Source: Metabacillus dongyingensis (GTDB taxonomy: Bacteria > Bacillota > Bacilli > Bacillales > Bacillaceae). From it: a stretch of DNA of 64,000 nucleotides. Both the position numbers and the translations under genes were made by a program. How positions within the stretch are numbered: position 1 is the stretch's first letter; every line of letters starts with the position of its first letter. The notes under the pieces were generated by a model, which ran no database searches, was not told the DNA's origin, and saw only the letters and a list, made by a program, of their open reading frames with translations. Positions 1 through 64,000 of the stretch are shown here, in pieces. The stretch covers positions 3,784,001 through 3,848,000 of the forward strand of contig NZ_CP082944.1 in the NCBI RefSeq assembly GCF_019933155.2. The letters run 5' to 3'.

Positions 1-477
1 TGTCCGGATTGAACGAAGAGCATCGCTTGCTCCATCGAGAACCTCTCCATTATCACCAATACAGTGAAGAATGTGCTGTTCTAACTCCTGCAGCGGCTGA
101 ATTTCAGCCGCGAATCCGTCCAAATGAAGGAGGTCAATTCCATTTTCCACCATGTCCTCAATAAACCGTTTCATGTGCTTGCCTGCATAAAGAGTTCCGG
201 CAATCTCCATCAGTTCATGCGGATTCAGCATTCCGCCGATTTGAGACCGTTTAATGCTTTGGCGAATATCAACGAGACCGCCTAGGGGAGCATTTCCTTT
301 CAGCCTGAGGACTTTTGCTGCCTCATCAGTCTGCTCCTGCCATTTTCTTACCTCATCATAATCAGTGGATGGAACAAGCCTCTCCACTTTTTCCTTTGCT
401 AAAGAAGAAGATATATGCTTTAAAAGCTGTTCTTTAACTTTATTGAATTCCAATACTTTAAACACACGCTGCTGCAC
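1..477 (-). CDS. mutS2: MutS2 endonuclease/ATPase, N-terminal part (cut by window edge)
   Basis: The first 159 codons of a minus-strand gene that runs out of the window. The translation begins MQQRVFKVLEFNKVKEQLL and continues with a helical segment typical of the MutS2 N-terminus; the ATPase core and C-terminal Smr nuclease domain lie outside. MutS2 is known to suppress homologous recombination and to act on stalled or collided ribosomes. The start is GTG at 477, because AAGGAGG lies just upstream and no ATG fits. It directly follows polX, the B. subtilis order, so co-transcription is likely. Confidence 0.93.
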   Translation of the reverse strand, partial: MQQRVFKVLEFNKVKEQLLKHISSSLAKEKVERLVPSTDYDEVRKWQEQTDEAAKVLRLKGNAPLGGLVDIRQSIKRSQIGGMLNPHELMEIAGTLYAGKHMKRFIEDMVENGIDLLHLDGFAAEIQPLQELEQHILHCIGDNGEVLDGASDALRSIRT

Positions 478-506
478 GGTATACAGCCTCCTTGCTGTCG
501 TTTGGG

Positions 507-2228
507 CTACTTATTATGCCTGTTAAAAAAGGATTGCAGTTGATTCAGATCCCAAGTATTGATTACGTTTTCTGCTTTCACCCATCCTTTAATTGCTGTT
601 GAAACTCCTGTATTCATATCTTCAAGCATGTCTATATTATGTGCATCTGTATTGATTGCAAGTTTTACACCTGATTCATGTGCTTTTTTAATGTGCTCAG
701 CACTCAAATCAAGTCTGTTCGGATTTGCATTCAGCTCTAAAACAGTATTCGTTTCTTTTGCAAGCTGAATCAGCATCTCAACATCCGGCTCATATCCGTT
801 TCTCTTGCCGATCAGCCTGCCTGTAGGGTGTGCGATCATATCCACATGATGGCTTTCAAGAGCCGTTTTCAGACGCTGCATAATGATATCCTGTGATTGA
901 GAAAAGCTGGAATGAATGGATGCAATGACAAAGTCCATGCCTTCTAATACGTCATCATCATAATCAAGAGTGCCATCCGGCAGAATATCCATTTCTACTC
1001 CGGCAAAAATTTTAAAATCCTCATATTGTTCATTTAATTTGTCAATCTCATCCCGCTGAGCTTTCAATCGTTCAGGAGTCAGGCCATTTGCCACTTTAAG
1101 GTACTGGGAATGATCTGTAATAGCCATATACTCATACCCGCGCATTCTGCACGCTTCTGCCATTTCACTGATTGTAAAAGCTCCATCGCTCCATGTTGAG
1201 TGCATATGAAGATCGCCTTTTATATCATCGGCAGATATCAGCTTAGTATCCTTCATGTATTTTTCTACTTCCGTCCCGTCTTCCCGGATTTCAGGAGGAA
1301 AGAAAGGAAGATCAAAGTGAGCGTAAAATTCTTCTTCTGATGAAAAAGTGGTGATTTCACCTGTCTCACTATTTTCAACACCATATTCGCTTATTTTTTC
1401 GCCGCGTTCCTTTGCAAGCTGCCGCATTTTAACGTTGTGATCCTTTGAACCGGTAAAATGATGAAGTGTCGTAGCAAATTCATCAAGAGTAACTAAACGA
1501 AAATCTACACCAATTTCATATTCATATTGCAGCTGAACAGAGACCTTTGTGTCTCCGTTTGCAATGATTTCAGAGATATTAGGGATTTTTATGAGCTGAT
1601 CTCTGACATACTGGGGATGCTCCGTTGCGATAATAAAATCCAAATCCTTGACAGTCTCTCTCATTCGTCTGAGACTGCCTGCCCTGCTGTACTTTTGAAC
1701 CTCTTCACACGATTCCAAATACGTCTCAATTTCTTCAGCAATCGGCAGAGCAAATGATAACGGCAGCCTCTCTGGACGGGTTCCAATTTCATCAATCGCA
1801 GCAAGAATTTTTTCTTCTGTTTTTTTCCCGAATCCGGCAAGATTCTGAACCTTTTCTTCAAGACAGGCTTTTTTAAGAGATTCAACGTCCGTTACCCCAA
1901 GCTCTTTATAAAGCTTTGCAATTTTTTTGCCGCCTAGTCCTGGGAGTTTCAACAATGGAATCAGCCCTTGCGGTACTTCTGACTGAAGCTGCTCCAGGGT
2001 TTCAGATTTGCCTGCTTGAATAAACTCAGTGATAACCGCAGCTGTTCCTTTTCCGATTCCTGCGATTTTTGTAAAATCTTCAATTGAAGACAAGCTCCGC
2101 TCATCTGTTTCGAGTGCATTGGCAGCTTTTCGGAAAGCAGCTATCTTAAATGGATTTTCTCCTTTAAGTTCCATGTGTACTGCTATATATTCAAGTAATT
2201 TAATCACATCTTTTTTATGTACGCTCAT
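507..2228 (-). CDS. polX: DNA polymerase/3'-5' exonuclease PolX
   Basis: A 573-residue family X polymerase with a C-terminal PHP phosphoesterase domain, used in gap-filling base excision repair. Visible are helix-hairpin-helix segments (LPGLGGKKIAKLYKELG near residue 96), the polymerase metal motif DLD near 195-197 after GSLRRMR, and the PHP motifs GDLHMHSTWSDG near 338 and NTDAHN close to the end. I place the start at the internal ATG at 2228 rather than 48 bases upstream, because GAGGTGAT sits just before it and the protein then begins MSVHKKDVIKLLEYIA like the family. It lies between the cvpA-like gene and mutS2; a terminator-like hairpin separates it from the former. Confidence 0.95.
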   Translation of the reverse strand: MSVHKKDVIKLLEYIAVHMELKGENPFKIAAFRKAANALETDERSLSSIEDFTKIAGIGKGTAAVITEFIQAGKSETLEQLQSEVPQGLIPLLKLPGLGGKKIAKLYKELGVTDVESLKKACLEEKVQNLAGFGKKTEEKILAAIDEIGTRPERLPLSFALPIAEEIETYLESCEEVQKYSRAGSLRRMRETVKDLDFIIATEHPQYVRDQLIKIPNISEIIANGDTKVSVQLQYEYEIGVDFRLVTLDEFATTLHHFTGSKDHNVKMRQLAKERGEKISEYGVENSETGEITTFSSEEEFYAHFDLPFFPPEIREDGTEVEKYMKDTKLISADDIKGDLHMHSTWSDGAFTISEMAEACRMRGYEYMAITDHSQYLKVANGLTPERLKAQRDEIDKLNEQYEDFKIFAGVEMDILPDGTLDYDDDVLEGMDFVIASIHSSFSQSQDIIMQRLKTALESHHVDMIAHPTGRLIGKRNGYEPDVEMLIQLAKETNTVLELNANPNRLDLSAEHIKKAHESGVKLAINTDAHNIDMLEDMNTGVSTAIKGWVKAENVINTWDLNQLQSFFNRHNK

Positions 2229-2341
2229 TATTCCATCACCTCGGGTCAAGTCGTTTTTCCATCTATTGCGGTTCATTTAAAATGATACAAATTTTTTCTG
2301 CAAAAGTACAACAGAAGAGATAAAGGTCTTTTTACCAAAAA

Positions 2342-2367
2342 AACTTCTCCTAATTGGAGGAGAAGTT
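2342..2367 (-). terminator. Intrinsic terminator after the CvpA-family gene
   Basis: Arms AACTTCTCC (2342-2350) and GGAGAAGTT (2359-2367), followed on the minus strand by a run of T. It overlaps the stop codon of the upstream gene and would reduce read-through into polX. Confidence 0.75.
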
Positions 2368-2908
2368 AATTCGGTGCATATTGCAGCCATAATTCCTGAA
2401 CTTTATCAGAAAAATACGGCGTGTGATGAACGATTACTTTTGCAAGTCCAGAATCCCCCATTGCTGACTGGACTTCCGGAACCGGAAGCAGCCCGCCAAT
2501 AAACAGCAAGATAAAAAGAATTAAATAGATTTCAAGAAATCCTAAAATGGCGCCAGCCCATTTATTCAGCTGTTTAAGGATTGGAAGGTATGTAACAAAA
2601 TCAAGCATAGATCCTACTACTTGCAGCAAGATCTTTGTGCCGATAAATAAAATGACAAACGCTACAGCTCTATAGTATGCATCTTCAAGATTTCCGCCTG
2701 TAAAAAAGGAAATAGCCGATCCGCTCTCGCCAAGCGTTGGGTATGGAACCCACAGCTCTAACTTTGGCGCCAAAACACCAAAGTATTTATATGCTACAAT
2801 ATAGGCGATGATAAACCCTGTAAGATGTATGAATTGAAGAATAAAGCCGCGTTTTAATCCGACTAATAGGCCCATTGCCAAGATGATAAAAAGTGCAATA
2901 TCAAGCAT
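2366..2908 (-). CDS. CvpA family membrane protein (YshB-like)
   Basis: A 180-residue integral membrane protein with about four hydrophobic segments (residues 1-20, 25-45, 80-105, 120-145) and the N-terminal pattern MLDIALFIILAMGLLVGLKRGF characteristic of the CvpA/colicin V production family. Biochemical function is not established for the Bacillus member. It lies 8 bases after zapA and before polX, as yshB does in B. subtilis, so it is probably transcribed with zapA. The ribosome-binding site is weak (AAAGG well upstream), consistent with translational coupling to zapA. Confidence 0.85.
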   Translation of the reverse strand: MLDIALFIILAMGLLVGLKRGFILQFIHLTGFIIAYIVAYKYFGVLAPKLELWVPYPTLGESGSAISFFTGGNLEDAYYRAVAFVILFIGTKILLQVVGSMLDFVTYLPILKQLNKWAGAILGFLEIYLILFILLFIGGLLPVPEVQSAMGDSGLAKVIVHHTPYFSDKVQELWLQYAPN

Positions 2909-2916
2909 TTACCGCG

Positions 2917-3174
2917 TCAATCCTTTTCTATGATTTGTTTCTCTAGTTTTTCAAATTCATCTCTTAATTTTAAATAGTCATGCACAACATTCACTGCAGT
3001 TAAGACTGCCAGCTTATTAATATCAAGATTAGGACTTTTGCTGCTGATTTCTCGCATTTTATCATCAACAATAGAAGCCACCAGGCGCACATGACTTGTG
3101 CTCTCCGTGCCTACTATTGAAAATTGCTGTCCATATATATCAACTGTCGTTTTCTTTTTTGAGTGGTTATCCAA
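2917..3174 (-). CDS. zapA: Cell division protein ZapA
   Basis: An 85-residue FtsZ-ring stabiliser. ZapA binds FtsZ and promotes protofilament bundling. The segment [17 protein letters not shown] followed by a C-terminal coiled coil ([16 protein letters not shown]) is typical. The longer reading frame starts at ATG 3189, but that ATG lies in the Shine-Dalgarno sequence itself (TGGAGG). TTG at 3174 sits 8 bases downstream of GGAGG and gives a family-like length, so I choose it. Divergent from rnhC across a 120-base intergenic region. Confidence 0.92.
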
Positions 3175-3226
3175 CGAAAAATCCTCCATTCTTGAGAATC
3201 CTAATCTTTATCATAACATGATATCT

Positions 3227-3254
3227 AGTATAATGGAAAGATAATGCCAATCAA
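3227..3254 (-). promoter_or_regulatory. Candidate SigA promoter for zapA
   Basis: On the minus strand a -35 TTGATT (3249-3254) and a -10 TATACT (3227-3232) with 16-base spacing. The -10 falls inside one of two 11-base direct repeats, ATATCTAGTAT at 3221 and 3254. Confidence 0.5.
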
Positions 3255-3294
3255 TATCTAGTATCAATCATTATTTTAAAAGAGGTGTCATCTC

Positions 3295-4233
3295 TTGTCC
3301 AATGCCGTTATTAAAATCGATCAGCCGACCATCCTGAAAATGAAATCCTATTACTCTTCGGATTTGGGCTCAAAGCTTCCGCCGGGTGCTGTATTTACTG
3401 CTAAATCAAATGGATGCACCATTACTGCCTATAAGTCTGGAAAAGTTCTGTTTCAGGGTAATCTGGCAGCGGAAGAAGCAGAAAAGTGGTCTAAGCCTGA
3501 GCAAAAGACTACTAAGAAACCTTCGAAGCCACTTACTGTTTTTAGTCCGCCGGCAAACATATCCACTCTCTCCATCATAGGATCGGATGAAGTCGGAACG
3601 GGTGACTTCTTCGGCCCGATCACTGTGGTTGCAGCCTATGTGAAAAAAGATCAGATTCCGCTGCTTCAGGAATTAGGTGTAAAAGATTCAAAGCATTTGA
3701 ATGATAAACAAATTTCAGTCATTGCCAAAAATCTTCTATCTATAGTACCCTACAGTCTGCTGGTCCTGCATAATGAAAAATACAATCAGCTCCAGAACAC
3801 CGGAATGTCCCAGGGGAAAATGAAGGCCATCCTTCATAATCAGGCAATCAACAAACTTTACGACAAAATTGAGCCGGAAGTGCCGGAAGCTGTGCTGATC
3901 GATCAATTCGCAGAGCCTTCCATCTATTTCAAGCATCTCAGCGGCATTTCCTACCGTAAAGAAAATACTTTTTTCAGCACAAAAGCAGAAGGAATACACC
4001 TTGCGGTTGCAGCAGCTTCTATTTTGGCAAGATACGCCTTTCTTAAGGAGATGGATCGTCTGTCTGAAAAAGCTGGCATGACACTTCCTAAAGGTGCTGG
4101 AGCGAAGGTTGACGAAGCTGCAGCAGCAATAATTGCGAAAAAAGGAGAAAGCACATTAAGAAGCTTAACAAAGTTTCATTTTGCCAATACAGACAAAGCA
4201 AAAAAATTGGCTGCAAGAAAAAAGGATAGATGA
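3295..4233 (+). CDS. rnhC: Ribonuclease HIII
   Basis: A 312-residue type 2 RNase H that cleaves RNA in RNA-DNA hybrids. The N-terminal TBP-like substrate-binding domain (about residues 1-85) is followed by the catalytic domain, with the metal motif IGSDEVGTGDFFGP near 97-110 (the D-E of DEXGXG) and later acidic residues in GVKDSK and IDQFAE. The start is TTG at 3295, placed by AGAGGTG seven bases upstream. It is the only plus-strand gene in this part and is divergent from zapA, as in B. subtilis. Confidence 0.95.
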   Translation: MSNAVIKIDQPTILKMKSYYSSDLGSKLPPGAVFTAKSNGCTITAYKSGKVLFQGNLAAEEAEKWSKPEQKTTKKPSKPLTVFSPPANISTLSIIGSDEVGTGDFFGPITVVAAYVKKDQIPLLQELGVKDSKHLNDKQISVIAKNLLSIVPYSLLVLHNEKYNQLQNTGMSQGKMKAILHNQAINKLYDKIEPEVPEAVLIDQFAEPSIYFKHLSGISYRKENTFFSTKAEGIHLAVAAASILARYAFLKEMDRLSEKAGMTLPKGAGAKVDEAAAAIIAKKGESTLRSLTKFHFANTDKAKKLAARKKDR

Positions 4234-4242
4234 AACCTAATA

Positions 4243-4281
4243 AAAAAAGCGGCAAAATCTTAATGATTTTGCCGCTTTTTT
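4243..4281. terminator. Bidirectional terminator between rnhC and bioD
   Basis: A 17-base stem (4243-4259 with 4265-4281) containing GCGGCAAAATC, with A-rich and T-rich flanks on both strands. It lies between the convergent ends of rnhC and bioD and overlaps the bioD stop codon. Confidence 0.9.
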
Positions 4282-4976
4282 TTCACGATTTGTTCCAGGG
4301 AAATAAGAGACTCTCTATTTAATAAACTTTCAAATTTTCCTTTTGAGTATGGAATTTTCCCAATCACAGGCACCCCGCTCAAAATTTCAATCATCCGCAC
4401 ATTGTCCTGTTCCATTAAAGACTCTTCCTCAGACACATTGTTGATGATAAATCCAAGAATGGCTATACCATTTTTTTTGGCATATTCTGCAGTCAGCAAT
4501 GAATGATTTATCGTTCCAAGTGAGGGATGAGTGACAATCAGGACAGGAATGTCTAGCTCTTTAATAAGATCTTTCGTTAAATAGATTTCATCTTCATTTT
4601 CGGCAAGAGGAACTGCGAGACCGCCTGCACCTTCTACGATCACAAGATCATTTTCTTTTTGAAGCTTGATATATTGATTGACCAAACGATTCTTGTCGAT
4701 TTTAACACCTGATATTTTTGCGGCTAAATGGGGTGAAACGGGGTCTTCCAGACAGTATGTACAAAGCTCATCTTGCTGGTACGGAAGATTTGCAGCCAGA
4801 CGATATTCTTCAATATCTTCTGCGACAAGAATACCCTCCTCCAGCCTTCCGCCGCTTTGAACTGGTTTGTACGGTACGGCTTTTATCCCGGAACGCTGAA
4901 GAATTCCAAGTAAATACGCCGTTACAAACGTTTTGCCAATGCCTGTGTCTGTACCGGTAACAAATATTCCGCTCAT
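4260..4976 (-). CDS. bioD: Dethiobiotin synthetase
   Basis: A 238-residue ATP-dependent carboxylase that closes the ureido ring of dethiobiotin from 7,8-diaminopelargonate and CO2. The P-loop GTDTGIGKT lies at residues 7-15, KPVQSGG near 37, and EGAGGLAVPL near 115, all hallmarks of BioD. The ATG overlaps the bioY stop codon by ATGA, so translation is coupled. With bioA across the divergent control region it supplies two consecutive steps of biotin synthesis; bioF, bioB and bioW/bioI are not in this window. Confidence 0.95.
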   Translation of the reverse strand: MSGIFVTGTDTGIGKTFVTAYLLGILQRSGIKAVPYKPVQSGGRLEEGILVAEDIEEYRLAANLPYQQDELCTYCLEDPVSPHLAAKISGVKIDKNRLVNQYIKLQKENDLVIVEGAGGLAVPLAENEDEIYLTKDLIKELDIPVLIVTHPSLGTINHSLLTAEYAKKNGIAILGFIINNVSEEESLMEQDNVRMIEILSGVPVIGKIPYSKGKFESLLNRESLISLEQIVKKKRQNH

Positions 4977-5566
4977 CCCTTAGCTGCCCCTGAATAGGAC
5001 ACTCGACCTTTTTCTAAAGGCCTGCGCACGGATTTATACAATCTTAATGCTAATAGCGAAGCTCCAAAACAAAGAAGCAAGTCGCCGAATATACTCAGCA
5101 AAAAACCGCTGTAAAATGCTGCACCAAAAGAAATCCCTGTTCCAATCCATGTGTTTAACGAGAGATATAAATAGCCTACACCGAACAAATAAACAATGAT
5201 AAGACCGGTAAAATGAGCGTACAGAAAATGCTTCAGCTTCGGCTGATTACACCTCTCAAGGATATAGCCAATGACAAAACTGGCGGCAGCAAATCCCACT
5301 AAATAACCGAATGTCGGCTGGAAAATATAAGAAAGACCGCCACCGCTTGAAAATACCGGCAGTCCGGAAAGTCCGATTGCAATATAAAGACATTGACTCA
5401 TTGCTCCAAGCTTGCTGCCCAGTAAAGCACCTGCAAGGTATACAAATAGAATCTGCAATGTAAATGGAATAACCGGCATCGGTATTTTTATAAATGCTCC
5501 TACTGCTGTTAAAGCTGCAAACATTGATACAACTGAAATGGAATAAACCGACAGCGAACGCTTCAT
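4973..5566 (-). CDS. bioY: Biotin transporter BioY
   Basis: A 197-residue substrate-binding membrane component of biotin uptake (ECF-type or solo transporter), with about six membrane segments and the family pattern GAFIKIPMPVIPFTLQ near the N-terminus. The open frame extends to 5599, but that ATG overlaps the -10 box of the bioY promoter (5598-5603). The transcript therefore starts inside the longer frame, and the ATG at 5566 behind AGGAAAGGAAG must be used. First gene of a bioY-bioD operon under a BirA-type operator, so salvage and synthesis are probably repressed together when biotin is plentiful. Confidence 0.94.
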   Translation of the reverse strand: MKRSLSVYSISVVSMFAALTAVGAFIKIPMPVIPFTLQILFVYLAGALLGSKLGAMSQCLYIAIGLSGLPVFSSGGGLSYIFQPTFGYLVGFAAASFVIGYILERCNQPKLKHFLYAHFTGLIIVYLFGVGYLYLSLNTWIGTGISFGAAFYSGFLLSIFGDLLLCFGASLLALRLYKSVRRPLEKGRVSYSGAAKG

Positions 5567-5597
5567 TCTTTTTCTTCCTTTCCTTTTATTTGTCTTC

Positions 5598-5627
5598 ATT
5601 TTATCTACAGTAAAATATATATGTCAA
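5598..5627 (-). promoter_or_regulatory. bioY promoter
   Basis: On the minus strand -35 TTGACA (5622-5627) and -10 TAAAAT (5598-5603), spacing 18. The -35 hexamer is inside the left arm of the BirA-type operator. Confidence 0.75.
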
Positions 5628-5654
5628 CTAAATTAATTTTTGGTTGACATATAT
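5617..5654. promoter_or_regulatory. BirA-type biotin operator, shared by bioY and bioA
   Basis: Perfect 12-base inverted repeat ATATATGTCAAC (5617-5628) and GTTGACATATAT (5643-5654) with a 14-base spacer. The core TGTCAAC-N14-GTTGACA is close to the known Bacillus BirA operator (TGTTAACC, about 14 bases, GGTTAACA). Each arm contains a consensus -35 TTGACA for one of the two divergent promoters, so one bound BirA dimer would block both. Confidence 0.85.
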
Positions 5655-5673
5655 TGATTGCTGTCTATACGAT
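5644..5673 (+). promoter_or_regulatory. bioA promoter
   Basis: -35 TTGACA (5644-5649) in the right arm of the operator, -10 TACGAT (5668-5673), spacing 18. The -10 is weaker than that of bioY. Confidence 0.65.
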
Positions 5674-5707
5674 AGAGTTATAACAATATTTTTAAAGGGG
5701 GCAAACC

Positions 5708-7087
5708 ATGTATAAAAGTCCGGCACTCGCTGAAATTACCTACGAAGAACTGGCAGCAAAGAACAAGCAATATATTTGGCATCCTTTTACCCAAATGAAA
5801 GATTACATAGAGGATCAGCCTGTTATTATCGCTGAAGGAAAAGGCCTTAAACTAATTGATGTAAACGGCAAAGAATATTGGGATGGCGTCTCTTCCATCT
5901 GGTTAAATGTGCACGGCCACAATATAAGAGAATTAAATGAAGCCATCAAACAGCAGCTGGATAAAGTAGCACACTCTACCCTGCTTGGAATGGCCAATGT
6001 TCCTGCTATTCTTTTGGCAGAAAAAGTCATTAAACTTATGCCTGAAGGTCTCAGCAAAGTGTTTTATTCAGACTCAGGTGCAACTTCTGTAGAGATTGCC
6101 GTTAAAATGGCCTTCCAATACTGGCAGCATAAAGGAAAAGAAACTAAGAGACAATTTATCACTATGAAGGATGCTTATCATGGAGATACGATTGGCGCGG
6201 TTTCAGTAGGAGCCATCGACCTCTTTCATAAAGCCTATTCATCCCTGCTTTTTGACTGCATTAAAATTCCTTACCCTTCAGTATACCGCTCACCATACGG
6301 AAATTCTGAAACTGTCATCGTTCATGAATCGTTAAAAGAGTTAGAGACTCTATTGGCACAGCGTTCTGATGAAATTGCTGCGCTGATTATTGAACCGATT
6401 GTACAAGGTGCAAGCGGAATTATTGTGATGCCTGAAGGTTACTTGAGAGGCGTGAGAGAGCTTTGTACAAAATATGAGGTTCTGATGATAGCGGATGAAG
6501 TCGCTACAGGGTTTGGCAGAACAGGGAAAATGTTTGCATGTGAGCACGAGCATGTCACTCCTGATCTTTTAACAGCTGGAAAAGGATTGACAGGCGGGTA
6601 TCTTCCTGTCGCAATTACAGTTGCTTCTGAAGAGATTTACAAAGCATTTTTAGGAGACTATGAGGAGCAAAAAACGTTTTTCCATGGCCACAGTTACACC
6701 GGAAACCCTTTAGGGTGTGCTGTTGCCATTGCAAATCTTGAATTAATAGAGAAGCGGAATTTAATACAGGAAGTGGAGATCATGTCAGAATATCTGGCAA
6801 GTCAATTAACAGCTTTTTCGCAATTAGCCCACGTAGGTGATATTCGGCAAAAAGGATTTATGATCGGGATTGAATTAGTCAGGGATAAGGATACAGCCGA
6901 GCCGTTTGATTGGAAGGACAGGGTGGGAGTTAAAGTCTGCAGACGTGCAAGGGAGCTTGGCATGCTCCTCAGACCTCTGGGAAATGTCATTGTATTTATG
7001 CCTCCGCTTGCAGCAGCAAAAGAGGAATTGGAAGAGATGACTGCCATACTTTATCAGTCGATCAGAGACGTTACAGAGAAAAACTGA
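5708..7087 (+). CDS. bioA: Adenosylmethionine-8-amino-7-oxononanoate aminotransferase
   Basis: A 459-residue class III PLP aminotransferase making 7,8-diaminopelargonate. Family marks are HPFTQMKDY near residue 25, [22 protein letters not shown] near 118, the PLP-aspartate motif [14 protein letters not shown] near 262 and the PLP-lysine in [12 protein letters not shown] near 292. It resembles the B. subtilis enzyme, which is reported to use lysine instead of S-adenosylmethionine as amino donor; the donor cannot be read from the sequence here. RBS AAAGGGGGC precedes the ATG. Divergent from bioY and separated from pheT by a terminator. Confidence 0.95.
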
Positions 7088-7093
7088 ATGCAA

Positions 7094-7129
7094 AAAAGCA
7101 GTGAAATCTCATTAGATTTCACTGCTTTT
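7094..7129. terminator. Bidirectional terminator between bioA and pheT
   Basis: A 15-base perfect stem, AAAAGCAGTGAAATC (7094-7108) with GATTTCACTGCTTTT (7115-7129) and a six-base loop. It serves two converging transcription units. Confidence 0.9.
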
Positions 7130-7140
7130 CATATGATTCA

Positions 7141-9555
7141 TTAACCTCTCAGCACAGCTGCGTATTTCTCTTCAACTGCACGAAGCACTTTTTCATGAGC
7201 CTTCGTTACTTCTTCATCAGTTAATGTGCGCTCCGGGTCGAAATAGCGCAGAGAGAAGGCGAGCGACTTTTTATTTTCTTCCAGTTTATCCCCTTCATAT
7301 AGATCGAATACAGACACTTCTTTTAGAAGCTTTCCGCCTGCTTCAGAAATTGTTTCTTTAAGATCTCCTGCGACAATTTCTCTGTCAACAACAAGGGCAA
7401 TATCCCTTGTCATTGAAGGGAAACGAGGGATCACGGAAAACTTTAATTCTTCCAGATTCGTCTCCAGCAGCTGCTGTAAAGCAAGTTCAAATACATATGT
7501 TTCAGTTAGATCCATTTGTTTTTGAAGCTTTGGATGAACTTGGCCGATGAATCCTGCAGTGATCCCATTTAGCAAGATTTCTGCGGTACGTCCCGGATGC
7601 AGCCCATCTCGCTTAGCTTGTTTGTATGTGATTTGCTCTTTCAGCCCAAGGACATCAAACAATCCATCAAGAATTCCTTTTACTACATAGAAATCAACAG
7701 GCTTCTTTTCGCCCTGCCATTGATTTAAATGCCACAAACCAGTAACAGCACCGCTTAGTCGCTCTTTTTCAACAGGCTGTTCTCCTGCTCCATTTGAAAT
7801 GAAAACCGAACTCATTTCATAAAGCGCTACTTGGTCATTTTGACGAGCAAGATTGTATTTCAGTGTTTCCAGCAAATGCGGAACCAAGCTTAAGCGGAGT
7901 ACGCTGCGCTCTTCGCTCATCGGCATAGCAAGACGAGTATAATCTGATGCTTCAAGAGCAAATTGAGATGCTTTTTCTTCACTTGTTAAAGAATACGTAA
8001 TCGCCTGGTACAAGCCTGCTCCTTCCAGATAACGGCGAGCTTTGCGGCGGTTAGACTGATATTCAGTCAGTCTGCCTGGTGAAGATGCGCTGACCGGGAA
8101 TGTTGATGGAATATTATCATAGCCATACAGTCTTGCTACCTCTTCAATTAAATCTTCTTCAATCGTAATGTCTCCGCGTCTTGTCGGAACAGTAACTGTA
8201 AACGTTCCGTTATCTTCCTTTATTTCAAAGCCAAGACGAGTGAAGATCGACTGAATTTCATTGACTGATATGTTCATTCCGAGCACTTTGTTGATTTTAT
8301 CCACATGAATGCTGACAACAGCAGGCTCTGCTTCTAAACAGTTCACTTCTGCAGATCCATTTAATACTTCTCCGCCTGCAAGCTCCATCATTAATTGGGC
8401 TGCACGTTCTGCTGCAGCGCGGACACGGTTTGGATCAACGCCCTTTTCAAAACGCGCACTTGCTTCACTGCGAAGCCCATGATCCTTGGAAGCTTTGCGG
8501 ACGGTTTGACCGTTGAAGTACGCAGACTCAAGCAGGATCGTTGTTGTATCTGAATGAACTTCAGAATTTTCTCCGCCCATCACGCCTGCTAGAGCAACAG
8601 GCTCTTTGCCATTTGTGATAACAAGATGTTCATGCGTAAGGACACGTTTCTGTCCATCTAGTGTGATGATTTCTTCCCCTGCTTCAGCAAGACGAACAAG
8701 AATTTCTTTTGAACCTAAGCGGTCATAGTCAAATGCATGCAATGGCTGACCGTATTCGATTAATACATAGTTGGTAATATCCACAACATTATTGTGCGGA
8801 CGAATTCCTGCAGCCATTAACCTTGTTTGAAGCCAAAGAGGTGATGGAGCAATTCGTACATTGCGGATCACTTTAGCTACATATAAAGGATTCTCTTCTT
8901 TAGCCTCTACAGCTACAGTAATAAAATCAGATGCCTTTTCAGAAGCTTCCTCATGTGTAAGATCAGGATATGTGACACTTCTTCCTAAAATCGCCGCTAC
9001 CTCGTGTGCGACACCAAGCATGCTTAAGCAATCTGAACGGTTCGGAGTTAACCCCAGTTCAAGAATCTGATCATCTCGGCTCAGTTCAGCTAGAGCATCT
9101 GCACCTGGCTGAACGTCATTCGGGAATACAAAAATCCCTTCAGAAAATTCTTTTGCCACAAGCTTTGACTCAATTCCGAGCTCCTGAAGAGAACAGATCA
9201 TTCCGTTTGATTCTTCACCGCGCAGCTTAGCTTTTTTAATCTTAAAGTTTCCAGGAAGAACTGCACCCACAGTTGCAACTGCTACTTTTTGGCCTTTATC
9301 GACATTTGCAGCACCGCAAATGATTTGTACAGGCAGTTCTCCCCCGACATCGACTAAACATTTGTTCAGTTTATCTGCATTAGGGTGTTGTTCTTTTTCA
9401 AGTACATGACCGATGACAACACCGCTCATACCCTCGTTCAGCGCTTCAACACCTTCTACTTCAATCCCGCTTCTAGTAATCTTTTCTGCCAGTTCTTCTG
9501 CTGATATTCCGCTGAGATCAACGTAATTCTGCAGCCATTTATATGAAACAAACAT
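7141..9555 (-). CDS. pheT: Phenylalanyl-tRNA synthetase beta subunit
   Basis: An 804-residue beta chain of the alpha2-beta2 synthetase. In order: an N-terminal tRNA-binding EMAP-like domain ([21 protein letters not shown] near residue 47), B3/B4 editing domain, B5 domain, catalytic-like core and the C-terminal ferredoxin-fold anticodon-binding domain ([13 protein letters not shown] near 712). It follows pheS by 14 bases with its own AGGAGG and is transcribed from the same T-box-controlled promoter. Confidence 0.97.
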
Positions 9556-9569
9556 CGGTAAACCTCCTT

Positions 9570-10604
9570 TTATGCTCTTTTAAATTGTTTTAAGAAACGT
9601 ACATCATTGGTGTAATAGTGGCGAATATCATCAATACCGTATTTCAGCATCGCAATGCGCTCAGGTCCCATTCCAAATGCAAATCCACTGTACTTTTTCG
9701 AGTCAAATCCAGCCATTTCAAGCACGTTCGGATGAACCATTCCTGCACCTAAAATTTCAATCCAGCCAGTTCCCTTACATACATTGCATCCATGTCCTCC
9801 GCATGCAAAGCATGAAACATCAATCTCGACTGAAGGCTCCGTAAATGGGAAGAAACTTGGGCGCAAACGAATTTCTCTGTCCTCTCCAAACATCTTTTTA
9901 GCAAAGGCTTCCAGTGTTCCTTTTAAATCGCTCATGCTGATGTTTTCATCGATCACTAACCCTTCAATTTGAGTGAATTGATGAGAATGTGTCGCATCGT
10001 CGTTGTCGCGGCGGTACACTTTACCCGGACAGATAATTTTAACAGGACCTTGCCCTTTATACTTTTGCATCGTTCTAGCCTGAACCGGGGATGTGTGTGT
10101 ACGAAGCAGCGTTTCATCAGTAATGTAGAATGAATCCTGCATATCCCTTGCAGGATGTCCTTTAGGAAGGTTCAATGCTTCAAAGTTATAATAATCCGTT
10201 TCAACTTCAGGGCCTTCTTCAACTGAATAACCCATTCCGAGGAAAAGATCTTCAATTTCCTCAATAACTGCTGTAATAGGATGATGGTTTCCTGATCGGA
10301 CCGGGCGCCCAGGAAGTGTTACATCGATTGTTTCTGCTGCCAATTTTTCCTCAACCGCAGCTTCCTCCAGTCCCTCCTGTTTTGCTGCAATGCTTGTTGC
10401 AATGCTTTCGCGGACCTCATTTGCAAGGGCACCCATTAACGGACGCTCTTCTGCAGATAGTTTTCCCATACCGCGAAGCGCTTCTGTAATCGGTCCTTTT
10501 TTGCCTAAGTATGAGACACGGATGTCATTCAGGCTTTTTAAATCATTAGCTGTTTGTATTTTTTCAAGTGCTTCTAACTGAAGCTGTTTCAGTTGCTCCT
10601 GCAT
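9570..10604 (-). CDS. pheS: Phenylalanyl-tRNA synthetase alpha subunit
   Basis: A 344-residue catalytic subunit. It has the N-terminal coiled coil, then class II motif 2 ([20 protein letters not shown] near residue 200) and motif 3 ([18 protein letters not shown] near 307); the alanine in GFAFG matches the phenylalanine pocket of the family. RBS AAAGGAGG is close to the ATG. First gene of pheST, controlled by the upstream T-box. Confidence 0.97.
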
Positions 10605-10644
10605 GCTGTTTCCTCCTTTATTTCAAATGATTGCTCATTTTTTT

Positions 10645-10922
10645 CCAAAATAAAAAACCCGCCCAAAAAAGGGACGAGTTGAATATCGCGGTACCACCCT
10701 TGTTAACAGCCCAAAAAGAAACAGCTGTTCACTTCGTTCTAAGATAACGGAATTGATCCGGAACATCTTTACATTCAAAAACCGAATGGTCCTGATGCCA
10801 GCTAAAGAGGTGAATTCATTTACTGCTGTCAAAAAAATGCTCTCAGTCACCGGCATTTTCTCCCTGATTGACGCTCCCGTAAACTACTCTTCTCTATCAT
10901 CACTGTTAGAGTATGTAACTGT
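10645..10922 (-). promoter_or_regulatory. T-box leader (phenylalanine) of pheST
   Basis: The minus strand shows the T-box sequence AGGGTGGTACCGCG (10687-10700). It is followed by a terminator, GGGACGAGTT (10671-10680) pairing with AACCCGCCC (10656-10664), with a T run. In the upstream stem I region the specifier candidate is TTC at 10814-10812, within TGAATTCACC, matching tRNA-Phe. Uncharged tRNA-Phe is expected to stabilise the antiterminator and raise pheST expression. Confidence 0.93.
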
Positions 10923-10927
10923 ATCTT

Positions 10928-10956
10928 ATTATAATGAAAAGAATATGTTCATGCAA
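10928..10956 (-). promoter_or_regulatory. pheST promoter
   Basis: -35 TTGCAT (10951-10956) and -10 TATAAT (10928-10933) with 17-base spacing, directly upstream of the T-box leader. Confidence 0.8.
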
Positions 10957-10962
10957 GACTAG

Positions 10963-11080
10963 AAAAGCGGAATCGCCCGGTTAGCTCAGGCATGACAGAT
11001 AAGGATCCGACAGAAAAGGCGCTTTTTGCCTTTACTGGCGGATCCGTTCTGGCAGAGGAGCTGGGCGATGGAGCTGGACA
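10963..11080 (+). repeat. Dispersed structured repeat, copy A
   Basis: Begins AAAAGCGG. Outer arms ATCGCCC (10972-10978) and GGGCGAT (11063-11069) enclose an inner hairpin around the AAAAGGCGCTTTTTGCCTTT segment. It shares long stretches with copies F, G and H (GACAGATAAGGATCC, CCGTTCTGGC). Non-coding. Confidence 0.85.
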
Positions 11081-11086
11081 ACACCG

Positions 11087-11215
11087 AAAAGCGGAACCGC
11101 TTGGTTAGCTCAGGCATGACAGATAAAAAATCCCCGGAAAAGTCCGGGTTTGACTTTATCGGGGATTGCGTTCCTGACCGAGGGGCTAGGAGGCAAAGCG
11201 AAAAGCGGCATGACT
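11087..11215 (+). repeat. Dispersed structured repeat, copy B
   Basis: Starts AAAAGCGGAACCGC seven bases after copy A and shares GGTTAGCTCAGGCATGACAG with it. The inner hairpin has diverged to AATCCCCG and CGGGGATT with a further GAAAAGTCCGGGTTTGAC core. The outer arms are poorly conserved. Copies A and B lie head to tail. Confidence 0.75.
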
Positions 11216-11264
11216 TCTAAAATCTCTAATAAAACTGCTAACCAAGCTCAGATTGGCAGAACAT

Positions 11265-11415
11265 TTAGCCAAATATGAAATTTTATTAGCCAAAACTTCA
11301 TATTTACTGGCGGAACATCCGTTTTATTTAGCGGATTCTGGAATTAATTTAGCCGTTTATTTTTGTTTAGCCGTTTTCTTTTCTATTTTGTAAAAACTCC
11401 AAATTTATTAGCTCC
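11265..11415 (+). repeat. Degenerate array of TTAGCC motifs
   Basis: AT-rich non-coding stretch with TTAGC(C/G) at 11265, 11286, 11328, 11349 and 11367, and TTAGCTCCG near 11408. The spacings of 21, 42, 21 and 18 bases suggest a decayed tandem repeat with a unit near 21 bases. AAATATGAA (11271) and TTCATATTT (11297) could pair. No gene is seen here. Confidence 0.4.
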
Positions 11416-11447
11416 GTAAATTTAAAGTTGAGAAAATTTCACTATTT

Positions 11448-12206
11448 TTATTGATTCCCAATACAATGATACATTAGAATGCCCGCTGCAATTCCTGCAT
11501 TTAAGGATTCTGCTTTTCCTAGAATCGGAATGTAAAGATTTTGATCAGTTTGCTGAAGATATTCTTTATTTACTCCGCTTCCCTCATTGCCAATAAGCAG
11601 ACCAAATGAAGGTGCTGCTTCGGTTTTACGATAATCAACGCCATTTTGAAGCGAGGTTCCATATATAGAGACATTTTGCTGTTTAAGCTCTGGGATTGCC
11701 TGATTCAATTTTCTTTTTACGATTGGAATATGAAAGATTGATCCCTGACTGGAACGGACAACCTTTGAATTGTATGCATCCACGGTTCCGTCTCCAAGTA
11801 TGACCCCATCCATCCCTGCTGCATCTGCAGTCCTGATGATTGTTCCCAGATTGCCCGGGTCCTGAATGGCATCTATCAGCACGACCTTTTTCCAGGCACT
11901 TATTTCGTGCTTTTCTGATTGAACACAGACTGCAGCTGCACCCTGCGGGGATTCTGTTTCAGAGATTGCTTTCATGATTTCTTTCGTGACATATATAATC
12001 GGCAGATCATCCGCATTCCAATGTGATGGAATGGATGCTTCTTCTGAAATGATCAATTCTTTAATCACTGATTTATCTTTTAAGGCTTCTTCTACTAAAT
12101 GCAAGCCTTCAATTAAAAATGTATTCGTTGTGTCACGTTCTTTTTTGGTATGTAATTTACGCCATTGCTTTACCTTTTGATTTTGTACAGATTCAATTCG
12201 TTTCAC
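11448..12206 (-). CDS. ysgA: TrmH/SpoU-family RNA methyltransferase (YsgA-like)
   Basis: A 252-residue SPOUT methyltransferase with an N-terminal substrate-binding region (residues 1-100, IEGLHLVEEAL near 33). The C-terminal knotted domain carries the three SpoU motifs: DPGNLGTIIRTADAAG near 118, IGNEGSGV near 207 and IPILGKAESLNAGIAAGILMY near the end. The modified nucleotide is not known for this subgroup; 23S rRNA is the likely target. The start is GTG at 12206, eight bases after AAGGAG. Confidence 0.9.
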   Translation of the reverse strand: MKRIESVQNQKVKQWRKLHTKKERDTTNTFLIEGLHLVEEALKDKSVIKELIISEEASIPSHWNADDLPIIYVTKEIMKAISETESPQGAAAVCVQSEKHEISAWKKVVLIDAIQDPGNLGTIIRTADAAGMDGVILGDGTVDAYNSKVVRSSQGSIFHIPIVKRKLNQAIPELKQQNVSIYGTSLQNGVDYRKTEAAPSFGLLIGNEGSGVNKEYLQQTDQNLYIPILGKAESLNAGIAAGILMYHCIGNQ

Positions 12207-12278
12207 GATTACTGCTCCTTTATAGCCGCTTTTCTTCTATATAATTAATGGACCTTAATATTCTGCTTTTAACTATTG

Positions 12279-12392
12279 TCTGCTGACCGCCCAACTTCTT
12301 GTCCAGAACGGCTTCGCCATAAATGTCAAAACCGGGCTTTTATGGCGGAGCCTTTCCGGTCTGTCGGAGCTAAACGGGCATTTTCACTTTTC
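12279..12392 (-). repeat. Dispersed structured repeat, copy C (inverted)
   Basis: Read on the minus strand it runs AGAAAAGTGAAAATGCCCG, then GACAGACCGG and CCGTTCTGGAC, ending GTTGGGCGG. TGCCC and GGGCG form the outer arms. Orientation is opposite to copies A and B. It fills most of the ysgA-sspI interval. Confidence 0.7.
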
Positions 12393-12480
12393 TATATTAT
12401 ATCTTATAAAACATACATAAAAAACACAAAATAACGCAGGATATAGATAGGTAAATATTATAAGAGGTGGAGTGATTATC

Positions 12481-12693
12481 ATGGATTTAAATTTAAGAAA
12501 TGCCATTATCTCAAATGTATCAGGCAATGATCAAGGTCAGCTTGAGGATACGATTGTAGATGCAATTCAAAACGGCGAAGAAAAAATGCTTCCTGGCTTA
12601 GGCGTTCTGTTCGAAGTAATCTGGCAGAATTCCAGCGAGGATGAGAAAAATGAAATGCTGACGATTCTTGAAGAGGGTTTAAAGAAGAAATAA
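12481..12693 (+). CDS. sspI: Small acid-soluble spore protein SspI
   Basis: A 70-residue forespore protein matching the SspI family along its length ([45 protein letters not shown]). SspI is a minor SASP of the spore core. The start is ATG 12481 behind AGGTGGAGTGA, not the weaker codons 9 bases upstream. It is convergent with ysdC, as in B. subtilis, with a terminator between. I could not identify a SigG promoter with confidence. Confidence 0.95.
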
Positions 12694-12718
12694 ATGCTGG
12701 GCAGACTGCCCAGCATTT
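12692..12718. terminator. Terminator after sspI
   Basis: Perfect 11-base stem, AAATGCTGGGC (12692-12702) and GCCCAGCATTT (12708-12718), followed by T residues. It lies between the convergent genes sspI and ysdC. Confidence 0.9.
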
Positions 12719-12727
12719 TTATGTTAT

Positions 12728-13813
12728 TTAATCAAAGGTAATCGTTTTAACGGTTTCTTCGTCTAGACGTTTAATAACCTCAGTAATTAATTTCACTGCA
12801 TTTTCATAATCATCCCGATGCAGCATGGCAGCATGAGAATGGATATATCTAGTAGCAATTGTAATGGAAAGAGCAGGAACGCCATTCGCTGTCATATGGA
12901 TTGCACCTGAGTCTGTTCCTCCGCCTGCAATCGCGTCAAATTGATATGGGATGCTGAGTTCATCGGCAATACCGACAACAAAATCACGCAATCCTTTATG
13001 AGACACCATTGATGCGTCATAAAGAATAATTTGCGGGCCTTCACCCATTTTACTTGATGCTTCCTTCTCTGAAATTCCTGGTGTATCACCTGCGATTCCA
13101 ACATCAACGGCAAATCCAATATCAGGCTGTATAGCATGTGCAGACGTACGTGCTCCGCGAAGCCCTACTTCCTCTTGAATCGTACCCACACCATATACAA
13201 CGTTTGGATGTTCAGCATCTTTCAGCCCTTTTAAGACATCAATTGCAATTGCACAGCCGATGCGGTTATCCCACGCTTTCGCAAGCAGCATCTTTTCATT
13301 GTTCATAACCGTAAATTCAAAATACGGGACGATTTGATCTCCAGGCAATACACCGAACTCCATTGCTTCTTCACGGCTTGATGCCCCGATATCAATAAAC
13401 ATATCTTTAATGTCGACCGGTTTTTTTCTCATTTCAGGAGGAAGGATATGCGGCGGTTTAGAACCGATAACACCTGTAACATCTCCTTTTTTTGTAGTGA
13501 TTGTCACACGCTGTGCAAGCATAACCTGTGACCACCATCCGCCTACCGTCTGAAAACGAAGAAATCCTTTATCATCAATTTGAGTGACCATAAAGCCAAC
13601 CTCATCTAAGTGGCCGGCAACCATAATTTTCGGGCCGCCTTCTTTTCCTGTTTTTTTGGCGATTAAGCTCCCAAGACCGTCTGTTGTTACCTCATCGGCA
13701 TATGCCGTTATGTATTTCTTCATGACTTCTCTCGGCTCTCTTTCATTGCCGGGAATGCCTTTTGCATCTGTTAAATCTTTCAGCATCTGCAGTGTTTCAT
13801 CTAATTTCGCCAT
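12728..13813 (-). CDS. ysdC: M42 family metallo-aminopeptidase (YsdC)
   Basis: A 361-residue M42 glutamyl aminopeptidase/endoglucanase-like enzyme, normally a large tetrahedral dodecamer with two metals per active site. Metal and catalytic motifs are visible: [10 protein letters not shown] near 67, [10 protein letters not shown] near 180, [11 protein letters not shown] near 213, [11 protein letters not shown] near 236 and a late [12 protein letters not shown] histidine motif. Physiological substrates are short peptides. Cytosolic. Confidence 0.93.
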
Positions 13814-13875
13814 TCATTTACCCCCCTCTTTTACTATTTCCTATTATACTAAACACTGGAAAGTAATTCAAAATC

Positions 13876-14364
13876 TTAATAGCCCTGTTTTTGACGATCA
13901 TGGTTTACTTCATTCTTTTTTACATAAGCAGCCTCAATTTCTTCAGCTGAAAATCCAAGAACTTTTCCAAGCAAAAGATACTGCTGAAACAGTTCTAGAT
14001 AGTGTTCTTCAGAATGGCTTTTTTCAAACTGCGCAATCTTTTCATATACATGAACAAAATGTGCTGTTAAAGAAACACCTTCATCGAACAGTTCAAATTC
14101 ATTACTCTCTGTCATGCCAATCTCAATTCCAAGCGATAAAATGAAATGTATGCCATCCACATACTCCTCAAGAATGACACTAGTTTCAGCTGGAGGTTTT
14201 AAACTCCAAAATTTAAAGCACCTTGTTTCATTGGCAAGTTCGCCAACTTCAACAAGCAAAGCTAAAATTTTCTTTTCTAGCAGCGATTCCTCTTCCAGGC
14301 CGTGCTGTTTTTCAATTTTCGAATCAAGTTCCTTCTGCATCTCAAATAATTTCAATAAATTCAT
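13876..14364 (-). CDS. Dimeric dUTP diphosphatase (dUTPase_2 family)
   Basis: A 162-residue all-alpha NTP pyrophosphatase. EVGELANETRCFKFW near residue 39 and LEEYVDGIHFILSLG near 64 provide the two ExxE/ExxD metal sites of the MazG/dimeric dUTPase superfamily; FKFWS is typical of the dUTPase branch. It would hydrolyse dUTP to dUMP and limit uracil in DNA. Divergent from ysdB. Confidence 0.85.
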   Translation of the reverse strand: MNLLKLFEMQKELDSKIEKQHGLEEESLLEKKILALLVEVGELANETRCFKFWSLKPPAETSVILEEYVDGIHFILSLGIEIGMTESNEFELFDEGVSLTAHFVHVYEKIAQFEKSHSEEHYLELFQQYLLLGKVLGFSAEEIEAAYVKKNEVNHDRQKQGY

Positions 14365-14444
14365 TGTTTATCACTCCTATACTCCGCCAAGTTTACCACT
14401 TACACTTGTTTACTTCAAAAAAATTTAATCATATATAAAAAAAC

Positions 14445-14471
14445 TGAAACCTTATGAATGCTTCATTCGTA
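14445..14471 (+). promoter_or_regulatory. SigW-type ECF promoter of ysdB
   Basis: TGAAAC (14445-14450), 17 bases, then CGTA (14468-14471), 32 bases before the ysdB start codon. This matches the known SigW consensus TGAAAC-N16/17-CGTA, and B. subtilis ysdB belongs to the SigW regulon. Confidence 0.8.
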
Positions 14472-14502
14472 TTGTAACAAAATACGTTTGGGAGGCACTG
14501 CC

Positions 14503-14898
14503 ATGATAGTAATCCTGTTACGATTACTTTTGCTTGTTCTTATTGTCTTTGTCCTTTATTCCCTAGCAAAATATGTGCTGAATCCCAAGCGGAAGCTTGA
14601 GCTTGCACAGGAAAAAAAGCAGTTTTTTCTGCTTGATGAGCGTGACAACGTGCGCAAAAACTTCTTGTTGACTTACAAGGGTGTTTTGTTCGAAGGCGAG
14701 AAATACCTTGGAACAACGGATCAGGCGTTTGAGGTTGTATCCATCTTTATTTGGACCGGCAGCCTAAGTAAACTTCAAGGGCTCTCCCTCTCTGATTTTG
14801 AATTTGTAGAAGAAAAAGTGAGGGAACGATATCCTCATGCTGCTCTTGATTGGAAAAGTCCCGTGAAAGAATTCTTGTTAAAAACCCAAAAGCCGTGA
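14503..14898 (+). CDS. ysdB: SigW-regulated membrane-anchored protein YsdB
   Basis: A 131-residue protein with one N-terminal membrane anchor (IVILLRLLLLVLIVFVLYSL, residues 2-21) and a soluble domain containing NPKRKLELAQEKKQFFLLDE and DNVRKNFLLTYKGVLFEGEKY, which match YsdB. The function is unknown; SigW control suggests a role in cell-envelope stress. The start is ATG 14503 behind GGGAGGC, not the upstream frame opening at 14458, which precedes the -10 element of the promoter. Confidence 0.9.
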   Translation: MIVILLRLLLLVLIVFVLYSLAKYVLNPKRKLELAQEKKQFFLLDERDNVRKNFLLTYKGVLFEGEKYLGTTDQAFEVVSIFIWTGSLSKLQGLSLSDFEFVEEKVRERYPHAALDWKSPVKEFLLKTQKP

Positions 14899-14915
14899 CA
14901 TAGGTCACGGCTTTT
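14888..14915. terminator. Bidirectional terminator, ysdB and VTT gene
   Basis: Perfect 12-base stem AAAAGCCGTGAC (14888-14899) with GTCACGGCTTTT (14904-14915) and a four-base loop. It overlaps the coding ends of both convergent genes. Confidence 0.9.
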
Positions 14916-15513
14916 GCATGGTTTTTGCAAAAAAATCATGCCATTTTATAATAACTCTTTTTTCTCTCAGCAAATAGACAAATAAAATCAGTGTACCAAT
15001 TAATACGATTGTTGTAACAAGAGAGAATTTCCCAAAGTATGCCCCAAAAGATGTAAAACAAAAAGCTGCAGGTATATGAGTCCAAAATGAAAGCTTTGCG
15101 TAGTCTTTAAATGAAGTCGACCGATCAAGGATACATAACGATAAAATGGAAAAGTTAACGAACGGGATCATTCTGAGTACAATAATTTGCCCTACAGAAA
15201 GTCTCGTATAGCTTCCAAGCCATTTTTTCTTTAATCCTGAAAAACGTTCCAAAAAAGAAGGAAATTGTTTAGATAGGGTATAAAAACTTATGCTTGCGAC
15301 AGTCAGGCCAATAATGGAATAAAAGGTACCAAATTGAGTGCCAAATAAAATTCCGCCAATGATGCAGATGACAACTACAGGAATGAACAAAAACTGTCTT
15401 AAAATGTGCATAAAGATAAAAAAAAGCGGAGCTAGAAAGCCTGTTGACTGAACCGTTGAAACGACTGCAGAAGTTGCAAGATCGATTGTCCTCACCTCTT
15501 TCATGCAGTTCAT
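14905..15513 (-). CDS. VTT/DedA-like (TVP38/TMEM64) membrane protein
   Basis: A 202-residue membrane protein with about five hydrophobic segments. The VTT-domain patterns are FLFIPVVVICIIGGILFG near residue 41 (re-entrant loop with a G-x-x-x-G step), a cytosolic segment, then the arginine- and proline-containing VLRMIPFVNFSILSL near 112. Family members are thought to be lipid scramblases or flippases or H+-coupled transporters; the substrate here is unknown. The start is uncertain: ATG 15513 has a weak ribosome-binding site and the ATG nine bases downstream is an alternative. Confidence 0.8.
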   Translation of the reverse strand: MNCMKEVRTIDLATSAVVSTVQSTGFLAPLFFIFMHILRQFLFIPVVVICIIGGILFGTQFGTFYSIIGLTVASISFYTLSKQFPSFLERFSGLKKKWLGSYTRLSVGQIIVLRMIPFVNFSILSLCILDRSTSFKDYAKLSFWTHIPAAFCFTSFGAYFGKFSLVTTIVLIGTLILFVYLLREKRVIIKWHDFFAKTMQKP

Positions 15514-15569
15514 AAGATGACTTTTTGTGAGAATCGTGTGTACTAAATTGTATCTAATTCAAAGCAGTA

Positions 15570-15842
15570 TTATGACATCTTAAATAAAAAATAGCCCAAC
15601 AGGAAGAGATGAATAATCATCAAAGCAGGCAGACCGACAACAAAAGATTGATGCTTCGTTTTGTGTCTGAAAGCGTTCATTCCAATTGTCAGCCCGATCG
15701 CTCCCCCAATGAAGCCAATAAGCCAAAGATTGCTTTCTTTAATTCTCCATTGTCCCTTTTTAGCTTTATTTTTATCTGCTCCCATTAAATAGAAGCCATA
15801 AATATTCAGCAATATGTAATAACTGATCAAAAGCGCCATCAT
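15570..15842 (-). CDS. ysdA: DUF1294 membrane protein YsdA
   Basis: A 90-residue membrane protein of the DUF1294 family. It has an N-terminal membrane segment followed by MGADKNKAKKGQWRIKES, then GFIGGAIGLTIGMNAFRHKTKH with a conserved FRHKTKH, and a last membrane segment. Function unknown. I choose ATG 15842, which sits six bases after AAAGG; an ATG six bases upstream is possible. Confidence 0.85.
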   Translation of the reverse strand: MMALLISYYILLNIYGFYLMGADKNKAKKGQWRIKESNLWLIGFIGGAIGLTIGMNAFRHKTKHQSFVVGLPALMIIHLFLLGYFLFKMS

Positions 15843-15859
15843 CTTCATCCTTTCTATAA

Positions 15860-15983
15860 GAAAAGCGCAAGTGCCCGTTTAACTCTGTCATGACAGATAA
15901 GAATCCGGCAGAAAAATCCGGGTTTGACTATATTGACGGAATTGTTCTGACCGAGGTGTCAGGCGCTTCCGCTTGCCATCCAA
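15860..15983 (+). repeat. Dispersed structured repeat, copy D
   Basis: Begins GAAAAGCGCAAGTGCCCG, shares GTCATGACAGATAAGAATCC and TTCTGACCGAGG with the other copies and ends AGGCGCTTCCGCTT. AGTGCC and GGCGCT pair with one G-T wobble. The inner AAAAATCCGGGTTTGAC segment resembles copies B and E. Confidence 0.8.
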
Positions 15984-16027
15984 GCGCAAAATTCTATCTT
16001 CCTTATCCATTTTAAAATAATGAGAAA

Positions 16028-16060
16028 AAAGGCCATTCTCAAACGGTGAGAATGACCTTT
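16028..16060 (-). terminator. Terminator of infC-rpmI-rplT
   Basis: A 14-base stem, AAAGGCCATTCTCA (16028-16041) with TGAGAATGACCTTT (16047-16060), one mismatch, with a T run on the minus strand. Confidence 0.9.
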
Positions 16061-16069
16061 CTGCAGCGA

Positions 16070-16429
16070 TTAGCTGTTTAATTTTGCTTTAGCAGCGTCT
16101 GCTAATTGAGCAAATGCTTGAGCATCAGTTACAGCAAGCTCAGCAAGCATTTTGCGGTTTACTTCGATGCCAGCAAGCTTTAAGCCATGCATTAAACGGC
16201 TGTAAGAAAGACCATTCAAGCGAGCAGCTGCGTTGATACGAGTAATCCAAAGCTGACGGAAATCGCGTTTTTTCTGACGGCGATCGCGGTAAGCATACAT
16301 TAATGATTTCATTACTTGCTGGTTAGCAACTTTGTATAATGTATGTTTTGAACCGTAATAACCTTTAGCTAATTTAAGAACTTTTTTACGTCTTTGACGT
16401 GAGACAGTACCGCCTTTTACTCTTGGCAT
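16070..16429 (-). CDS. rplT: 50S ribosomal protein L20
   Basis: A 119-residue basic ribosomal protein that binds 23S rRNA early in 50S assembly. It matches the family throughout ([47 protein letters not shown]). In low-GC Gram-positives L20 also represses its own operon by binding the leader upstream of infC; a leader of that kind is present here. Confidence 0.98.
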
Positions 16430-16456
16430 GTCAATTCCCTCCTATGTGAAAACGAA

Positions 16457-16657
16457 TTATTTAATATTATCTAATAAATGACGGATGCGTTTGAAGTCGC
16501 CTTTGCTTACTAAAGTGCCTTTGCGAAGTTTGCGTTTTGCTTTTGTAGATTTGTTAGCAAATAAATGGCTAGTATAAGCGTGTGAACGTTTTAATTTACC
16601 TGATCCAGTCTTTTTGAAACGCTTTGCAGCGCCGCGATGAGTTTTCATTTTTGGCAT
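16457..16657 (-). CDS. rpmI: 50S ribosomal protein L35
   Basis: A 66-residue, strongly basic protein starting [20 protein letters not shown], the L35 signature. RBS GAGGAGG precedes the ATG. It lies between infC and rplT, the standard order. Confidence 0.98.
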
Positions 16658-16678
16658 AAGGTATTCCTCCTCGTATCT

Positions 16679-17194
16679 TTACTTTTCTACTTTAGGTGCT
16701 AGAACCAAGAACATGCTGCGTCCATCCATTTTCGGATGTGACTCAATTGTACTTAAATCTTCACAAGCTTTAGAAAAACGGTCTAAAACACGTTGACCAA
16801 TTTCTTTATGAGTGATTGCACGGCCTTTAAAACGGATAGAAGCTTTCACTTTGTCTCCTTTTTCAAGGAACTTGCGTGCATTCTTAAGTTTTGTGTTAAA
16901 ATCATGCTCATCAATTGTCGGGCTGAAGCGAACCTCTTTAATACTGATGATCTTTTGATTTTTACGTGCTTCTTTATCTTTCTTTTGCTGCTCAAAACGG
17001 AATTTGCCGTAGTCCATAATACGACATACAGGTGGTTTCGCGTTTGCAGCAACTAAAACTAAATCAAGATTCGATCTGGCAGCAATCTCAAGCGCCTCTT
17101 GGCGAGATTTAATTCCAAGCTGGTCGCCATTTGCACCAATCAGACGAACCTCACGAGCGCGAATTCCATCGTTTACCATCATGTCTTTGCTAAT
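16679..17194 (-). CDS. infC: Translation initiation factor IF-3, probable ATT start
   Basis: IF-3 prevents premature 50S joining and proofreads initiator tRNA. The translation [20 protein letters not shown] and [20 protein letters not shown] is the IF-3 signature. The first ATG (17182) is 20 bases from GGAGGT and would remove the conserved SKD residues. ATT at 17194 sits eight bases after GGAGGT and gives an N-terminus of (M)[15 protein letters not shown] as in the family; an adjacent in-frame ATT at 17197 is also possible. Rare ATT starts in infC are well known and allow IF-3 to autoregulate. First gene of infC-rpmI-rplT. Confidence 0.93.
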
Positions 17195-17202
17195 AATTAG
17201 CC

Positions 17203-17405
17203 ACCTCCAAGGATTTTTAACTGAACAGATGAATTGTTTGTGCTACACTTTCTTGAAAAACAAAAAAGTGTGGGCGCACAAAACACCCACACTACGATTT
17301 AGTATACTAAGTATATATAGTCGTAAACCTGCAGACTGCAATAATGCGTCGATCAGGTGAGAAGCGGGTGCTTCTGCTTGCAAGACAAACTTCTATTCAA
17401 TTACC
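17203..17405 (-). promoter_or_regulatory. L20-type autoregulatory leader of infC-rpmI-rplT
   Basis: A leader of about 200 bases. On the minus strand it contains the GAAGCACCCGCTTCTCACC segment common in IF-3 leaders, and a terminator with stem AGTGTGGG (17267-17274) and CCCACACT (17286-17293) followed by six T. Known biology: L20 binding favours termination. The element is assigned from position and these sequences, not from a covariance model. Confidence 0.8.
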
Positions 17406-17411
17406 CTGCAA

Positions 17412-17441
17412 ATTATATCACGAAAAATTTTCCGCTGTCAA
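17412..17441 (-). promoter_or_regulatory. infC operon promoter
   Basis: -35 TTGACA (17436-17441) and -10 TATAAT (17412-17417), both perfect hexamers with 18-base spacing, as expected for a strong ribosomal-protein promoter. Confidence 0.85.
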
Positions 17442-17518
17442 GTCATGCTGGTTTATTGCAACAAAATGAATTGTATCAAACATTTACTGGATGTGCAATA
17501 CTTTTTTTTGAGAAGATT

Positions 17519-19450
17519 TTATCTCTTCACTTCTTTTACGATACCTTCGATAAACTCTTTTAGAGCAATTGTCTCTGATTTTTGTTCCCCGTATTTGCGG
17601 ACATTAACGGCAGATTCAGCCGCTTCATTATCACCGACAACAAGCATATAAGGTGTTTTCTGAATTTGCGCCTCACGGATTTTATAGCCGATCTTCTCAT
17701 CGCGTGCGTCAAGCTCTACGCGGATTCCTTCAGCCTGCAGCAGTTCTTGAACTTTTTTTGCATAATCAAGGTGCACAGAAGGTGAAACCGGAATTACCTG
17801 CACTTGTGTCGGAGCGAGCCAAGTCGGGAAAGCCCCTTTGTATTCTTCAATCAAGAATGCAACAAAGCGTTCCATTGTTGATACTACCCCGCGGTGAATA
17901 ACAACTGGGCGGTGCTGTTTGCCGTCCTCACCGACATAATTTAAATCAAAACGCTCAGGCAATAAGAAGTCAAGCTGAACGGTAGAAAGCGTTTCATCTT
18001 TTCCAAGCGCTGTGCGGACTTGCACATCAAGCTTTGGACCATAAAAAGCTGCTTCGCCGTCTGCTTCAAAATAATCAAGCTGAAGCTCATCCATTGCTGA
18101 CTTCAGCATGCTTTGAGCTTTTTCCCACATCGCATCATCATCAAAATATTTCTCCTTATCCTCTGGATCGCGGTAAGAAAGACGGAATGAATAATCATTG
18201 ATTCCAAAATCTTTATATACTTCTTCAATCAATCTCACAACGCGGATAAACTCGTCTTTAATTTGATCCGGACGGACAAAGATATGTGCATCATTAAGTG
18301 TCATCGCACGCACGCGCTGAAGCCCGCTGAGTGCACCTGACATTTCATAGCGGTGCATTGTGCCCAGCTCAGCTACACGGATCGGAAGCTCGCGGTAACT
18401 GTGAATATCATGCTTGTAAACCATCATGTGGTGCGGACAGTTCATTGGACGAAGAACTAAATCCTCATTATCCATAGACATTGCAGGGAACATGTCGTCC
18501 TGGTAATGATCCCAGTGACCTGATGTTTTGTACAGCTCCACACTTCCCAAAACAGGAGTGTAAACGTGCTGATAGCCCAAGCGCTCTTCTTTATCCACAA
18601 TGTAGCGCTCGACGATGCGCCGGATTGTCGCACCTTTTGGAAGCCAGATTGGCAGACCCTGACCTACTTTTTGAGATGTAGTGAATAAGCTCAGTTCTTT
18701 TCCCAGCTTGCGGTGATCGCGCTCTTTCGCTTCTTCCAATAAACGAAGATGCTCATCTAAGTCGGCTTTTTTAATAAAAGCTGTGCCATAAATGCGCTGC
18801 AGCATTTTATTGTTGCTGTCTCCGCGCCAGTACGCACCAGCAACACTTAAAAGTTTAAACTCTTTTAATTTTCCAGTTGAAGGAACATGAATTCCGCGGC
18901 AAAGATCGAAAAATTCGCCCTGTTCATAGATTGTCACCTTTTCGCCTTCAGGGATAGCATCAAGCAGTTCTAGTTTTAGGTTATCTCCAATCTCTTCATA
19001 GATGGCTTTTGCTTCTTCCCGCGTTACTTCCTTGCGGACAACCTCAATGTTTTCATTGATGATTTTTTTCATTTCTTTTTCTATTGCCGGAAGATCTTCA
19101 ACAGAAATCGATTGGTCCATATCAATGTCATAATAGAATCCATTCTCGATAACCGGGCCAATTCCAAGCTTCACATCTTTGTAGATCCTTTTTATAGCCT
19201 GCGCGAGTACGTGTGCAGAACTGTGACGGATAATCTCTAATGCATCAGAACTGTCCAATGTGACTATTTCTATGCTGCCATCTTGATTGATTGGTGTTTT
19301 CAAGTCAATTAATTCACCATTGAATTTACCTGCCAATGATTTTTTTCTAAGCCCCGGGCTGATGGATGCCGCAATATCTTCAGTTGTTGTGCCTGCCTGA
19401 TATTCCTTTACAGCTCCGTCCGGAAATGAAATTTTTACAGCGTCTGACAT
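17519..19450 (-). CDS. thrS: Threonyl-tRNA synthetase
   Basis: A 643-residue class II synthetase. It has the N-terminal TGS domain ([18 protein letters not shown]), an editing domain with [13 protein letters not shown] and the [14 protein letters not shown] metal motif, a catalytic core with [14 protein letters not shown] (zinc cysteine) and [16 protein letters not shown], and the C-terminal anticodon-binding domain. The start is ATG 19450, eight bases after AAGGAG; GTG nine bases upstream is within the Shine-Dalgarno zone. Controlled by an upstream T-box. Confidence 0.97.
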
Positions 19451-19484
19451 CCTTGTCACTCCTTAAATATAATTTTTTAAAAAA

Positions 19485-19750
19485 TAAAAAACTCGTCCCT
19501 ATAGTAAGGGACGAGTGATTATTCGCCGTGGTTCCACCCTTGTTTCCATCCGCAAAATACAGTGAATGGCTCAAAAAAATCTGTAACGGGAATACCCGTC
19601 AGCAATTACTGGGCAGCATGCCTTTCATAGCTGAAGTTTAGAGGTGGTAAGCGAGTTATTCATGCCAGGAAGCTCTCAGCCGTGACTTCCCTCTCTTTGC
19701 GCCGTGATAACACCCTCATGTCCTCATCATAACTTATCATGTATTTACTA
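19485..19750 (-). promoter_or_regulatory. T-box leader (threonine) of thrS
   Basis: The minus strand carries the T-box core AAGGGTGGAACCACGG, followed by a perfect terminator, ACTCGTCCCT (19491-19500) with AGGGACGAGT (19507-19516), and a T run. The candidate specifier is ACC at 19648-19646 within CGCTTACCACC, a threonine codon. It responds to uncharged tRNA-Thr by antitermination. Confidence 0.92.
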
Positions 19751-19753
19751 CGT

Positions 19754-19782
19754 ATTATAGAATCATTTCCAGGGGAAATCAA
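19754..19782 (-). promoter_or_regulatory. thrS promoter
   Basis: -35 TTGATT (19777-19782) and -10 TATAAT (19754-19759), spacing 17, directly upstream of the T-box leader. Confidence 0.75.
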
Positions 19783-19828
19783 GATTATTCAGCTTTTTTT
19801 ATAAGATAAGGTAGTATCAGCATTGGTG

Positions 19829-19948
19829 ACTGGCTTCATCTCCCAGCTCCCTTGCCAGAACAAATCCCGCCCAAAAAGTCAAACCCGAACTTTTCTGCCT
19901 GATTCTTATCTGTCATGCCTGGGCTAAATGGCCGTTTCCGCTTTTCTT
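19829..19948 (-). repeat. Dispersed structured repeat, copy E (inverted)
   Basis: On the minus strand it begins AAGAAAAGCGGAAACGG and shares CAGGCATGACAGATAAGAAT with copies A, B and D, ending TTCTGGCAAGGGAGCTGGG. The outer arms are degenerate. It separates the thrS leader from ytxC. Confidence 0.75.
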
Positions 19949-20771
19949 AAATACCGGACATTTTTCTGGGATAAATGTTTACCCGCTCCAAAAAGATATT
20001 CTGTATCGTCCGTATCATGCCAAAGTCAGGTGAATCGGTATATAAATGAATTTTGTTTGGAGCAATTGACACCAGCGGCGCCAAAAGCGAGGCATCAATG
20101 TACATAGGATGCTGATGAATAAAAGACCGGTCAATATACTTCATCAGCTCATCCTGGCTCAGTTCAGCAAAATGTTCATTGTAAACTGTCAGCTCTTTTT
20201 CATGCACGATGTGAAGCACGTTCACTTTCGTTTCTCTGTTCATGGCATAATCTCTTAAACTTTGAATAAAAGTCTGATATTCCTGCTCGAGCTTGTACTC
20301 TTCGATCGCAACCTCAATATATTTATATAAACGCTCCACATACTGGTGAAGACGGAACTTTATAAAGGATGGAAGAGCAAAAGACAGATCTGGCCTGATA
20401 AAATCGGCCAGAGCTTCATAGATGGGAGTTTCCCTTTGCGGAAGCTGATCAACGTTTGGAATCTCGCTGCGTTCTCCTTCAATAATCGCCTCGGCAATAT
20501 GTATAATTTGCTGTTGTTCCTCTGGCTCTTGGAAAAAGAATTTGTCTTTGAGGATGGACAGCATCATGTGAGATTCTTTGTACTTCAGGATGTAGCGGAC
20601 GATCACCGGAATCAGAAGGACGTTAATCATCTCACCTGGATCATTGCTTTCAATCTGGATTCCATGTTCCTTTATTCTAACAATCTCAGCTTTCCATTTA
20701 TCACGCTCATGATCAATCATATTGTGGACTGTTTCTGCTTCATGCGGAGAATTGAAAAATATTTCGATCAT
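19947..20771 (-). CDS. ytxC: Sporulation protein YtxC
   Basis: A 274-residue protein matching the YtxC family in length, context (between dnaI and thrS) and sequence style (LPSFIKFRLHQYVERLYKYIEVAIEEYKLEQEYQ, split here as a long amphipathic helical region near residues 135-170). No catalytic motif and no signal peptide are seen. B. subtilis ytxC is linked to sporulation, but its activity is unknown. The C-terminal codons abut repeat copy E. Confidence 0.85.
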   Translation of the reverse strand: MIEIFFNSPHEAETVHNMIDHERDKWKAEIVRIKEHGIQIESNDPGEMINVLLIPVIVRYILKYKESHMMLSILKDKFFFQEPEEQQQIIHIAEAIIEGERSEIPNVDQLPQRETPIYEALADFIRPDLSFALPSFIKFRLHQYVERLYKYIEVAIEEYKLEQEYQTFIQSLRDYAMNRETKVNVLHIVHEKELTVYNEHFAELSQDELMKYIDRSFIHQHPMYIDASLLAPLVSIAPNKIHLYTDSPDFGMIRTIQNIFLERVNIYPRKMSGI

Positions 20772-20857
20772 GGTTGTCCCCCCTTTTTAGCCAATACCTG
20801 ATTTCATGTATATGGCGGAGAACCGTTAAATAGAATTCTTTTTTAAAGGGAATTAGA

Positions 20858-20910
20858 AACGTGCAAGCTCCTTTCCGTTCTGACCCGAGGTTCCGGGCGT
20901 CCGATTGCAA
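20858..20910 (-). repeat. Possible degenerate half copy of the structured repeat
   Basis: TCCGTTCTGACCCGAGG resembles the right half of copies A to D (CCGTTCTGACCGAGG), but no left half is recognisable. The rest of the 20772-20950 interval holds nothing else I can identify. Confidence 0.3.
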
Positions 20911-20953
20911 TCAAATCGCAGCATTTTTATACTTACTTTAAAATAAATAAAAA

Positions 20954-20976
20954 ACACAGTCCCTGTAGAACTGTGT
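20954..20976 (-). terminator. Terminator after dnaI
   Basis: ACACAGT (20954-20960) and ACTGTGT (20970-20976), followed by six T on the minus strand, just past the dnaI stop. Confidence 0.75.
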
Positions 20977-20990
20977 CTGGCACTGCATAT

Positions 20991-21926
20991 TTATCTCTCC
21001 CGCCAATTTCGTCCTTTTAACTCATATGGATCGGCAAGATATTTAATTCTCTCCATGATCCGCGCTGATTTGACAGGTTCTTCTTCCCCGCGCTGCGTAA
21101 CACTTAAGTGACTCTGCAGATCTTTCATGCTGAAGTTTGATGTGAAAAATGTCGGAAGATTTTCAAGCATGCGATATTGAAGAATAGAGCCTAATATATC
21201 ATCCCGAATCCAGCTGGACATCGCTTCTGCGCCAATGTCATCGAGCATAAGCACTTTCACTTTTTTAACGGCATCAATCTTGTCTTCAAGTGAATTGTCA
21301 TGGAGCGAGCTCTTCAGCTCTCTCATAAATTCGGGAACATAGACGAGCATGGAAGGGATTTTTTTCTTGGCGATCTCGTTCGCAATGGCTCCAAGTATAT
21401 AGGTTTTGCCGACTCCAAACGAACCGTATAGATACATTCCCTTTACCTGTTTTCCTGCCTCATATTCTTCGCTGAAGCTAAGCACCATATTGACAACTCT
21501 TATTCTGCTGTCTTCTTTAAGGTCAATATCTTCAAGTTTCGCATTAAGAATATCACGGGGAATAAACATGGATTTAATTAAAGCCTGATGTTTTTTCCGT
21601 TCATCCTCCGCTTCCTTCATTGGACAAACCTCATATTTTAAATCAATCGTTTTCCCCTGAAGAATGAGCTTGGGATGATATCCCTCAACTAAATTCTTGC
21701 ACTCTGACAGACTTGGGCAATCTGCACACCGCTTGCTTTGGCCGATATATTCATACAGCTTGATTAGACTTCTGTTAATCATCGCATCATTAATTTCTGT
21801 ACGATGTTCACTCAGAAATTGTTGAATATCGGGATTCTTCATAATTTGTGCTTTCATCGCACTCATCCGTTTTTGAAAATCCTCACGGCCCGCAAGTCCG
21901 CTTAATGTTTTATTAATCGATTCCAC
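20991..21926 (-). CDS. dnaI: Primosomal helicase loader DnaI
   Basis: A 311-residue AAA+ ATPase that loads the replicative helicase DnaC at origins and restarted forks. The N-terminal domain has a metal-binding cluster (CADCPSLSECKNLVEGYHP near residue 67). The C-terminal AAA+ domain has the P-loop YGSFGVGKTY near 167, Walker B LMLDDIGAE near 231 and a sensor TSNFS. The start is GTG at 21926 behind GGAGGTGAATCCAA. It follows dnaB by 19 bases, the usual dnaB-dnaI pair. Confidence 0.96.
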   Translation of the reverse strand: MESINKTLSGLAGREDFQKRMSAMKAQIMKNPDIQQFLSEHRTEINDAMINRSLIKLYEYIGQSKRCADCPSLSECKNLVEGYHPKLILQGKTIDLKYEVCPMKEAEDERKKHQALIKSMFIPRDILNAKLEDIDLKEDSRIRVVNMVLSFSEEYEAGKQVKGMYLYGSFGVGKTYILGAIANEIAKKKIPSMLVYVPEFMRELKSSLHDNSLEDKIDAVKKVKVLMLDDIGAEAMSSWIRDDILGSILQYRMLENLPTFFTSNFSMKDLQSHLSVTQRGEEEPVKSARIMERIKYLADPYELKGRNWRER

Positions 21927-21945
21927 TTGGATTCACCTCCAATTG

Positions 21946-23355
21946 TTAATCTGACTGCTGCTGTCTGTATTGTTTTATTTTTTCTTCAAGCCTTTTCCGC
22001 TCAAGATCCACTTCTGTTTGGCTGACTTCTTCTTTGGTATCAGGTTTTTCCAGGTCTTCTTTAAGCCACTGAGGAAGCTTCTCTTTCCGTATCAGCTTTC
22101 TGCCTGTTTTAGAAACGGTTTTCTTTTCGGCCCACTCCTGATATTGTCGATGCTCCTGCTTTGCAAGCTCCATAGCCGATTTCACAGTGGATACTTGTTT
22201 TCTTGCCCAGTGACTTGCAATTTTTTGCACATATGTTTTCGATAGCTTCATATCTGTTTTTAACATTACATAGTAAATTAAAACATTAACGACGCCAGGA
22301 TGAAGCTTTTGCTTAAACATTACTTCTTCAACGATCTGCAGATCTGCAGCTGATGGCTCAATACCGTCTGCAAGATCCATTAAAAACTGCTTTGGCGATA
22401 TTGAATCCAGCTGTCTGATCAGCATTTCCTCCTGAGACAGTTCTTTTTTTGAGGAAGTCTCAGATCTTAGTAAAACCGGCTGGATTTTATCGGCAAGTGC
22501 AGGCAATTTTTCGCCGTGTTCAAACTGATACCAGTCTCTTGCAGCTTTTCTCAAACTGTCGATCCGGATTGTTTCATTTGCGTCAATTGCATTCATCACG
22601 ACATTCTTCATTTCCATTGCACCAATGCCATACAAGTATGAAAGCTTTTTAATGGTTTCTTTCACTTTCTTTGTTATGGATTTTCTGGGAATGACAGCTT
22701 CTGACAACCCTGCAAAAAATAAATCAAAATCAAACACTTCATCTGTCATCTGAGGCGATGCGGCTTCTCCTGAATGATAAAATTCTGATCCTTTTTCAAG
22801 TTCAAGGTCTTCCTGCACCTCATCTGTGAGTCTGGAAATCATTTCACTCGGCTGAAGAGATTTAAATACCTCATTAAACGGTCTGGTAATCTGAACAAGA
22901 TCAGGAGACAGACTGCTGTCTGCAAAAAACTTTTTCAGCTGATTGTATTTGTTTTTCCCAACGCGATTATATAAATAAATGTTTAATACCCCATCCTGAA
23001 AAAAATCAGCAGGCTTCAGGGGAGGCATTAATTCGTAGATGTACAGCTTAGTGTCACTTTGTTCCTTTTGATACGTTTTTAATAATCCGATGCCTTCAAG
23101 TTTAATCCGCTCTTCATAGATTTCTCTCAGGTTGCTTTGCATGAGGGACATCAGCCCATGATGTGTCGTTTCTTCGCTCCACATCCGGTCCTGTTCAAGC
23201 TCCGCCCAAAGCGTCATATAAAGACCATAGCATTTTGCACCTAATAGCGGCTGATAAAGCAGCGTCAAAACTTTCCTGTCAAAATCCTGCAGGACACCAT
23301 TCATTTTGACCAAATACCGATCAACAGGCAATAACTGATTCCAATGCTTGTCCAT
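21946..23355 (-). CDS. dnaB: Replication initiation and membrane attachment protein DnaB
   Basis: A 469-residue Gram-positive DnaB (not the helicase), acting with DnaD and DnaI in primosome assembly and oriC-membrane association. It contains the N-terminal winged-helix region (residues 1-130) and two DnaB/DnaD DDBH2-type helical domains in the second half; the YYVMLKTDMKLSKTYVQKIASHW segment near 367 is typical. The charged C-terminal tail is a predicted coiled coil (EVDLERKRLEEKIKQYRQQQ). It precedes dnaI. Confidence 0.95.
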   Translation of the reverse strand: MDKHWNQLLPVDRYLVKMNGVLQDFDRKVLTLLYQPLLGAKCYGLYMTLWAELEQDRMWSEETTHHGLMSLMQSNLREIYEERIKLEGIGLLKTYQKEQSDTKLYIYELMPPLKPADFFQDGVLNIYLYNRVGKNKYNQLKKFFADSSLSPDLVQITRPFNEVFKSLQPSEMISRLTDEVQEDLELEKGSEFYHSGEAASPQMTDEVFDFDLFFAGLSEAVIPRKSITKKVKETIKKLSYLYGIGAMEMKNVVMNAIDANETIRIDSLRKAARDWYQFEHGEKLPALADKIQPVLLRSETSSKKELSQEEMLIRQLDSISPKQFLMDLADGIEPSAADLQIVEEVMFKQKLHPGVVNVLIYYVMLKTDMKLSKTYVQKIASHWARKQVSTVKSAMELAKQEHRQYQEWAEKKTVSKTGRKLIRKEKLPQWLKEDLEKPDTKEEVSQTEVDLERKRLEEKIKQYRQQQSD

Positions 23356-23383
23356 TACTTTCCCTCTATTTCATAAGTTGAAA

Positions 23384-23417
23384 AAAGAGCCTGAAGCGAT
23401 TCCTTCACGAGCTCTTT
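23384..23417 (-). terminator. Terminator-like hairpin between nrdR and dnaB
   Basis: AAAGAGC (23384-23390) and GCTCTTT (23411-23417) with an inner GAAG/CTTC pair, followed by T residues on the minus strand. It overlaps the nrdR stop codon. Confidence 0.75.
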
Positions 23418-23874
23418 ATTTCACCTTTTTAATCAGTTCTGATAACTCTTGAATGAAAACATTGATATCTTTAAATTGACGGTAAACTGAAGCAAACCGG
23501 ACGTATGCAACTTCATCAACGTGTGCAAGTCTGTCCATTACCATCTCGCCGATATCTTCACTGTTTACTTCTGAGATTCCTTGATTTCTTAATTCCTTTT
23601 CAATATCCTGTACGATTTCCTCTAATTTCGTAAGGGGCACAGGGCGTTTTTCGCAAGCCTTAATCAAGCCCCGCAGGATTTTGTCCTTGCTGAACTCTTC
23701 TCTAACGCCTTCTTTTTTTACAACAATCAGCGGAATTTCTTCCACTTTTTCAAAGGTTGTAAACCGATATTGGCATTCCTCGCATTCACGTCGTCTTCGA
23801 ATCGATTTCCCTTCATCCACAGGCCGAGAGTCAAGCACTCTTGTTCCATTATGCTGACATGTTGGACATTTCAT
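23416..23874 (-). CDS. nrdR: Transcriptional repressor NrdR
   Basis: A 152-residue repressor of ribonucleotide reductase genes. It has an N-terminal zinc ribbon ([18 protein letters not shown] and [12 protein letters not shown], four cysteines) and an ATP-cone ([20 protein letters not shown]) that senses ATP/dATP. In this genome the target boxes lie outside the window. It precedes dnaB-dnaI and so links nucleotide supply to replication initiation genes. Confidence 0.96.
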
Positions 23875-23948
23875 ACTACCAGCTCCAATCCAAAAGCATC
23901 AGGGTTGTTTCTTTATTTTTCATGAAAATAAATGACATGCTGCAAGAA

Positions 23949-24347
23949 TCACTTTGGATACAGTCCGGTTCCAATAAACGGCAGTGCCTTGTTCAGCTTT
24001 TCATAGGCATCAATAATCAGCTTCCGGCTGAATCCGAAATCGCTTGCCAATTTAGTGTCTGCTGATACATTAAAATCAATGGCTGTTTCATATGGTCTCA
24101 CCGAAACGATGGTGATAATCATCAGCGCTTTTTTCGGCTTGTCAATCACAATGCTGATTTCGCCTCGGTCTTCTGAAACAGATGTTACCGTCGCACCGGG
24201 CTGTTTGCTGAATGTATTTTCAACAGCTTCAATTGCCTTTTTTGCAGTTGTTTTATAATAATGGCTTTTTAAATCGTCGTCATAGTGATTTTCGGACGTT
24301 TCTTGACCTGTAGAAAGAAAAACCTTCATTTTTCGCAGTATGCTCAT
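23949..24347 (-). CDS. Conserved hypothetical protein between speD and nrdR
   Basis: A 132-residue soluble protein I do not recognise with confidence. It has no signal peptide and no clear catalytic motif. The middle (AKKAIEAVENTFSKQP, then beta-strand-like segments TVTSVSEDRGEISIVID, ALMIITIVSV, AIDFNVSADT) suggests an alpha/beta fold. RBS AAAGGAG is 12 bases before the ATG, rather far. It is a real gene by codon pattern and by its frame being intact, but the function is open. Confidence 0.7.
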   Translation of the reverse strand: MSILRKMKVFLSTGQETSENHYDDDLKSHYYKTTAKKAIEAVENTFSKQPGATVTSVSEDRGEISIVIDKPKKALMIITIVSVRPYETAIDFNVSADTKLASDFGFSRKLIIDAYEKLNKALPFIGTGLYPK

Positions 24348-24449
24348 AGTCGGATAAAGCTCCTTTTATTGTTTTCTATATGTAAACTTGTAATTCTTAG
24401 ACAAAAGTGCAGGTTTTTATTATAAAAGAACATTTCAGAAACATAAGAA

Positions 24450-24475
24450 AAAAGAGGTGCTGCTGCACCTCTTTT
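24450..24475 (-). terminator. Terminator after speD
   Basis: AAAAGAGGTGC (24450-24460) and GCACCTCTTTT (24465-24475), perfect 11-base stem with a T run on the minus strand. Confidence 0.9.
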
Positions 24476-24499
24476 ATTTTACATTAAAATGATTCATCA

Positions 24500-24880
24500 T
24501 TAAAGAGCTTTTACTTGAGCTTGTTTAACTTGTACAGGACCCATGCCGCGCGGAATTTCAATATTCTCGCGAGTTTGTGCTCCAAGAGCTTCTGCAATGT
24601 AGTCAGCAGCAATATTTGGATTTAAGTCACCGCATGTGTATACATCGATGCTTGCATATCCGTGCTCAGGGAAGCTGTGGATCGTTAAATGTGATTCAGA
24701 GATGATAACAACTCCGCTTACACCTTGTGGAGCAAATTTATGAAAGGCAACCTCTCGTACTTCGGCACCTGATTTTAATGCAGCATTTACAAACGTTTTT
24801 TCAATGTATTCCATGTCGTTTAGCTTATCAAAGTCGCATCCCCATAATTCTGAGATAACGTGTCGTCCCATTGTTTCCAT
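24500..24880 (-). CDS. speD: S-adenosylmethionine decarboxylase proenzyme
   Basis: A 126-residue class 1B proenzyme producing decarboxylated SAM for spermidine synthesis. Autocleavage before Ser63 in [15 protein letters not shown] would generate the pyruvoyl group; His68 and Cys83 (VYTCGD) are the usual catalytic partners. The start is ATG 24880, giving the family N-terminus [17 protein letters not shown]; the frame opens 63 bases upstream but the AAAGGGGG Shine-Dalgarno supports the later ATG. It has its own promoter and a leader of about 140 bases. Confidence 0.96.
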
Positions 24881-25022
24881 TTTTAATGGATCCCCCTTTA
24901 GCAAAATTAGTTTACATGAATTCTTCGCAAATGGTTTGTTCAACTACCACGGGGGAAAGTTAGTCCAAAGAGGTCCTAACCCTTTAAGTAGCCACAAGGC
25001 CGTGCTTAGTAAGAAGTTCACG
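24881..25022 (-). promoter_or_regulatory. speD 5' leader with possible Shine-Dalgarno sequestering structure
   Basis: About 140 bases from the predicted transcription start to the speD ATG. It contains a hairpin with arms GTTAG and CTAAC (24959-24963 and 24976-24980), a small GCC/GGC hairpin near 24993-25003, and a CCCCC run (complement of 24951-24955) that could pair with the GGGGG of the Shine-Dalgarno (complement of 24892-24896). No known riboswitch class was recognised. The upstream interval 25058-25304 shows no gene. Confidence 0.45.
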
Positions 25023-25028
25023 AAAAAT

Positions 25029-25057
25029 AGTATACTTCCTTTAGTTTGTTTTTGCAA
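25029..25057 (-). promoter_or_regulatory. speD promoter
   Basis: -35 TTGCAA (25052-25057) and -10 TATACT (25029-25034) with ideal 17-base spacing, about 150 bases before the speD start codon. Confidence 0.75.
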
Positions 25058-25304
25058 CAAACTTTTTTTGAAAAAATACAGCACAGTTTCTCACATGAAC
25101 CGCAGAGCCCGCCAAAACTGATTTTAGAGAAGCCCATTTTTTCTTACTATCCTCTTTTTTGCGGTGATGGTTAAATTTATGAAACTGAGAACGTTTGTTT
25201 CAACCGCTTAAGACGGTTTTATAACATTATCTAAACGCATAGATGCTGTACATCCGTTAATCCATCTATTTACATTCTCCAGCTCAGATTCCTTAGACAT
25301 AAAA

Positions 25305-25332
25305 AAAACAGGCTGCCAGCGCAGCCTGTTTT
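25305..25332 (-). terminator. Terminator after gapB
   Basis: Perfect 12-base stem AAAACAGGCTGC (25305-25316) with GCAGCCTGTTTT (25321-25332), T run on the minus strand. Confidence 0.92.
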
Positions 25333-25347
25333 CATCTTATCATCCTA

Positions 25348-26370
25348 TTAAACTGCAGACAGCCGCTTCATTTTTGAAGCAACAAATTGAACAAGGTCAA
25401 CGACTCTGCATGAATATCCCCATTCATTGTCATACCAGGCCAGTACTTTTATTTTACGGCCCGCCATCACAATTGTTGATAAACCATCAATGATAGCAGA
25501 GTGGGGGTTTGTATTGAAATCTATAGAAACAAGCGGTTCTGTCGTGAAGTCCAGCACTCCTTGTAAAGGTCCGCTTGCTGCAGTCATAAATGCAGAACTT
25601 ACTTCTTCAACCGTTACATCCCTCTTCACATCCACCACAAGATCTACCAGTGAAACATTTGGTGTCGGCACTCTGAGCGCCATCCCATGCAGTTTTCCCT
25701 TAAGATGCGGCAATACGAGTGACAGTGCCTTTGCTGCTCCTGTAGTTGTTGGAATAATGGACTGGCCGCAGGCTCTTGCTCTGCGAAGGTCTTTATGAGG
25801 GTTATCTATGTTTTTTTGATCATTTGTGTACGCATGTACTGTCGTCATTAATCCGTTTTCAATTCCGAATTGCTCGTCAAGTACTTTTACAACTGGCGCG
25901 AGACAGTTTGTTGTGCAGGAAGCATTTGAAATAATGATATGCTGTTCATTATTGTAAGCCTCTTCATTTACTCCCATCACAATTGTTACATCTTCGTTTT
26001 TGCCAGGTGCCGTCAGGACTACTTTTTTAGCCCCTGCCTGTACATGGTACATAGCTTTTTCGCCGTCATTGAACTTACCCGTTGCTTCAATGACGATATC
26101 AATATCCATCAATCCCCATGGCAAATCCCTGGGATCTCTGAAATTCAACAGTTGGATTTTTTGTCCATTTACAAGTAAATAATCATCGAATGGAATAACT
26201 TCTCCCTCGAATTTCCCATGATTTGTATCATATTTTATCATGTGCGCCAACGTCTCAGCCGGATAGCTGGCGTTAATCGCTACAATCGATAAACCCTCTT
26301 CAAAGATTGCTTTTCTAAATACCATTCTCCCAATGCGACCAAAACCGTTAATGGCAATCTTCGCTTTCAT
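25348..26370 (-). CDS. gapB: Gluconeogenic glyceraldehyde-3-phosphate dehydrogenase GapB
   Basis: A 340-residue GAPDH with NINGFGRIGR-type Rossmann start (AINGFGRIGRMVFRKA), catalytic Cys in SNASCTTNCLAPV near residue 152, and ARACGQSIIPTTTGAAKAL. I call GapB, the NADP-preferring enzyme used in gluconeogenesis, rather than glycolytic GapA. The reasons are the close match to B. subtilis GapB (INASYPAETLAHMIKYDT), its location upstream of speD, and two CcpN-like boxes in front of it. No cggR-pgk-tpi cluster is nearby. Confidence 0.94.
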   Translation of the reverse strand: MKAKIAINGFGRIGRMVFRKAIFEEGLSIVAINASYPAETLAHMIKYDTNHGKFEGEVIPFDDYLLVNGQKIQLLNFRDPRDLPWGLMDIDIVIEATGKFNDGEKAMYHVQAGAKKVVLTAPGKNEDVTIVMGVNEEAYNNEQHIIISNASCTTNCLAPVVKVLDEQFGIENGLMTTVHAYTNDQKNIDNPHKDLRRARACGQSIIPTTTGAAKALSLVLPHLKGKLHGMALRVPTPNVSLVDLVVDVKRDVTVEEVSSAFMTAASGPLQGVLDFTTEPLVSIDFNTNPHSAIIDGLSTIVMAGRKIKVLAWYDNEWGYSCRVVDLVQFVASKMKRLSAV

Positions 26371-26391
26371 ACCATTACCCCTTCCGGATTA

Positions 26392-26436
26392 TGTGATATA
26401 CTAATATATGCTTAATTTCATAAATAGTATATCACA
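26392..26436. promoter_or_regulatory. Inverted pair of CcpN-like operators before gapB
   Basis: Perfect 12-base inverted repeat TGTGATATACTA (26392-26403) and TAGTATATCACA (26425-26436), centres 33 bases apart. Each arm fits the published CcpN consensus TRTGHYATAYW. In B. subtilis CcpN represses gapB and pckA on glucose. Confidence 0.75.
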
Positions 26437-26484
26437 TTTGACCACTAATAGGATGATTAATTTCGTTTTTTTTCAAAAAAAAAA

Positions 26485-26513
26485 GAATCAAGCTTCATTT
26501 AGAAGCAAGATTC
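26485..26513 (-). terminator. Terminator after coaE
   Basis: GAATCAAGCTTC (26485-26496) and GAAGCAAGATTC (26502-26513) pair except for a two-base internal mismatch. The minus strand continues with ten T. The stem overlaps the last coaE codons. Confidence 0.8.
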
Positions 26514-27100
26514 CATTTTTTCATTAAGTCTTCAAATTGTCTTTTCGTAGACTGAAGCGAGCCATTGTTATCGATCACTTCATCAGCTTTGTCCTTCTTA
26601 TCCTTCAGAGGCAGCTGTGACTGTATCCGCCACTCGGCTTCCTGTTTTGTCAATTGATTCCGGTTCATCAGACGCTCAAGCTGCACCTGGGAATCTACAT
26701 ATACAACAACTGTTACGTCTGCCATATGTGCTAAATTGCTTTCAAATAAGAGAGGAATATCCAGCACAACCGCAGGCTCATTTCTTCTTTCGGCATCCTC
26801 TTTTTGTTTCAGCATTTCCTTGCGGACAGCAGGATGAACGATGCCGTTTAATTTTTTTCGCTCTGTTTCATTTTGAAAGACGATGCTGCCTAACTTTTCA
26901 CGGTCAATTGCACCATCATCTTTTAAGATGCTGCGCCCAAATGTTTCTACCACTAAATGGTAAGCTGGTTCTCCTGCTTCCACTACTTGTTTGGCGATTA
27001 CATCTGCATCTATTACCGGGATATTTGCATCCTTAAACATGTTTGAGACTGTGCTCTTTCCGCTGGCTATGCCTCCTGTTAATCCAATCGCCAATGTCAA
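26495..27100 (-). CDS. coaE: Dephospho-CoA kinase
   Basis: A 201-residue P-loop kinase for the last step of coenzyme A synthesis. Walker A is GLTGGIASGKSTV near residue 6; IDADVIAKQVVEAG near 30 and the DIPLLFE motif near 109 are family marks. The start is TTG at 27100 behind GGAGGGTTCAAA. It follows ytaF by 17 bases. Confidence 0.96.
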   Translation of the reverse strand: MTLAIGLTGGIASGKSTVSNMFKDANIPVIDADVIAKQVVEAGEPAYHLVVETFGRSILKDDGAIDREKLGSIVFQNETERKKLNGIVHPAVRKEMLKQKEDAERRNEPAVVLDIPLLFESNLAHMADVTVVVYVDSQVQLERLMNRNQLTKQEAEWRIQSQLPLKDKKDKADEVIDNNGSLQSTKRQFEDLMKKWNLASK

Positions 27101-27117
27101 TTTGAACCCTCCTTCCC

Positions 27118-27753
27118 CTACAGCTTCCAGACGCCTAAAATAATCAGCAGGACACCTGGTAAAAAAGTGAGTCTATCCATCCAGGCAAACCGTGAAAAGA
27201 GATGGCCTGATTTTATCCCAAACGCTACAAACAATGAGCTCATAACAGCTACCAGCAAGCTTGTTAATATAGGCGAATACCCTAAAAGAGCAGCTCCAAT
27301 TCCAGCTCCAAATGCATCAAGTGATAACGCAAAACCCAGCAGCAGCGCCTCTACTCCTGTAATAGTTCCTGATTTATCAATATCCGCCGCAGTAGGCCTG
27401 CTTAATATATTTATCACAATTCCGAAAGATTTAATCTCTAAGTTGAGCAGTGTTTTCTCCGATTCTTCCTGCGTCATTTCTTTTACAGGCCGAAAAAACT
27501 GATAAAGAACCCACGCTCCAATGGCAATTAAGATCATGCCTCCAAGTTTTCCAGTCAGACTATGGGGGAGAAATGACGTAAGCAGATGACCTGCTCCCAT
27601 AGCAAAAAGCAAAGTCACTGCCGAACAGCAGGCAATAATAACGATTGATTTAAATGGCATGCTCATTTTTCTTAATCCATAAGTAAACCCGACTGAAAAA
27701 CTATCCAAACTTACTGCAAATGCTAATAAAAAGAGTGATGCAGCTGCAACCAT
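27118..27753 (-). CDS. ytaF: Sporulation membrane protein YtaF (MntP-related)
   Basis: A 211-residue membrane protein with six hydrophobic segments in two related halves, each with an aspartate motif (AFAVSLDSFSVGFTYG near 12 and GFALSLDAFGAGIGAAL near 139). This inverted-repeat layout is that of the MntP manganese exporter superfamily. B. subtilis YtaF is associated with sporulation; the transported ion is not known. It sits between mutM and coaE as in B. subtilis. Confidence 0.92.
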   Translation of the reverse strand: MVAAASLFLLAFAVSLDSFSVGFTYGLRKMSMPFKSIVIIACCSAVTLLFAMGAGHLLTSFLPHSLTGKLGGMILIAIGAWVLYQFFRPVKEMTQEESEKTLLNLEIKSFGIVINILSRPTAADIDKSGTITGVEALLLGFALSLDAFGAGIGAALLGYSPILTSLLVAVMSSLFVAFGIKSGHLFSRFAWMDRLTFLPGVLLIILGVWKL

Positions 27754-27819
27754 AAACCATGCCCCTTCCGCAAAAAAGCTACGGTAGTATATGACAATGG
27801 CCTATGAGTTGTTAAAGTC

Positions 27820-28644
27820 TCATCGCTGGCAATTTTCGCAGTAGTGTGTTCCTCTGCCCCCTACAGCTGTTTTTATCAGCGTTTTTCCGCAAACTTTACA
27901 CGGCTCATTCGTTCTTCCGTAAACAAACAGTTCAAGCTGGAACATACCAATCTGCCCTTGTGTGTTGACATAGGATCTTATGGTGCTGCCGCCTTTTTCA
28001 ACCGCCTCACTTAAAGTAAGAATAATCTCATTGTGAAGCTTTACGATTTCCTCATCTGATAACTCGTTTGAAGGGCGTTCAGGGTGAATGCCCGCCCGGA
28101 ATAAAGCCTCATCAACATATATATTCCCTAGTCCGACCATCACTTTTTGATCAAGCAGGACAACTTTTACTTTCCGATTTGTTTTTTGGAGCTTTTCGCT
28201 TAGATAACTCACTGTAAAATTCTCAGAAAAAGGCTCAGGTCCTAAATGAGATAAGGGAAGATCGAGTTCCTCCTCTCCCTTTTTGAAAAGATGCATTGTT
28301 CCGAACTTGCGTACATCTTTATATCTCAGTTCTGTACCGTCTGTCATCGCAAAAACAACATGGGTATGTTTATCAATGGGGTCAGAGTCCTTATATAAGC
28401 CGTATCTTCCTTCCATTCTCAGATGTGAAACGAGCACATAGTCATCAAGGAAAAATTTCAGGAACTTTCCCCTTCTCCCTACATCATGGATTGTCTGACC
28501 AGCGACTGCATCCTGAAATTGCTCAGTCACTTCCGGTCTTTTAATGATTTTAGGCCAATGAATATAAACGGCTGCTATTGTTTTTCCTTTTACAAGTTCA
28601 ATAAGTGTCCGTCTTACGGTTTCTACCTCTGGCAGTTCAGGCAT
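27820..28644 (-). CDS. mutM: Formamidopyrimidine-DNA glycosylase
   Basis: A 274-residue Fpg/MutM that excises 8-oxoguanine and related lesions with AP lyase activity. The N-terminus MPELPEVET provides the catalytic Pro2 and Glu3; the helix-two-turn-helix region follows in the middle (GLGNIYVDEALFRAGIHPE). The C-terminal zinc finger is CKVCGKTL and YCENCQR. It follows polA by 12 bases, so the two repair genes are co-transcribed. Confidence 0.97.
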   Translation of the reverse strand: MPELPEVETVRRTLIELVKGKTIAAVYIHWPKIIKRPEVTEQFQDAVAGQTIHDVGRRGKFLKFFLDDYVLVSHLRMEGRYGLYKDSDPIDKHTHVVFAMTDGTELRYKDVRKFGTMHLFKKGEEELDLPLSHLGPEPFSENFTVSYLSEKLQKTNRKVKVVLLDQKVMVGLGNIYVDEALFRAGIHPERPSNELSDEEIVKLHNEIILTLSEAVEKGGSTIRSYVNTQGQIGMFQLELFVYGRTNEPCKVCGKTLIKTAVGGRGTHYCENCQR

Positions 28645-28656
28645 CCTATCACTTCC

Positions 28657-31287
28657 TTATTTTGCGTCATACCATGATGATCCGAATGAATAATCAACTT
28701 TAAGCGGCACCTTTAGTTCAACGGCATGCTCCATCACTTGCGGAACCAATTTTTCCAGAATTTCGATTTCACTTTTAGGCGCTTCAAAGATCAGTTCATC
28801 ATGCACCTGCAGCAATAATCGTGTTTTCAGGTTCTTTTCTTTCAGCTGTGCAGCCATATCTATCATCGCTTTTTTAATGATATCAGCTGCACTTCCCTGT
28901 ATCGGTGTATTCATAGCCGTTCTTTCGGCAAAACTGCGCACATTGAAATTTCTGCTTGTAATCTCAGGAATGTATCTGCGGCGCTGCAGCAGTGTTTTTA
29001 CATAGCCATTTTGCTTTGCTTCCTGAACGATTTCTTCCATATACTCTTTGACACCATCGAAGCTTTCCAGGTAACGTTTAATAAATTCACCCGCTTCTTT
29101 ACGGGTGATATTTAAGCTTTGAGATAAACCATAATCACTTATGCCGTAAACAATACCAAAGTTTACGGCTTTTGCCTGTCTTCTCATATTGGATGTCACG
29201 GCTTCCGCTTCAACATGAAACACATCCATTGCCGTTTTCGTATGAATGTCCAGATCATTTTGGAAGGCTTCAATTAAATTGATGTCTCCTGCTATATGGG
29301 CAAGAACTCTCAGCTCAATTTGAGAATAGTCTGCAGCAAACATTACCCAGTCTGGTTCAGAGGGGACAAAGGCCTGGCGGATTTTACGCCCTTCTTCTAA
29401 CCTGATTGGTATGTTCTGCAGATTTGGATCTGTCGAGCTTAAACGCCCTGTCTGCGTTAATGTCTGAACATATCTTGTATGGACTTTATTTGTGTCGCGG
29501 TGAACAACTTTCAGCAGCCCTTCAATATAAGTTGACTGCAGCTTCCCAAGCTGACGGTAATGGAGGATTTCCTGAACGATCTCATGCCTGTCTGCAAGTT
29601 TTTCAAGAACATCTGCAGATGTAGAATATCCTGTTTTTGTCTTCTTTACAGCTGGAAGCTGAAGCTTATCAAATAAAATCACGCCGAGCTGCTTCGGAGA
29701 ATTAATGTTGAATGCTTCCCCTGCTAAACGATGGATATTTTCTTCAAGAGTTTTTAACCGTTCAGTCAGCTGCTGGCCCATATCATTTAAACGGTCCACA
29801 TCCACCGTTACACCTGTTGCTTCCATATCAGCTAAAATGATCGAAAGCGGCATTTCAAGTTCCTGATAAAGCGCAAGCTGTTCATTCTCCTCCAGTTCAA
29901 GCTGAAGTTTTTCCCTGACTGTTTGAAGAGCTTTTCCTTTCCGGACCAGATGCTCTGCAAGCCTTTCTGTATCCGGAATCCTCCGCTTGGCCCCTTTTCC
30001 ATATACAGTATCATTAGACTGAACGATATGTATTCCTTTATGACGGGCAACACTTGCAGCATCATCAAACGTTTGTGAAGGATCGAGGATGTATGCCGCA
30101 AGCAAAACATCAAATTCAACTGCATTCAGATCAATTCCCTGCCAATGAAGAGCCACAATTGATTGTTTAGCATCGTAAACGGTTTTCCGTTTCGTATCAT
30201 CTGATGCCCATTTTGAAAACTTTTCAGATTTCAAAGCAAGATCGGTCGGAACATAAAAGTTTCCGTTCTCATTTATAATGGCAAGGCCGATAATGTCGCT
30301 GTTATGATAATTCTCTTCCAATACTTCCACGATTAGAACAGCTTCATCTGTAAGGAGGTCATCTGTTATTTCTTCTGCAATTTCAAATTGGACATCCTCA
30401 ATTGGCTGTTCCTCAATGTCTGCTTCCACTCCAAGCTTATCGAGAAGCGAATTGAATCCAAGCTCTTTGTAAATCCCTATTACACTCTTTACATCGTAGC
30501 CCCCGTACTGCACATCATCCAATGTGATTTCTACCGGTGCATCACAGTTGATTGTTGCAAGCTCCTTGCTCATAATGGCCTGGTCCTTATTTTCCTCGAG
30601 CTTCTCTTTTAACTTTTTCCCGGTTACCTGATCAAGTGACTCAAGGAGCCGCTCAAGCGTTTCGTACTCCTTAAGAAGCTTAATTGCTGTCTTCTCTCCT
30701 ACTCCTGGTACTCCGGGGATATTATCCGAGCTATCACCCATTAACCCTTTCATATCCACAATCTGAGCCGGAACAAGTCCATATTTCTCCTGAACAAACT
30801 CCGGTGTATATGAATCAACGTCAGTAATTCCTTTTCTAGTAATATCAACAGTGATATGCTCTGAAACAAGCTGAGTTAAATCTTTATCGCCGGAGATGAC
30901 TTTCACTTCAAATCCATCCTTCTCGGCCTGTCTTGATAGAGTTCCTATTATGTCGTCCGCTTCAAAATTTGGAAGTTCATATCTTGATATGCTGTAGGCA
31001 TCCAGCATCTCGCGGATAAACGGAAACTGCTCCGACAGCTCTGGCGGTGTCTTTTGTCTTCCGCCCTTATATTCTTTATACGTTTCATGTCTGAAGGTAG
31101 TTTTCCCTGCATCAAATGCAACTAGAAGATGGGAAGGTTTTTCATCCTCAAGAATTTTCATAAGTATCATAGTAAATCCATATATAGCATTGGTATGTAC
31201 ACCTTTATCATTATTCAGCAGCGGCAATGCAAAAAAAGCGCGATAGGCAATGCTGTTCCCGTCAATGAGAACAAGTTTTTTTGTCAT
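28657..31287 (-). CDS. polA: DNA polymerase I
   Basis: An 876-residue Pol I. The N-terminal 5'-3' exonuclease (residues 1-290) has LVAFDAGKTTFRHE and SGDKDLTQL. The middle domain is a degenerate 3'-5' exonuclease, lacking the DxE motif as in other Bacillus enzymes. The polymerase domain contains ADYSQIELRVLAH (motif A), RRQAKAVNFGIVYGIS (motif B) and LLQVHDELIFE (motif C). Role: Okazaki fragment processing and repair synthesis. Confidence 0.97.
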   Translation of the reverse strand: MTKKLVLIDGNSIAYRAFFALPLLNNDKGVHTNAIYGFTMILMKILEDEKPSHLLVAFDAGKTTFRHETYKEYKGGRQKTPPELSEQFPFIREMLDAYSISRYELPNFEADDIIGTLSRQAEKDGFEVKVISGDKDLTQLVSEHITVDITRKGITDVDSYTPEFVQEKYGLVPAQIVDMKGLMGDSSDNIPGVPGVGEKTAIKLLKEYETLERLLESLDQVTGKKLKEKLEENKDQAIMSKELATINCDAPVEITLDDVQYGGYDVKSVIGIYKELGFNSLLDKLGVEADIEEQPIEDVQFEIAEEITDDLLTDEAVLIVEVLEENYHNSDIIGLAIINENGNFYVPTDLALKSEKFSKWASDDTKRKTVYDAKQSIVALHWQGIDLNAVEFDVLLAAYILDPSQTFDDAASVARHKGIHIVQSNDTVYGKGAKRRIPDTERLAEHLVRKGKALQTVREKLQLELEENEQLALYQELEMPLSIILADMEATGVTVDVDRLNDMGQQLTERLKTLEENIHRLAGEAFNINSPKQLGVILFDKLQLPAVKKTKTGYSTSADVLEKLADRHEIVQEILHYRQLGKLQSTYIEGLLKVVHRDTNKVHTRYVQTLTQTGRLSSTDPNLQNIPIRLEEGRKIRQAFVPSEPDWVMFAADYSQIELRVLAHIAGDINLIEAFQNDLDIHTKTAMDVFHVEAEAVTSNMRRQAKAVNFGIVYGISDYGLSQSLNITRKEAGEFIKRYLESFDGVKEYMEEIVQEAKQNGYVKTLLQRRRYIPEITSRNFNVRSFAERTAMNTPIQGSAADIIKKAMIDMAAQLKEKNLKTRLLLQVHDELIFEAPKSEIEILEKLVPQVMEHAVELKVPLKVDYSFGSSWYDAK

Positions 31288-31433
31288 CCAAATGAACCTC
31301 CTGTAGTAAAAATTGCACCTGAAAATATGTTTTTTTATAAAAAAAACCCATGATTATCTTTCTCTATTCTACCATGACAGGCAGATAGAAAGAAAATCAA
31401 GGGGGATTATTATTTCTTTAAAGGTGTTAAAGA

Positions 31434-32369
31434 TTATTCCGTCTCACCCATCAATGTTTTTGCATACTCAGAGTCAAACGGCATAATGATGACTGTTTCC
31501 TTGCCGATTGTTTTCTTGTATGATTCCAGAGTGCGATACAGTTCATAGAATTCAGGATCTTTTGAATAGGAACTGTTGTATACCTTACCTGCTTCCTTTT
31601 CACCTTGACTTCGAATGACGTCTGCGTCTGCAGCCGCTTTAGCAAGCATTTCTTTTACAGTCCGGTCTGTCTCTGCAATGATCGTATTTTTCCGGGCATC
31701 TCCCATAGATAAATACTCCTGGGCTGTAGACTGACGTTCTGAGATCATCCTGGTGTAAACCGATTCCTCATTATCTTCAGGAAGATCTGTTCGTTTAATC
31801 CGGACGTCCGTTACACTGATGCCGTATTCATCTTTTTCAAGAAGTGAATTCACAATATCTGTTACTTTATCGTTAATGCTTCCCCGTGAAGATTTTTCAT
31901 CGTTGATGATCTCATCATAGTTCAATTTCCCAAGTTCAGAACGAACAGTAGAGAACGTGAATTCAGCCATCTTTGTTTCAGCATTGACAAGTGTTCTTGC
32001 ATTGGCAATCAATTTTTTGGGGTCATCTACTTTCCACACAGCATAGTTATCTATCAAGATGCGCTTTTTATCTTTTGTATTAATTTCCGCCTCTTCTACA
32101 TCAAAAGTCATTTGGTATTTTGGAATGGAAGATACCGTTTGTACAAATGGTATTTTTATGTGCAAACCTGGTTTTTCAATAATTTTAACAACTTCCCCAA
32201 ACTGGCGGATTACTTTGTACTCATTTTCTTTAACAACGAAAAGATTTGTCAGCAGCATAACAGCAAGGATCAGCGTTAAAATGAACCAGATCGCCGTGCG
32301 GATATACTTCCGGTATCCGCTGAAATCTCTGCGCTCATTTTTCATTTTGACTAGATTATCATTGGCCAT
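31434..32369 (-). CDS. hflC: HflC-type SPFH protein (FtsH modulator)
   Basis: A 311-residue protein with one N-terminal membrane segment (AIWFILTLILAVMLLTNLFV near residue 24), then an SPFH/prohibitin domain (VVKENEYKVIRQFGEVVKI, EKPGLHIKIPF) and a coiled-coil tail. With HflK it forms large membrane cages around the FtsH protease in the organisms studied. The start is ATG 32369 behind AAGGAAGTG; it overlaps the hflK stop by 11 bases, so the pair is coupled. B. subtilis 168 lacks the pair here as far as I recall. Confidence 0.9.
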   Translation of the reverse strand: MANDNLVKMKNERRDFSGYRKYIRTAIWFILTLILAVMLLTNLFVVKENEYKVIRQFGEVVKIIEKPGLHIKIPFVQTVSSIPKYQMTFDVEEAEINTKDKKRILIDNYAVWKVDDPKKLIANARTLVNAETKMAEFTFSTVRSELGKLNYDEIINDEKSSRGSINDKVTDIVNSLLEKDEYGISVTDVRIKRTDLPEDNEESVYTRMISERQSTAQEYLSMGDARKNTIIAETDRTVKEMLAKAAADADVIRSQGEKEAGKVYNSSYSKDPEFYELYRTLESYKKTIGKETVIIMPFDSEYAKTLMGETE

Positions 32370-33339
32370 TTTTATCACTTCCTTTTTCATCTGCTGCTTT
32401 AGGCATAGCCTCTGTTTGTTTTTGCATTTCTCCAATCGGGAAATACTTCATTGTGTTTCCGTCATCTTTCATGAAATAAATGCTTGCTCCCGGCAGTACT
32501 TGATCAATCGTCTCAAGGATTAAGCGTTTTTCAGTGATTCCCTTTGCATTCTGATATTCACTCAAAACGGCATTGAAAGTAGCCACCTCACCGCGTGCTT
32601 TCTCAATTCTTGCGGTTTTATCACCTTCTGCTTTTGAGATTAATGCATTTTTTTCCCCTTCTGCCTCTTGAGTACGCTGATTTGAATATTTCTTTGCTTC
32701 ATTTATTTTTGTATTCATCGTTTCACGGGCACTTGTTACATCTGTAAAGGCTTTGCGAACCTCATCATTCGGCAGATCAACATCCTGCAGCTTCACAGCA
32801 AGGACCGAAATACCGATATCATATTTTTCAACGAGGGAAATTAAAAGCTCCTGTACATCTTCCTCGATTTCAACTTTTCCGGATGTCAGTGCATCGTCAA
32901 TAATTGAACTTCCGATAATACTTCTTAATGAGGCAGATGTAGCATCATATAAAATTTCCTGAGGATCCTCAGAGTTAAATAAATATTTTTCAGGATTGGT
33001 GATTTTCCATTGCACAACCATATCGGCCAAAACAATATTTTCATCACCCGTGATCATTTTTGTGTCTTTTGGAAATGACTTCACATCTCCATCCTTTTCT
33101 GTGTACCCAAACTGAAGACTGAATGTTTCTTTTGACAGTTTTTCTACTTTTTGAATTGGCCACGGCATTTTAAAGTGAAGTCCAGGTTCACTTATGCCTT
33201 CTTCCACTTCACCAAATGTAATAATAACAGCCTGATCCGATTCATCGACCGTATACCAGGTTGTAAAAGCGATAATAGCTAAAACAATAACTAATAAGAC
33301 AGCTCCGATTATTGTATAAATGCGCTTGATGCTGATCAT
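32359..33339 (-). CDS. hflK: HflK-type SPFH protein (FtsH modulator)
   Basis: A 326-residue SPFH protein with an N-terminal membrane segment (IIGAVLLVIVLAIIAFTTWY, residues 11-30), VDESDQAVIITFGEV, and EPGLHFKMPWPIQKVEKL. It has a long charged helical region (KARGEVATFNAVLSEYQN) and a polar tail. Partner of HflC. Located between polA and phoR; the region before it contains the terminator of phoPR, so hflKC is probably its own unit. Confidence 0.88.
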   Translation of the reverse strand: MISIKRIYTIIGAVLLVIVLAIIAFTTWYTVDESDQAVIITFGEVEEGISEPGLHFKMPWPIQKVEKLSKETFSLQFGYTEKDGDVKSFPKDTKMITGDENIVLADMVVQWKITNPEKYLFNSEDPQEILYDATSASLRSIIGSSIIDDALTSGKVEIEEDVQELLISLVEKYDIGISVLAVKLQDVDLPNDEVRKAFTDVTSARETMNTKINEAKKYSNQRTQEAEGEKNALISKAEGDKTARIEKARGEVATFNAVLSEYQNAKGITEKRLILETIDQVLPGASIYFMKDDGNTMKYFPIGEMQKQTEAMPKAADEKGSDKNGQ

Positions 33340-33436
33340 TTCTACGCCCCCTTTTTCCCTTCATAAATATTTACGCAATTCCCAAGAAAAGGTTTCATTT
33401 ATTTGTAAGCATTTTTATCTACACGAACAAAAAAAG

Positions 33437-33463
33437 GGACGAGAACAGGGAATGTTCTCGTCC
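33437..33463 (-). terminator. Terminator after phoPR
   Basis: Perfect 11-base stem GGACGAGAACA (33437-33447) with TGTTCTCGTCC (33453-33463), with seven T following on the minus strand. Confidence 0.88.
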
Positions 33464-33557
33464 AAAAGATTGGCTCCTTGGATGAAGGGGTTTTCACTTA
33501 TTATATTAACAGCACTTTATTAAGTAAAATTAAATGTGATGTAAATATAATGTAAAA

Positions 33558-35318
33558 CTAATCTAAATGATGATTTTTATTTAGTTTTACTGTGAACGTC
33601 GTTCCTTCGCCTACCGTGCTGTTTACAAAAATCTGGCCCTTATGCGCTTCAACTAAATGCTTCACAATAGCAAGCCCAAGGCCCGTTCCTCCTGAGTTCC
33701 GGCTTCTCGCTTTATCTACTCTGTAAAAACGTTCAAAAATCCTCGGAATCTCTTCTTTTTCAATACCAATGCCTGTATCGCTGACAATAAAAGTTGCGTA
33801 ACTTTCACCGTCTTTTAAAAACACCTGAACTCTGCCGCCTTTAGGGGTATAGTTCAAAGCATTGCTTATGAGATTAATAAAGATTTGCTTCAGACGATAC
33901 ACATCCCCATACACATAGAGTTCGCCTGAATTTACATGCAGTGATAACTCAATTTCTTTCTCATCTGCTTTGCTTTTAAGAATGATAATGACCTCTTCAA
34001 GGATTTCCTTTGCATTGCAGTTTTGAAGATTGAGCTTGAAGCCCTGCTGTTCAATTTTCGATAAATCCAGCAAATCCTGAATCAGCGTTTGCAGTCTGTC
34101 GCTTTCCTTTAAAATGATAGACAGAAAATACTCCAGTGTCTGCTTGTCCTCAAGTGCACCATCAAGCAAGGTCTCCGTAAAGCCTTTTATGGATGTGATT
34201 GGCGTTTTCAGCTCGTGAGATACATTTGCAACGAAGTCTTTTCGCATTTGCTCAAGCTTTTTAAGTTCCGTAATATCATGAAAAACCAGAACGATGCCTT
34301 TCCATTCATCGTTTGTGCCAATAATCGGAGCACCATAGACTTCAAAATGCCTGCGCTCTATTTTCAGCGGAAGATGCAGCTGTTTTCTCGCCTTAATTTC
34401 AGTCATAAAGATGTGTTCGACCAAATCCACAATTTCTTTATGCTGGAATGCTTCATAGTACAGCTTATATAAAAAGTCGGTAGATTCAATATTAAATAAT
34501 TCTTTGTATGCACGATTGACAAGATTGATATACCCTCTTCCATCAATCAAAATCAATCCGCTGCCCATATTTTCTATTAAAGTCTGCAGACGATCCTGCT
34601 GCATTTCCTGGGCACGGTTCATATCCTGAAGATTTCTTGCCAGTATATTTATTGATTGACTCAGCATGCCTGTTTCATCCATATGGTCTTCATACGTTCT
34701 CGCTTTATAGTTGCCTTTTGCAAGCTCCATGGCCACATTTGTTGCAGATTCAATTGGTCGCGTATAGCGCGACGTAATTCTTACCGCAAGCAGAAGAATA
34801 ACGAGAAGAGCCAAACCAAGGCTTGCAATGAGAAGAATCCAGATCTGCTGATTGATTTTCTTTAAAGAGTTTTCTGTAGAACTCAGGACAATGTATCCTT
34901 GCTTCACATCCTTTTCAATGTAAGGCAAACCGTAAAAATAAAGATTGTCTTCTTCAATATTGAGTTTGAATCCTTTTTTGGAATTGCGGTGTTTCAGCAG
35001 AATTTCTTTCGCAATGGCATCATGGTCTTGCTGAAAAGGTCCTGCATCCTTTAAAACGTTTCCGTTTCGATCATAGATTGTAATATGGGAATTGATTGTA
35101 TCACTGTAATTTTGAAGAAACGAATCGAAATCAGGAGACGCAAATCCTTTTTCCTGAATAAAAAGCTCAGTTATTTTTGCCTCTTCTTTTATCCGCTCCT
35201 GAAAAGAATTCATATAATAACTGCCGAATATTTGACCAAGAAGCAGCCCGAGGCCAATTAAAACAGCAATAATCAGTGTGATAATAGCAAATATCAGGCG
35301 TGAGCGAAACCTATTCAT
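33558..35318 (-). CDS. phoR: Phosphate-response sensor kinase PhoR
   Basis: A 586-residue membrane histidine kinase. Two membrane segments (LIFAIITLIIAVLIGLGLLLG near 8, WILLIASLGLALLVILLLAV near 154) flank an extracytoplasmic domain. They are followed by HAMP, PAS (LIENMGSGLILIDGRGYINL), HisKA with VSHELKTPITSIKGF, and the HATPase boxes (LISNALNYTP, VSDTGIGIEKEEIPRIFERF, SGGTGLGLAIV). Overlaps phoP by 8 bases. It senses phosphate limitation through wall teichoic acid intermediates in B. subtilis. Confidence 0.95.
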   Translation of the reverse strand: MNRFRSRLIFAIITLIIAVLIGLGLLLGQIFGSYYMNSFQERIKEEAKITELFIQEKGFASPDFDSFLQNYSDTINSHITIYDRNGNVLKDAGPFQQDHDAIAKEILLKHRNSKKGFKLNIEEDNLYFYGLPYIEKDVKQGYIVLSSTENSLKKINQQIWILLIASLGLALLVILLLAVRITSRYTRPIESATNVAMELAKGNYKARTYEDHMDETGMLSQSINILARNLQDMNRAQEMQQDRLQTLIENMGSGLILIDGRGYINLVNRAYKELFNIESTDFLYKLYYEAFQHKEIVDLVEHIFMTEIKARKQLHLPLKIERRHFEVYGAPIIGTNDEWKGIVLVFHDITELKKLEQMRKDFVANVSHELKTPITSIKGFTETLLDGALEDKQTLEYFLSIILKESDRLQTLIQDLLDLSKIEQQGFKLNLQNCNAKEILEEVIIILKSKADEKEIELSLHVNSGELYVYGDVYRLKQIFINLISNALNYTPKGGRVQVFLKDGESYATFIVSDTGIGIEKEEIPRIFERFYRVDKARSRNSGGTGLGLAIVKHLVEAHKGQIFVNSTVGEGTTFTVKLNKNHHLD

Positions 35319-36030
35319 CCATTCTAGGCTCCTCGAGCTTGTATCCCAGTCCCCTTATCGTTTTTATGTAAAGCGGTTTTTTTGTGTTTCGTTCAATTTT
35401 TTCACGCAAGTGGCTGATATGAACATCAACGATTCGGGTATCTCCGGCGAAATCATAGTTCCATACTGCGCTCAACAGCTGGTCCCTTGTAAGCACACGT
35501 CCCTTATGTCTGGCTAAATAAACAAGAAGTTCGAATTCTTTGGGAGTCAGCTCAAGACGTTCATCTCCGTAATATGCCTCATAATGTTCCGGGAGAATCT
35601 TCAGATCTCCAATCATCATTCTATCAGAAGTATCGAGCTCTTTGATTTCTGTATCTGCTGAAGTCTGAGTTCTTCTTAAGATAGCCTTTACCCTCGCAAC
35701 TACTTCTCTTGGACTGAAAGGCTTTGTCATATAATCATCTGCGCCCAGTTCTAAACCCAAAACTTTATCAAATTCATCATCCTTAGCCGTTAGCATAAGA
35801 ATCGGCACCATGATTTTCTTTTGTCTAAGCTGTTTGCATACCTCTATGCCGTCCATTTTGGGAAGCATGAGATCCAGCACCATTAAATCAGGCGATTCAT
35901 TTAAACCCTTTTCAAGACCTTCTTCTCCATCGATTGCTGTAATGACTTCAAAACCCGCTTGAATAAGATTGTATTGAAGCAGGGTTAATATTGATTGTTC
36001 ATCATCTACGACCAGAATTTTCTTACTCAT
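35311..36030 (-). CDS. phoP: Phosphate-response regulator PhoP
   Basis: A 239-residue OmpR-family regulator. The receiver domain has the acidic pair VVDDEQ, the phospho-acceptor Asp in MVLDLMLPKMDG near 53 and the switch Lys in MTKPFSPRE near 103. The winged-helix effector domain ends GYKLEEPRMDE. I use ATG 36030, which follows GGAGGCTTAT; the TTG 15 bases upstream lies in the Shine-Dalgarno region. Here it is separated from mdh by a MaoC-like gene. Confidence 0.95.
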   Translation of the reverse strand: MSKKILVVDDEQSILTLLQYNLIQAGFEVITAIDGEEGLEKGLNESPDLMVLDLMLPKMDGIEVCKQLRQKKIMVPILMLTAKDDEFDKVLGLELGADDYMTKPFSPREVVARVKAILRRTQTSADTEIKELDTSDRMMIGDLKILPEHYEAYYGDERLELTPKEFELLVYLARHKGRVLTRDQLLSAVWNYDFAGDTRIVDVHISHLREKIERNTKKPLYIKTIRGLGYKLEEPRMDE

Positions 36031-36182
36031 ATAAGCCTCCACCAAATAGTTTTACCCCAAACAATCCAAATTGCTTTATCTCTTTTTATATCTCCATTAT
36101 AGAGGATAGATGCAATTGAACAAACGTTTTCTTTCAGATCGTGCAAATCCTGCTTAAAATAGGCAGGTTCCTATTCATTAGA

Positions 36183-36269
36183 ATGACCAATAAAAAGCAG
36201 ACAAATTCCTATTGGATTCATAATGGAGAAGTAGAAAAGTACATGTATCAGGGATATTTATTAAAATAA
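36183..36269 (+). CDS. Possible 28-residue small ORF
   Basis: ATG 36183 to TAA 36269, with pieces SYWIHNGEVEKYMYQG and a C-terminal YLLK. The composition looks protein-like (YW, EVEKY) more than random AT-rich sequence, but there is no good Shine-Dalgarno and no second species to compare. Its stop codon lies in the 5' arm of the terminator that follows. May be chance. Confidence 0.3.
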   Translation: MTNKKQTNSYWIHNGEVEKYMYQGYLLK

Positions 36270-36303
36270 AATACCAGCATCCGCTTTAGGACGCTGGTAT
36301 TTT
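36268..36303. terminator. Terminator after the MaoC-like gene
   Basis: AAAATACCAGC (36268-36278) pairs with GCTGGTATTTT (36293-36303); a few further inner pairs form (TCC/GGA). T-rich on the minus strand. Confidence 0.85.
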
Positions 36304-36307
36304 AGGA

Positions 36308-36784
36308 TTAAAAGTTTTCAAGAGCATGTCCGTCCATTGAAGAAAGCTGAACTGGCGGTACGACAGTGATCGTTCCTTCGATAACAGTCACTTCTTTTTC
36401 ATTTAGCGCTTCTACACGCAAGGTAATTTGATTCTCTGTTTTATTTACATCTGTGACTTCAAAGAAAAACTGAATCATGCTGTAATGATAGACTGGCAGG
36501 GGAAAAGAGAGGTTCTGCTGCAGAATATGGCTTCCTGGTCCCGGCAAATATTTCGAAACAGCAGAAGTAATAATTCCTGTCAGCATGATACTTGGTACAA
36601 TCGGTTTTTCATAAGGTGTTAAAGAGGCATAGTCATGCTGAATGTACAGCGGGTTCGCGTCATTCGTCAGTCCAAGATACAGGAGCAGATCTTTATCTTC
36701 AATCTTTTCAGTAAGCGTTAATTTTTCGCCTGTTGTAATCTCTTCGATTTGTCTCCCAAGTTTTCTTTTTTTGCCAAGCAGCAT
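36308..36784 (-). CDS. MaoC-like hotdog-fold dehydratase
   Basis: A 158-residue single hotdog protein. YLGLTNDANPLYIQHDYA near residue 36 matches the D-x-N-P-(L/I)-H hydratase motif of MaoC/(R)-specific enoyl-CoA hydratases, with the usual histidine replaced by Y-I-Q-H. PSIMLTGIITSAVSKYLPGPGS is the second conserved region. Possible substrates are enoyl-CoA or enoyl-ACP, but the altered motif makes the activity uncertain. It lies between phoP and mdh with its own RBS. Confidence 0.8.
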   Translation of the reverse strand: MLLGKKRKLGRQIEEITTGEKLTLTEKIEDKDLLLYLGLTNDANPLYIQHDYASLTPYEKPIVPSIMLTGIITSAVSKYLPGPGSHILQQNLSFPLPVYHYSMIQFFFEVTDVNKTENQITLRVEALNEKEVTVIEGTITVVPPVQLSSMDGHALENF

Positions 36785-36832
36785 TTTCGGGTCACCTCCA
36801 AAATTGAAAACGTTTACAATTCGTTTAGTAAA

Positions 36833-36858
36833 GAAGTTGGGGATTTCACCCCAACTTC
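36833..36858. terminator. Terminator after mdh
   Basis: Perfect 10-base stem GAAGTTGGGG (36833-36842) with CCCCAACTTC (36849-36858). The T tail on the minus strand is short (TTTACT). Confidence 0.75.
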
Positions 36859-36864
36859 AGTTTT

Positions 36865-37803
36865 TTACGAAAGAACTTTCATTACGCTTTTTACAGATTC
36901 TGCAGACTTTGTTAAAGCTTCTTTTTCGTCAATTGTTAATTCAAGTTCAATAATTTGCTCAAGCCCGTTACCGCCAAGGATAGTTGGCACGCCAAGGTAA
37001 ATTCCTTTATAGCCATACTCGCCTTCTAAGTAGACAATCGCAGGGATTACGCGGCGCTGATCTTTAAGGATCGCTTCTGACATTTCAACTAATGAAGCTG
37101 CTGGAGCGTAATACGCGCTGCCATTGCCTAATAAGTTAACAATTTCTCCGCCGCCTTTGCGTGTTCTCTCAACGATTGCTTCTAAACGGTCTTTCGGGAT
37201 CAGTGTTTCAAGCGGAATTCCGCCTGCATATGAGTAGCGTACTAGCGGAACCATATCGTCTCCGTGTCCGCCTAGTACAAAACCTGTTACATCCTTCACC
37301 GAAAGATTCAGCTCTTGAGCAACGAATGTACGGAAGCGCGCTGTATCAAGTACTCCTGATTGTCCGATAACACGGCTTTTCGGGAACCCTGATTCTTTAT
37401 ACACAGTGTATGTCATTGCATCAACAGGATTAGTTAATACGATAATAATTGTATTTGGAGAGTATTTTACAATTTCTTTTGTAACACTCTTCATAATTTT
37501 TTGGTTTGTTTGAACTAGATCATCTCGGCTCATTCCAGGTTTGCGGGCGATGCCTGCTGTAATGATGACAATATCAGAATCAGCTGTATCGGCATAATCG
37601 CTTGTTCCAATAATATTTGCATCAAATCCTTGAACAGGGCTTGCTTCAAGCATATCTAAAGCTTTTCCTTTAGTAGGATTCTCAAGCTGCGGAATATCTA
37701 CTAATACAACATCTGAAAGTTCTTTTTGAGCTAATAGAAATGCCGTAGTCGCACCAGTGAAGCCGGCGCCTATGACTGATACCTTTTTACGTTTCATTCC
37801 CAT
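36865..37803 (-). CDS. mdh: Malate dehydrogenase
   Basis: A 312-residue LDH-like NAD-dependent malate dehydrogenase of the TCA cycle. NAD motif [13 protein letters not shown] near residue 9; substrate arginines in [13 protein letters not shown] near 88; catalytic His in [10 protein letters not shown] near 178. The start is ATG 37803, nine bases after AAGGAG. Last gene of citZ-icd-mdh; a 38-bp palindrome separates it from icd. Confidence 0.97.
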
Positions 37804-37823
37804 TTAAAACATCTCCTTTACAT

Positions 37824-37861
37824 GGTAAGGCTATTTTTCTTATAAGAAAAATAGCCTTACC
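37824..37861. repeat. Perfect 38-bp palindrome in the icd-mdh spacer
   Basis: Every base from 37824 to 37842 pairs with 37861 to 37843: arms start GGTAAGGC and end GCCTTACC, with TTTTTCTTA at the centre and no loop. It sits between the icd stop and the mdh Shine-Dalgarno, so in the mRNA it is a 16-17 base-pair hairpin. No T tract of a normal terminator follows; mRNA processing or differential stability is a possible role. Confidence 0.85.
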
Positions 37862-37869
37862 TTGTTTAC

Positions 37870-39138
37870 TTACATTTTGCTGATTAAAGCATCAGCGAAT
37901 TCAGAGCATTTTACTTCTTTAGCGCCGTCCATTAAACGGGCAAAGTCATACGTTACTACTTTATCTGAGATTGATTTTTCCATTGCGTCCACAACTAATT
38001 TAGCTGCTTCATTCCAGCCTAAGTGCTCAAGCATTAACACACCAGACAGAATAACAGATGATGGATTTACTTTATCAAGTCCCGCATATTTAGGAGCTGT
38101 GCCATGAGTAGCCTCGAAGATAGCATGTCCAGTTTCATAGTTGATATTTGCTCCAGGAGCAATACCGATTCCGCCAACTTGAGCAGCAAGGGCATCAGAA
38201 ATGTAATCTCCGTTTAAGTTCATTGTTGCAACTACGTCAAATTCACGCGGACGAGTTAAGATCTGCTGAAGGAAGATATCTGCAATCGAATCTTTTACAA
38301 TGATTTTGCCTGCAGCTTCTGCATCCTGCTGTGCTTTGTTTGCAGCATCCTTGCCGTCTTTTTCTACAATGCGGTCGTATTCAGCCCAAGTAAATACTTG
38401 ATCTCCGAATTCTTTTTCAGCCAGTTCATAGCCCCAGTTCTTGAAAGCACCTTCAGTATATTTCATGATGTTTCCTTTATGAACAAGTGTAACTGATTTG
38501 CGGCCTTCTTTAATTGCATAATTGATTGCTGCACGCACGAGTCGCTGAGTTCCCTCTTCAGAAACAGGTTTAATGCCGATGCCTGAAGTTTCAGGGAAAC
38601 GGATTTTATTAACGCCTAATTCATTTTTAAGGAAAGAAATCAATTTTTCTACTTCTTCTGATCCTTTAGCATACTCAATACCTGCATAGATATCTTCCGT
38701 ATTTTCACGGAAAATCACCATGTCTGTATCTTCAGGACGCTTAATTGGAGAAGGAACTCCATTAAAATAGCGTACAGGACGAAGACAAGTAAACAAGTCA
38801 AGCTCTTGACGAAGAGCAACATTCAATGAACGGATTCCTCCGCCTACTGGAGTAGTTAAAGGTCCTTTAATAGCAATGAAATATTCGCGGATTACTTCGA
38901 GTGTTTCTTCAGGGAGCCATTCTCCAGTTTTGTTAAATGCTTTTTCTCCAGCTAAAACTTCTTTCCACTCAATTTTCTTTTCACTATTATATGCTTTATC
39001 AACTGCTGCCTCTAAAACGCGTGAAGCAGCCGCCCAGATATCAGGACCAATTCCGTCCCCTTCGATAAATGGAATGATAGGATTGTTAGGTACGTTTAAT
39101 ACTCCATCTGCAACTGTAATTTTTTGTCCTTGTGTCAA
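37870..39138 (-). CDS. icd: Isocitrate dehydrogenase (NADP)
   Basis: A 422-residue decarboxylating dehydrogenase. [14 protein letters not shown] near residue 23, the substrate serine in [13 protein letters not shown] near 104, [13 protein letters not shown] near 151 and the metal site [11 protein letters not shown] and [17 protein letters not shown] are all visible. Lysines and tyrosines in the C-terminal region match the NADP enzyme. The start is TTG at 39138, after AGGAGGTCATTAT. Middle gene of citZ-icd-mdh; repeat copy F lies between it and citZ. Confidence 0.97.
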
Positions 39139-39162
39139 AATAATGACCTCCTGTTATGTAAT

Positions 39163-39288
39163 ATAAAAATGGAATCGCCTGGTTAACTCAAGCAGGCAGA
39201 TAAGGATCCGGCAGAAAAGGCGCTTTTTACCTTTGCTGGCGGAGCCGTTCTGGCCGAGGAGTCAGGCGATGGGCTCTACTTGAAAAGC
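39163..39288 (+). repeat. Dispersed structured repeat, copy F
   Basis: Outer arms ATCGCCT (39174-39180) and AGGCGAT (39264-39270), inner hairpin of GGATCCGGCAG and CTGGCGGAGCC around an AAAAGGCGCTTTTTACCTTT core. It inserts 5' of icd, inside the citZ-icd spacer. Confidence 0.85.
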
Positions 39289-39316
39289 TAAAACTGCGGG
39301 CTTCTGATTCTTCAAT

Positions 39317-39352
39317 AAGAGGCCGTTTCAGTTTTACCGAAAAGGGCCTCTT
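39317..39352 (-). terminator. Hairpin downstream of citZ
   Basis: AAGAGGCC (39317-39324) pairs with GGCCTCTT (39345-39352); long loop and no clear T tract. It may be a weak terminator or a processing signal that separates citZ from icd-mdh. Confidence 0.5.
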
Positions 39353-39368
39353 GTGTGATTAAGGGAGA

Positions 39369-40487
39369 TCAGCCCCGCTTGTCCATTGGCACATATTTCT
39401 GCATATTCGGCCCTGTGTAATCTGCACGCGGGCGGATCAGACGGTTGTTCTCATATTGCTCGAGAATATGAGCGAGCCATCCTGATACACGGCTAACAGC
39501 AAAGATAGGCGTGAATAAATCATGATCAATGCCTAAGCTGTGGTACATGGATGCAGAATAGAAATCTACGTTTGGCGGAATGGATTTTTCACTTGTTACA
39601 ACTTCTTCAATTTTAGTAGAAATTTCAAACCATTTCGGCTCACCTGTAAGATTTGTCAATTTTTCAGACATTTCCTTCAGATGTTTCGCTCTAGGATCTC
39701 CCTGGCGGTACACACGGTGTCCAAAGCCCATAATTTTTTCTTTTCGGGAGAACTTTTCATGCAAGTATGACTCCACGTTATTAATGTCGCCGATTTCTTT
39801 GAGCATTTTCATTACCGCTTCATTTGCTCCGCCATGCAAAGGTCCCTTAAGAGCACCGATTGCTGCAGTTACGCCGGAATAAACATCTGATAATGTAGCT
39901 ACACATACGCGTGCTGTAAATGTAGATGCATTCAGCTCATGATCGGCATGAAGGACTAATGCTTTATTAAAAGCTTCCACTGCAACACCGCTCGGCTCTT
40001 CCCCAGTTAAAGTATACAGGAAATTCACTGCTAAACTAACATCTGATTTTGGTTTAATAGGCTCAAGTCCTTTGCGGATGCGGGCAAATGCTGAAACAAT
40101 TGTCGGCAGCTTTGCCTGAAGACGGATCGCTTTGCGGTAGTTAGCTTCCGGATCCATTACATCTGCTTCACTGTCAAATAATCCAAGAAGAGAAACAGCT
40201 GTACGGAGAGCTGCCATCGGATGCACAGATTTTAGATCGTATGATTTAAAGTGATCGATAACCTCCTGCGGTATTTCTGCATTTTCAGCAAGCTCTTTTT
40301 TAATTTCTGCAAGCTGATCTTTCGTCGGAAGCTTTCTATGCCACAATAAATAAACAACCTCTTCGAAACTAGCATTCTCTGCTAAATCATCGATGTTATA
40401 CCCCGCATATGTAAGAGTATCATCAATAATTGAACTTACAGATGAAGTAGTAGCAACTACTCCTTCTAGACCCCGTGTTGTTGTCAT
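39369..40487 (-). CDS. citZ: Citrate synthase
   Basis: A 372-residue type II-like citrate synthase of the Gram-positive CitZ group. The catalytic residues are in LHADHELNASTFTARV near residue 220, GFGHRVYRQGDPRA near 259 and the aspartate region NVDFYSASMYHSLGI near 309. The start is ATG 40487 behind AGGAGAG, giving MTTTRGLEGVVATTSSVSS; the frame opens 54 bases upstream without support. First gene of the TCA operon citZ-icd-mdh. Confidence 0.97.
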   Translation of the reverse strand: MTTTRGLEGVVATTSSVSSIIDDTLTYAGYNIDDLAENASFEEVVYLLWHRKLPTKDQLAEIKKELAENAEIPQEVIDHFKSYDLKSVHPMAALRTAVSLLGLFDSEADVMDPEANYRKAIRLQAKLPTIVSAFARIRKGLEPIKPKSDVSLAVNFLYTLTGEEPSGVAVEAFNKALVLHADHELNASTFTARVCVATLSDVYSGVTAAIGALKGPLHGGANEAVMKMLKEIGDINNVESYLHEKFSRKEKIMGFGHRVYRQGDPRAKHLKEMSEKLTNLTGEPKWFEISTKIEEVVTSEKSIPPNVDFYSASMYHSLGIDHDLFTPIFAVSRVSGWLAHILEQYENNRLIRPRADYTGPNMQKYVPMDKRG

Positions 40488-40880
40488 GTAAATCTCTCCT
40501 TTGCAAAAATATCCCCATTGATCCGCTCTTCTCGTCAACAATAAAAGATAGCATTCGACAAACTGGTCTTTTTCTTTTTATTTGCCCAATCTTTCAATCG
40601 TTTAAACGACCGAGCGCTTGCTCAATACACTAGCATTTTTTAAAAAGAAAATGCTTACATAAGCAGCTAATATAATAGCCACATCGAATGTTATCTTCAA
40701 TTGTGACTTTAATTAATAAGAAGGCGGAATTAAACTGCCTATACCCATTATAAACAATTATCTGATTTTTGTGAACGAAAAGAATTTCCAGAACCAAAAA
40801 ATTTGTCAGAAAAATGATATTAAAGAAGAATAATGAGTTTTTAGGGCGCCTTCTCACTTATTGTATCAGAATTTATTATA
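40488..40880. other. citZ-ytwI intergenic region with a weak cre-like site
   Basis: About 390 AT-rich bases without a credible gene. At 40609-40622 the sequence reads, on the minus strand, AGCAAGCGCTCGGT, which fits the CcpA cre consensus with two mismatches; citZ of B. subtilis is under CcpA and CcpC control. No confident promoter was identified. Confidence 0.35.
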
Positions 40881-41339
40881 TTAACCAAAAAATTTAACTG
40901 TTTGCATCACTAAATAGGCAATACCCGCACCAATCAGCGGGCCGACTGCAACTCCACCAAATAAAGACACCGCTAAAATAGTTCCAAAGACAAGAGCTGT
41001 TGTTATATGAGGATCTTCTGAAAGAAGCGTCAAGCCATTTTTGGCAATAAGGGCAACAGCAATCCCGGCTCCTAAAGCAATCCATGCGTAGGATGATCGC
41101 ATTGCCTCTGTCAGCTGCTTAAATCCAATATCACCGGTCGCAATCGGCACCAAAACGGCAATCGTAATAACAGTTACGCCCCAATTGATTCCTTTTGCCT
41201 GGATATGCGGGAACAATTTAGTATCAAGCCCAGTCAGTTTGATAACAAGTAAAAAGCCGACTGCAAACATTAATGACTGATTTTTGGCAAGAAATCCAAC
41301 TATCAATAATATGATTAAAAATAGGACAGGTTGATTCAT
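40881..41339 (-). CDS. ytwI: DUF441 membrane protein (YtwI-like)
   Basis: A 152-residue membrane protein with four hydrophobic segments. MNQPVLFLIILLIVGFLAKN and the glycine-rich end (AVSLFGGVAVGPLIGAGIAYL) are typical of DUF441. The function is unknown. ATG 41339 follows AAAGGGTG; an upstream TTG is less likely. Divergent from ytvI with two repeat copies in between. Confidence 0.85.
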   Translation of the reverse strand: MNQPVLFLIILLIVGFLAKNQSLMFAVGFLLVIKLTGLDTKLFPHIQAKGINWGVTVITIAVLVPIATGDIGFKQLTEAMRSSYAWIALGAGIAVALIAKNGLTLLSEDPHITTALVFGTILAVSLFGGVAVGPLIGAGIAYLVMQTVKFFG

Positions 41340-41373
41340 TTTCTTACACCCTTTCAAACATGTATCTACTTAG

Positions 41374-41492
41374 AAAAGCGGAACCGCCTGGTTAGCTAAG
41401 GCAGACAGATAAGGATCCGACAGAAAAGGTGCTTTTTACCTTTGCTGGCGGAGCCGTTCTGGCCGAGGAGTTAGGCGGTGGAGCTGGACAAC
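41374..41492 (+). repeat. Dispersed structured repeat, copy G (first of a tandem pair)
   Basis: Outer arms ACCGCCT (41383-41389) and AGGCGGT (41473-41479). It is identical to copy H over nearly its whole length, offset 122 bases, so the duplication is recent or actively homogenised. Confidence 0.9.
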
Positions 41493-41494
41493 TT

Positions 41495-41612
41495 GAAAAG
41501 CGGAACCGCCTGGTTAGCTAAGGCAGACAGATAAGGATCCGACAGAAAAGGTGCTTTTTACCTTTGCTGGCGGAGCCGTTCTGGCCGAGGAGTTAGGCGG
41601 TGGAGCTGGACA
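41495..41612 (+). repeat. Dispersed structured repeat, copy H (second of a tandem pair)
   Basis: Outer arms ACCGCCT (41505-41511) and AGGCGGT (41595-41601); inner hairpin GGATCCGACAG with CTGGCGGAGCC. It ends shortly before the ytvI promoter region. Confidence 0.9.
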
Positions 41613-41679
41613 CGAGTATGGAAATTAATATCCTTTCTTATCCTATAAAAATTCTGAATGAAAAACAGGAGGGAAACAT

Positions 41680-42789
41680 TTGAATGCATATTTAATACAA
41701 GTTGCTGCCAGAGCACTTGCTGTTGTATGTATCATTGCAGCTGCTCTCGCCTCTGTCTATTATGTTTCGGCTCTTACTTACCCGTTTATTATAGGTCTCG
41801 TTCTTGCGATTCTTATTAATCCAATGGTCAATGTGCTTGAAACAAAAATGGTCCGAAGTGCTGCGGTTTTTATTTCAATCGCATTCCTGTTTGTCATTTT
41901 TGCAGGAATCATTACATTGCTTATCGCAGAACTCGTAACGGGAACAACCTACCTGGCGTCGTCCGTTCCTGAGCATTTCAAAACTCTGGTTGTTTATATT
42001 GAGACATTCATTGGGGATCGTGTGCTTCCCATCTATGAAGATATTGCTGCATTATTTAATACGCTTGATTCAAGTCAGCAGGCTACGATACTTGCCAACA
42101 TTCAAAATGCAGGTGAACAAATCGGATCGAATGCAGCCGATTTTTTAAAAGGGCTGCTTGAGAATATTCCTCTGTTGATCAGTTGGCTGCCGAACGCCGC
42201 AACAGTAACGATTTTCTCCTTGCTGGCTGCTTTTTTTATCAGCAAAGACTGGTACAAATTTCAAAAACTGCTGCGAAAGTATCTTCCTCTTAAAGCAAGA
42301 AAAAGCGGGAGAACGGTGGTTGATGATCTAAAAAAAGCTTTGCTTGGATTTATTAAAGCGCAGCTGATTTTAATCAGCATCACAACGATTATCGTATTAA
42401 TAGGGTTACTCTTTCTGAGGGTGGATTATGCAATAACGATTGCTTTGCTAATTGGAACAGTAGATTTGCTTCCCTATCTGGGAACAGGCTTGGTTTTTGT
42501 TCCATGGATTGTTTATTCGGCATTCAGCGGCGATCTGCCATTTGCAATTGGTTTAGGTGTCTTATATCTGATTATCTTGATTCAGCGTCAAATGATGGAG
42601 CCCAAGATTTTATCCTCAACGATTGGGCTAGATCCTCTGGCTACTCTGATTTCATTATTTGTTGGATTTAAACTGATTGGATTTCTCGGTTTAATTGCGG
42701 GACCTGTGGCTTTAGTCATTTTCAATGCCCTTCATAATGCAAGAGTATTTGAAGATATTTGGACATTTATCACTGCCAGGAAATCATGA
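41680..42789 (+). CDS. ytvI: AI-2E family transporter/YtvI-type permease
   Basis: A 369-residue membrane protein with about eight hydrophobic segments and the AI-2E exporter family marks (LTYPFIIGLVLAILINPMV near the N-terminus and LIGTVDLLPYLGTGLVFVPW near 258, VGFKLIGFLGLIAGPVALV near 330). Members transport varied ions or signals; the substrate is unknown. The start is TTG 41680 behind CAGGAGGGAAACA. Confidence 0.88.
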   Translation: MNAYLIQVAARALAVVCIIAAALASVYYVSALTYPFIIGLVLAILINPMVNVLETKMVRSAAVFISIAFLFVIFAGIITLLIAELVTGTTYLASSVPEHFKTLVVYIETFIGDRVLPIYEDIAALFNTLDSSQQATILANIQNAGEQIGSNAADFLKGLLENIPLLISWLPNAATVTIFSLLAAFFISKDWYKFQKLLRKYLPLKARKSGRTVVDDLKKALLGFIKAQLILISITTIIVLIGLLFLRVDYAITIALLIGTVDLLPYLGTGLVFVPWIVYSAFSGDLPFAIGLGVLYLIILIQRQMMEPKILSSTIGLDPLATLISLFVGFKLIGFLGLIAGPVALVIFNALHNARVFEDIWTFITARKS

Positions 42790-42805
42790 TAGGAAGCTAA
42801 AAAAA

Positions 42806-42831
42806 CCGCTGATGCAATATGCTCAGAGCGG
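42806..42831 (-). terminator. Terminator after fxsA
   Basis: CCGCTGA (42806-42812) pairs with TCAGAGCGG (42823-42831) with one bulge; seven T follow on the minus strand. It lies between the convergent ytvI and fxsA. Confidence 0.7.
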
Positions 42832-42833
42832 CT

Positions 42834-43220
42834 CTATCGTATAATCGTAAATCGATTTTGGTCAATCAGCCTGCTGATCCATTTCTGGAGAAGCGGCTTT
42901 ACGAATTTCCTTGTTGCCGGTATTAATAAAACAAACCCAGTTAAATCTGTTAGGAAACCGGGTGATAATAGAAGCAGCCCCCCGACAAGCACACAAAGAC
43001 CATCTATTATGGCATCACCAGGTATATTCCCAAAGCTTATTTCCCGCTGAACTTTTCGGATTGCTTCCATTCCCTGCTTCTTTGCAAGCCATGCTCCAGC
43101 TATTCCAGTAGCAATAATCATAAGGATAGTTGGAATGATTCCGATCGTTTTACCTGAGAAAAGCAGGATGCCGATTTCACATGCTGGGATGATAATTAAA
43201 AACGGCAGCAAATATTTCAT
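42834..43220 (-). CDS. fxsA: FxsA family membrane protein
   Basis: A 128-residue membrane protein with three or four hydrophobic segments and the family patterns PACEIGILLF, GAWLAKKQGMEAIRKVQREI near 43, and GGLLLLSPGFLTDLTGFVLLIP near 80. Known for suppressing F exclusion of phage T7 when overexpressed in E. coli; the native role is unclear. Downstream of pyk, after a terminator. Confidence 0.92.
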   Translation of the reverse strand: MKYLLPFLIIIPACEIGILLFSGKTIGIIPTILMIIATGIAGAWLAKKQGMEAIRKVQREISFGNIPGDAIIDGLCVLVGGLLLLSPGFLTDLTGFVLLIPATRKFVKPLLQKWISRLIDQNRFTIIR

Positions 43221-43270
43221 CTAAATGCACCTCATTTTGTCATATATAAAGAGTATATGGAATGCATGCA

Positions 43271-43300
43271 AAAAAGAGAAGGAAAAGCCCTTCTCTTTTT
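43271..43300 (-). terminator. Terminator after pyk
   Basis: Perfect 12-base stem AAAAAGAGAAGG (43271-43282) with CCTTCTCTTTTT (43289-43300), ending in T on the minus strand. Confidence 0.9.
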
Positions 43301-43312
43301 TACGGTATTTTC

Positions 43313-45073
43313 TTAAAGAACACTTGCATGTCCTTGATAAATGGCACCGCGTGATCCATCAACTGTAATTTCCTGTCCATCTTTCAGGATAGAAGTTGCA
43401 TCTTCTACTCCTACGATAACCGGAATTCCAAGGCTCAGACCAACTACAGCAGCATGACTTGTTAATCCGCCTTCTTCTGTAATTAGTGCTGAAGCTTTCT
43501 CTAGTGCACCCATCATATCGCGATCTGTACTTTGAGAAACTAAAATAGCACCCTGAATCATTTTTGATTCAGCATCAGAAGTAGAGCTTGCTACGACAAC
43601 TTTGCCAAACGCTGTTTTGCGGCCGATTCCCTGTCCTTTAGCTATCACATCGCCAACAACATGAACTTTCATTAAGTTCGTTGTACCAGTTTCGCCGATA
43701 GGAATGCCTGCAGTGATGACTATTAAATCACCATGTTTAACAATTCCGGACTGTAATGACTCTTCTACTGCCTGGTCAAGCATTTCATCTGTTGATGCTG
43801 CTTTCTCACCATTGCGCGGGTAGACTCCCCAAACAAGAGCAAGCTTGCGGGATACTGACTCACATGAAGTAACAGCAACGATCGGAGCTTTAGGACGGTA
43901 TTTAGAAATCATTCGGGCAGTATGACCGCTCTCAGTTGTTGCTACAATAGCAGCAGCCTTCAAGTTAAGGCCTGTATGCGCAACCGATTGTCCAATTGCA
44001 TCCGTAATTGTCATATCAGCTTGTTCACTTCGTTTTGCAAGAATTTGCTTATAATCAAGCGCCTGTTCTGCACGTGAAGCAATGTTATTCATCGTTTGAA
44101 CAGCTTCAACCGGATAGGATCCTGCAGCCGTTTCACCTGATAGCATGATCGCATCTGTACCGTCAAAAATAGCATTTGCAACGTCACTTGCTTCTGCCCG
44201 TGTCGGACGAGGGTTGCGCTGCATGCTGTCTAGCATTTGCGTAGCTGTAATGACCGGTTTGCCTAAAGCATTGCACTTTTTAATTAGTTCTTTTTGAACC
44301 AATGGCACTTCTTCAGCAGGAATTTCAACACCCAAGTCACCGCGTGCAACCATTAAACCATCTGAAACCTCAAGAATCTCGTCGATGTTGTCGACACCTT
44401 CCTGATTTTCAATTTTAGGAATGATTTGAATATGGCCGGCACCGTGCTTTTCAAGCAATTCACGAATTTCAAGAACATCTGCTGCACGACGTACGAATGA
44501 CGCAGCGATGAAGTCTACTCCCTGCTCAATTCCAAAAACAATATCATTTGCATCTTTTTCTGTGATTCCTGGAAGCTTAACGCTCACGCCAGGTACATTC
44601 ACACCTTTTTTATTTTTTAATGTCCCTGTGTTTAAAACCTTTGTTCTGATTTCTTTCGCTTCTTTATTCATTTCAAGAACTTCAAGTCCGATCAGTCCAT
44701 CATCAAGCAAAATGATTGAGCCTGCATGTACATCATCAATTAGTCCTTCGTATGAGATAGAGAACTTATCAGCAGTTCCAAGCACCTCAGTCATTGAAAC
44801 GATCACTTCTGAACCTGCAACAAGCTCGATTGCTCCTTCCTGCATGGAGTGTGTGCGGATTTCAGGTCCTTTAGTATCCAATAGGATTGCGATATCCTTA
44901 TTAAGCTTTCCTGAAGCCTCGCGGATGTTTTTGATTCGTGCTCCGTGCTCTTCGAAATCTCCGTGTGAGAAGTTCAAGCGTGAAACGTTCATTCCGGCTT
45001 CCATTAATTGCGTAAGCTTTTCAACACTTTCACTTGCAGGGCCGATCGTACAGACTATTTTCGTTTTTCTCAT
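43313..45073 (-). CDS. pyk: Pyruvate kinase
   Basis: A 586-residue enzyme of the Bacillus type. It has the catalytic barrel ([13 protein letters not shown] at the N-terminus, [14 protein letters not shown] and [17 protein letters not shown] near 245, TATQMLDSM), then the allosteric domain. An extra C-terminal domain of about 105 residues resembles the phosphohistidine swivel domain, with [11 protein letters not shown] near 540. The start is ATG 45073 behind AGGAGG. Second gene of pfkA-pyk, 53 bases after pfkA. Confidence 0.97.
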
Positions 45074-45126
45074 TCGATATATTCCTCCTGTTAATAGGTA
45101 TGAAAACGATACCAAACAGATATCAT

Positions 45127-46173
<1,047 letters not shown>

Positions 46174-46197
46174 TCACGTTACATTTAAACCTTTCTC

Positions 46198-46272
46198 ATT
46201 ATACAATAAAACCTCTTGTTTTGAGGGGTTTTCAGCGAATCTTTAAAAATTAAATAAAGTAAACGCTTCCTT
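46198..46272 (-). promoter_or_regulatory. pfkA-pyk promoter region with CcpA cre site
   Basis: A perfect -10 TATAAT (46198-46203), no good -35, and a cre-like AAGGAAGCGTTTACT (46258-46272, minus strand), which fits the consensus WTGNAANCGNWNNCW with one mismatch. Its centre lies about 75 bases upstream of the predicted transcription start, typical of CcpA activation sites and consistent with a weak -35. A hairpin AAAACC...GGTTTT fills the spacer. Confidence 0.6.
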
Positions 46273-46351
46273 TTTGATTTGTCGAAAAATCTCAATAGTT
46301 CAAGGGTCTGCGATTACCATCATTTACTAGTCATATTCCCTTAAAAAAAGA

Positions 46352-46386
46352 AACGTGCTGCCTTCCTGGTTCGAAGGCTACACGTT
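46352..46386 (-). terminator. Terminator after accA
   Basis: Arms AACGTG (46352-46357) and CACGTT (46381-46386) with an inner GCCTTC/GAAGGC pair, and a T run on the minus strand. Confidence 0.85.
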
Positions 46387-46389
46387 AAT

Positions 46390-47367
46390 CTATTTTACCC
46401 CAAGTATTTCTCCTGCAAACGAAACTTGACCGATTCTTTTAAACTTTTCATAGCGATGCTGAATTAATTGAGGTCCATCCAGCTTTAACAGCTCTTTAAG
46501 GGAAGCATGAAGGACTTTATCCATATTTTTTGCCTGTTCAGATACATCCTTGTGTGCGCCGCCTTTGACTTCATTGATAATTTGATCGATGACGCCAAGC
46601 TTCTTCAGATCAGGTGCTGTGATTTTCATTGTTTCCGCGGCTTTTTTTGCAAGCCCTGCATCCTTCCATAAAAGAGCAGCTGCTCCTTCTGGCGATATAA
46701 CAGAGTAAGTGGAGTTCTCAAGCATATGAATATGATTTCCAACTCCCAGCGCCAGCGCTCCGCCGCTGCCGCCTTCCCCAATTACAATACAGATAACCGG
46801 AACTGATAATCCAGCCATTTCAAATAAGTTTTTGGCGATGGCTTCGCTTTGGCCCCGTTCTTCTGCTGCCTTGCCGGGATAAGCCCCTTTTGTATCAATA
46901 AAGCAGATAATCGGACGGTTGAATTTTTCAGCCTGATGCATTAACCGCAATGCTTTGCGGTAGCCTTCCGGATGAGGCATTCCGAAGTTCCGGCGTATAT
47001 TCTCTTTCGTATCTTTGCCGCGCTGATGTCCTATTACCGTTACAGGAAGCCCGTCGTATTTTGCGATGCCCCCTACAATAGCTTCATCGTCGCCGTAATA
47101 GCGGTCACCATGGATCTCAAAGAAATTCGTAAAAAGTTTTTCAATATAATCCAAAGTTGTCGGGCGGTTAGGATGTCTTGCAATTTGCACTCGATCCCAA
47201 GGCTGCAAATTTGTATAAATATCTTTTTCAAGCTTTTCCAGACGGCCTTCAAGCTTCACAATCTCAGCTGAAAGGTCTACATCGGTATTTTTTGTAAATT
47301 CTTTTAGCTCTGAAATTTTTCCCCTTAACTCTGTTACAGGTTTTTCAAACTCCAGTTCTCCTACCAT
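46390..47367 (-). CDS. accA: Acetyl-CoA carboxylase carboxyltransferase alpha subunit
   Basis: A 325-residue carboxyltransferase subunit that with AccD moves CO2 from carboxybiotin to acetyl-CoA, the first committed step of fatty acid synthesis. Marks: [22 protein letters not shown] near 68, [23 protein letters not shown] near 109, and [13 protein letters not shown] near 206, the oxyanion-hole region. Overlaps accD by 7 bases. Its cofactor is biotin, which connects it to the bio genes in this window. Confidence 0.97.
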
Positions 47368-48224
47368 GAAGATCCACCGCCTGACGTATGAAGTTCGAGG
47401 ATGTTTGAAAGAGTTTCTTTCATATCCAATCGATTAATAACGGCATCAAGCTGGCCGTGTTTCAATAGAAATTCTGCCGTCTGAAAATCTTCAGGCAGGT
47501 CCTCTCTGATTGTCTGTTCAATAATTCTTCTTCCTGCAAACCCAATCAATGCACGGGGTTCTGCAAAATTGTAATCGCCAAGAGATGCAAAGCTTGCTGA
47601 AACTCCGCCTGTCGTCGGATGTGTCATAACAGAGATGATCAAACCTCCGTTATTGCTGAACATTTTTAGTGCAGAGCTCGTCTTTGCCATTTGCATTAAA
47701 CTGAGAACACCTTCCTGCATTCTTGCACCGCCCGAAGCTGTAAAGATAATAAATGGCAGCTCCCGGTCATTTGCACGCTCTATCGCTCTAGTAATCTTTT
47801 CGCCGACAACCGATCCCATGCTGCCCATCCTGAAGCTTGCATCCATGATGGCAACGACTGTATTATTGCCGTTTATCGTGCCTTCTCCGGTCACAACCGC
47901 TTCATTTAAATTTGTTTTTTTGCGGTCTTTTTCTACTTTTTCCATATAACCTGGAAAATCCAGCGGATTTTCTGAAACCATTTCTTTATCGAACTCTGAA
48001 AATGAATGTTCATCAAATAAGCTTTTAATTCTTTCTCTGGCATTCATGGTGTGATGATGGCCGCAATTCATGCACACTCTCAAGTTTTTATTCAATTCTT
48101 TAGAGTACATAATCTTTTTACAGCTAGGACACTTTGTCATTATTCCTTCTGGAACATCATGCTTTGCCTGCTCAGAAGGAATGGATGCATATTTCTTCTT
48201 TTTCGAAAACAAATCCTTTAACAA
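47361..48224 (-). CDS. accD: Acetyl-CoA carboxylase carboxyltransferase beta subunit
   Basis: A 287-residue subunit with an N-terminal zinc ribbon ([15 protein letters not shown] and [11 protein letters not shown], four cysteines), then the crotonase-like core ([21 protein letters not shown] near 123, [18 protein letters not shown] near 158, [13 protein letters not shown] near 202). Translation of accA is coupled to it by overlap. Confidence 0.97.
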
Positions 48225-48390
48225 AACGTTGCCTCCTTTTCTATGAAAATAATTCGGTGTCTTTAGAAATGATCTCTTTTAGCCATATCTATCTACTTTA
48301 ACGAACCATCTTCAATTTTTTTGTAAAAAGGTGTCATGTCCTATTCGACATTTTCTTTAACCTATCGGAATTCATTAATTCCAGCATCTA

Positions 48391-48450
48391 TCTGCCTAAC
48401 TTTTCGGTCAGAGCTTTTTCTGCCTGTCGGAGCTGACCAGGGCGCTTGAG
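48391..48450 (-). repeat. Shortened structured repeat, copy I, overlapping the end of the GntR gene
   Basis: On the minus strand it reads AAGCGCCCTGGTCAGC, CGACAGGCAGAAAAAG, then AGTTAGGCAG: the left third and the right edge of the repeat, with the middle missing. It supplies the last 14 or so codons and the TGA of the GntR gene. Confidence 0.7.
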
Positions 48451-49064
48451 TTTTTCTTGCTTGTTAGAGTGTAAAAAGATTCAAAAACCATCTTTTCATC
48501 TTTTGAAGCAAGTCCGTCAATTATTTTTTCATAAAAAATGGCGCTGACTGAATGCTGATCCGTCTGTATTACTTTTAAATACTCATTCAGTACAGTCCAT
48601 ATCCTGAGTAAAAGATAGTTGTCCGACAGCTGCATGAACTTAGCCATAATTTCCATATGTCCCAGGTTCTGCTTCTGAATAGCGATGGCGAGATTCTTTA
48701 ACTCTTCACCATTATTATCTTTCTCAAGCAATAGCTTTAATGCATTTGATTCCAAAAGAACGTTCATTTCGATTAAATCGGCGATAGCATTCTTATCCTG
48801 TAAAATAAACGTTCCGAGAATTTCAACAAGAGCATTTTCGCGGAAATCCTTAATATAAGTTCCATCACCGCGTCTTGTTTCAATCATTCCAAGCAGCTCG
48901 AGCGCCCGAAGTGCTTCTCTGACTGATGATCTTCCTGCATTTAAACGTTCTGCGAGCTCTCGTTCAGATGGTATTTTATCTCCTGCTGAAAGACCGTCTT
49001 CGTGGATAAAGGACCTGATTTGACGAAGTATCTCAATATACACTTTCGACTTCGGTTCAGTCAC
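48408..49064 (-). CDS. FadR-subfamily GntR transcriptional regulator
   Basis: A 218-residue regulator with an N-terminal winged helix (GDKIPSERELAERLNAGRSSVREALRALELLGMIETRRGDG is the GntR signature; here given as PSERELAERL near 32 and SVREALRALELLG near 47) and an FCD-type all-helical effector domain. It lies directly after ytsJ (10 bases) and before accDA, so it may respond to a carboxylate or acyl-CoA signal; the ligand is unknown. The C-terminal 14 residues (NSSALVSSDRQKKL) are encoded by repeat copy I and are probably not ancestral. The start is GTG 49064 with a weak ribosome-binding site. Confidence 0.85.
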   Translation of the reverse strand: MTEPKSKVYIEILRQIRSFIHEDGLSAGDKIPSERELAERLNAGRSSVREALRALELLGMIETRRGDGTYIKDFRENALVEILGTFILQDKNAIADLIEMNVLLESNALKLLLEKDNNGEELKNLAIAIQKQNLGHMEIMAKFMQLSDNYLLLRIWTVLNEYLKVIQTDQHSVSAIFYEKIIDGLASKDEKMVFESFYTLTSKKNSSALVSSDRQKKL

Positions 49065-49074
49065 TGTACACCAC

Positions 49075-50310
49075 TCACTTTGTGTCGATGATCGCTAACT
49101 GTTTAGTCTTCTCAGCTATTTCATTTGGGTCAGCCTTTAATCTTGCCACACCAGTTTCCATCGCTGCTTTGGCTACTGCTGCAGCTACAGCAGGAGCAAC
49201 ACGTGCATCGAATGGAGCCGGAATGACATAATCAGCGGACAATTCTTCTGCACTTATTAATGAGGCAATCGCTTCTACAGCGGCAATTTTCATTTGTTCG
49301 TTAATATGTGTAGCACGAACATCAAGTGCACCTCGGAAAATTCCCGGGAACGCAAGAACATTGTTGACTTGGTTTGGGAAATCTGAACGGCCTGTGCCAA
49401 TAACCATCGCTCCTGCTTCTTTTGCATCACTTGGCATGATTTCTGGCACTGGATTCGCCATCGCGAAAATAATTGGATCCTTTTTCATGGCAGCAATCAT
49501 TTCTTTTGTTAACGCACCCTCAACTGAAACGCCAATAAATACGTCCGCATCTTTAATGACATCTGCCAATGAGCCTTCAGCACGGTCACGGTTCGTAAAT
49601 TTTGCTACTTCCGCCTTCACATTATTCATGCCAAATGAACGTCCTTCAAAGATCGCACCTTTTGAATCGCACATAATGATATCGCGCACGCCATAGCGGT
49701 ATAGAAGCTTGATAATTGCTATCCCTGCTGCACCTGCTCCATTTGCAACCACTTTAATGTTAGACATTTGTTTTCCTGTAAGCTTAAGTGCATTCACAAG
49801 TCCTGCAACAGTTACAATAGCAGTTCCGTGCTGATCATCATGAAAAACAGGAATGTTTGTTTCTTTCTTCAATCTCTCTTCAATAACGAAACAATTCGGT
49901 GCTGCAATATCTTCAAGATTGATGCCTCCGAATGTAGGCTCAAGCAATTTGACCGTTTCTACAATTTTATCCACATCTGTCGTATTCAAACAAATCGGAA
50001 ATGCATCAACTCCCGCAAAGCTTTTGAATAGGACCGCTTTGCCTTCCATTACCGGGAGTGCTGCCTCTGGCCCGATATTTCCAAGGCCAAGCACGGCAGT
50101 GCCATCTGATACTACTGCTACCATGTTGCCTTTCATTGTATAATCGTACACTTTATTTTTGTCGTCATAAATTTCCTTACAAGGTTCAGCGACCCCTGGA
50201 GAATAAGCTAAGCTTAAGTCTTTAGCATTTCTGACTGGTACTTTTGATTTTGATTCTAGCTTTCCTTTATGAATTAGATGCATATGTAATGCTTCTTCTC
50301 GCAATGACAT
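49075..50310 (-). CDS. ytsJ: Malic enzyme (YtsJ type)
   Basis: A 411-residue malate oxidoreductase making pyruvate, NADP-preferring in B. subtilis YtsJ. Marks: [15 protein letters not shown] near 33, [21 protein letters not shown] near 53, the metal site [17 protein letters not shown] near 129, [21 protein letters not shown] near 152, and the Rossmann GAGAAGIAI near 190. The start is ATG 50310 behind AAGGAGTGAGAAG. It sits between dnaE and the GntR gene. Confidence 0.96.
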
Positions 50311-50433
50311 CTTCTCACTCCTTAGGGTCATATTGGAGGTGGTCTGACCACTCCAGCCAATAATAAATCATAACATATTTTTAGTTATTGTAAAGTCTTG
50401 TATTTTATAACTTACCGTTTAAATGTGCCGGAT

Positions 50434-53400
50434 TTATTCTTTCACTGCAACATTCTGATTGCCCAAAAGGTCTTTCAGCTCAGATAAACATCGGTCATTC
50501 CCATCCACAAAGTAGTCTCTTGGCAGCTGGACGGTTCTTTTGTCCTTCTCATAATAGAGAAAAACAGGTGTGCTGCCGCGATGACGTTTGAGAGTATCTT
50601 GTACAGTCTGCAGTTTCCCTTCAGCCAGATGAGTCTCTTCAATTTTAAGGAATAGTGTTTTCGTTCTTTTCTCGAGATCCTGGGTAGTCTCTGCATCCGA
50701 TATAATCAGCTGCATCCGATCGTTGCGATTCTCAATCTTCCCGCTGAGTACAGCGACTTTTCCTTGAGAAAAGATTTCACCTGCTTTAGTATAAACAGAC
50801 GGAAAAGCCACCGCTTCAAGTTCCCCGCTCTCATCACTTAATGCAAGAAACGCCATAACCTCACCTTTTTTTGTCCGGATTGTGCGTATTGCTGTAATAA
50901 ATACCCCAATCTTCACCTTTTGATGAAGTAATTGCCGGGCATCACTGATTTTTACAATCCCATACCTATTAAATAAAAATGAGTGCGCTGATGCAGGATG
51001 ACTTGAAAAGTAAAATCCCAGTGCTTCCTTTTCGAATTTAAGCATTTCTTCAATTTTGAACGGTTCAACTTCTATATATTTCGGCTTTATACTAAATTCT
51101 TCCTCTTCTAAAAATAAATCATATTGATTTTCATCATCTGAAGAAAAAAGGGCTGCATGCTCGATAGCTAAATCAAGACTCGCAAGGAGCGTAGATCTTT
51201 CCACTTCAAACTCATCCATTGCACCTGAAAAGATAAGAGATTCCATCACTTTTCGGTTGACGATTTTCGTTGATACCCTCACACAAAAATCAAATAGATC
51301 GGCAAACTCCCTTTTCTTTCTTGCCTGATATATTTCTTTAACAGCATTTGTTCCAACATTTTTAATTGCATTCAGACTAAACCGGATGCTGCCCTTTTCT
51401 ACAATAAAAGGATATTCGCTCCTGTTAATAGATGGCGGCAAGACAGCAACACCTCGCTGCTTGGCCTCTCTAATATATTGAGCCACTTTTTCATCATTGC
51501 CGATCACACTTGTTAAAAGCGCCGCCATAAAATAAACAGGGTAATGGGCCTTTAAATAAGCAAGCTGAAACGAAATCATGCTGTAGGCAACAGCATGGCT
51601 CCTGTTAAATCCGTAGTTGGCAAATTTAACAATTAAATCATAAATACTGTTTGCAGAAACTTCATCATAGCCGTTATTAATGCAGCCTGATACAAAATGT
51701 TCTCTTTCCTGATCAAGCATCTCTTTAATTTTTTTTCCTACTGCTCTTCTCAATAAATCAGCTTCACCCAAAGAAAACCCAGCCATTTTCGAAGCTATTT
51801 CCATGATTTGCTCCTGATACACGATTACCCCATTGGTTGTCTTTAAGATAGGCTCTAGAGCAGGGTGCGGGTATTCGATCTTTTCTCTCTGATGCTTCCG
51901 ATTTATAAATAGAGGGATATTTTCCATTGGCCCCGGGCGAAAAAGGGCATTTACGGCCACTATATCTTCAAGATCAGTTGGTTTCAGCCGTCTAAGAACG
52001 CTCCGCATTCCATCAGACTCCAGCTGAAAGACCCCAGTTGTATCTCCTTGCCCGAGAAGTTCAAATGTTTCTTCATCCTTATATGAAATTTGGGAGAAAT
52101 CGATTTTCTTTTTCTCATTCCGTTCAATAAGACCTGTTATTTTTTCGATTAGTGTCAAGTTTCTCAATCCAAGAAAATCCATTTTCAGCAAACCGAGGTC
52201 TTCAAGGTAATCCATCGAAAACTGAGTTAAATAAATGCCGTTGTGCCCATCCTGAATGGGAATGATGTCCGTTAACGGCTCGCTGCTGAGCACTACACCG
52301 GCAGCATGTGTGGATGTATGGCGCGGAAGCCCTTCTATCTTCATGGCCGTTTCATAAATTTTCTTATAAAGATCCGATTCCGAAAGAAGGCTTTGCAGAT
52401 CTTTGGACTCTGAATAAGCCTGCTTTAAAGTTGTACCTGGTTTAGAAGGAATGAGTTTGGCCAATACATCTGATTCTTTTGCTGATGCTCCCATGACTCT
52501 CCCGACATCCCGAAGCGAAGCTTTAGCTGCAAGCGTACCGAATGTCACAATTTGAGCAACATGCATGGACCCGTATTTTTCTGCAACATAGGCAATCATT
52601 TCATCCCGTTTTGTATCAGGAAAATCAATGTCTATATCGGGCATGTTGATTCGTTCCGGATTTAAAAACCGTTCAAATAAAAGATGGTGTTCTATCGGAT
52701 CTACATCTGTAATCTTTAATACGTATGCTACAAGGGATCCTGCAGCAGACCCCCTCCCAGGTCCCGTCAAAATGTGATGATCGTGGGCATACTTCATAAA
52801 GTCCCAAACGATTAAGAAATAATCACTGAACTTCATTTGTTTAATAACATCCAGTTCATACTCGAGCCTTTTAAAATATGTATCTTTGGGTTCTGAAAAA
52901 CGGTGTTTCAATCCTTGCAGGCAGAGTCTCTCCAAATATTCATCAGGCGATTGGCCGCCTGGTGCAGGGTATTTCGGAAGCTGTGTTTTTCCAAGCTCAA
53001 GAGATACATTACATTCTTTTGCAATCTTCAGCGTATTCTCCAAGGCTTCGGGACAATCTTGAAAAAGTTCAGCCATTTCAGACGGTGATTTAAAATAATA
53101 CTGATTCGAAGGCAATGCATAATCGCTGTCATCTTCCATTTTTGAGCCATTTTTAATAGACAGCAAACAATTATGTGCAAAGGCATCCTCTTTTTCTATA
53201 TAATGAACATCATTTGCTGCTACAAGCGGAAGGCCTGTCTGAATGCTTATTTGGAGCAGTTCTTCAGCCATTTTAAGTTCATCATGAAGGAAATGCTTTT
53301 GAGCAGATAAATAAAAGTCTCCTTCATTAAAAAGGCTTCTGTATATCTTTAAAATCTTGACTGCTTCTTCACTGTTTCCCTCTTGTATATACTTTTCAGC

Positions 53401-53796
53401 AAGCCCAGTTCTTCCAGGGGTAAACGCAATTAAACCGCCGCTGTAGGATTTCAGCCATCTGCTCTTAATTCCTTCAGGCGATTTTGTTTGCAGAACACTG
53501 CTTATTTTCAATAGATTCCGGTAGCCGTCGTTATTTTTAGCAAGCAATACCAGGGGATACCCTGTAGTTTCATCGGTCTCCTCTAAAATGACTGAAGCTG
53601 TCAGTCCGATAATTGGCTTTATGCCGTGTTTTTTGCATTGTTTATAAAAAGCAATCGCTCCATACATCGTGTGAAAATCTGTAATAGCGAGAGCCTTTAA
53701 TTGAAATGATTCAGCTTTTTCAATTAACTTGTTAATTCTTGCTGAACTGTTCAGCAGACTGTAGGCACTTTGAACTTGAAGGTGAACAAATGGCAA
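50434..53796 (-). CDS. dnaE: DNA polymerase III alpha subunit DnaE
   Basis: A 1120-residue DnaE polymerase. The N-terminal PHP domain is FVHLQVQSAYSLLNS with FHTMYGAIAFY. The polymerase core shows GPGRGSAAGSLVAYVLKITD and the catalytic aspartates in NMPDIDIDFPDTKRDE near 387, then HTSTHAAGVVLS. The HhH and OB-fold domains are C-terminal. In Gram-positives DnaE extends RNA primers before PolC takes over. No downstream gene overlaps; repeat copy J lies upstream. Confidence 0.97.
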   Translation of the reverse strand: MPFVHLQVQSAYSLLNSSARINKLIEKAESFQLKALAITDFHTMYGAIAFYKQCKKHGIKPIIGLTASVILEETDETTGYPLVLLAKNNDGYRNLLKISSVLQTKSPEGIKSRWLKSYSGGLIAFTPGRTGLAEKYIQEGNSEEAVKILKIYRSLFNEGDFYLSAQKHFLHDELKMAEELLQISIQTGLPLVAANDVHYIEKEDAFAHNCLLSIKNGSKMEDDSDYALPSNQYYFKSPSEMAELFQDCPEALENTLKIAKECNVSLELGKTQLPKYPAPGGQSPDEYLERLCLQGLKHRFSEPKDTYFKRLEYELDVIKQMKFSDYFLIVWDFMKYAHDHHILTGPGRGSAAGSLVAYVLKITDVDPIEHHLLFERFLNPERINMPDIDIDFPDTKRDEMIAYVAEKYGSMHVAQIVTFGTLAAKASLRDVGRVMGASAKESDVLAKLIPSKPGTTLKQAYSESKDLQSLLSESDLYKKIYETAMKIEGLPRHTSTHAAGVVLSSEPLTDIIPIQDGHNGIYLTQFSMDYLEDLGLLKMDFLGLRNLTLIEKITGLIERNEKKKIDFSQISYKDEETFELLGQGDTTGVFQLESDGMRSVLRRLKPTDLEDIVAVNALFRPGPMENIPLFINRKHQREKIEYPHPALEPILKTTNGVIVYQEQIMEIASKMAGFSLGEADLLRRAVGKKIKEMLDQEREHFVSGCINNGYDEVSANSIYDLIVKFANYGFNRSHAVAYSMISFQLAYLKAHYPVYFMAALLTSVIGNDEKVAQYIREAKQRGVAVLPPSINRSEYPFIVEKGSIRFSLNAIKNVGTNAVKEIYQARKKREFADLFDFCVRVSTKIVNRKVMESLIFSGAMDEFEVERSTLLASLDLAIEHAALFSSDDENQYDLFLEEEEFSIKPKYIEVEPFKIEEMLKFEKEALGFYFSSHPASAHSFLFNRYGIVKISDARQLLHQKVKIGVFITAIRTIRTKKGEVMAFLALSDESGELEAVAFPSVYTKAGEIFSQGKVAVLSGKIENRNDRMQLIISDAETTQDLEKRTKTLFLKIEETHLAEGKLQTVQDTLKRHRGSTPVFLYYEKDKRTVQLPRDYFVDGNDRCLSELKDLLGNQNVAVKE

Positions 53797-53852
53797 TCTA
53801 TGTTCCCATCCTTTCTGACAGCTATAAATTGTATAAAATTTTGTTCATCTAT

Positions 53853-53902
53853 GTCTAGCTCCACCGCCTGACTACTTGGCCAGAACGGCTCCGCTTTTCT
53901 AA
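53853..53902 (-). repeat. Internally deleted structured repeat, copy J
   Basis: On the minus strand GAAAAGCGG is joined directly to AGCCGTTCTGGCC and continues to TCAGGCGGTGGAGCTAGAC. The left arm and inner hairpin are missing. Confidence 0.75.
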
Positions 53903-54013
53903 CAATCCCATAGTAATATTATATTCCTGTTTGAAAAGTGACACAAATTGAAGCTTTCTCATCACATACTTCCCACTGTTTGTCCATATACATTAGTAAG
54001 GGGATGATGAAAA

Positions 54014-54352
54014 ATGGAGGTTAAAGAAGCTTTTATACCAGCCTTTATTAATAGTTATTTTATAGCGCTCGGAGTAATCTTAGGCGGTTCAATCATCGGC
54101 GGCGTAGGAGCATACTTAGCCGGAGAGCCTCCTCTGTCAACGATTTACAGCCTTGCAAACAGATTGAAAATTTGGGCGCTTGTCGCTGCAATCGGCGGTA
54201 CGTTTGATACGTTTTACAGCTTTGAAAGAGGATTTTTCGAAGGTGAAACACGGGATGTCATCAAGCAGATTCTGCTTATTATATCAGCAATGGGCGGGGC
54301 ACAGACTGGCTGGCTTCTTATTTCATGGCTGACACAGGAGCAGCCTCAATGA
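54014..54352 (+). CDS. ytrH: Sporulation membrane protein YtrH
   Basis: A 112-residue membrane protein with three hydrophobic segments (SYFIALGVILGGSIIGGVGAYL near 13, LKIWALVAAIGGTFDTFYSFE near 45, QILLIISAMGGAQTGWLLISW near 84). It matches the YtrH family, which is made under SigE in the mother cell and needed for efficient sporulation. Overlaps ytrI by ATGA. Divergent from dnaE. I did not find a convincing SigE promoter. Confidence 0.92.
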   Translation: MEVKEAFIPAFINSYFIALGVILGGSIIGGVGAYLAGEPPLSTIYSLANRLKIWALVAAIGGTFDTFYSFERGFFEGETRDVIKQILLIISAMGGAQTGWLLISWLTQEQPQ

Positions 54353-54852
54353 GAATACCGCCTTTATACAAAAGACCTTCCTGGCAGCGACTTTTCGCAG
54401 GAATGGTTCTCGGCGCCGTCGTCAGCTGGTGTATCTTTCTCTTTATTTACGGGGAATGGCAGGAAGAGCTTATTACCAAGATTGAAGATCAGGCATATAC
54501 AATTGAGGAATTAAAAAAAACAAATATAAGCTATAAAGAAGAAATTGAGACTCTTAATAAAATAAATCAGGAAAAACTGAGGGTCCAAAACATCCATGTG
54601 ACACTGATCAATGGGGAAAGGTATCAATTCACGTCACTTATGACCTATATGATCCAAGATCATGTAAAAGAGGATATTTCTGACGTCATTGCAAAGGATT
54701 TGGAAAGTGTTTATAAAAGCCGGAAGCTGATGAAAAAAGCCATTGAAAATAAGGTATATAAAATTGATGACAAGCAGTATAAGGTAGAAATTGAGGAAAT
54801 GTTCATATACACCACTCTTTTCATTGAGCTTAAAGTAGCATTCGCAAAGTAG
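54349..54852 (+). CDS. ytrI: Sporulation membrane-associated protein YtrI
   Basis: A 167-residue protein with one N-terminal membrane anchor (LFAGMVLGAVVSWCIFLFIYG) and a coiled-coil region (QEELITKIEDQAYTIEELKK), then an alpha/beta domain. Partner of YtrH in B. subtilis sporulation. The start is ATG 54349 in the ATGA overlap; an upstream in-frame opening at 54325 lies within ytrH coding sequence. Confidence 0.9.
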   Translation: MRIPPLYKRPSWQRLFAGMVLGAVVSWCIFLFIYGEWQEELITKIEDQAYTIEELKKTNISYKEEIETLNKINQEKLRVQNIHVTLINGERYQFTSLMTYMIQDHVKEDISDVIAKDLESVYKSRKLMKKAIENKVYKIDDKQYKVEIEEMFIYTTLFIELKVAFAK

Positions 54853-55020
54853 AAACCGGGACTTAACGAACCGAACAAATGGCTCAAGTATAAACATATC
54901 TAAATAAATTGAATTATTTTTTGAAATTTCAATTAATTAAATCGCACTCCCTCGCGTCTTTGGGGTAAAATGGTAATAGCATCAGACCCGGTCACCCACT
55001 ATAAAGAAGGAGGGAATGTG

Positions 55021-55203
55021 ATGTATGTATTAAATCACAAAAAGATGGCCCGCGAAAAAGCAGAACGGCTGAAAGAAGGTTTCTCCGCTTATGCAGAGTC
55101 TGCGGAGCTCGCTTCATTAATTAAAAAAGAACTGCTTTCACAAGGACTGACCTTCCATGAAGATTCTACAGAATTTGGATATTGGTTTATTCCTGTTAAA
55201 TAA
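55021..55203 (+). CDS. ytzJ: Small conserved protein YtzJ
   Basis: A 60-residue soluble protein (MYVLNHKKMAREKAERLKEG, then LTFHEDSTEFGYWFIPVK) resembling B. subtilis YtzJ and found in the same place beside nrnA. Function unknown. The start is ATG 55021 after AAGGAGGGAATGTG; an in-frame opening at 54970 has no ribosome-binding site. Confidence 0.8.
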   Translation: MYVLNHKKMAREKAERLKEGFSAYAESAELASLIKKELLSQGLTFHEDSTEFGYWFIPVK

Positions 55204-55208
55204 AGCGA

Positions 55209-56144
55209 TTAACCCTGACACACCTTTTCGAGATCTGCTAGAACCTGCTTTGCTTCTTCCCAATTATAAATCGATGCCCCGGAAGCAAGCGGGTGACCTC
55301 CGCCGCGGTATTTCTTTGCCAATTCATTGATAATCGGTCCTTTAGATCTTAATCGTACTCTAATTTGATCGGATTCCTCTACAAAGAAGACCCATGCCCG
55401 AAGACCTTCAATATTGCCAAGCATACCAACCAATTGTGAAGCCTCAGAAGCACTTACTTCAAATTTATCGAGAATTTCTTTTGTCAGGATCATCGAGGCA
55501 GCACCGGAAGATGACAGTTTGAAATTTTGCAGAACGTATCCGCTCAGCTTTGCAGCATTCACCTTTGTCTTATATAACTCATCATAAATTTCAGTGAAAG
55601 CAAAGTTGTACTCGACTAGCTCACTTGCGTATTTCAGCGTTTTTTTCGTTGTGCTCGGAAAAAGAAAACGGCCTGTATCTCCCACTATGCCTGCATAAAT
55701 CAGCTGAGCTGCTTTATCAGGCAAAATAAGTCCATCTTCTTTCCCTGAAAGATAAAATTCATAAATCATTTCACTGACAGAACTTGCATTTGTATCAACC
55801 CATAATAGATCTCCATACGGATCTTCATTAGGATGATGATCAATCTTAATTAATTTCGCGCCTGTATGGTAGCGCTGATCACAAATACGCTCCTGATTGG
55901 CTGTATCACAGACAATCACTAAAGCGCCCTCAAAATCCTGGTCTGTTACGGTGTCCATTTTGTACAAAAATTCAAGAGTCGGCTCCCCAAGTCCCGCAAG
56001 TAAAACTTTCTTATCAGGAAATGATGCTTTAATGATTTCAGCTAATCCGCACTGTGATCCGTATGCATCCGGATCAGGCCGCACATGCCTGTGAATAATG
56101 ATCGTTTGATTTTCTTTTATGGCTGACAGTATTTCACTTTTCAT
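55209..56144 (-). CDS. nrnA: Bifunctional oligoribonuclease/PAP phosphatase NrnA
   Basis: A 311-residue DHH-DHHA1 phosphoesterase that degrades nanoRNAs (2-5 nt) and hydrolyses 3',5'-phosphoadenosine. The DHH metal motifs are IIIHRHVRPDPDAYGSQCGL near 15, VIVCDTANQERI near 81, IDHHPNEDPYGD near 105 and AGIVGDTGRF near 151. The DHHA1 nucleotide-binding motif GGGHPLASGA is near 283. It is convergent with ytzJ. Confidence 0.95.
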   Translation of the reverse strand: MKSEILSAIKENQTIIIHRHVRPDPDAYGSQCGLAEIIKASFPDKKVLLAGLGEPTLEFLYKMDTVTDQDFEGALVIVCDTANQERICDQRYHTGAKLIKIDHHPNEDPYGDLLWVDTNASSVSEMIYEFYLSGKEDGLILPDKAAQLIYAGIVGDTGRFLFPSTTKKTLKYASELVEYNFAFTEIYDELYKTKVNAAKLSGYVLQNFKLSSSGAASMILTKEILDKFEVSASEASQLVGMLGNIEGLRAWVFFVEESDQIRVRLRSKGPIINELAKKYRGGGHPLASGASIYNWEEAKQVLADLEKVCQG

Positions 56145-56291
56145 ATGTAATCTCCTTTGCGTACCTGCTTATAGACTAATTAAATCATAAAAACCACCGT
56201 GCAGAAAAGCGAATCTTCTCTTTGGTTATGGCAATTCACTGCAAGAATGATTAAAATAGAGGATGTAAGTTTAATATGGAGGTTTTACTTA

Positions 56292-56588
56292 ATGCCTGTA
56301 TTCGTAATTCTGATCATCTTTGCATTTTCCTTTTATCTCTTCTATAAAGTGAAATTCTACAGAACAAAAAAACCTATGGAGAAGCAGTGGCTCTCTGCAA
56401 AATCAAGCATTGCACTTGGAATTTTCGTCTTTTTCTTTGGACTCAATCAATTATTTCTTTTTCATTCAACTGTATCATTAGTCGTTGGAATCATTTTTAT
56501 GATCGTCGGACTCGCCAGCAGCTGGGCAGGATATAAAGCTTATAAACATTATTTGCCTTTTGCCGTCAAGGAATCCAAACAAGGCTGA
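56292..56588 (+). CDS. ytpI: YtpI family membrane protein
   Basis: A 98-residue protein with three membrane segments and the YtpI-like sequence MPVFVILIIFAFSFYLFYKV, then AKSSIALGIFVFFFGLNQLF and AGYKAYKHYLPFAVKE. Function unknown. ATG 56292 follows GGAGGTTTTACTTA; the frame opens 93 bases upstream without a ribosome-binding site. Divergent from nrnA. Confidence 0.88.
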   Translation: MPVFVILIIFAFSFYLFYKVKFYRTKKPMEKQWLSAKSSIALGIFVFFFGLNQLFLFHSTVSLVVGIIFMIVGLASSWAGYKAYKHYLPFAVKESKQG

Positions 56589-56593
56589 TTAAA

Positions 56594-56677
56594 AAAGCGG
56601 AAGCGCCTTGGTCAGTGCAGGCATGGCAGAGCCTGCACTGACCGGGGAGTTAGGCGCTGCCGCCTGCCATCAAAATG
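56594..56677 (+). repeat. Compact structured repeat, copy K
   Basis: Outer arms AGCGCCT (56602-56608) and AGGCGCT (56652-56658), and a perfect 13-base inner stem GGTCAGTGCAGGC (56610-56622) with GCCTGCACTGACC (56631-56643). It retains the fold of the family with a changed and shorter interior. Confidence 0.85.
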
Positions 56678-56710
56678 CAGAATGTTATACTTTCTTATTA
56701 CTTAAAAAAG

Positions 56711-56736
56711 AAAAAGGACGGCTCTCCGTCCTTTTT
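56711..56736 (-). terminator. Terminator after ytoI
   Basis: Perfect 11-base stem AAAAAGGACGG (56711-56721) with CCGTCCTTTTT (56726-56736). Confidence 0.9.
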
Positions 56737-56748
56737 TAGATATCAGCA

Positions 56749-58068
56749 TTAACTTCTCTCAATAAGCTGAACCATCATCATCGCTTTTCCGACAACAACG
56801 CCATTGCTGAACACTTCAACATCTATTTTTCCAAACTTGCGTCCGACTTCAAGTATTTTCGGGTGAACCTCAAGCATACTATCCATCTGAACAGGCTTCA
56901 TAAAATAAATGGTTATATTCTCAACAACAATTTCGCCTTTTTTTTGTGTACGCAAATAGCGGTTGGTTGCTTCTGTGACGACTGTTGTAAATACTCCATA
57001 AGAAATCGTGCCAAGATGATTGGTCATTTGGGGACTGACCTGGAAGCGATAAACATTTGCCTTTTTTGCATCCTCGGCAATCACCACAAATTGGTTTGTC
57101 ACAATATCATCCAGTTTTTCGCCGATTTGAGGTTGTCTTTGAATCATCTGCAGCGCCTGGAGCACATCCTGACGGCTGATCATTCCTTCAAGACGATTGT
57201 TATGATCGACAACAGGCAATACTTCGATGCCTTCCCAGACCATCATTTGAGCTGCAGATGCCACGGATGTTTTTCCGATAACGGTAATCGGGTTTTTCGT
57301 CATCACTTTTTCTACAATGACATGGCGTTCATACCCCATTACATCTTTAGATGTAACCATTCCCTGTACTTTTAAATTATGATCGATAACAGGAAAACGG
57401 CCGTGCCCTGTTTTATAATTATTCTGGTACCATTCTTCAATTGGATCGGTTGTTTTCAGGCATACGGTCTTGTCCAGTGATGTTAAGATGTCTTCTACAA
57501 GAACAATTTCTTTTTTAATAAGCTGATCGTAAATGGCCCTGTTGATCATGGTTGCAACAGTAAAGGTGTCATAGCTCGTTGAAATAATCGGAAGCTCTGC
57601 CTCATCGGCAATTTTTTTGACATGCTCGTCCGTGTCAAAGCCGCCTGTTATCAGCACAGCAGCACCCGCTTCAATTGCAAGCTGATGGGCATTCGTGCGG
57701 TTCCCTACAATCAGCAGGTTGCCGGCGCCTGTATAACGCATCATTGCTTCTAGTTTCATTGCGCCGATGACAAACTTATTCAGCGTTTTATGAAGTCCCG
57801 CACGGCCTCCCAGTACTTGTCCATCAACGATATTTACAACCTCAGCATAAGTGAGTTTTTCGATGTTTTCTTTTTTCTTTTTTTCAATCCGTATTGTTCC
57901 CACCCGCTCTATCGTGCTGACATACCCTTTGTTTTCTGCTTCTTTTATCGCACGATAAGCTGTACCCTCGCTCACGCTCATATCTTTTGCAATCTGACGG
58001 ACCGAGATTTTTTCTCCGATTGGGAGGGAATCAATATGCTGCAGTATTTGTTCATGCTTCGTTGCCAA
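56749..58068 (-). CDS. ytoI: YtoI: HTH, DRTGG, CBS-pair and thioesterase-fold protein
   Basis: A 439-residue multidomain protein. Residues 1-65 form a GntR-like winged helix (ISVRQIAKDMSVSEGTAYRAI). About 70-180 is a DRTGG domain (VVNIVDGQVLGG). About 190-310 is a CBS pair (VMTKNPITVIGKTSVASAAQM and IEVLPVVDHNNRLEGMISRQD). The C-terminal 120 residues are a hotdog thioesterase-like domain. The architecture suggests a regulator sensing an adenine nucleotide and an acyl-thioester, but targets are unknown. Confidence 0.92.
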   Translation of the reverse strand: MATKHEQILQHIDSLPIGEKISVRQIAKDMSVSEGTAYRAIKEAENKGYVSTIERVGTIRIEKKKKENIEKLTYAEVVNIVDGQVLGGRAGLHKTLNKFVIGAMKLEAMMRYTGAGNLLIVGNRTNAHQLAIEAGAAVLITGGFDTDEHVKKIADEAELPIISTSYDTFTVATMINRAIYDQLIKKEIVLVEDILTSLDKTVCLKTTDPIEEWYQNNYKTGHGRFPVIDHNLKVQGMVTSKDVMGYERHVIVEKVMTKNPITVIGKTSVASAAQMMVWEGIEVLPVVDHNNRLEGMISRQDVLQALQMIQRQPQIGEKLDDIVTNQFVVIAEDAKKANVYRFQVSPQMTNHLGTISYGVFTTVVTEATNRYLRTQKKGEIVVENITIYFMKPVQMDSMLEVHPKILEVGRKFGKIDVEVFSNGVVVGKAMMMVQLIERS

Positions 58069-58137
58069 GCTTCTTCACCCTTTTTCATCAGCCATTCTAA
58101 TCTTCCAACTTCATTATAAGGGTGTGAAGGCTTTATA

Positions 58138-58380
58138 TCAACGAGCGGCTGCACGCTGCTTTGTTTTTTTCTGGTATTTACTTACAGCTGAATGTTTTGT
58201 TAAACGTTTTTTAGGAGTATAAATCAGTCCCGTCATATTGCCTCCTATCACAAATAAAGCAAACATCAGCCAAACGAGAGAAAACAAGCTTTCAAGTGAA
58301 CTGCTGCTTGAAAAATCCAGATGGGGCAAAGCAAAATAGACAACAGCCCCCGCAAGTAAGATATAAAGAATACGCATCAT
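58138..58380 (-). CDS. Small membrane protein of unknown function
   Basis: An 80-residue protein with two hydrophobic segments (ILYILLAGAVVYFALPHL near residue 4, SLVWLMFALFVIGGNMTGLIY near 31) and a strongly basic tail (TPKKRLTKHSAVSKYQKKTK). I place the start at ATG 58380 because AAGGAG lies seven bases upstream; an opening at 58431 has no such site. Family not recognised; it lies between ytoI and ytkL. Confidence 0.7.
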   Translation of the reverse strand: MMRILYILLAGAVVYFALPHLDFSSSSSLESLFSLVWLMFALFVIGGNMTGLIYTPKKRLTKHSAVSKYQKKTKQRAAAR

Positions 58381-58476
58381 TGACCAACTCCTTTTTACAG
58401 CTTGTTTCATTTTATGCGCCGGTCCTCTCATTCATGCGAAAACACCCGGGTTTTAAGAGGAGAAAAATAGACATAG

Positions 58477-58501
58477 AAAAAAGCGGAGGAATAACCCCCG
58501 C
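58477..58501 (-). terminator. Terminator after ytkL
   Basis: GCGGAGG (58483-58489) pairs with CCCCCGC (58495-58501) with one G-T pair; six T follow on the minus strand. Confidence 0.75.
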
Positions 58502-58509
58502 CTGCATTT

Positions 58510-59190
58510 TTATAGTTTAATAGATTCTCCTGCTTCCATGACTTTTCCGGTTTTGCCTGTGAGCCTGCTGACAAAATCTTTTGGATCCTGTTCAATGACA
58601 GGAAACGTATTATAATGCATGGGAACTACTGTCTTTGCTTTAATCCACTTCGCTGCAATCGCCGCATCCTCAGGACCCATTGTAAAATTATCCCCGATCG
58701 GCAAAAAGGCAAGATCTATATCTTCAAATTCGCCAAGTAGTTTCATATCTGAATAGAGACCTGTATCCCCTGCATGATAAACCGTTTTCCCGTCTTTTTT
58801 AAAGAGAATGCCAGCCGGCATGCCTGTATAAATGATTTTTTGATCCTCTTCCTCATAGCTTGAACCATGAAATGCCTGTGTTAATTTAACCGTTCCAAAA
58901 TCAAATTTGTGCGATCCGCCAATGTGCATAGGATGAACATTTAATCCTTTCCATCCTAAATATGTAGCAAGTTCAAAAGGAGCAACAACCAGGGCATTGT
59001 TTTGTTTCGCAAGCTGAATGGTATCACCGACGTGGTCGTTATGACCATGTGTCAGTAAAATAACATCAACTTTCAAATCTTCAACCTTCAAGTCTGTCTG
59101 GCCATTTCCATTTATAAATGGATCAATGACAATCGTATGTTTATCCGTTTGAATTTTTACAACTGAATGTCCATGGTATGAAACTTTCAT
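58510..59190 (-). CDS. ytkL: UPF0173 metallo-beta-lactamase-fold hydrolase YtkL
   Basis: A 226-residue MBL-fold protein. [14 protein letters not shown] at the N-terminus, the metal motif [12 protein letters not shown] near 50, [13 protein letters not shown] near 133 and [16 protein letters not shown] near 160 match UPF0173. Substrate unknown. Last gene of the conserved Bacillus order; downstream in B. subtilis lie ytkK and argGH, which are absent here. Confidence 0.93.
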
Positions 59191-59551
59191 TTTCTCACTC
59201 CCAATCCTTTGATAATTTTATCGTACTAGAAATGACCAATGATGTCACATTATAACTTCCCATAAAAATAGGAAAAGCGAACATCATCTTTTTATTATTA
59301 ACTTGGAAAATCAGGTTCTTTTATTTTTCTATATATATATCCAACTTAATATTTCTCTAAAATAACGTTTTGCCCATTTGTAGATTTTCAATTTTTTTCG
59401 GGTAAAATGTGGTCAATAATGTGGTCAAAAAGATTGTTTTTAGATGCTGACCCCAACTTCTTTTAATAATAGCAATGGCATAATCTGAATATGAAAACCG
59501 ACAAGCATTTTGTTTAGTGGCACTTTCATATTTAAATAGCTTTCTAAGAAG
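59191..59551. other. Intergenic junction with a possible integrase-tail relic
   Basis: No intact gene. At about 59389-59464 a plus-strand frame reads SGKMWSIMWSKRLFLDADPN before a TAA. The double MWS, encoded by ATGTGGTCA twice 15 bases apart, resembles C-terminal ends of phage-type integrases of Firmicutes. It marks the boundary where the conserved order stops. The resemblance is weak and from memory. Confidence 0.25.
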
Positions 59552-59665
59552 CTATCCAGGTAACTGAATTAAAATTCCTTGTTGACCCTTATCCTTACCT
59601 ATATGTATATCTATTTTCTTTATATTTAAAGTTGAATTTAGTTCATCTACATATTTAAGATTCAT
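59552..59665 (-). CDS. Unidentified 37-residue ORF after the gerAB remnant
   Basis: ATG 59665 to TAG, with MNLKYVDELNSTLNIKKIDI and the tail QGILIQLPG. It looks protein-like and sits where a gerAC gene would follow gerAB, but I cannot match it to GerAC. No good ribosome-binding site. It may be a fragment. Confidence 0.3.
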   Translation of the reverse strand: MNLKYVDELNSTLNIKKIDIHIGKDKGQQGILIQLPG

Positions 59666-59697
59666 AATGTAACTAAATTATTTAGTTAGAGCATTGC

Positions 59698-60754
59698 TTA
59701 CTGAAAAACTTTACTTTTTTTATGTTTATGTATTTTTTTCCTTAAAGCATTGACTGCTAATAAGAGTAAAGGAAGAACAAGTCCGTATGTTGAGGCATAT
59801 AGTGGCCATATTTCTTTATCAAATTTGGCTCCGTGGATCACATTGGGATGTACAATTAAGGTAAGTGAAACCACGATCATCCCTAAAGGTATCGTAAGTG
59901 GGCGATAATTGTCTAATTTCAACGTTTGTGCAAGACCGATAACGGACGCGTAAAAATAAAGAGTCATTTTAAAATAAATCGTGATAAACCACATGCAGGC
60001 CATTATGGCTTCTATCCGTTGCAAAAAATTCCCTACGCTTATCTTCTTAGCCAAAGCATAACTCGGATACATCTGCCTCGCTGAGTTATCCGCGCCCAAA
60101 ACTAAAATAGCTAAAATAATAATGATGCTTAAACAGAATCCCCCGATTAGTATTCCGATATAAAAAGTTTTTTCAGCTGCTTTTGGTCGATTCACTGAAA
60201 CAGGAAAAATCATTAATAAGACAATTAAAGATAAAGAAAAAAAACTTGTAAAAAGATAAACAGCACGGATCATCGGTTTTATTCCTGTTTCCAATACGGG
60301 TTGTATGTTTTCAAAATTCACTTGTCCAGGAGTTATTAAGACTGTAACTACTAGAATTAAGAATAAAAAAACATGAGAAAATAACATGGATAGCTTCGAT
60401 TGGCGTATCCGGCATGACCTGTGTAGTCATGAAAGTTCCCACATAAAGCAATAGTTCTGTCGTGGACAGAAGTGAAAAGAAAACAAAAGTAAGAGAAACG
60501 GCCTTACCTATCCAACTGCCAAGAAGTACTTCATTCATTTCGATTATTGTCATCGTAGGGAACATCCTGCCTACGGCATTGTATAAAACCACCAGTAATA
60601 AACCTACGCCTGTACCGACTAAAGCTGCGATCCAAGCATCCTGTTTTACTTCTTGAGCAAGACTTCCAGGAACCAATAAGATGGTGGTGCCTATAGAATA
60701 TAAAATAACAAATATTGCAAATTGTCTTGCATTAATTTTAAGATTATTTACCAT
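59698..60754 (-). pseudogene. GerAB/GerKB-type spore germination permease, internal deletion and frameshift
   Basis: Upstream part 60754 to about 60390 encodes the first third of a GerAB-type permease (NARQFAIFVILYSIGTTILL, QDAWIAALVGTGVGLLLVVL, TTQVMPDTPIEAI). The rest, in another frame from about 60387 to 59698, begins FSHVFLFLILVV and continues NFENIQPVLETGIKPMIRA to the end. Between them about 24 residues expected in the family (the GLEPLARTAEIF-like loop) are missing and the frame shifts, as if about 73-74 bases were deleted. GerAB proteins are about 365 residues with ten membrane segments. No gerAA or gerAC is adjacent, so this is an orphan relic. Confidence 0.85.
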
Positions 60755-60914
60755 AGTCTAACTTCCCATCAATGTTTATAACCCCTATTGTTGACCTTGT
60801 TTTGTCAGAATAAACTCTTGGTTTTAGGAGTCGTTGTTATATCAACGTTTTCTATAGGGAAAGACGCCCTCCCTTTGCTGGTTTGATACTTTTGTTCCTG
60901 CCACTTATAAGAAA

Positions 60915-61088
60915 ATGCTTGTGAAGGCATCTCTCAATTCTAGGAAAATACCACGGGAGAAATATATTGAGCTTATGGCCTCCCCTGAAACGTTAGTTGA
61001 AATTTTAAACAATGGAGCAGAGAAAGCAAGGTCAATTAGTGCTTCATTCTTAAAAGAAATTAAACGTAAAATTAGGTTTTATGCATAG
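60915..61088 (+). pseudogene. Probable C-terminal fragment of a tryptophanyl-tRNA synthetase
   Basis: A 57-codon frame: after a short lead it reads PREKYIELMASPETLVEIL, then NNGAEKARSISASFLKEI and a TAG. This fits the C-terminus of class I TrpRS (Y-x-E-L-x-x-x-P-x-x-L-x-x-I-L-x-x-G-A-E-K-A-R). The catalytic HIGH/KMSKS part is absent and no ribosome-binding site is visible, so it is a remnant. The reading depends on recall of the family, without a search. Confidence 0.55.
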
Positions 61089-61361
61089 GCACTTTGCAAA
61101 ATAACGAGAGTAATATAGCACTGGTTTCAAAAGCATTAAATAGTATTATTATCTTTCACAATCGGGGGCGATTGCTTAACAAAGTGTCGCCTCTAATTCT
61201 TGAAGTAAAGAGCAGTTTAATTGAAGAGTGGTTTCAATTGTTCTGACCAGCAATCGGGCCATTTAATGGGAATATGAGGAAAGGTCTCATCTCAATAATA
61301 ATAGACAATTGGATTCGCATACTGATAGAATAATCAGAAATATATTAGAGGTGGAATGGAA
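61089..61361. other. Non-coding interval before the racemase-like gene
   Basis: AT-rich, no open frame of note. The start of a possible transcript is not evident; TATATTAGAGGTGG just before the next gene holds its Shine-Dalgarno. Confidence 0.4.
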
Positions 61362-62033
61362 TTGAGAAAAAGATTAGGATGCTTACACGCACATTATTCG
61401 AATATAGAATATATAGAAAATGCACTTTCCCTATTTAACATTGAATTAATACACTTTGTTGACCCAGCATTAATGTATCGAGTTACATCAGATGAAAATT
61501 TCCAAGAATCAGATGCTCAAATTAAAGTTAAAGAGCAAATAGAGTGGATTGCCCAATGTAATGTTGATGCTATCCTTATTACTTGCACAAACTATATTGC
61601 AATTTTACAAGAAGACCAACTCTCAATATCAGTGCCAATTATTAAAATTGATGAACCTTTCTTTGATTTCATCTGCAATTTACAGCAACCTCAGACAATT
61701 CTTTTTACAAATCCTGCAACTGTTGAAGGTACAGTGAAACGTCTTAACCATTATGCTAATAACCATCAAAAATCTTTAGATATAGAGGTTATTGTTATAA
61801 ATAATACTTTTGAATTGATCATGCAAGGACAAAAAGAAGAATACAATCAAGAAATTTCCAAGTTCTTAAACCAAATCATTAAAGATGAAAAGAAAGTTAT
61901 CTCCGTTGCTCAATTATCTATGGTTGATGCATCTCGGCAAGTTGAGTATAAAACATCTAAGACTATTATTAACCCATTGAATACATTAGTATCTTCCATT
62001 GTTAATCAATTAGAATTAGAGAAGAAAAATTAA
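61362..62033 (+). CDS. Aspartate/glutamate racemase-like protein
   Basis: A 223-residue Asp/Glu/hydantoin-racemase-fold protein. The N-terminus RKRLGCLHAHYSNIEYIENA (residues 2-21), VDAILITCTNYIAI near 68 with Cys75, and VISVAQLSMVDASRQ in the last third follow the family layout. The second catalytic cysteine seen in true racemases is not obvious (Ser/Ala in that segment), so the activity is uncertain. TTG 61362 lies eight bases after GAGGTG; ATG 61356 would be only two bases away, so I choose TTG. No operon partner. AT-rich relative to neighbours, suggesting horizontal origin. Confidence 0.7.
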   Translation: MRKRLGCLHAHYSNIEYIENALSLFNIELIHFVDPALMYRVTSDENFQESDAQIKVKEQIEWIAQCNVDAILITCTNYIAILQEDQLSISVPIIKIDEPFFDFICNLQQPQTILFTNPATVEGTVKRLNHYANNHQKSLDIEVIVINNTFELIMQGQKEEYNQEISKFLNQIIKDEKKVISVAQLSMVDASRQVEYKTSKTIINPLNTLVSSIVNQLELEKKN

Positions 62034-62538
62034 TGATAAACTGACGTGGCCTTCTTCAGCGAAAGGGCGTTTTCTACAGCAAGAACTGTGCTCTTTTTAT
62101 GTTAGGTCCATATTCTTGAAAAATTAGAATGTGAATTGAAGCTCTAAGTTATTTAATTAACGGTGGAAGGTTAGTTAAACAAAAAGACGAAGACGAACAC
62201 AAGTATATTATTGGATAAGTAAATACCACTAAAAAGGCTCAGGTAAAATTATCTGAGCTTTTTTTCAAGGCTAACGGAAAATCCGGTTTTTGAATAAGTG
62301 AAGAAATAGGAAAATAAGGTAATATCCAAGAGACCTGAAAATCCTTTTTCTCCAAGTGGTGTCGTCTTCCCGCAAATCCTTTTACATTTTCAGTTACTTG
62401 CTTCGACAGTCAACAAACAAAAAAGATACCATAAGTAGTGATTAAAAGAGACGTGTAGTGCCTGCTCCAAATTACATTCTTACTTCATAAAAAGGCGTAC
62501 TTCATTAGGAGATGCGCTTTTGGTTTGAATTGATTTCC
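62034..62538. other. Non-coding interval with short coding remnants
   Basis: A frame near 62131-62217 reads IEALSYLINGGRLVKQKDED and ends HKYIIG before a stop, but has a stop immediately upstream and no start codon, so it is likely a remnant. Another hairpin, AAAAAGGCG with CGCTTTT, lies around 62490-62523 just before the repeat-peptide frame. Nothing else recognised. Confidence 0.35.
62231..62264 (+). terminator. Intrinsic terminator downstream of the racemase-like region
   Basis: GCTCAG (62237-62242) and CTGAGC (62253-62258) with flanking A and T runs. Confidence 0.75.
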
Positions 62539-62631
62539 ATGAAGGATCCAGGAGTTGGCGGTATCCCAATTCATAAAGGACCAGGTACAGGTGGCGGAGC
62601 AATCTATAAAGACCCGGGAACAGGAAGTTAA
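62539..62631 (+). CDS. 30-residue peptide of three Pro-Gly heptad repeats
   Basis: Residues 2-8, 13-19 and 24-30 are KDPGVGG, KGPGTGG and KDPGTGS, linked by IPIH and GAIY, a period of 11 residues. The frame is open upstream to another ATG at 62512 (39 residues). A Shine-Dalgarno is not clear (AGGAG immediately abuts the 62512 ATG). A strong terminator follows directly, which fits a real short gene. Function not known; I do not recognise the family. Confidence 0.45.
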   Translation: MKDPGVGGIPIHKGPGTGGGAIYKDPGTGS

Positions 62632-62636
62632 ATAAA

Positions 62637-62666
62637 AAAAGCCCCTCTCAATTAAGAGAAGGGCTT
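62637..62666 (+). terminator. Terminator after the repeat peptide
   Basis: AAAGCCCCTCTC and GAGAAGGGCTTTT with an AATTAA loop. Its core CTCTCAATTAAGAGAAGG recurs at 63694. Confidence 0.85.
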
Positions 62667-62733
62667 TTCCTGTATATATCAGATTTTCTGCCGATGATTA
62701 TAAAGATAACAGAAGCTCAAAGGACTGATTACT

Positions 62734-62922
62734 ATGATTGCTGGTACGAAACTTCGGCAGCTTAGAGAAGAACGCAGTATCCCCCTAGGGCTATTAGCCA
62801 AATATCTAAATATTTCAGTCAGAATACTTATTTCCATTGAGAGAAATAAAAAAAATTTAACTGCTGATCAAATTGCGAAAGTCTGCGAACTGTTTGAAAT
62901 TAATAAAAGTGACTTGCTGTAG
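62734..62922 (+). CDS. Small XRE-family (Cro/CI-type) regulator
   Basis: A 62-residue single helix-turn-helix domain (TKLRQLREERSIPLGLLAKY, then LNISVRILISIERNKKNLTA, QIAKVCELFEINKSDLL). Single-domain XRE proteins regulate mobile elements and peptides; the target is unknown. It lies 100 bases after the repeat peptide with a terminator in between. Start ATG 62734, though the upstream AAGGACTG is a weak Shine-Dalgarno. Confidence 0.85.
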   Translation: MIAGTKLRQLREERSIPLGLLAKYLNISVRILISIERNKKNLTADQIAKVCELFEINKSDLL

Positions 62923-62935
62923 TAAAAAGTTAGTG

Positions 62936-62960
62936 AAGCCCTCTCAGATGAGAAGGGCTT
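62936..62960 (+). terminator. Terminator after the XRE gene
   Basis: AAGCCCTCTC (62936-62945) and GAGAAGGGCTT (62950-62960) with a bulged A, then T residues. Confidence 0.8.
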
Positions 62961-62961
62961 T

Positions 62962-63531
62962 TTATTGGAAAAAGAAATTTACAATATTAATTCCATTATT
63001 TTGCAGAGAACCAGAGGACAAATTATCACTAGCAGTAGTACGCATTAGTTCAATAACGCTGTCTATTGTTAGAAAAGATACGTCATCCACGACTACATCA
63101 GCTGAACCAGCCAGGGGTAGCTTGTTAATTAAAACTAGAGCTTGTGTAGTTCCAAGTGGGATTGGGGAAGTTGTTTGATTTAATTCTAACCATGTTTCCA
63201 TGGCAACGTTGGGTAATTGATTAGCTGGAATATTAATAATTAAGCCATATCCTAAAAACACAAAAGATGCATTATAGTAAGCTACCGATAATGATAGCGG
63301 CGGGCTTGGATTGGTTCCTACTTTTGCTAATGAAACCAGAAATTCAAATCTCTCGGGAGGATTTACTTCAACAAAATGAATGAGATAGCTATTTACACTT
63401 CCACCAGATAGCCGTGCTGTAAAAGAACCACTATGGCAAAATTCACTCGTAATAGTTGCATTTGTATAAATCCAAGGTGAGAATGTACTTATTTCAAATC
63501 CGCCATTTGATATTTTATTTTCAATTGTCAC
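62962..63531 (-). CDS. NTTRR-F1 domain protein without collagen-like repeats
   Basis: A 189-residue protein. ISNGGFEISTFSPWIYTN, FTARLSGGSVNSYLIHFVEVN, FEFLVSLAKVG and ALVLINKLPLAGSADVVVDD match the NTTRR-F1 domain, which in other Bacillaceae is followed by long collagen-like or other tandem repeats on exosporium proteins. Here the protein ends about 30 residues after the domain (TIDSVIELMRTTASDNLSSG), so the repeat part is lost or never present. The fold suggests a carbohydrate-binding-like jelly roll. No signal peptide. The start is GTG 63531 after GGAGATAACCTA. Confidence 0.8.
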   Translation of the reverse strand: MTIENKISNGGFEISTFSPWIYTNATITSEFCHSGSFTARLSGGSVNSYLIHFVEVNPPERFEFLVSLAKVGTNPSPPLSLSVAYYNASFVFLGYGLIINIPANQLPNVAMETWLELNQTTSPIPLGTTQALVLINKLPLAGSADVVVDDVSFLTIDSVIELMRTTASDNLSSGSLQNNGINIVNFFFQ

Positions 63532-63685
63532 TAGGTTATCTCCAATCTTGTTTAATTAGCTTCATAACTTTTAAAGCTTATAATATCTTATGTACTTGCT
63601 ATATTTTGAGTACTGGTGCACTTTCATCAACTAGAAGCACACATATACTCTTTTAAAGCAGTTAACTCAGATTACTGACCAAGGC

Positions 63686-63719
63686 AAAAAAGCCCTCTCA
63701 ATTAAGAGAAGGACTTTTT
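63686..63719 (-). terminator. Terminator-like hairpin after the YjcZ gene
   Basis: AAAAAGCCCTCTC with GAGAAGGACTTTTT, AATTAA loop. It nearly repeats the hairpin at 62637 and is placed to stop transcription from the minus-strand YjcZ gene. The rest of 63532-63833 shows no gene. Confidence 0.6.
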
Positions 63720-63833
63720 AGGCTACAGCGAATATTTGTGACAGTCACATATAGCTGCCGATTTTTCATCTGCAGCTTAATAAATGAGATATCTGGTGGT
63801 ATACCCCATTTGTGAGAGGAAAATAAACAGCTA

Positions 63834-63932
63834 TTAGTAGCTATTAAAGAATGAAGCGCCTACAATAATCAATAAAATAAACAACACAACGATTAACGCA
63901 AAATTGTTGTCTCTTCTGCCATAATCACTCAT
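63834..63932 (-). CDS. YjcZ-type sporulation peptide
   Basis: A 32-residue peptide, N-terminus MSDYGRRDNNFALIVVLFIL then a glycine-containing membrane segment ending NSY. The FALIVVLFILLIIVG core is the signature of the YjcZ family of small spore membrane peptides. RBS GAGGGGAGGAATC lies just upstream. Too short for ordinary gene finders; confidence comes from the core and the strong ribosome-binding site. Confidence 0.85.
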   Translation of the reverse strand: MSDYGRRDNNFALIVVLFILLIIVGASFFNSY

Positions 63933-64000
63933 TTAAGATTCCTCCCCTCAATATAAGCTACTAATACTTTATGTGGAAAAGTTGCGTTTGTTTGGACAAA

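Follow-up and report, generated by a model that had tools for sequence, protein, structure and literature searches.

Could a short repeat spread through a bacterial chromosome by riding on DNA replication? The question is raised by a 64-kb stretch of the Metabacillus dongyingensis chromosome (hereafter the window), in which a sequence-only reading had noted at least ten copies of a structured repeat of about 120 bp. The copies were said to lie mainly in spacers and in both orientations, with outer arms that change together, from which selection or a copying constraint on the fold was proposed.

The window holds the 11 copies listed in Table 1 (eight of full length and three internally deleted), according to a covariance model built from 28 genomic copies of M. 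dongyingensis. All have E-values of at most 5.4e-5 on the element strand, values that are partly circular because the window supplied five of the 28 training copies; the strongest copies are visible by a repeat finder alone, without the model. Five additional, weaker model rows in the window come from these near-palindromic copies read on the reverse strand. The unit is a near-palindrome of about 122 nt, or of about 147-153 nt with the 3' tail at two empty sites.

Table 1. Copies of the repeat in the window, with their setting and the state of the same place in other genomes of the genus (G001 to G006).
Copy	Position	Strand	State	Bits	Setting and remarks	Same place in the genus
A	10960..11082	+	full length	145.1	first unit of two-unit array; pheS T-box leader on one side of the array, rRNA methyltransferase-like gene on the other	A/B place: 0 units in G003, G004; 1-4 elsewhere (alignment by reading)
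B	11084..11207	+	full length	98.8	second unit of copy A array; inner stem differs from that of A through paired changes	
C	12275..12394	-	full length	75.7	opposes genome-wide polarity	end pieces only in G001, G006
D	15858..16012 with 3' tail (model match 15858-15980)	+	full length	100.5	about 153 bp inserted relative to G001; right end approximate, inside A/T-rich sequence	present in G005; not in G001, G002, G003, G004, G006
E	19800..19948 with 3' tail (model match 19825-19948)	-	full length	99.4	opposes polarity; insert about 147 bp	empty site near-clean in G001, G006; partly deleted in G005
F	39162..39283	+	full length	106.9	isocitrate dehydrogenase gene on one side, citrate synthase gene on the other	two units in G005
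G	41371..41492	+	full length	138.7	first of pair with H; 118 nt at 100% identity with H	G/H place: single unit in G005
H	41493..41614	+	full length	135.7	second of pair with G	
I	48376..48458	-	internally deleted remnant	30.9		
J	53850..53901	-	short remnant, 5' start and 3' arm only	26.3		
K	56590..56671	+	central stem deleted, then tail-like sequence	42.2		

Few copies beyond the window would have spoken against the proposal; in fact the genome carries at least 132, found by covariance-model search among the 150 of 1865 candidates that were scored. The repeat is found across Bacillaceae-type bacteria, with copies in 32 of 40 genomes of relatives, this one included. The location mainly in spacers holds throughout the genome, where any overlap with a called ORF stays within 60 bp for 130 of the 132 copies, the gene calls coming from a home-made ORF caller.

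Copies D and E are present in this genome (G000) and in G005, and are missing from the other five genomes of the genus. The near-clean empty sites that relatives have in place of these two copies show that the repeat is mobile. At both empty sites there is an A/T ambiguity of 1-3 bp at most, and no longer target duplication was found there. As to a fixed tetranucleotide 3' of which the unit would insert, as in IS200/IS605 elements, the 5' flanks have only an A/T-rich, TTAATAA-like preference (87 flanks), and CAA[TC] is enriched, in 8/42 against a background of 2.9%. Current mobility may be low, since 18 of 19 placed arrays are at sites common to G000 and G005, the number of units at shared sites differing between the two. 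Bit score served as an age gauge, although the model behind it was trained on copies from G000. By this measure the 5' unit has the higher score in 15 of 17 adjacent array pairs in G000 and in 19 of 24 in G005 (3 lower, 2 ties). The order is reversed in array L037 of another genus member, where three of four adjacent pairs rise towards 3', and no consistent trend in score order was seen in the other genera.

A strong replication polarity throughout the genome is a property that the sequence-only reading missed. Both orientations do occur in the window (seven plus, four minus); on the chromosome, however, 120 of 132 copies and 103 of 115 arrays are oriented against the leading strand, as counted over the 150 of 1865 candidates that were scored, and GC skew confirms the assignment of the leading strand. 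Gene direction cannot explain this polarity, since the gene-symmetric spacers, that is, those between convergent or divergent genes, contain 47 arrays one way and 5 the other (p about 1e-9). These counts show a polarity that is independent of the neighbouring genes in this genome, and an orientation that follows genes, as of a terminator or 3'-UTR element, was ruled out by the same spacers. Polarity may be lower among unscored remnants, since two of the three copies found by the window search only (at 48376, 53850 and 56590) oppose it.

Against shuffled controls, the polarity holds for 96 of 108 arrays of G000 and for 98 of 114 of G005, with none of 200 shuffles as high in either case; the two results are not independent, because loci are common to both genomes. 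Among the matches listed (93 of 118), G284, of another family, gives 83/92 with none of 500 shuffles as high. Its sense is that of the M. dongyingensis genome by GC skew and coding bias, as checked in stretches chosen around majority-orientation copies, where the orientation counts are uninformative on polarity. In G174, from a second such family, the matches listed (34 of 71) give 26/29, again with none of 500 shuffles as high, which describes the split only and not the leading-strand sense. These comparisons show that orientation follows the direction of the replication fork in several genomes, in about nine cases out of ten. Six other genomes gave no significant polarity among the matches listed: G015 (17/20; 12/200 shuffles as high; 26 of 30 matches), G007 (16/19; 15/200; 30 of 34), G021 (11/14; 126/200; 24 of 27), G032 (19/28; 123/200; 44 of 48), G036 (10/11; 33/200; 20 of 20) and G167 (13/16; 148/500; 23 of 42). 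The 200-shuffle inputs comprised 150 of 175 matches in one set (G027 left out) and all 146 in another, and the 500-shuffle inputs 150 of 231. A polarity fixed by replication, the mark of IS200/IS605-type elements, is thus seen in M. dongyingensis, G284 and G174.

The predicted fold is a single long bulged hairpin whose strength exceeds that of dinucleotide-shuffled sequences (z -3.56 and z -5.97), with conserved unpaired residues at the GAAAAGCGG start, in the CGACA / CGAGG internal loop and at the AGCTnGACAA end. The letters quoted earlier for the outer arms of copies A, F, G, H, K and D are those of the sequence, and the joint change of the arms far exceeds what chance would give. In the 28-copy alignment, both partners changed in 13 of 30 pairs. 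In 134 matches from this genome, three of them reverse-strand matches, 26 of 30 pairs show two-sided change and 88.3% of cells are paired, compared with 80.8% when shuffled and 25-52% when slid. The 86 copies from 50 loci in many genera show such change in 29 of 30 pairs, and 95.3% of their pair cells are paired, against 66.1% when shuffled, the 134- and 86-copy alignments both being fitted to the model and hence biased towards its structure. The variation in the genome is therefore not one of passive point mutation without paired changes. Internal loops and unpaired residues are likewise conserved across genera, and the alignments together show a predicted hairpin under strong constraint across genera.

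Which strand folds was approached through 1x1 mismatches in a strand-symmetric (no-GU) fold of the 132 genomic copies, grouped by bit score. Copies of at least 100 bits (n=49) have 31 G.T against 4 A.C mismatches (23:1 by copies), whereas the ratio is 17:13 at 60-100 bits (n=50) and 7:7 below 60 bits (n=33). The cross-genus set of 86 copies gives 54:27 (copies 30:11, p 0.004), and one copy per locus across genera gives 32:16 (copies 18:8, p 0.08). Shuffle-corrected folds were better for the forward than for the reverse strand in 71 of 99. From these asymmetries we infer that the folded strand is probably the AAAAGCGG-reading strand. Because the strand-specific tolerance of G.T in this genome is a feature of consensus-like copies that degraded copies no longer show, the evidence leans towards a constraint set by movement instead of by a role of the individual copy where it lies. 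The interpretation in the sequence-only reading is supported in part: a constraint on the fold stands, while the remark on both orientations gave a misleading picture of the chromosome.

The one-way orientation of about nine copies in ten relative to the fork suggests spread by riding on DNA replication. We consider, with a probability of about 55%, that we are dealing with a mobile hairpin of the non-autonomous kind, whose insertion passes through a single-stranded stage coupled to the replication fork. It would spread in single-stranded form, the folded strand being the one that reads AAAAGCGG, and insert at passing forks such that the folded strand ends on the leading-strand template (Okazaki-strand sense). 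A putative enzyme supplied in trans would recognise the hairpin together with the unpaired residues conserved in it. Existing copies would serve as sites for adding new units, probably on the 5' side in this genome and its nearest relative, and such additions would build head-to-tail arrays at fixed positions. It is conceivable, though rather unlikely, that these repeats form, in Bacillales-type bacteria, a class of mobile hairpins riding replication forks, with no dedicated transposase or with a host enzyme, in which a folded DNA or RNA strand enters nascent lagging strands and seeds a site, where further units then accrete on the 5' side of the copies already there. If the favoured reading holds, a gene-independent polarity of about 90% in several lineages would be a natural read-out of the coupling between mobile DNA and the fork.

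Alternatively, the repeat could be a MITE of a DDE transposase, moved by double-stranded cut-and-paste in random orientation, with later purging of one orientation as hairpins on the lagging-strand template stall forks or are deleted. The repeat is indeed short, non-coding and intergenic, and tail-type copies have, by reading, a weak terminal inverted similarity (TAAGAAAAG / CTTTCTTA). Moreover, 37 of 130 copies are in spacers between convergent genes, against 32 of 239 element-free spacers, and 22 of 130 between divergent genes, against 74 of 239, an excess and a deficit like those of parasites purged from promoters. However, polarity is no weaker in consensus-like copies (46/49 at 100 bits or more) than in lower-scoring ones (44/50 at 60-100 bits, 30/33 below 60 bits), which fits a bias set at insertion, and the two empty sites show a slight A/T ambiguity but no longer target duplication. 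A gene-carrying source element was also looked for with half-unit profiles in about 1.46 Mb of stretches from this genome, G005 and G284, and none was found; the five spaced pairs left after filtering are four nested G284 units and L082, a lone 3' end, with no relevant-looking gene between the halves. We hold a MITE of this kind to be unlikely.

A functional polar element of the chromosome (a signal in replication, in segregation or for the nucleoid, or else a hairpin for single-strand initiation), its orientation kept by selection, would also account for replichore polarity. It would agree with the second contig of 362 kb, on which none of the 132 matches lies, and with the G284 subfamily, where a DnaA box follows 3' of the unit on the same strand in 9 of 42 copies and on the opposite strand in none. 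It agrees poorly with the region at 2.16-2.77 Mb, where the GC skew changes sign and no model match occurs, and with a patchy presence, the model search having found copies in 41 genomes out of 299 in the class but no match in five species or strains belonging to a single genus within the same family. Positions are also gained and lost, and old copies lose the strand-specific mismatch signature; we regard this explanation as quite improbable. A multi-copy structured RNA or 3'-UTR element, with the RNA fold selected at each site, is similarly doubtful. The strong RNA-like covariation, the conserved unpaired residues, the one-strand excess of G.T (G.U) and a copy inside a 16S-23S spacer (L301) all speak for it, but the favoured strand is mostly antisense to the adjoining genes, the orientation ignores gene direction, the mismatch signature is gone in old copies and Rfam gave no match over a copy at the loci compared. 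Finally, template switching in an imperfect palindrome during replication (quasipalindrome correction) can copy arm onto arm and yield two-sided changes in one step without selection, as the large block changes in the inner stem between copies alike elsewhere might suggest, but with loops and unpaired residues kept across genera instead of perfected, and with intermediates in consensus-like copies that are G.T but seldom A.C, it has little likelihood as the source of the covariation.

What enzyme, then, could move such a mobile hairpin? A search for Y1_Tnp (PF01797) in this genome gave no match, with 12 of 12 candidates scored, although a highly diverged protein could escape; the control search gave matches in 5 of 14 genomes. 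By profile search, Y1_Tnp occurs in 26 of 40 relatives, with none in G001, G004, G005 or G006. Twenty loci of relatives (12 genomes, 103,705 bases), a subset of these matches with longer, weakly matching Y1 genes that we take to be RAYT-like, contain no model match at E up to 0.5. A Y1/RAYT mobiliser was thus detected neither in this genome nor through copies adjoining the 20 loci, and the transposase with matching end recognition that the sequence-only reading suggested was not found in either place. RVT_1 has three matches in this genome, namely a Drt2-like one and a group II intron-like one, both under the NCBIfam cut-offs, and a piece with a stop; none is tied to the repeat, so that no specific reverse-transcriptase mobiliser emerged. 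A blastn search for phage or plasmid homes gave no match for the one copy variant used. The repeat offers a case in which to look for a missing mobilising enzyme, in genomes where no Y1 transposase is detectable.

attC sites have imperfect arms, unpaired bases and polar arrays. Integron attC hairpins are recombined as one folded strand; unlike attC or CALIN arrays, units of the present repeat have no cassettes between them and are dispersed over the chromosome. REPIN/REP sequences, according to PMC3116915 and PMC6006769, are non-autonomous, extragenic, high-copy hairpins of ssDNA or mRNA, for which Y1 single-strand processing has been proposed. The present repeat is likewise a non-autonomous, extragenic, high-copy hairpin, but we noticed in its aligned units no short REPs that form an inverted pair and carry a GTAG foot, its own genome has no detected Y1 transposase and the RAYT-like genes of relatives are not flanked by copies, although some Y1 subclasses also lack flanking REPs (PMC6006769). 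The same source describes replication-fork coupling and hairpin recognition for IS608 and ISDra2, and the lagging-strand template as the insertion target of IS200/IS605. The near-precise insertion without a long target duplication, seen at two empty sites, is a possible resemblance to these elements; the apparent folded strand is not the lagging-strand template strand and no tnpA was detected in this genome. Pneumococcal BOX, RUP and SPRITE, like the present repeat, are short and structured, lie between genes and are overrepresented where the neighbouring genes converge; 61-63% of them are on the leading strand, mirroring genes (PMC3049150), while this repeat is about 90% on the opposite strand, independently of genes. 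Comparable in size, fold, mobile traits and copy number is the bcr1 repeat of Bacillus cereus, with about 150 bp (147-167) and up to 130 copies, which PMC6542083 and PMC2267715 describe as restricted to the B. cereus group and tied to a TTTAT motif; the distinction drawn here follows these descriptions.

No paper naming the repeat was found in the literature searched, most subscription journals being outside its scope. Covarying hairpins in Bacillaceae spacers should be viewed with caution, since they may be mobile DNA and not regulatory RNA. At gathering score, Rfam gave only the T-box and the L20 leader in the window, and no family over a copy there or at 6 element loci of this genome and 20 loci of other genomes, so that membership of an Rfam family was ruled out. 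Bacillaceae-1 RNA was a noteworthy neighbour in this comparison.

The strongest copies of the repeat, a near-palindromic hairpin unit of about 122 nt, are visible in the window with a repeat finder and no model. A covariance model trained on 28 copies finds 11 there (eight full length, three internally deleted), in line with the ten or more read from the sequence alone. The family extends well beyond the window: in the whole genome (5.42 Mb), BLAST gives 54 matches and the model at least 132 at E up to 1e-3, every one on the 5.05-Mb contig, a lower bound with 150 of 1865 first-look candidates scored. With that scoring, none of the 132 lies in a stretch of about 620 kb near the terminus or on the second contig (362 kb). 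The repeat finder also shows three short related terminator-like palindromes in the window, the outer two with 73% and 91% identity to the middle one.

Coordinates of the repeat copies and other features discussed
Feature	Sequence	Position	Strand
Copy C	window	12275-12394	-
Copy D, with 3' tail	window	15858 to about 16012	+
Copy E, with 3' tail	window	19800-19948	-
Terminator-like palindrome, first	window	62489-62521	
Terminator-like palindrome, middle	window	62636-62668	
Terminator-like palindrome, third	window	63686-63718	
Stretch near terminus, none of the 132 matches	5.05-Mb contig	2.16-2.77 Mb	
Bacillaceae-1 RNA adjoining repeat	locus L054	1148-1503	
Bacillaceae-1 RNA adjoining repeat	locus L295	1408-1475	
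Copy in 16S-23S rRNA spacer	locus L301	1501-1627	rRNA sense

The fold of the repeat is under constraint. Two copies folded individually are each better than their own shuffles. In two alignments fitted to the covariance model, paired cells reach 88.3% for 134 matches in own-genome stretches (80.8% shuffled, 25-52% slid) and 95.3% for a multi-genus set of 86 copies (50 loci), a value equalled in 0 of 500 shuffles. Two-sided changes occur in 26 and 29 of the 30 pairs, respectively, so the earlier statement that the arms change together holds across many genera. Unpaired residues are kept at the GAAAAGCGG start, in the CGACA / CGAGG internal loop and at the AGCTnGACAA end.

The repeat is also mobile, and it is confined to spacers, where the sequence-only reading had mainly placed it. 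Copies D and E are present in the own genome and its nearest relative (G005) and missing from the five remaining genus members, with inserts of about 153 and 147 bp, respectively, and an A/T ambiguity of at most 1-3 bp. The pheS site, which holds copies A and B, has no unit in G003 and G004 and one to four in the other genus genomes. At the site of copy C, end pieces alone remain in G001, G006 and G002, which looks like a deletion of the hairpin interior.

Among 21 own-genome arrays in 3.43-3.915 Mb, 19 could be placed in fetched G005 stretches, and G005 has a unit at 18 of them (16 by script, two by reading); at common sites the unit number and inner stems often differ, with flanks 84-99% identical. 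Many arrays terminate in a partial unit. Since the 5' unit outscores the adjacent 3' unit in 15 of 17 pairs in the own genome and 19 of 24 in G005 (two ties), the data suggest that new units join arrays at the 5' side. The score order is reversed in one G004 array, and no consistent order was found within arrays of other genera. In G284, a genome of another family, units are nested within units at one fixed position in the same orientation (L319, L332, L330, L324 and others), after GGACCGAA and before GCGACTCGAG with small variations; among the 12 cases listed, both junctions are visible in 10 and the right one alone in two. Repeated targeting or a spreading composite is suggested.

Orientation follows replication. 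Below 2.45 Mb there are 50 minus and four plus copies, and above it 70 plus and eight minus. The GC skew switches sign from the 2.0-2.5 Mb bin to the 2.5-3.0 Mb bin, and the inferred leading strand carries 78% of coding bases in the own-genome stretches; therefore, the AAAAGCGG strand is in the lagging (Okazaki) strand sense in 120 of 132 copies (103 of 115 after merging arrays). The occurrence in both orientations noted earlier thus stands for the window, an untypical one with 4 of 11 copies against the rule, and does not represent the chromosome. The majority orientation prevails in convergent (30:2 arrays) and divergent (17:3) spacers, where gene direction is symmetric, and again between two lagging genes (4:1). 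It is alike across score classes (46/49, 44/50 and 30/33 at >=100, 60-100 and <60 bits).

With a fitted origin-terminus split, coarser array merging and comparison with shuffles, the majority side holds 96 of 108 arrays in the own genome and 98 of 114 in G005 (0 of 200 shuffles as high in either), 83 of 92 in G284 and 26 of 29 in G174, from a further family (0 of 500 in either). Replication polarity is therefore present in three lineages: the own genus; G284, where GC skew and coding bias show that the sense is shared; and G174, for which it denotes the split only. It is suggestive, short of significance, in G015 (17/20) and G007 (16/19), and this shuffle test gave no significant polarity in G021, G032, G036 and G167. 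Pneumococcal BOX, RUP and SPRITE, according to the excerpt of PMC3049150, are 61-63% on the leading strand, compared with which the polarity of the repeat is stronger and opposite in sense.

For the folding strand, G-U pairing was forbidden, which makes both strands equal, and 1x1 mismatches within helices were counted. The 49 copies of >=100 bits have 31 G.T versus 4 A.C mismatches (23 copies versus 1), while the counts are 17:13 at 60-100 bits and 7:7 below 60; near-consensus copies thus retain a foldable AAAAGCGG strand and old copies drift. The multi-genus set gives 54:27 for all 86 copies (30 copies versus 11, p 0.004); when each locus contributes a single copy, the ratio is 32:16 (18 versus 8, p 0.08). 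We infer that the repeat passes through a single-stranded stage, DNA or RNA, and is inserted at replication forks, and we rate it with the known miniature replication-linked mobile hairpins.

No matching transposase, which the sequence-only reading had proposed to look for, or other mobiliser emerged among the candidates: the own genome has 0 Y1_Tnp matches, and its reverse-transcriptase matches are one Drt2-like, one group II intron-like and one piece with a stop. Relatives carry IS200-like Y1 proteins and longer, weaker-matching (RAYT-like) ones, 20 fetched loci of the latter containing 0 repeat copies; RAYT-like genes are often flanked by cognate REPs and some subclasses are not, as the excerpt of PMC6006769 states.

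The repeat is present in 32 of 40 relatives, own genome included, and, with 12 candidates scored per genome, in at least 41 of 299 class members and at least three of 299 genomes drawn from the phylum (the own, a second from the same genus and a third from the same order). Carriers among 80 fetched pheS loci include Bacillus sp. HNG, Gracilibacillus halotolerans, Alkalihalobacillus sp. BA299, Bacillus sp. OV322 and a record titled Bacillus subtilis DE0224. With one copy as query, plasmid and phage records gave no match. Bacillaceae-1 RNA (RF01690) adjoins the repeat at two loci, in three copies spaced 145 nt at L054, and one copy lies within an rRNA spacer. In G284 (L314-L333), a subfamily has TTATNCACA, which we take to be a DnaA box, <=110 nt 3' of the unit; of 42 copies, nine show it on the strand of the unit and 0 on the opposite strand, against a background of 0.003 per 110 nt.
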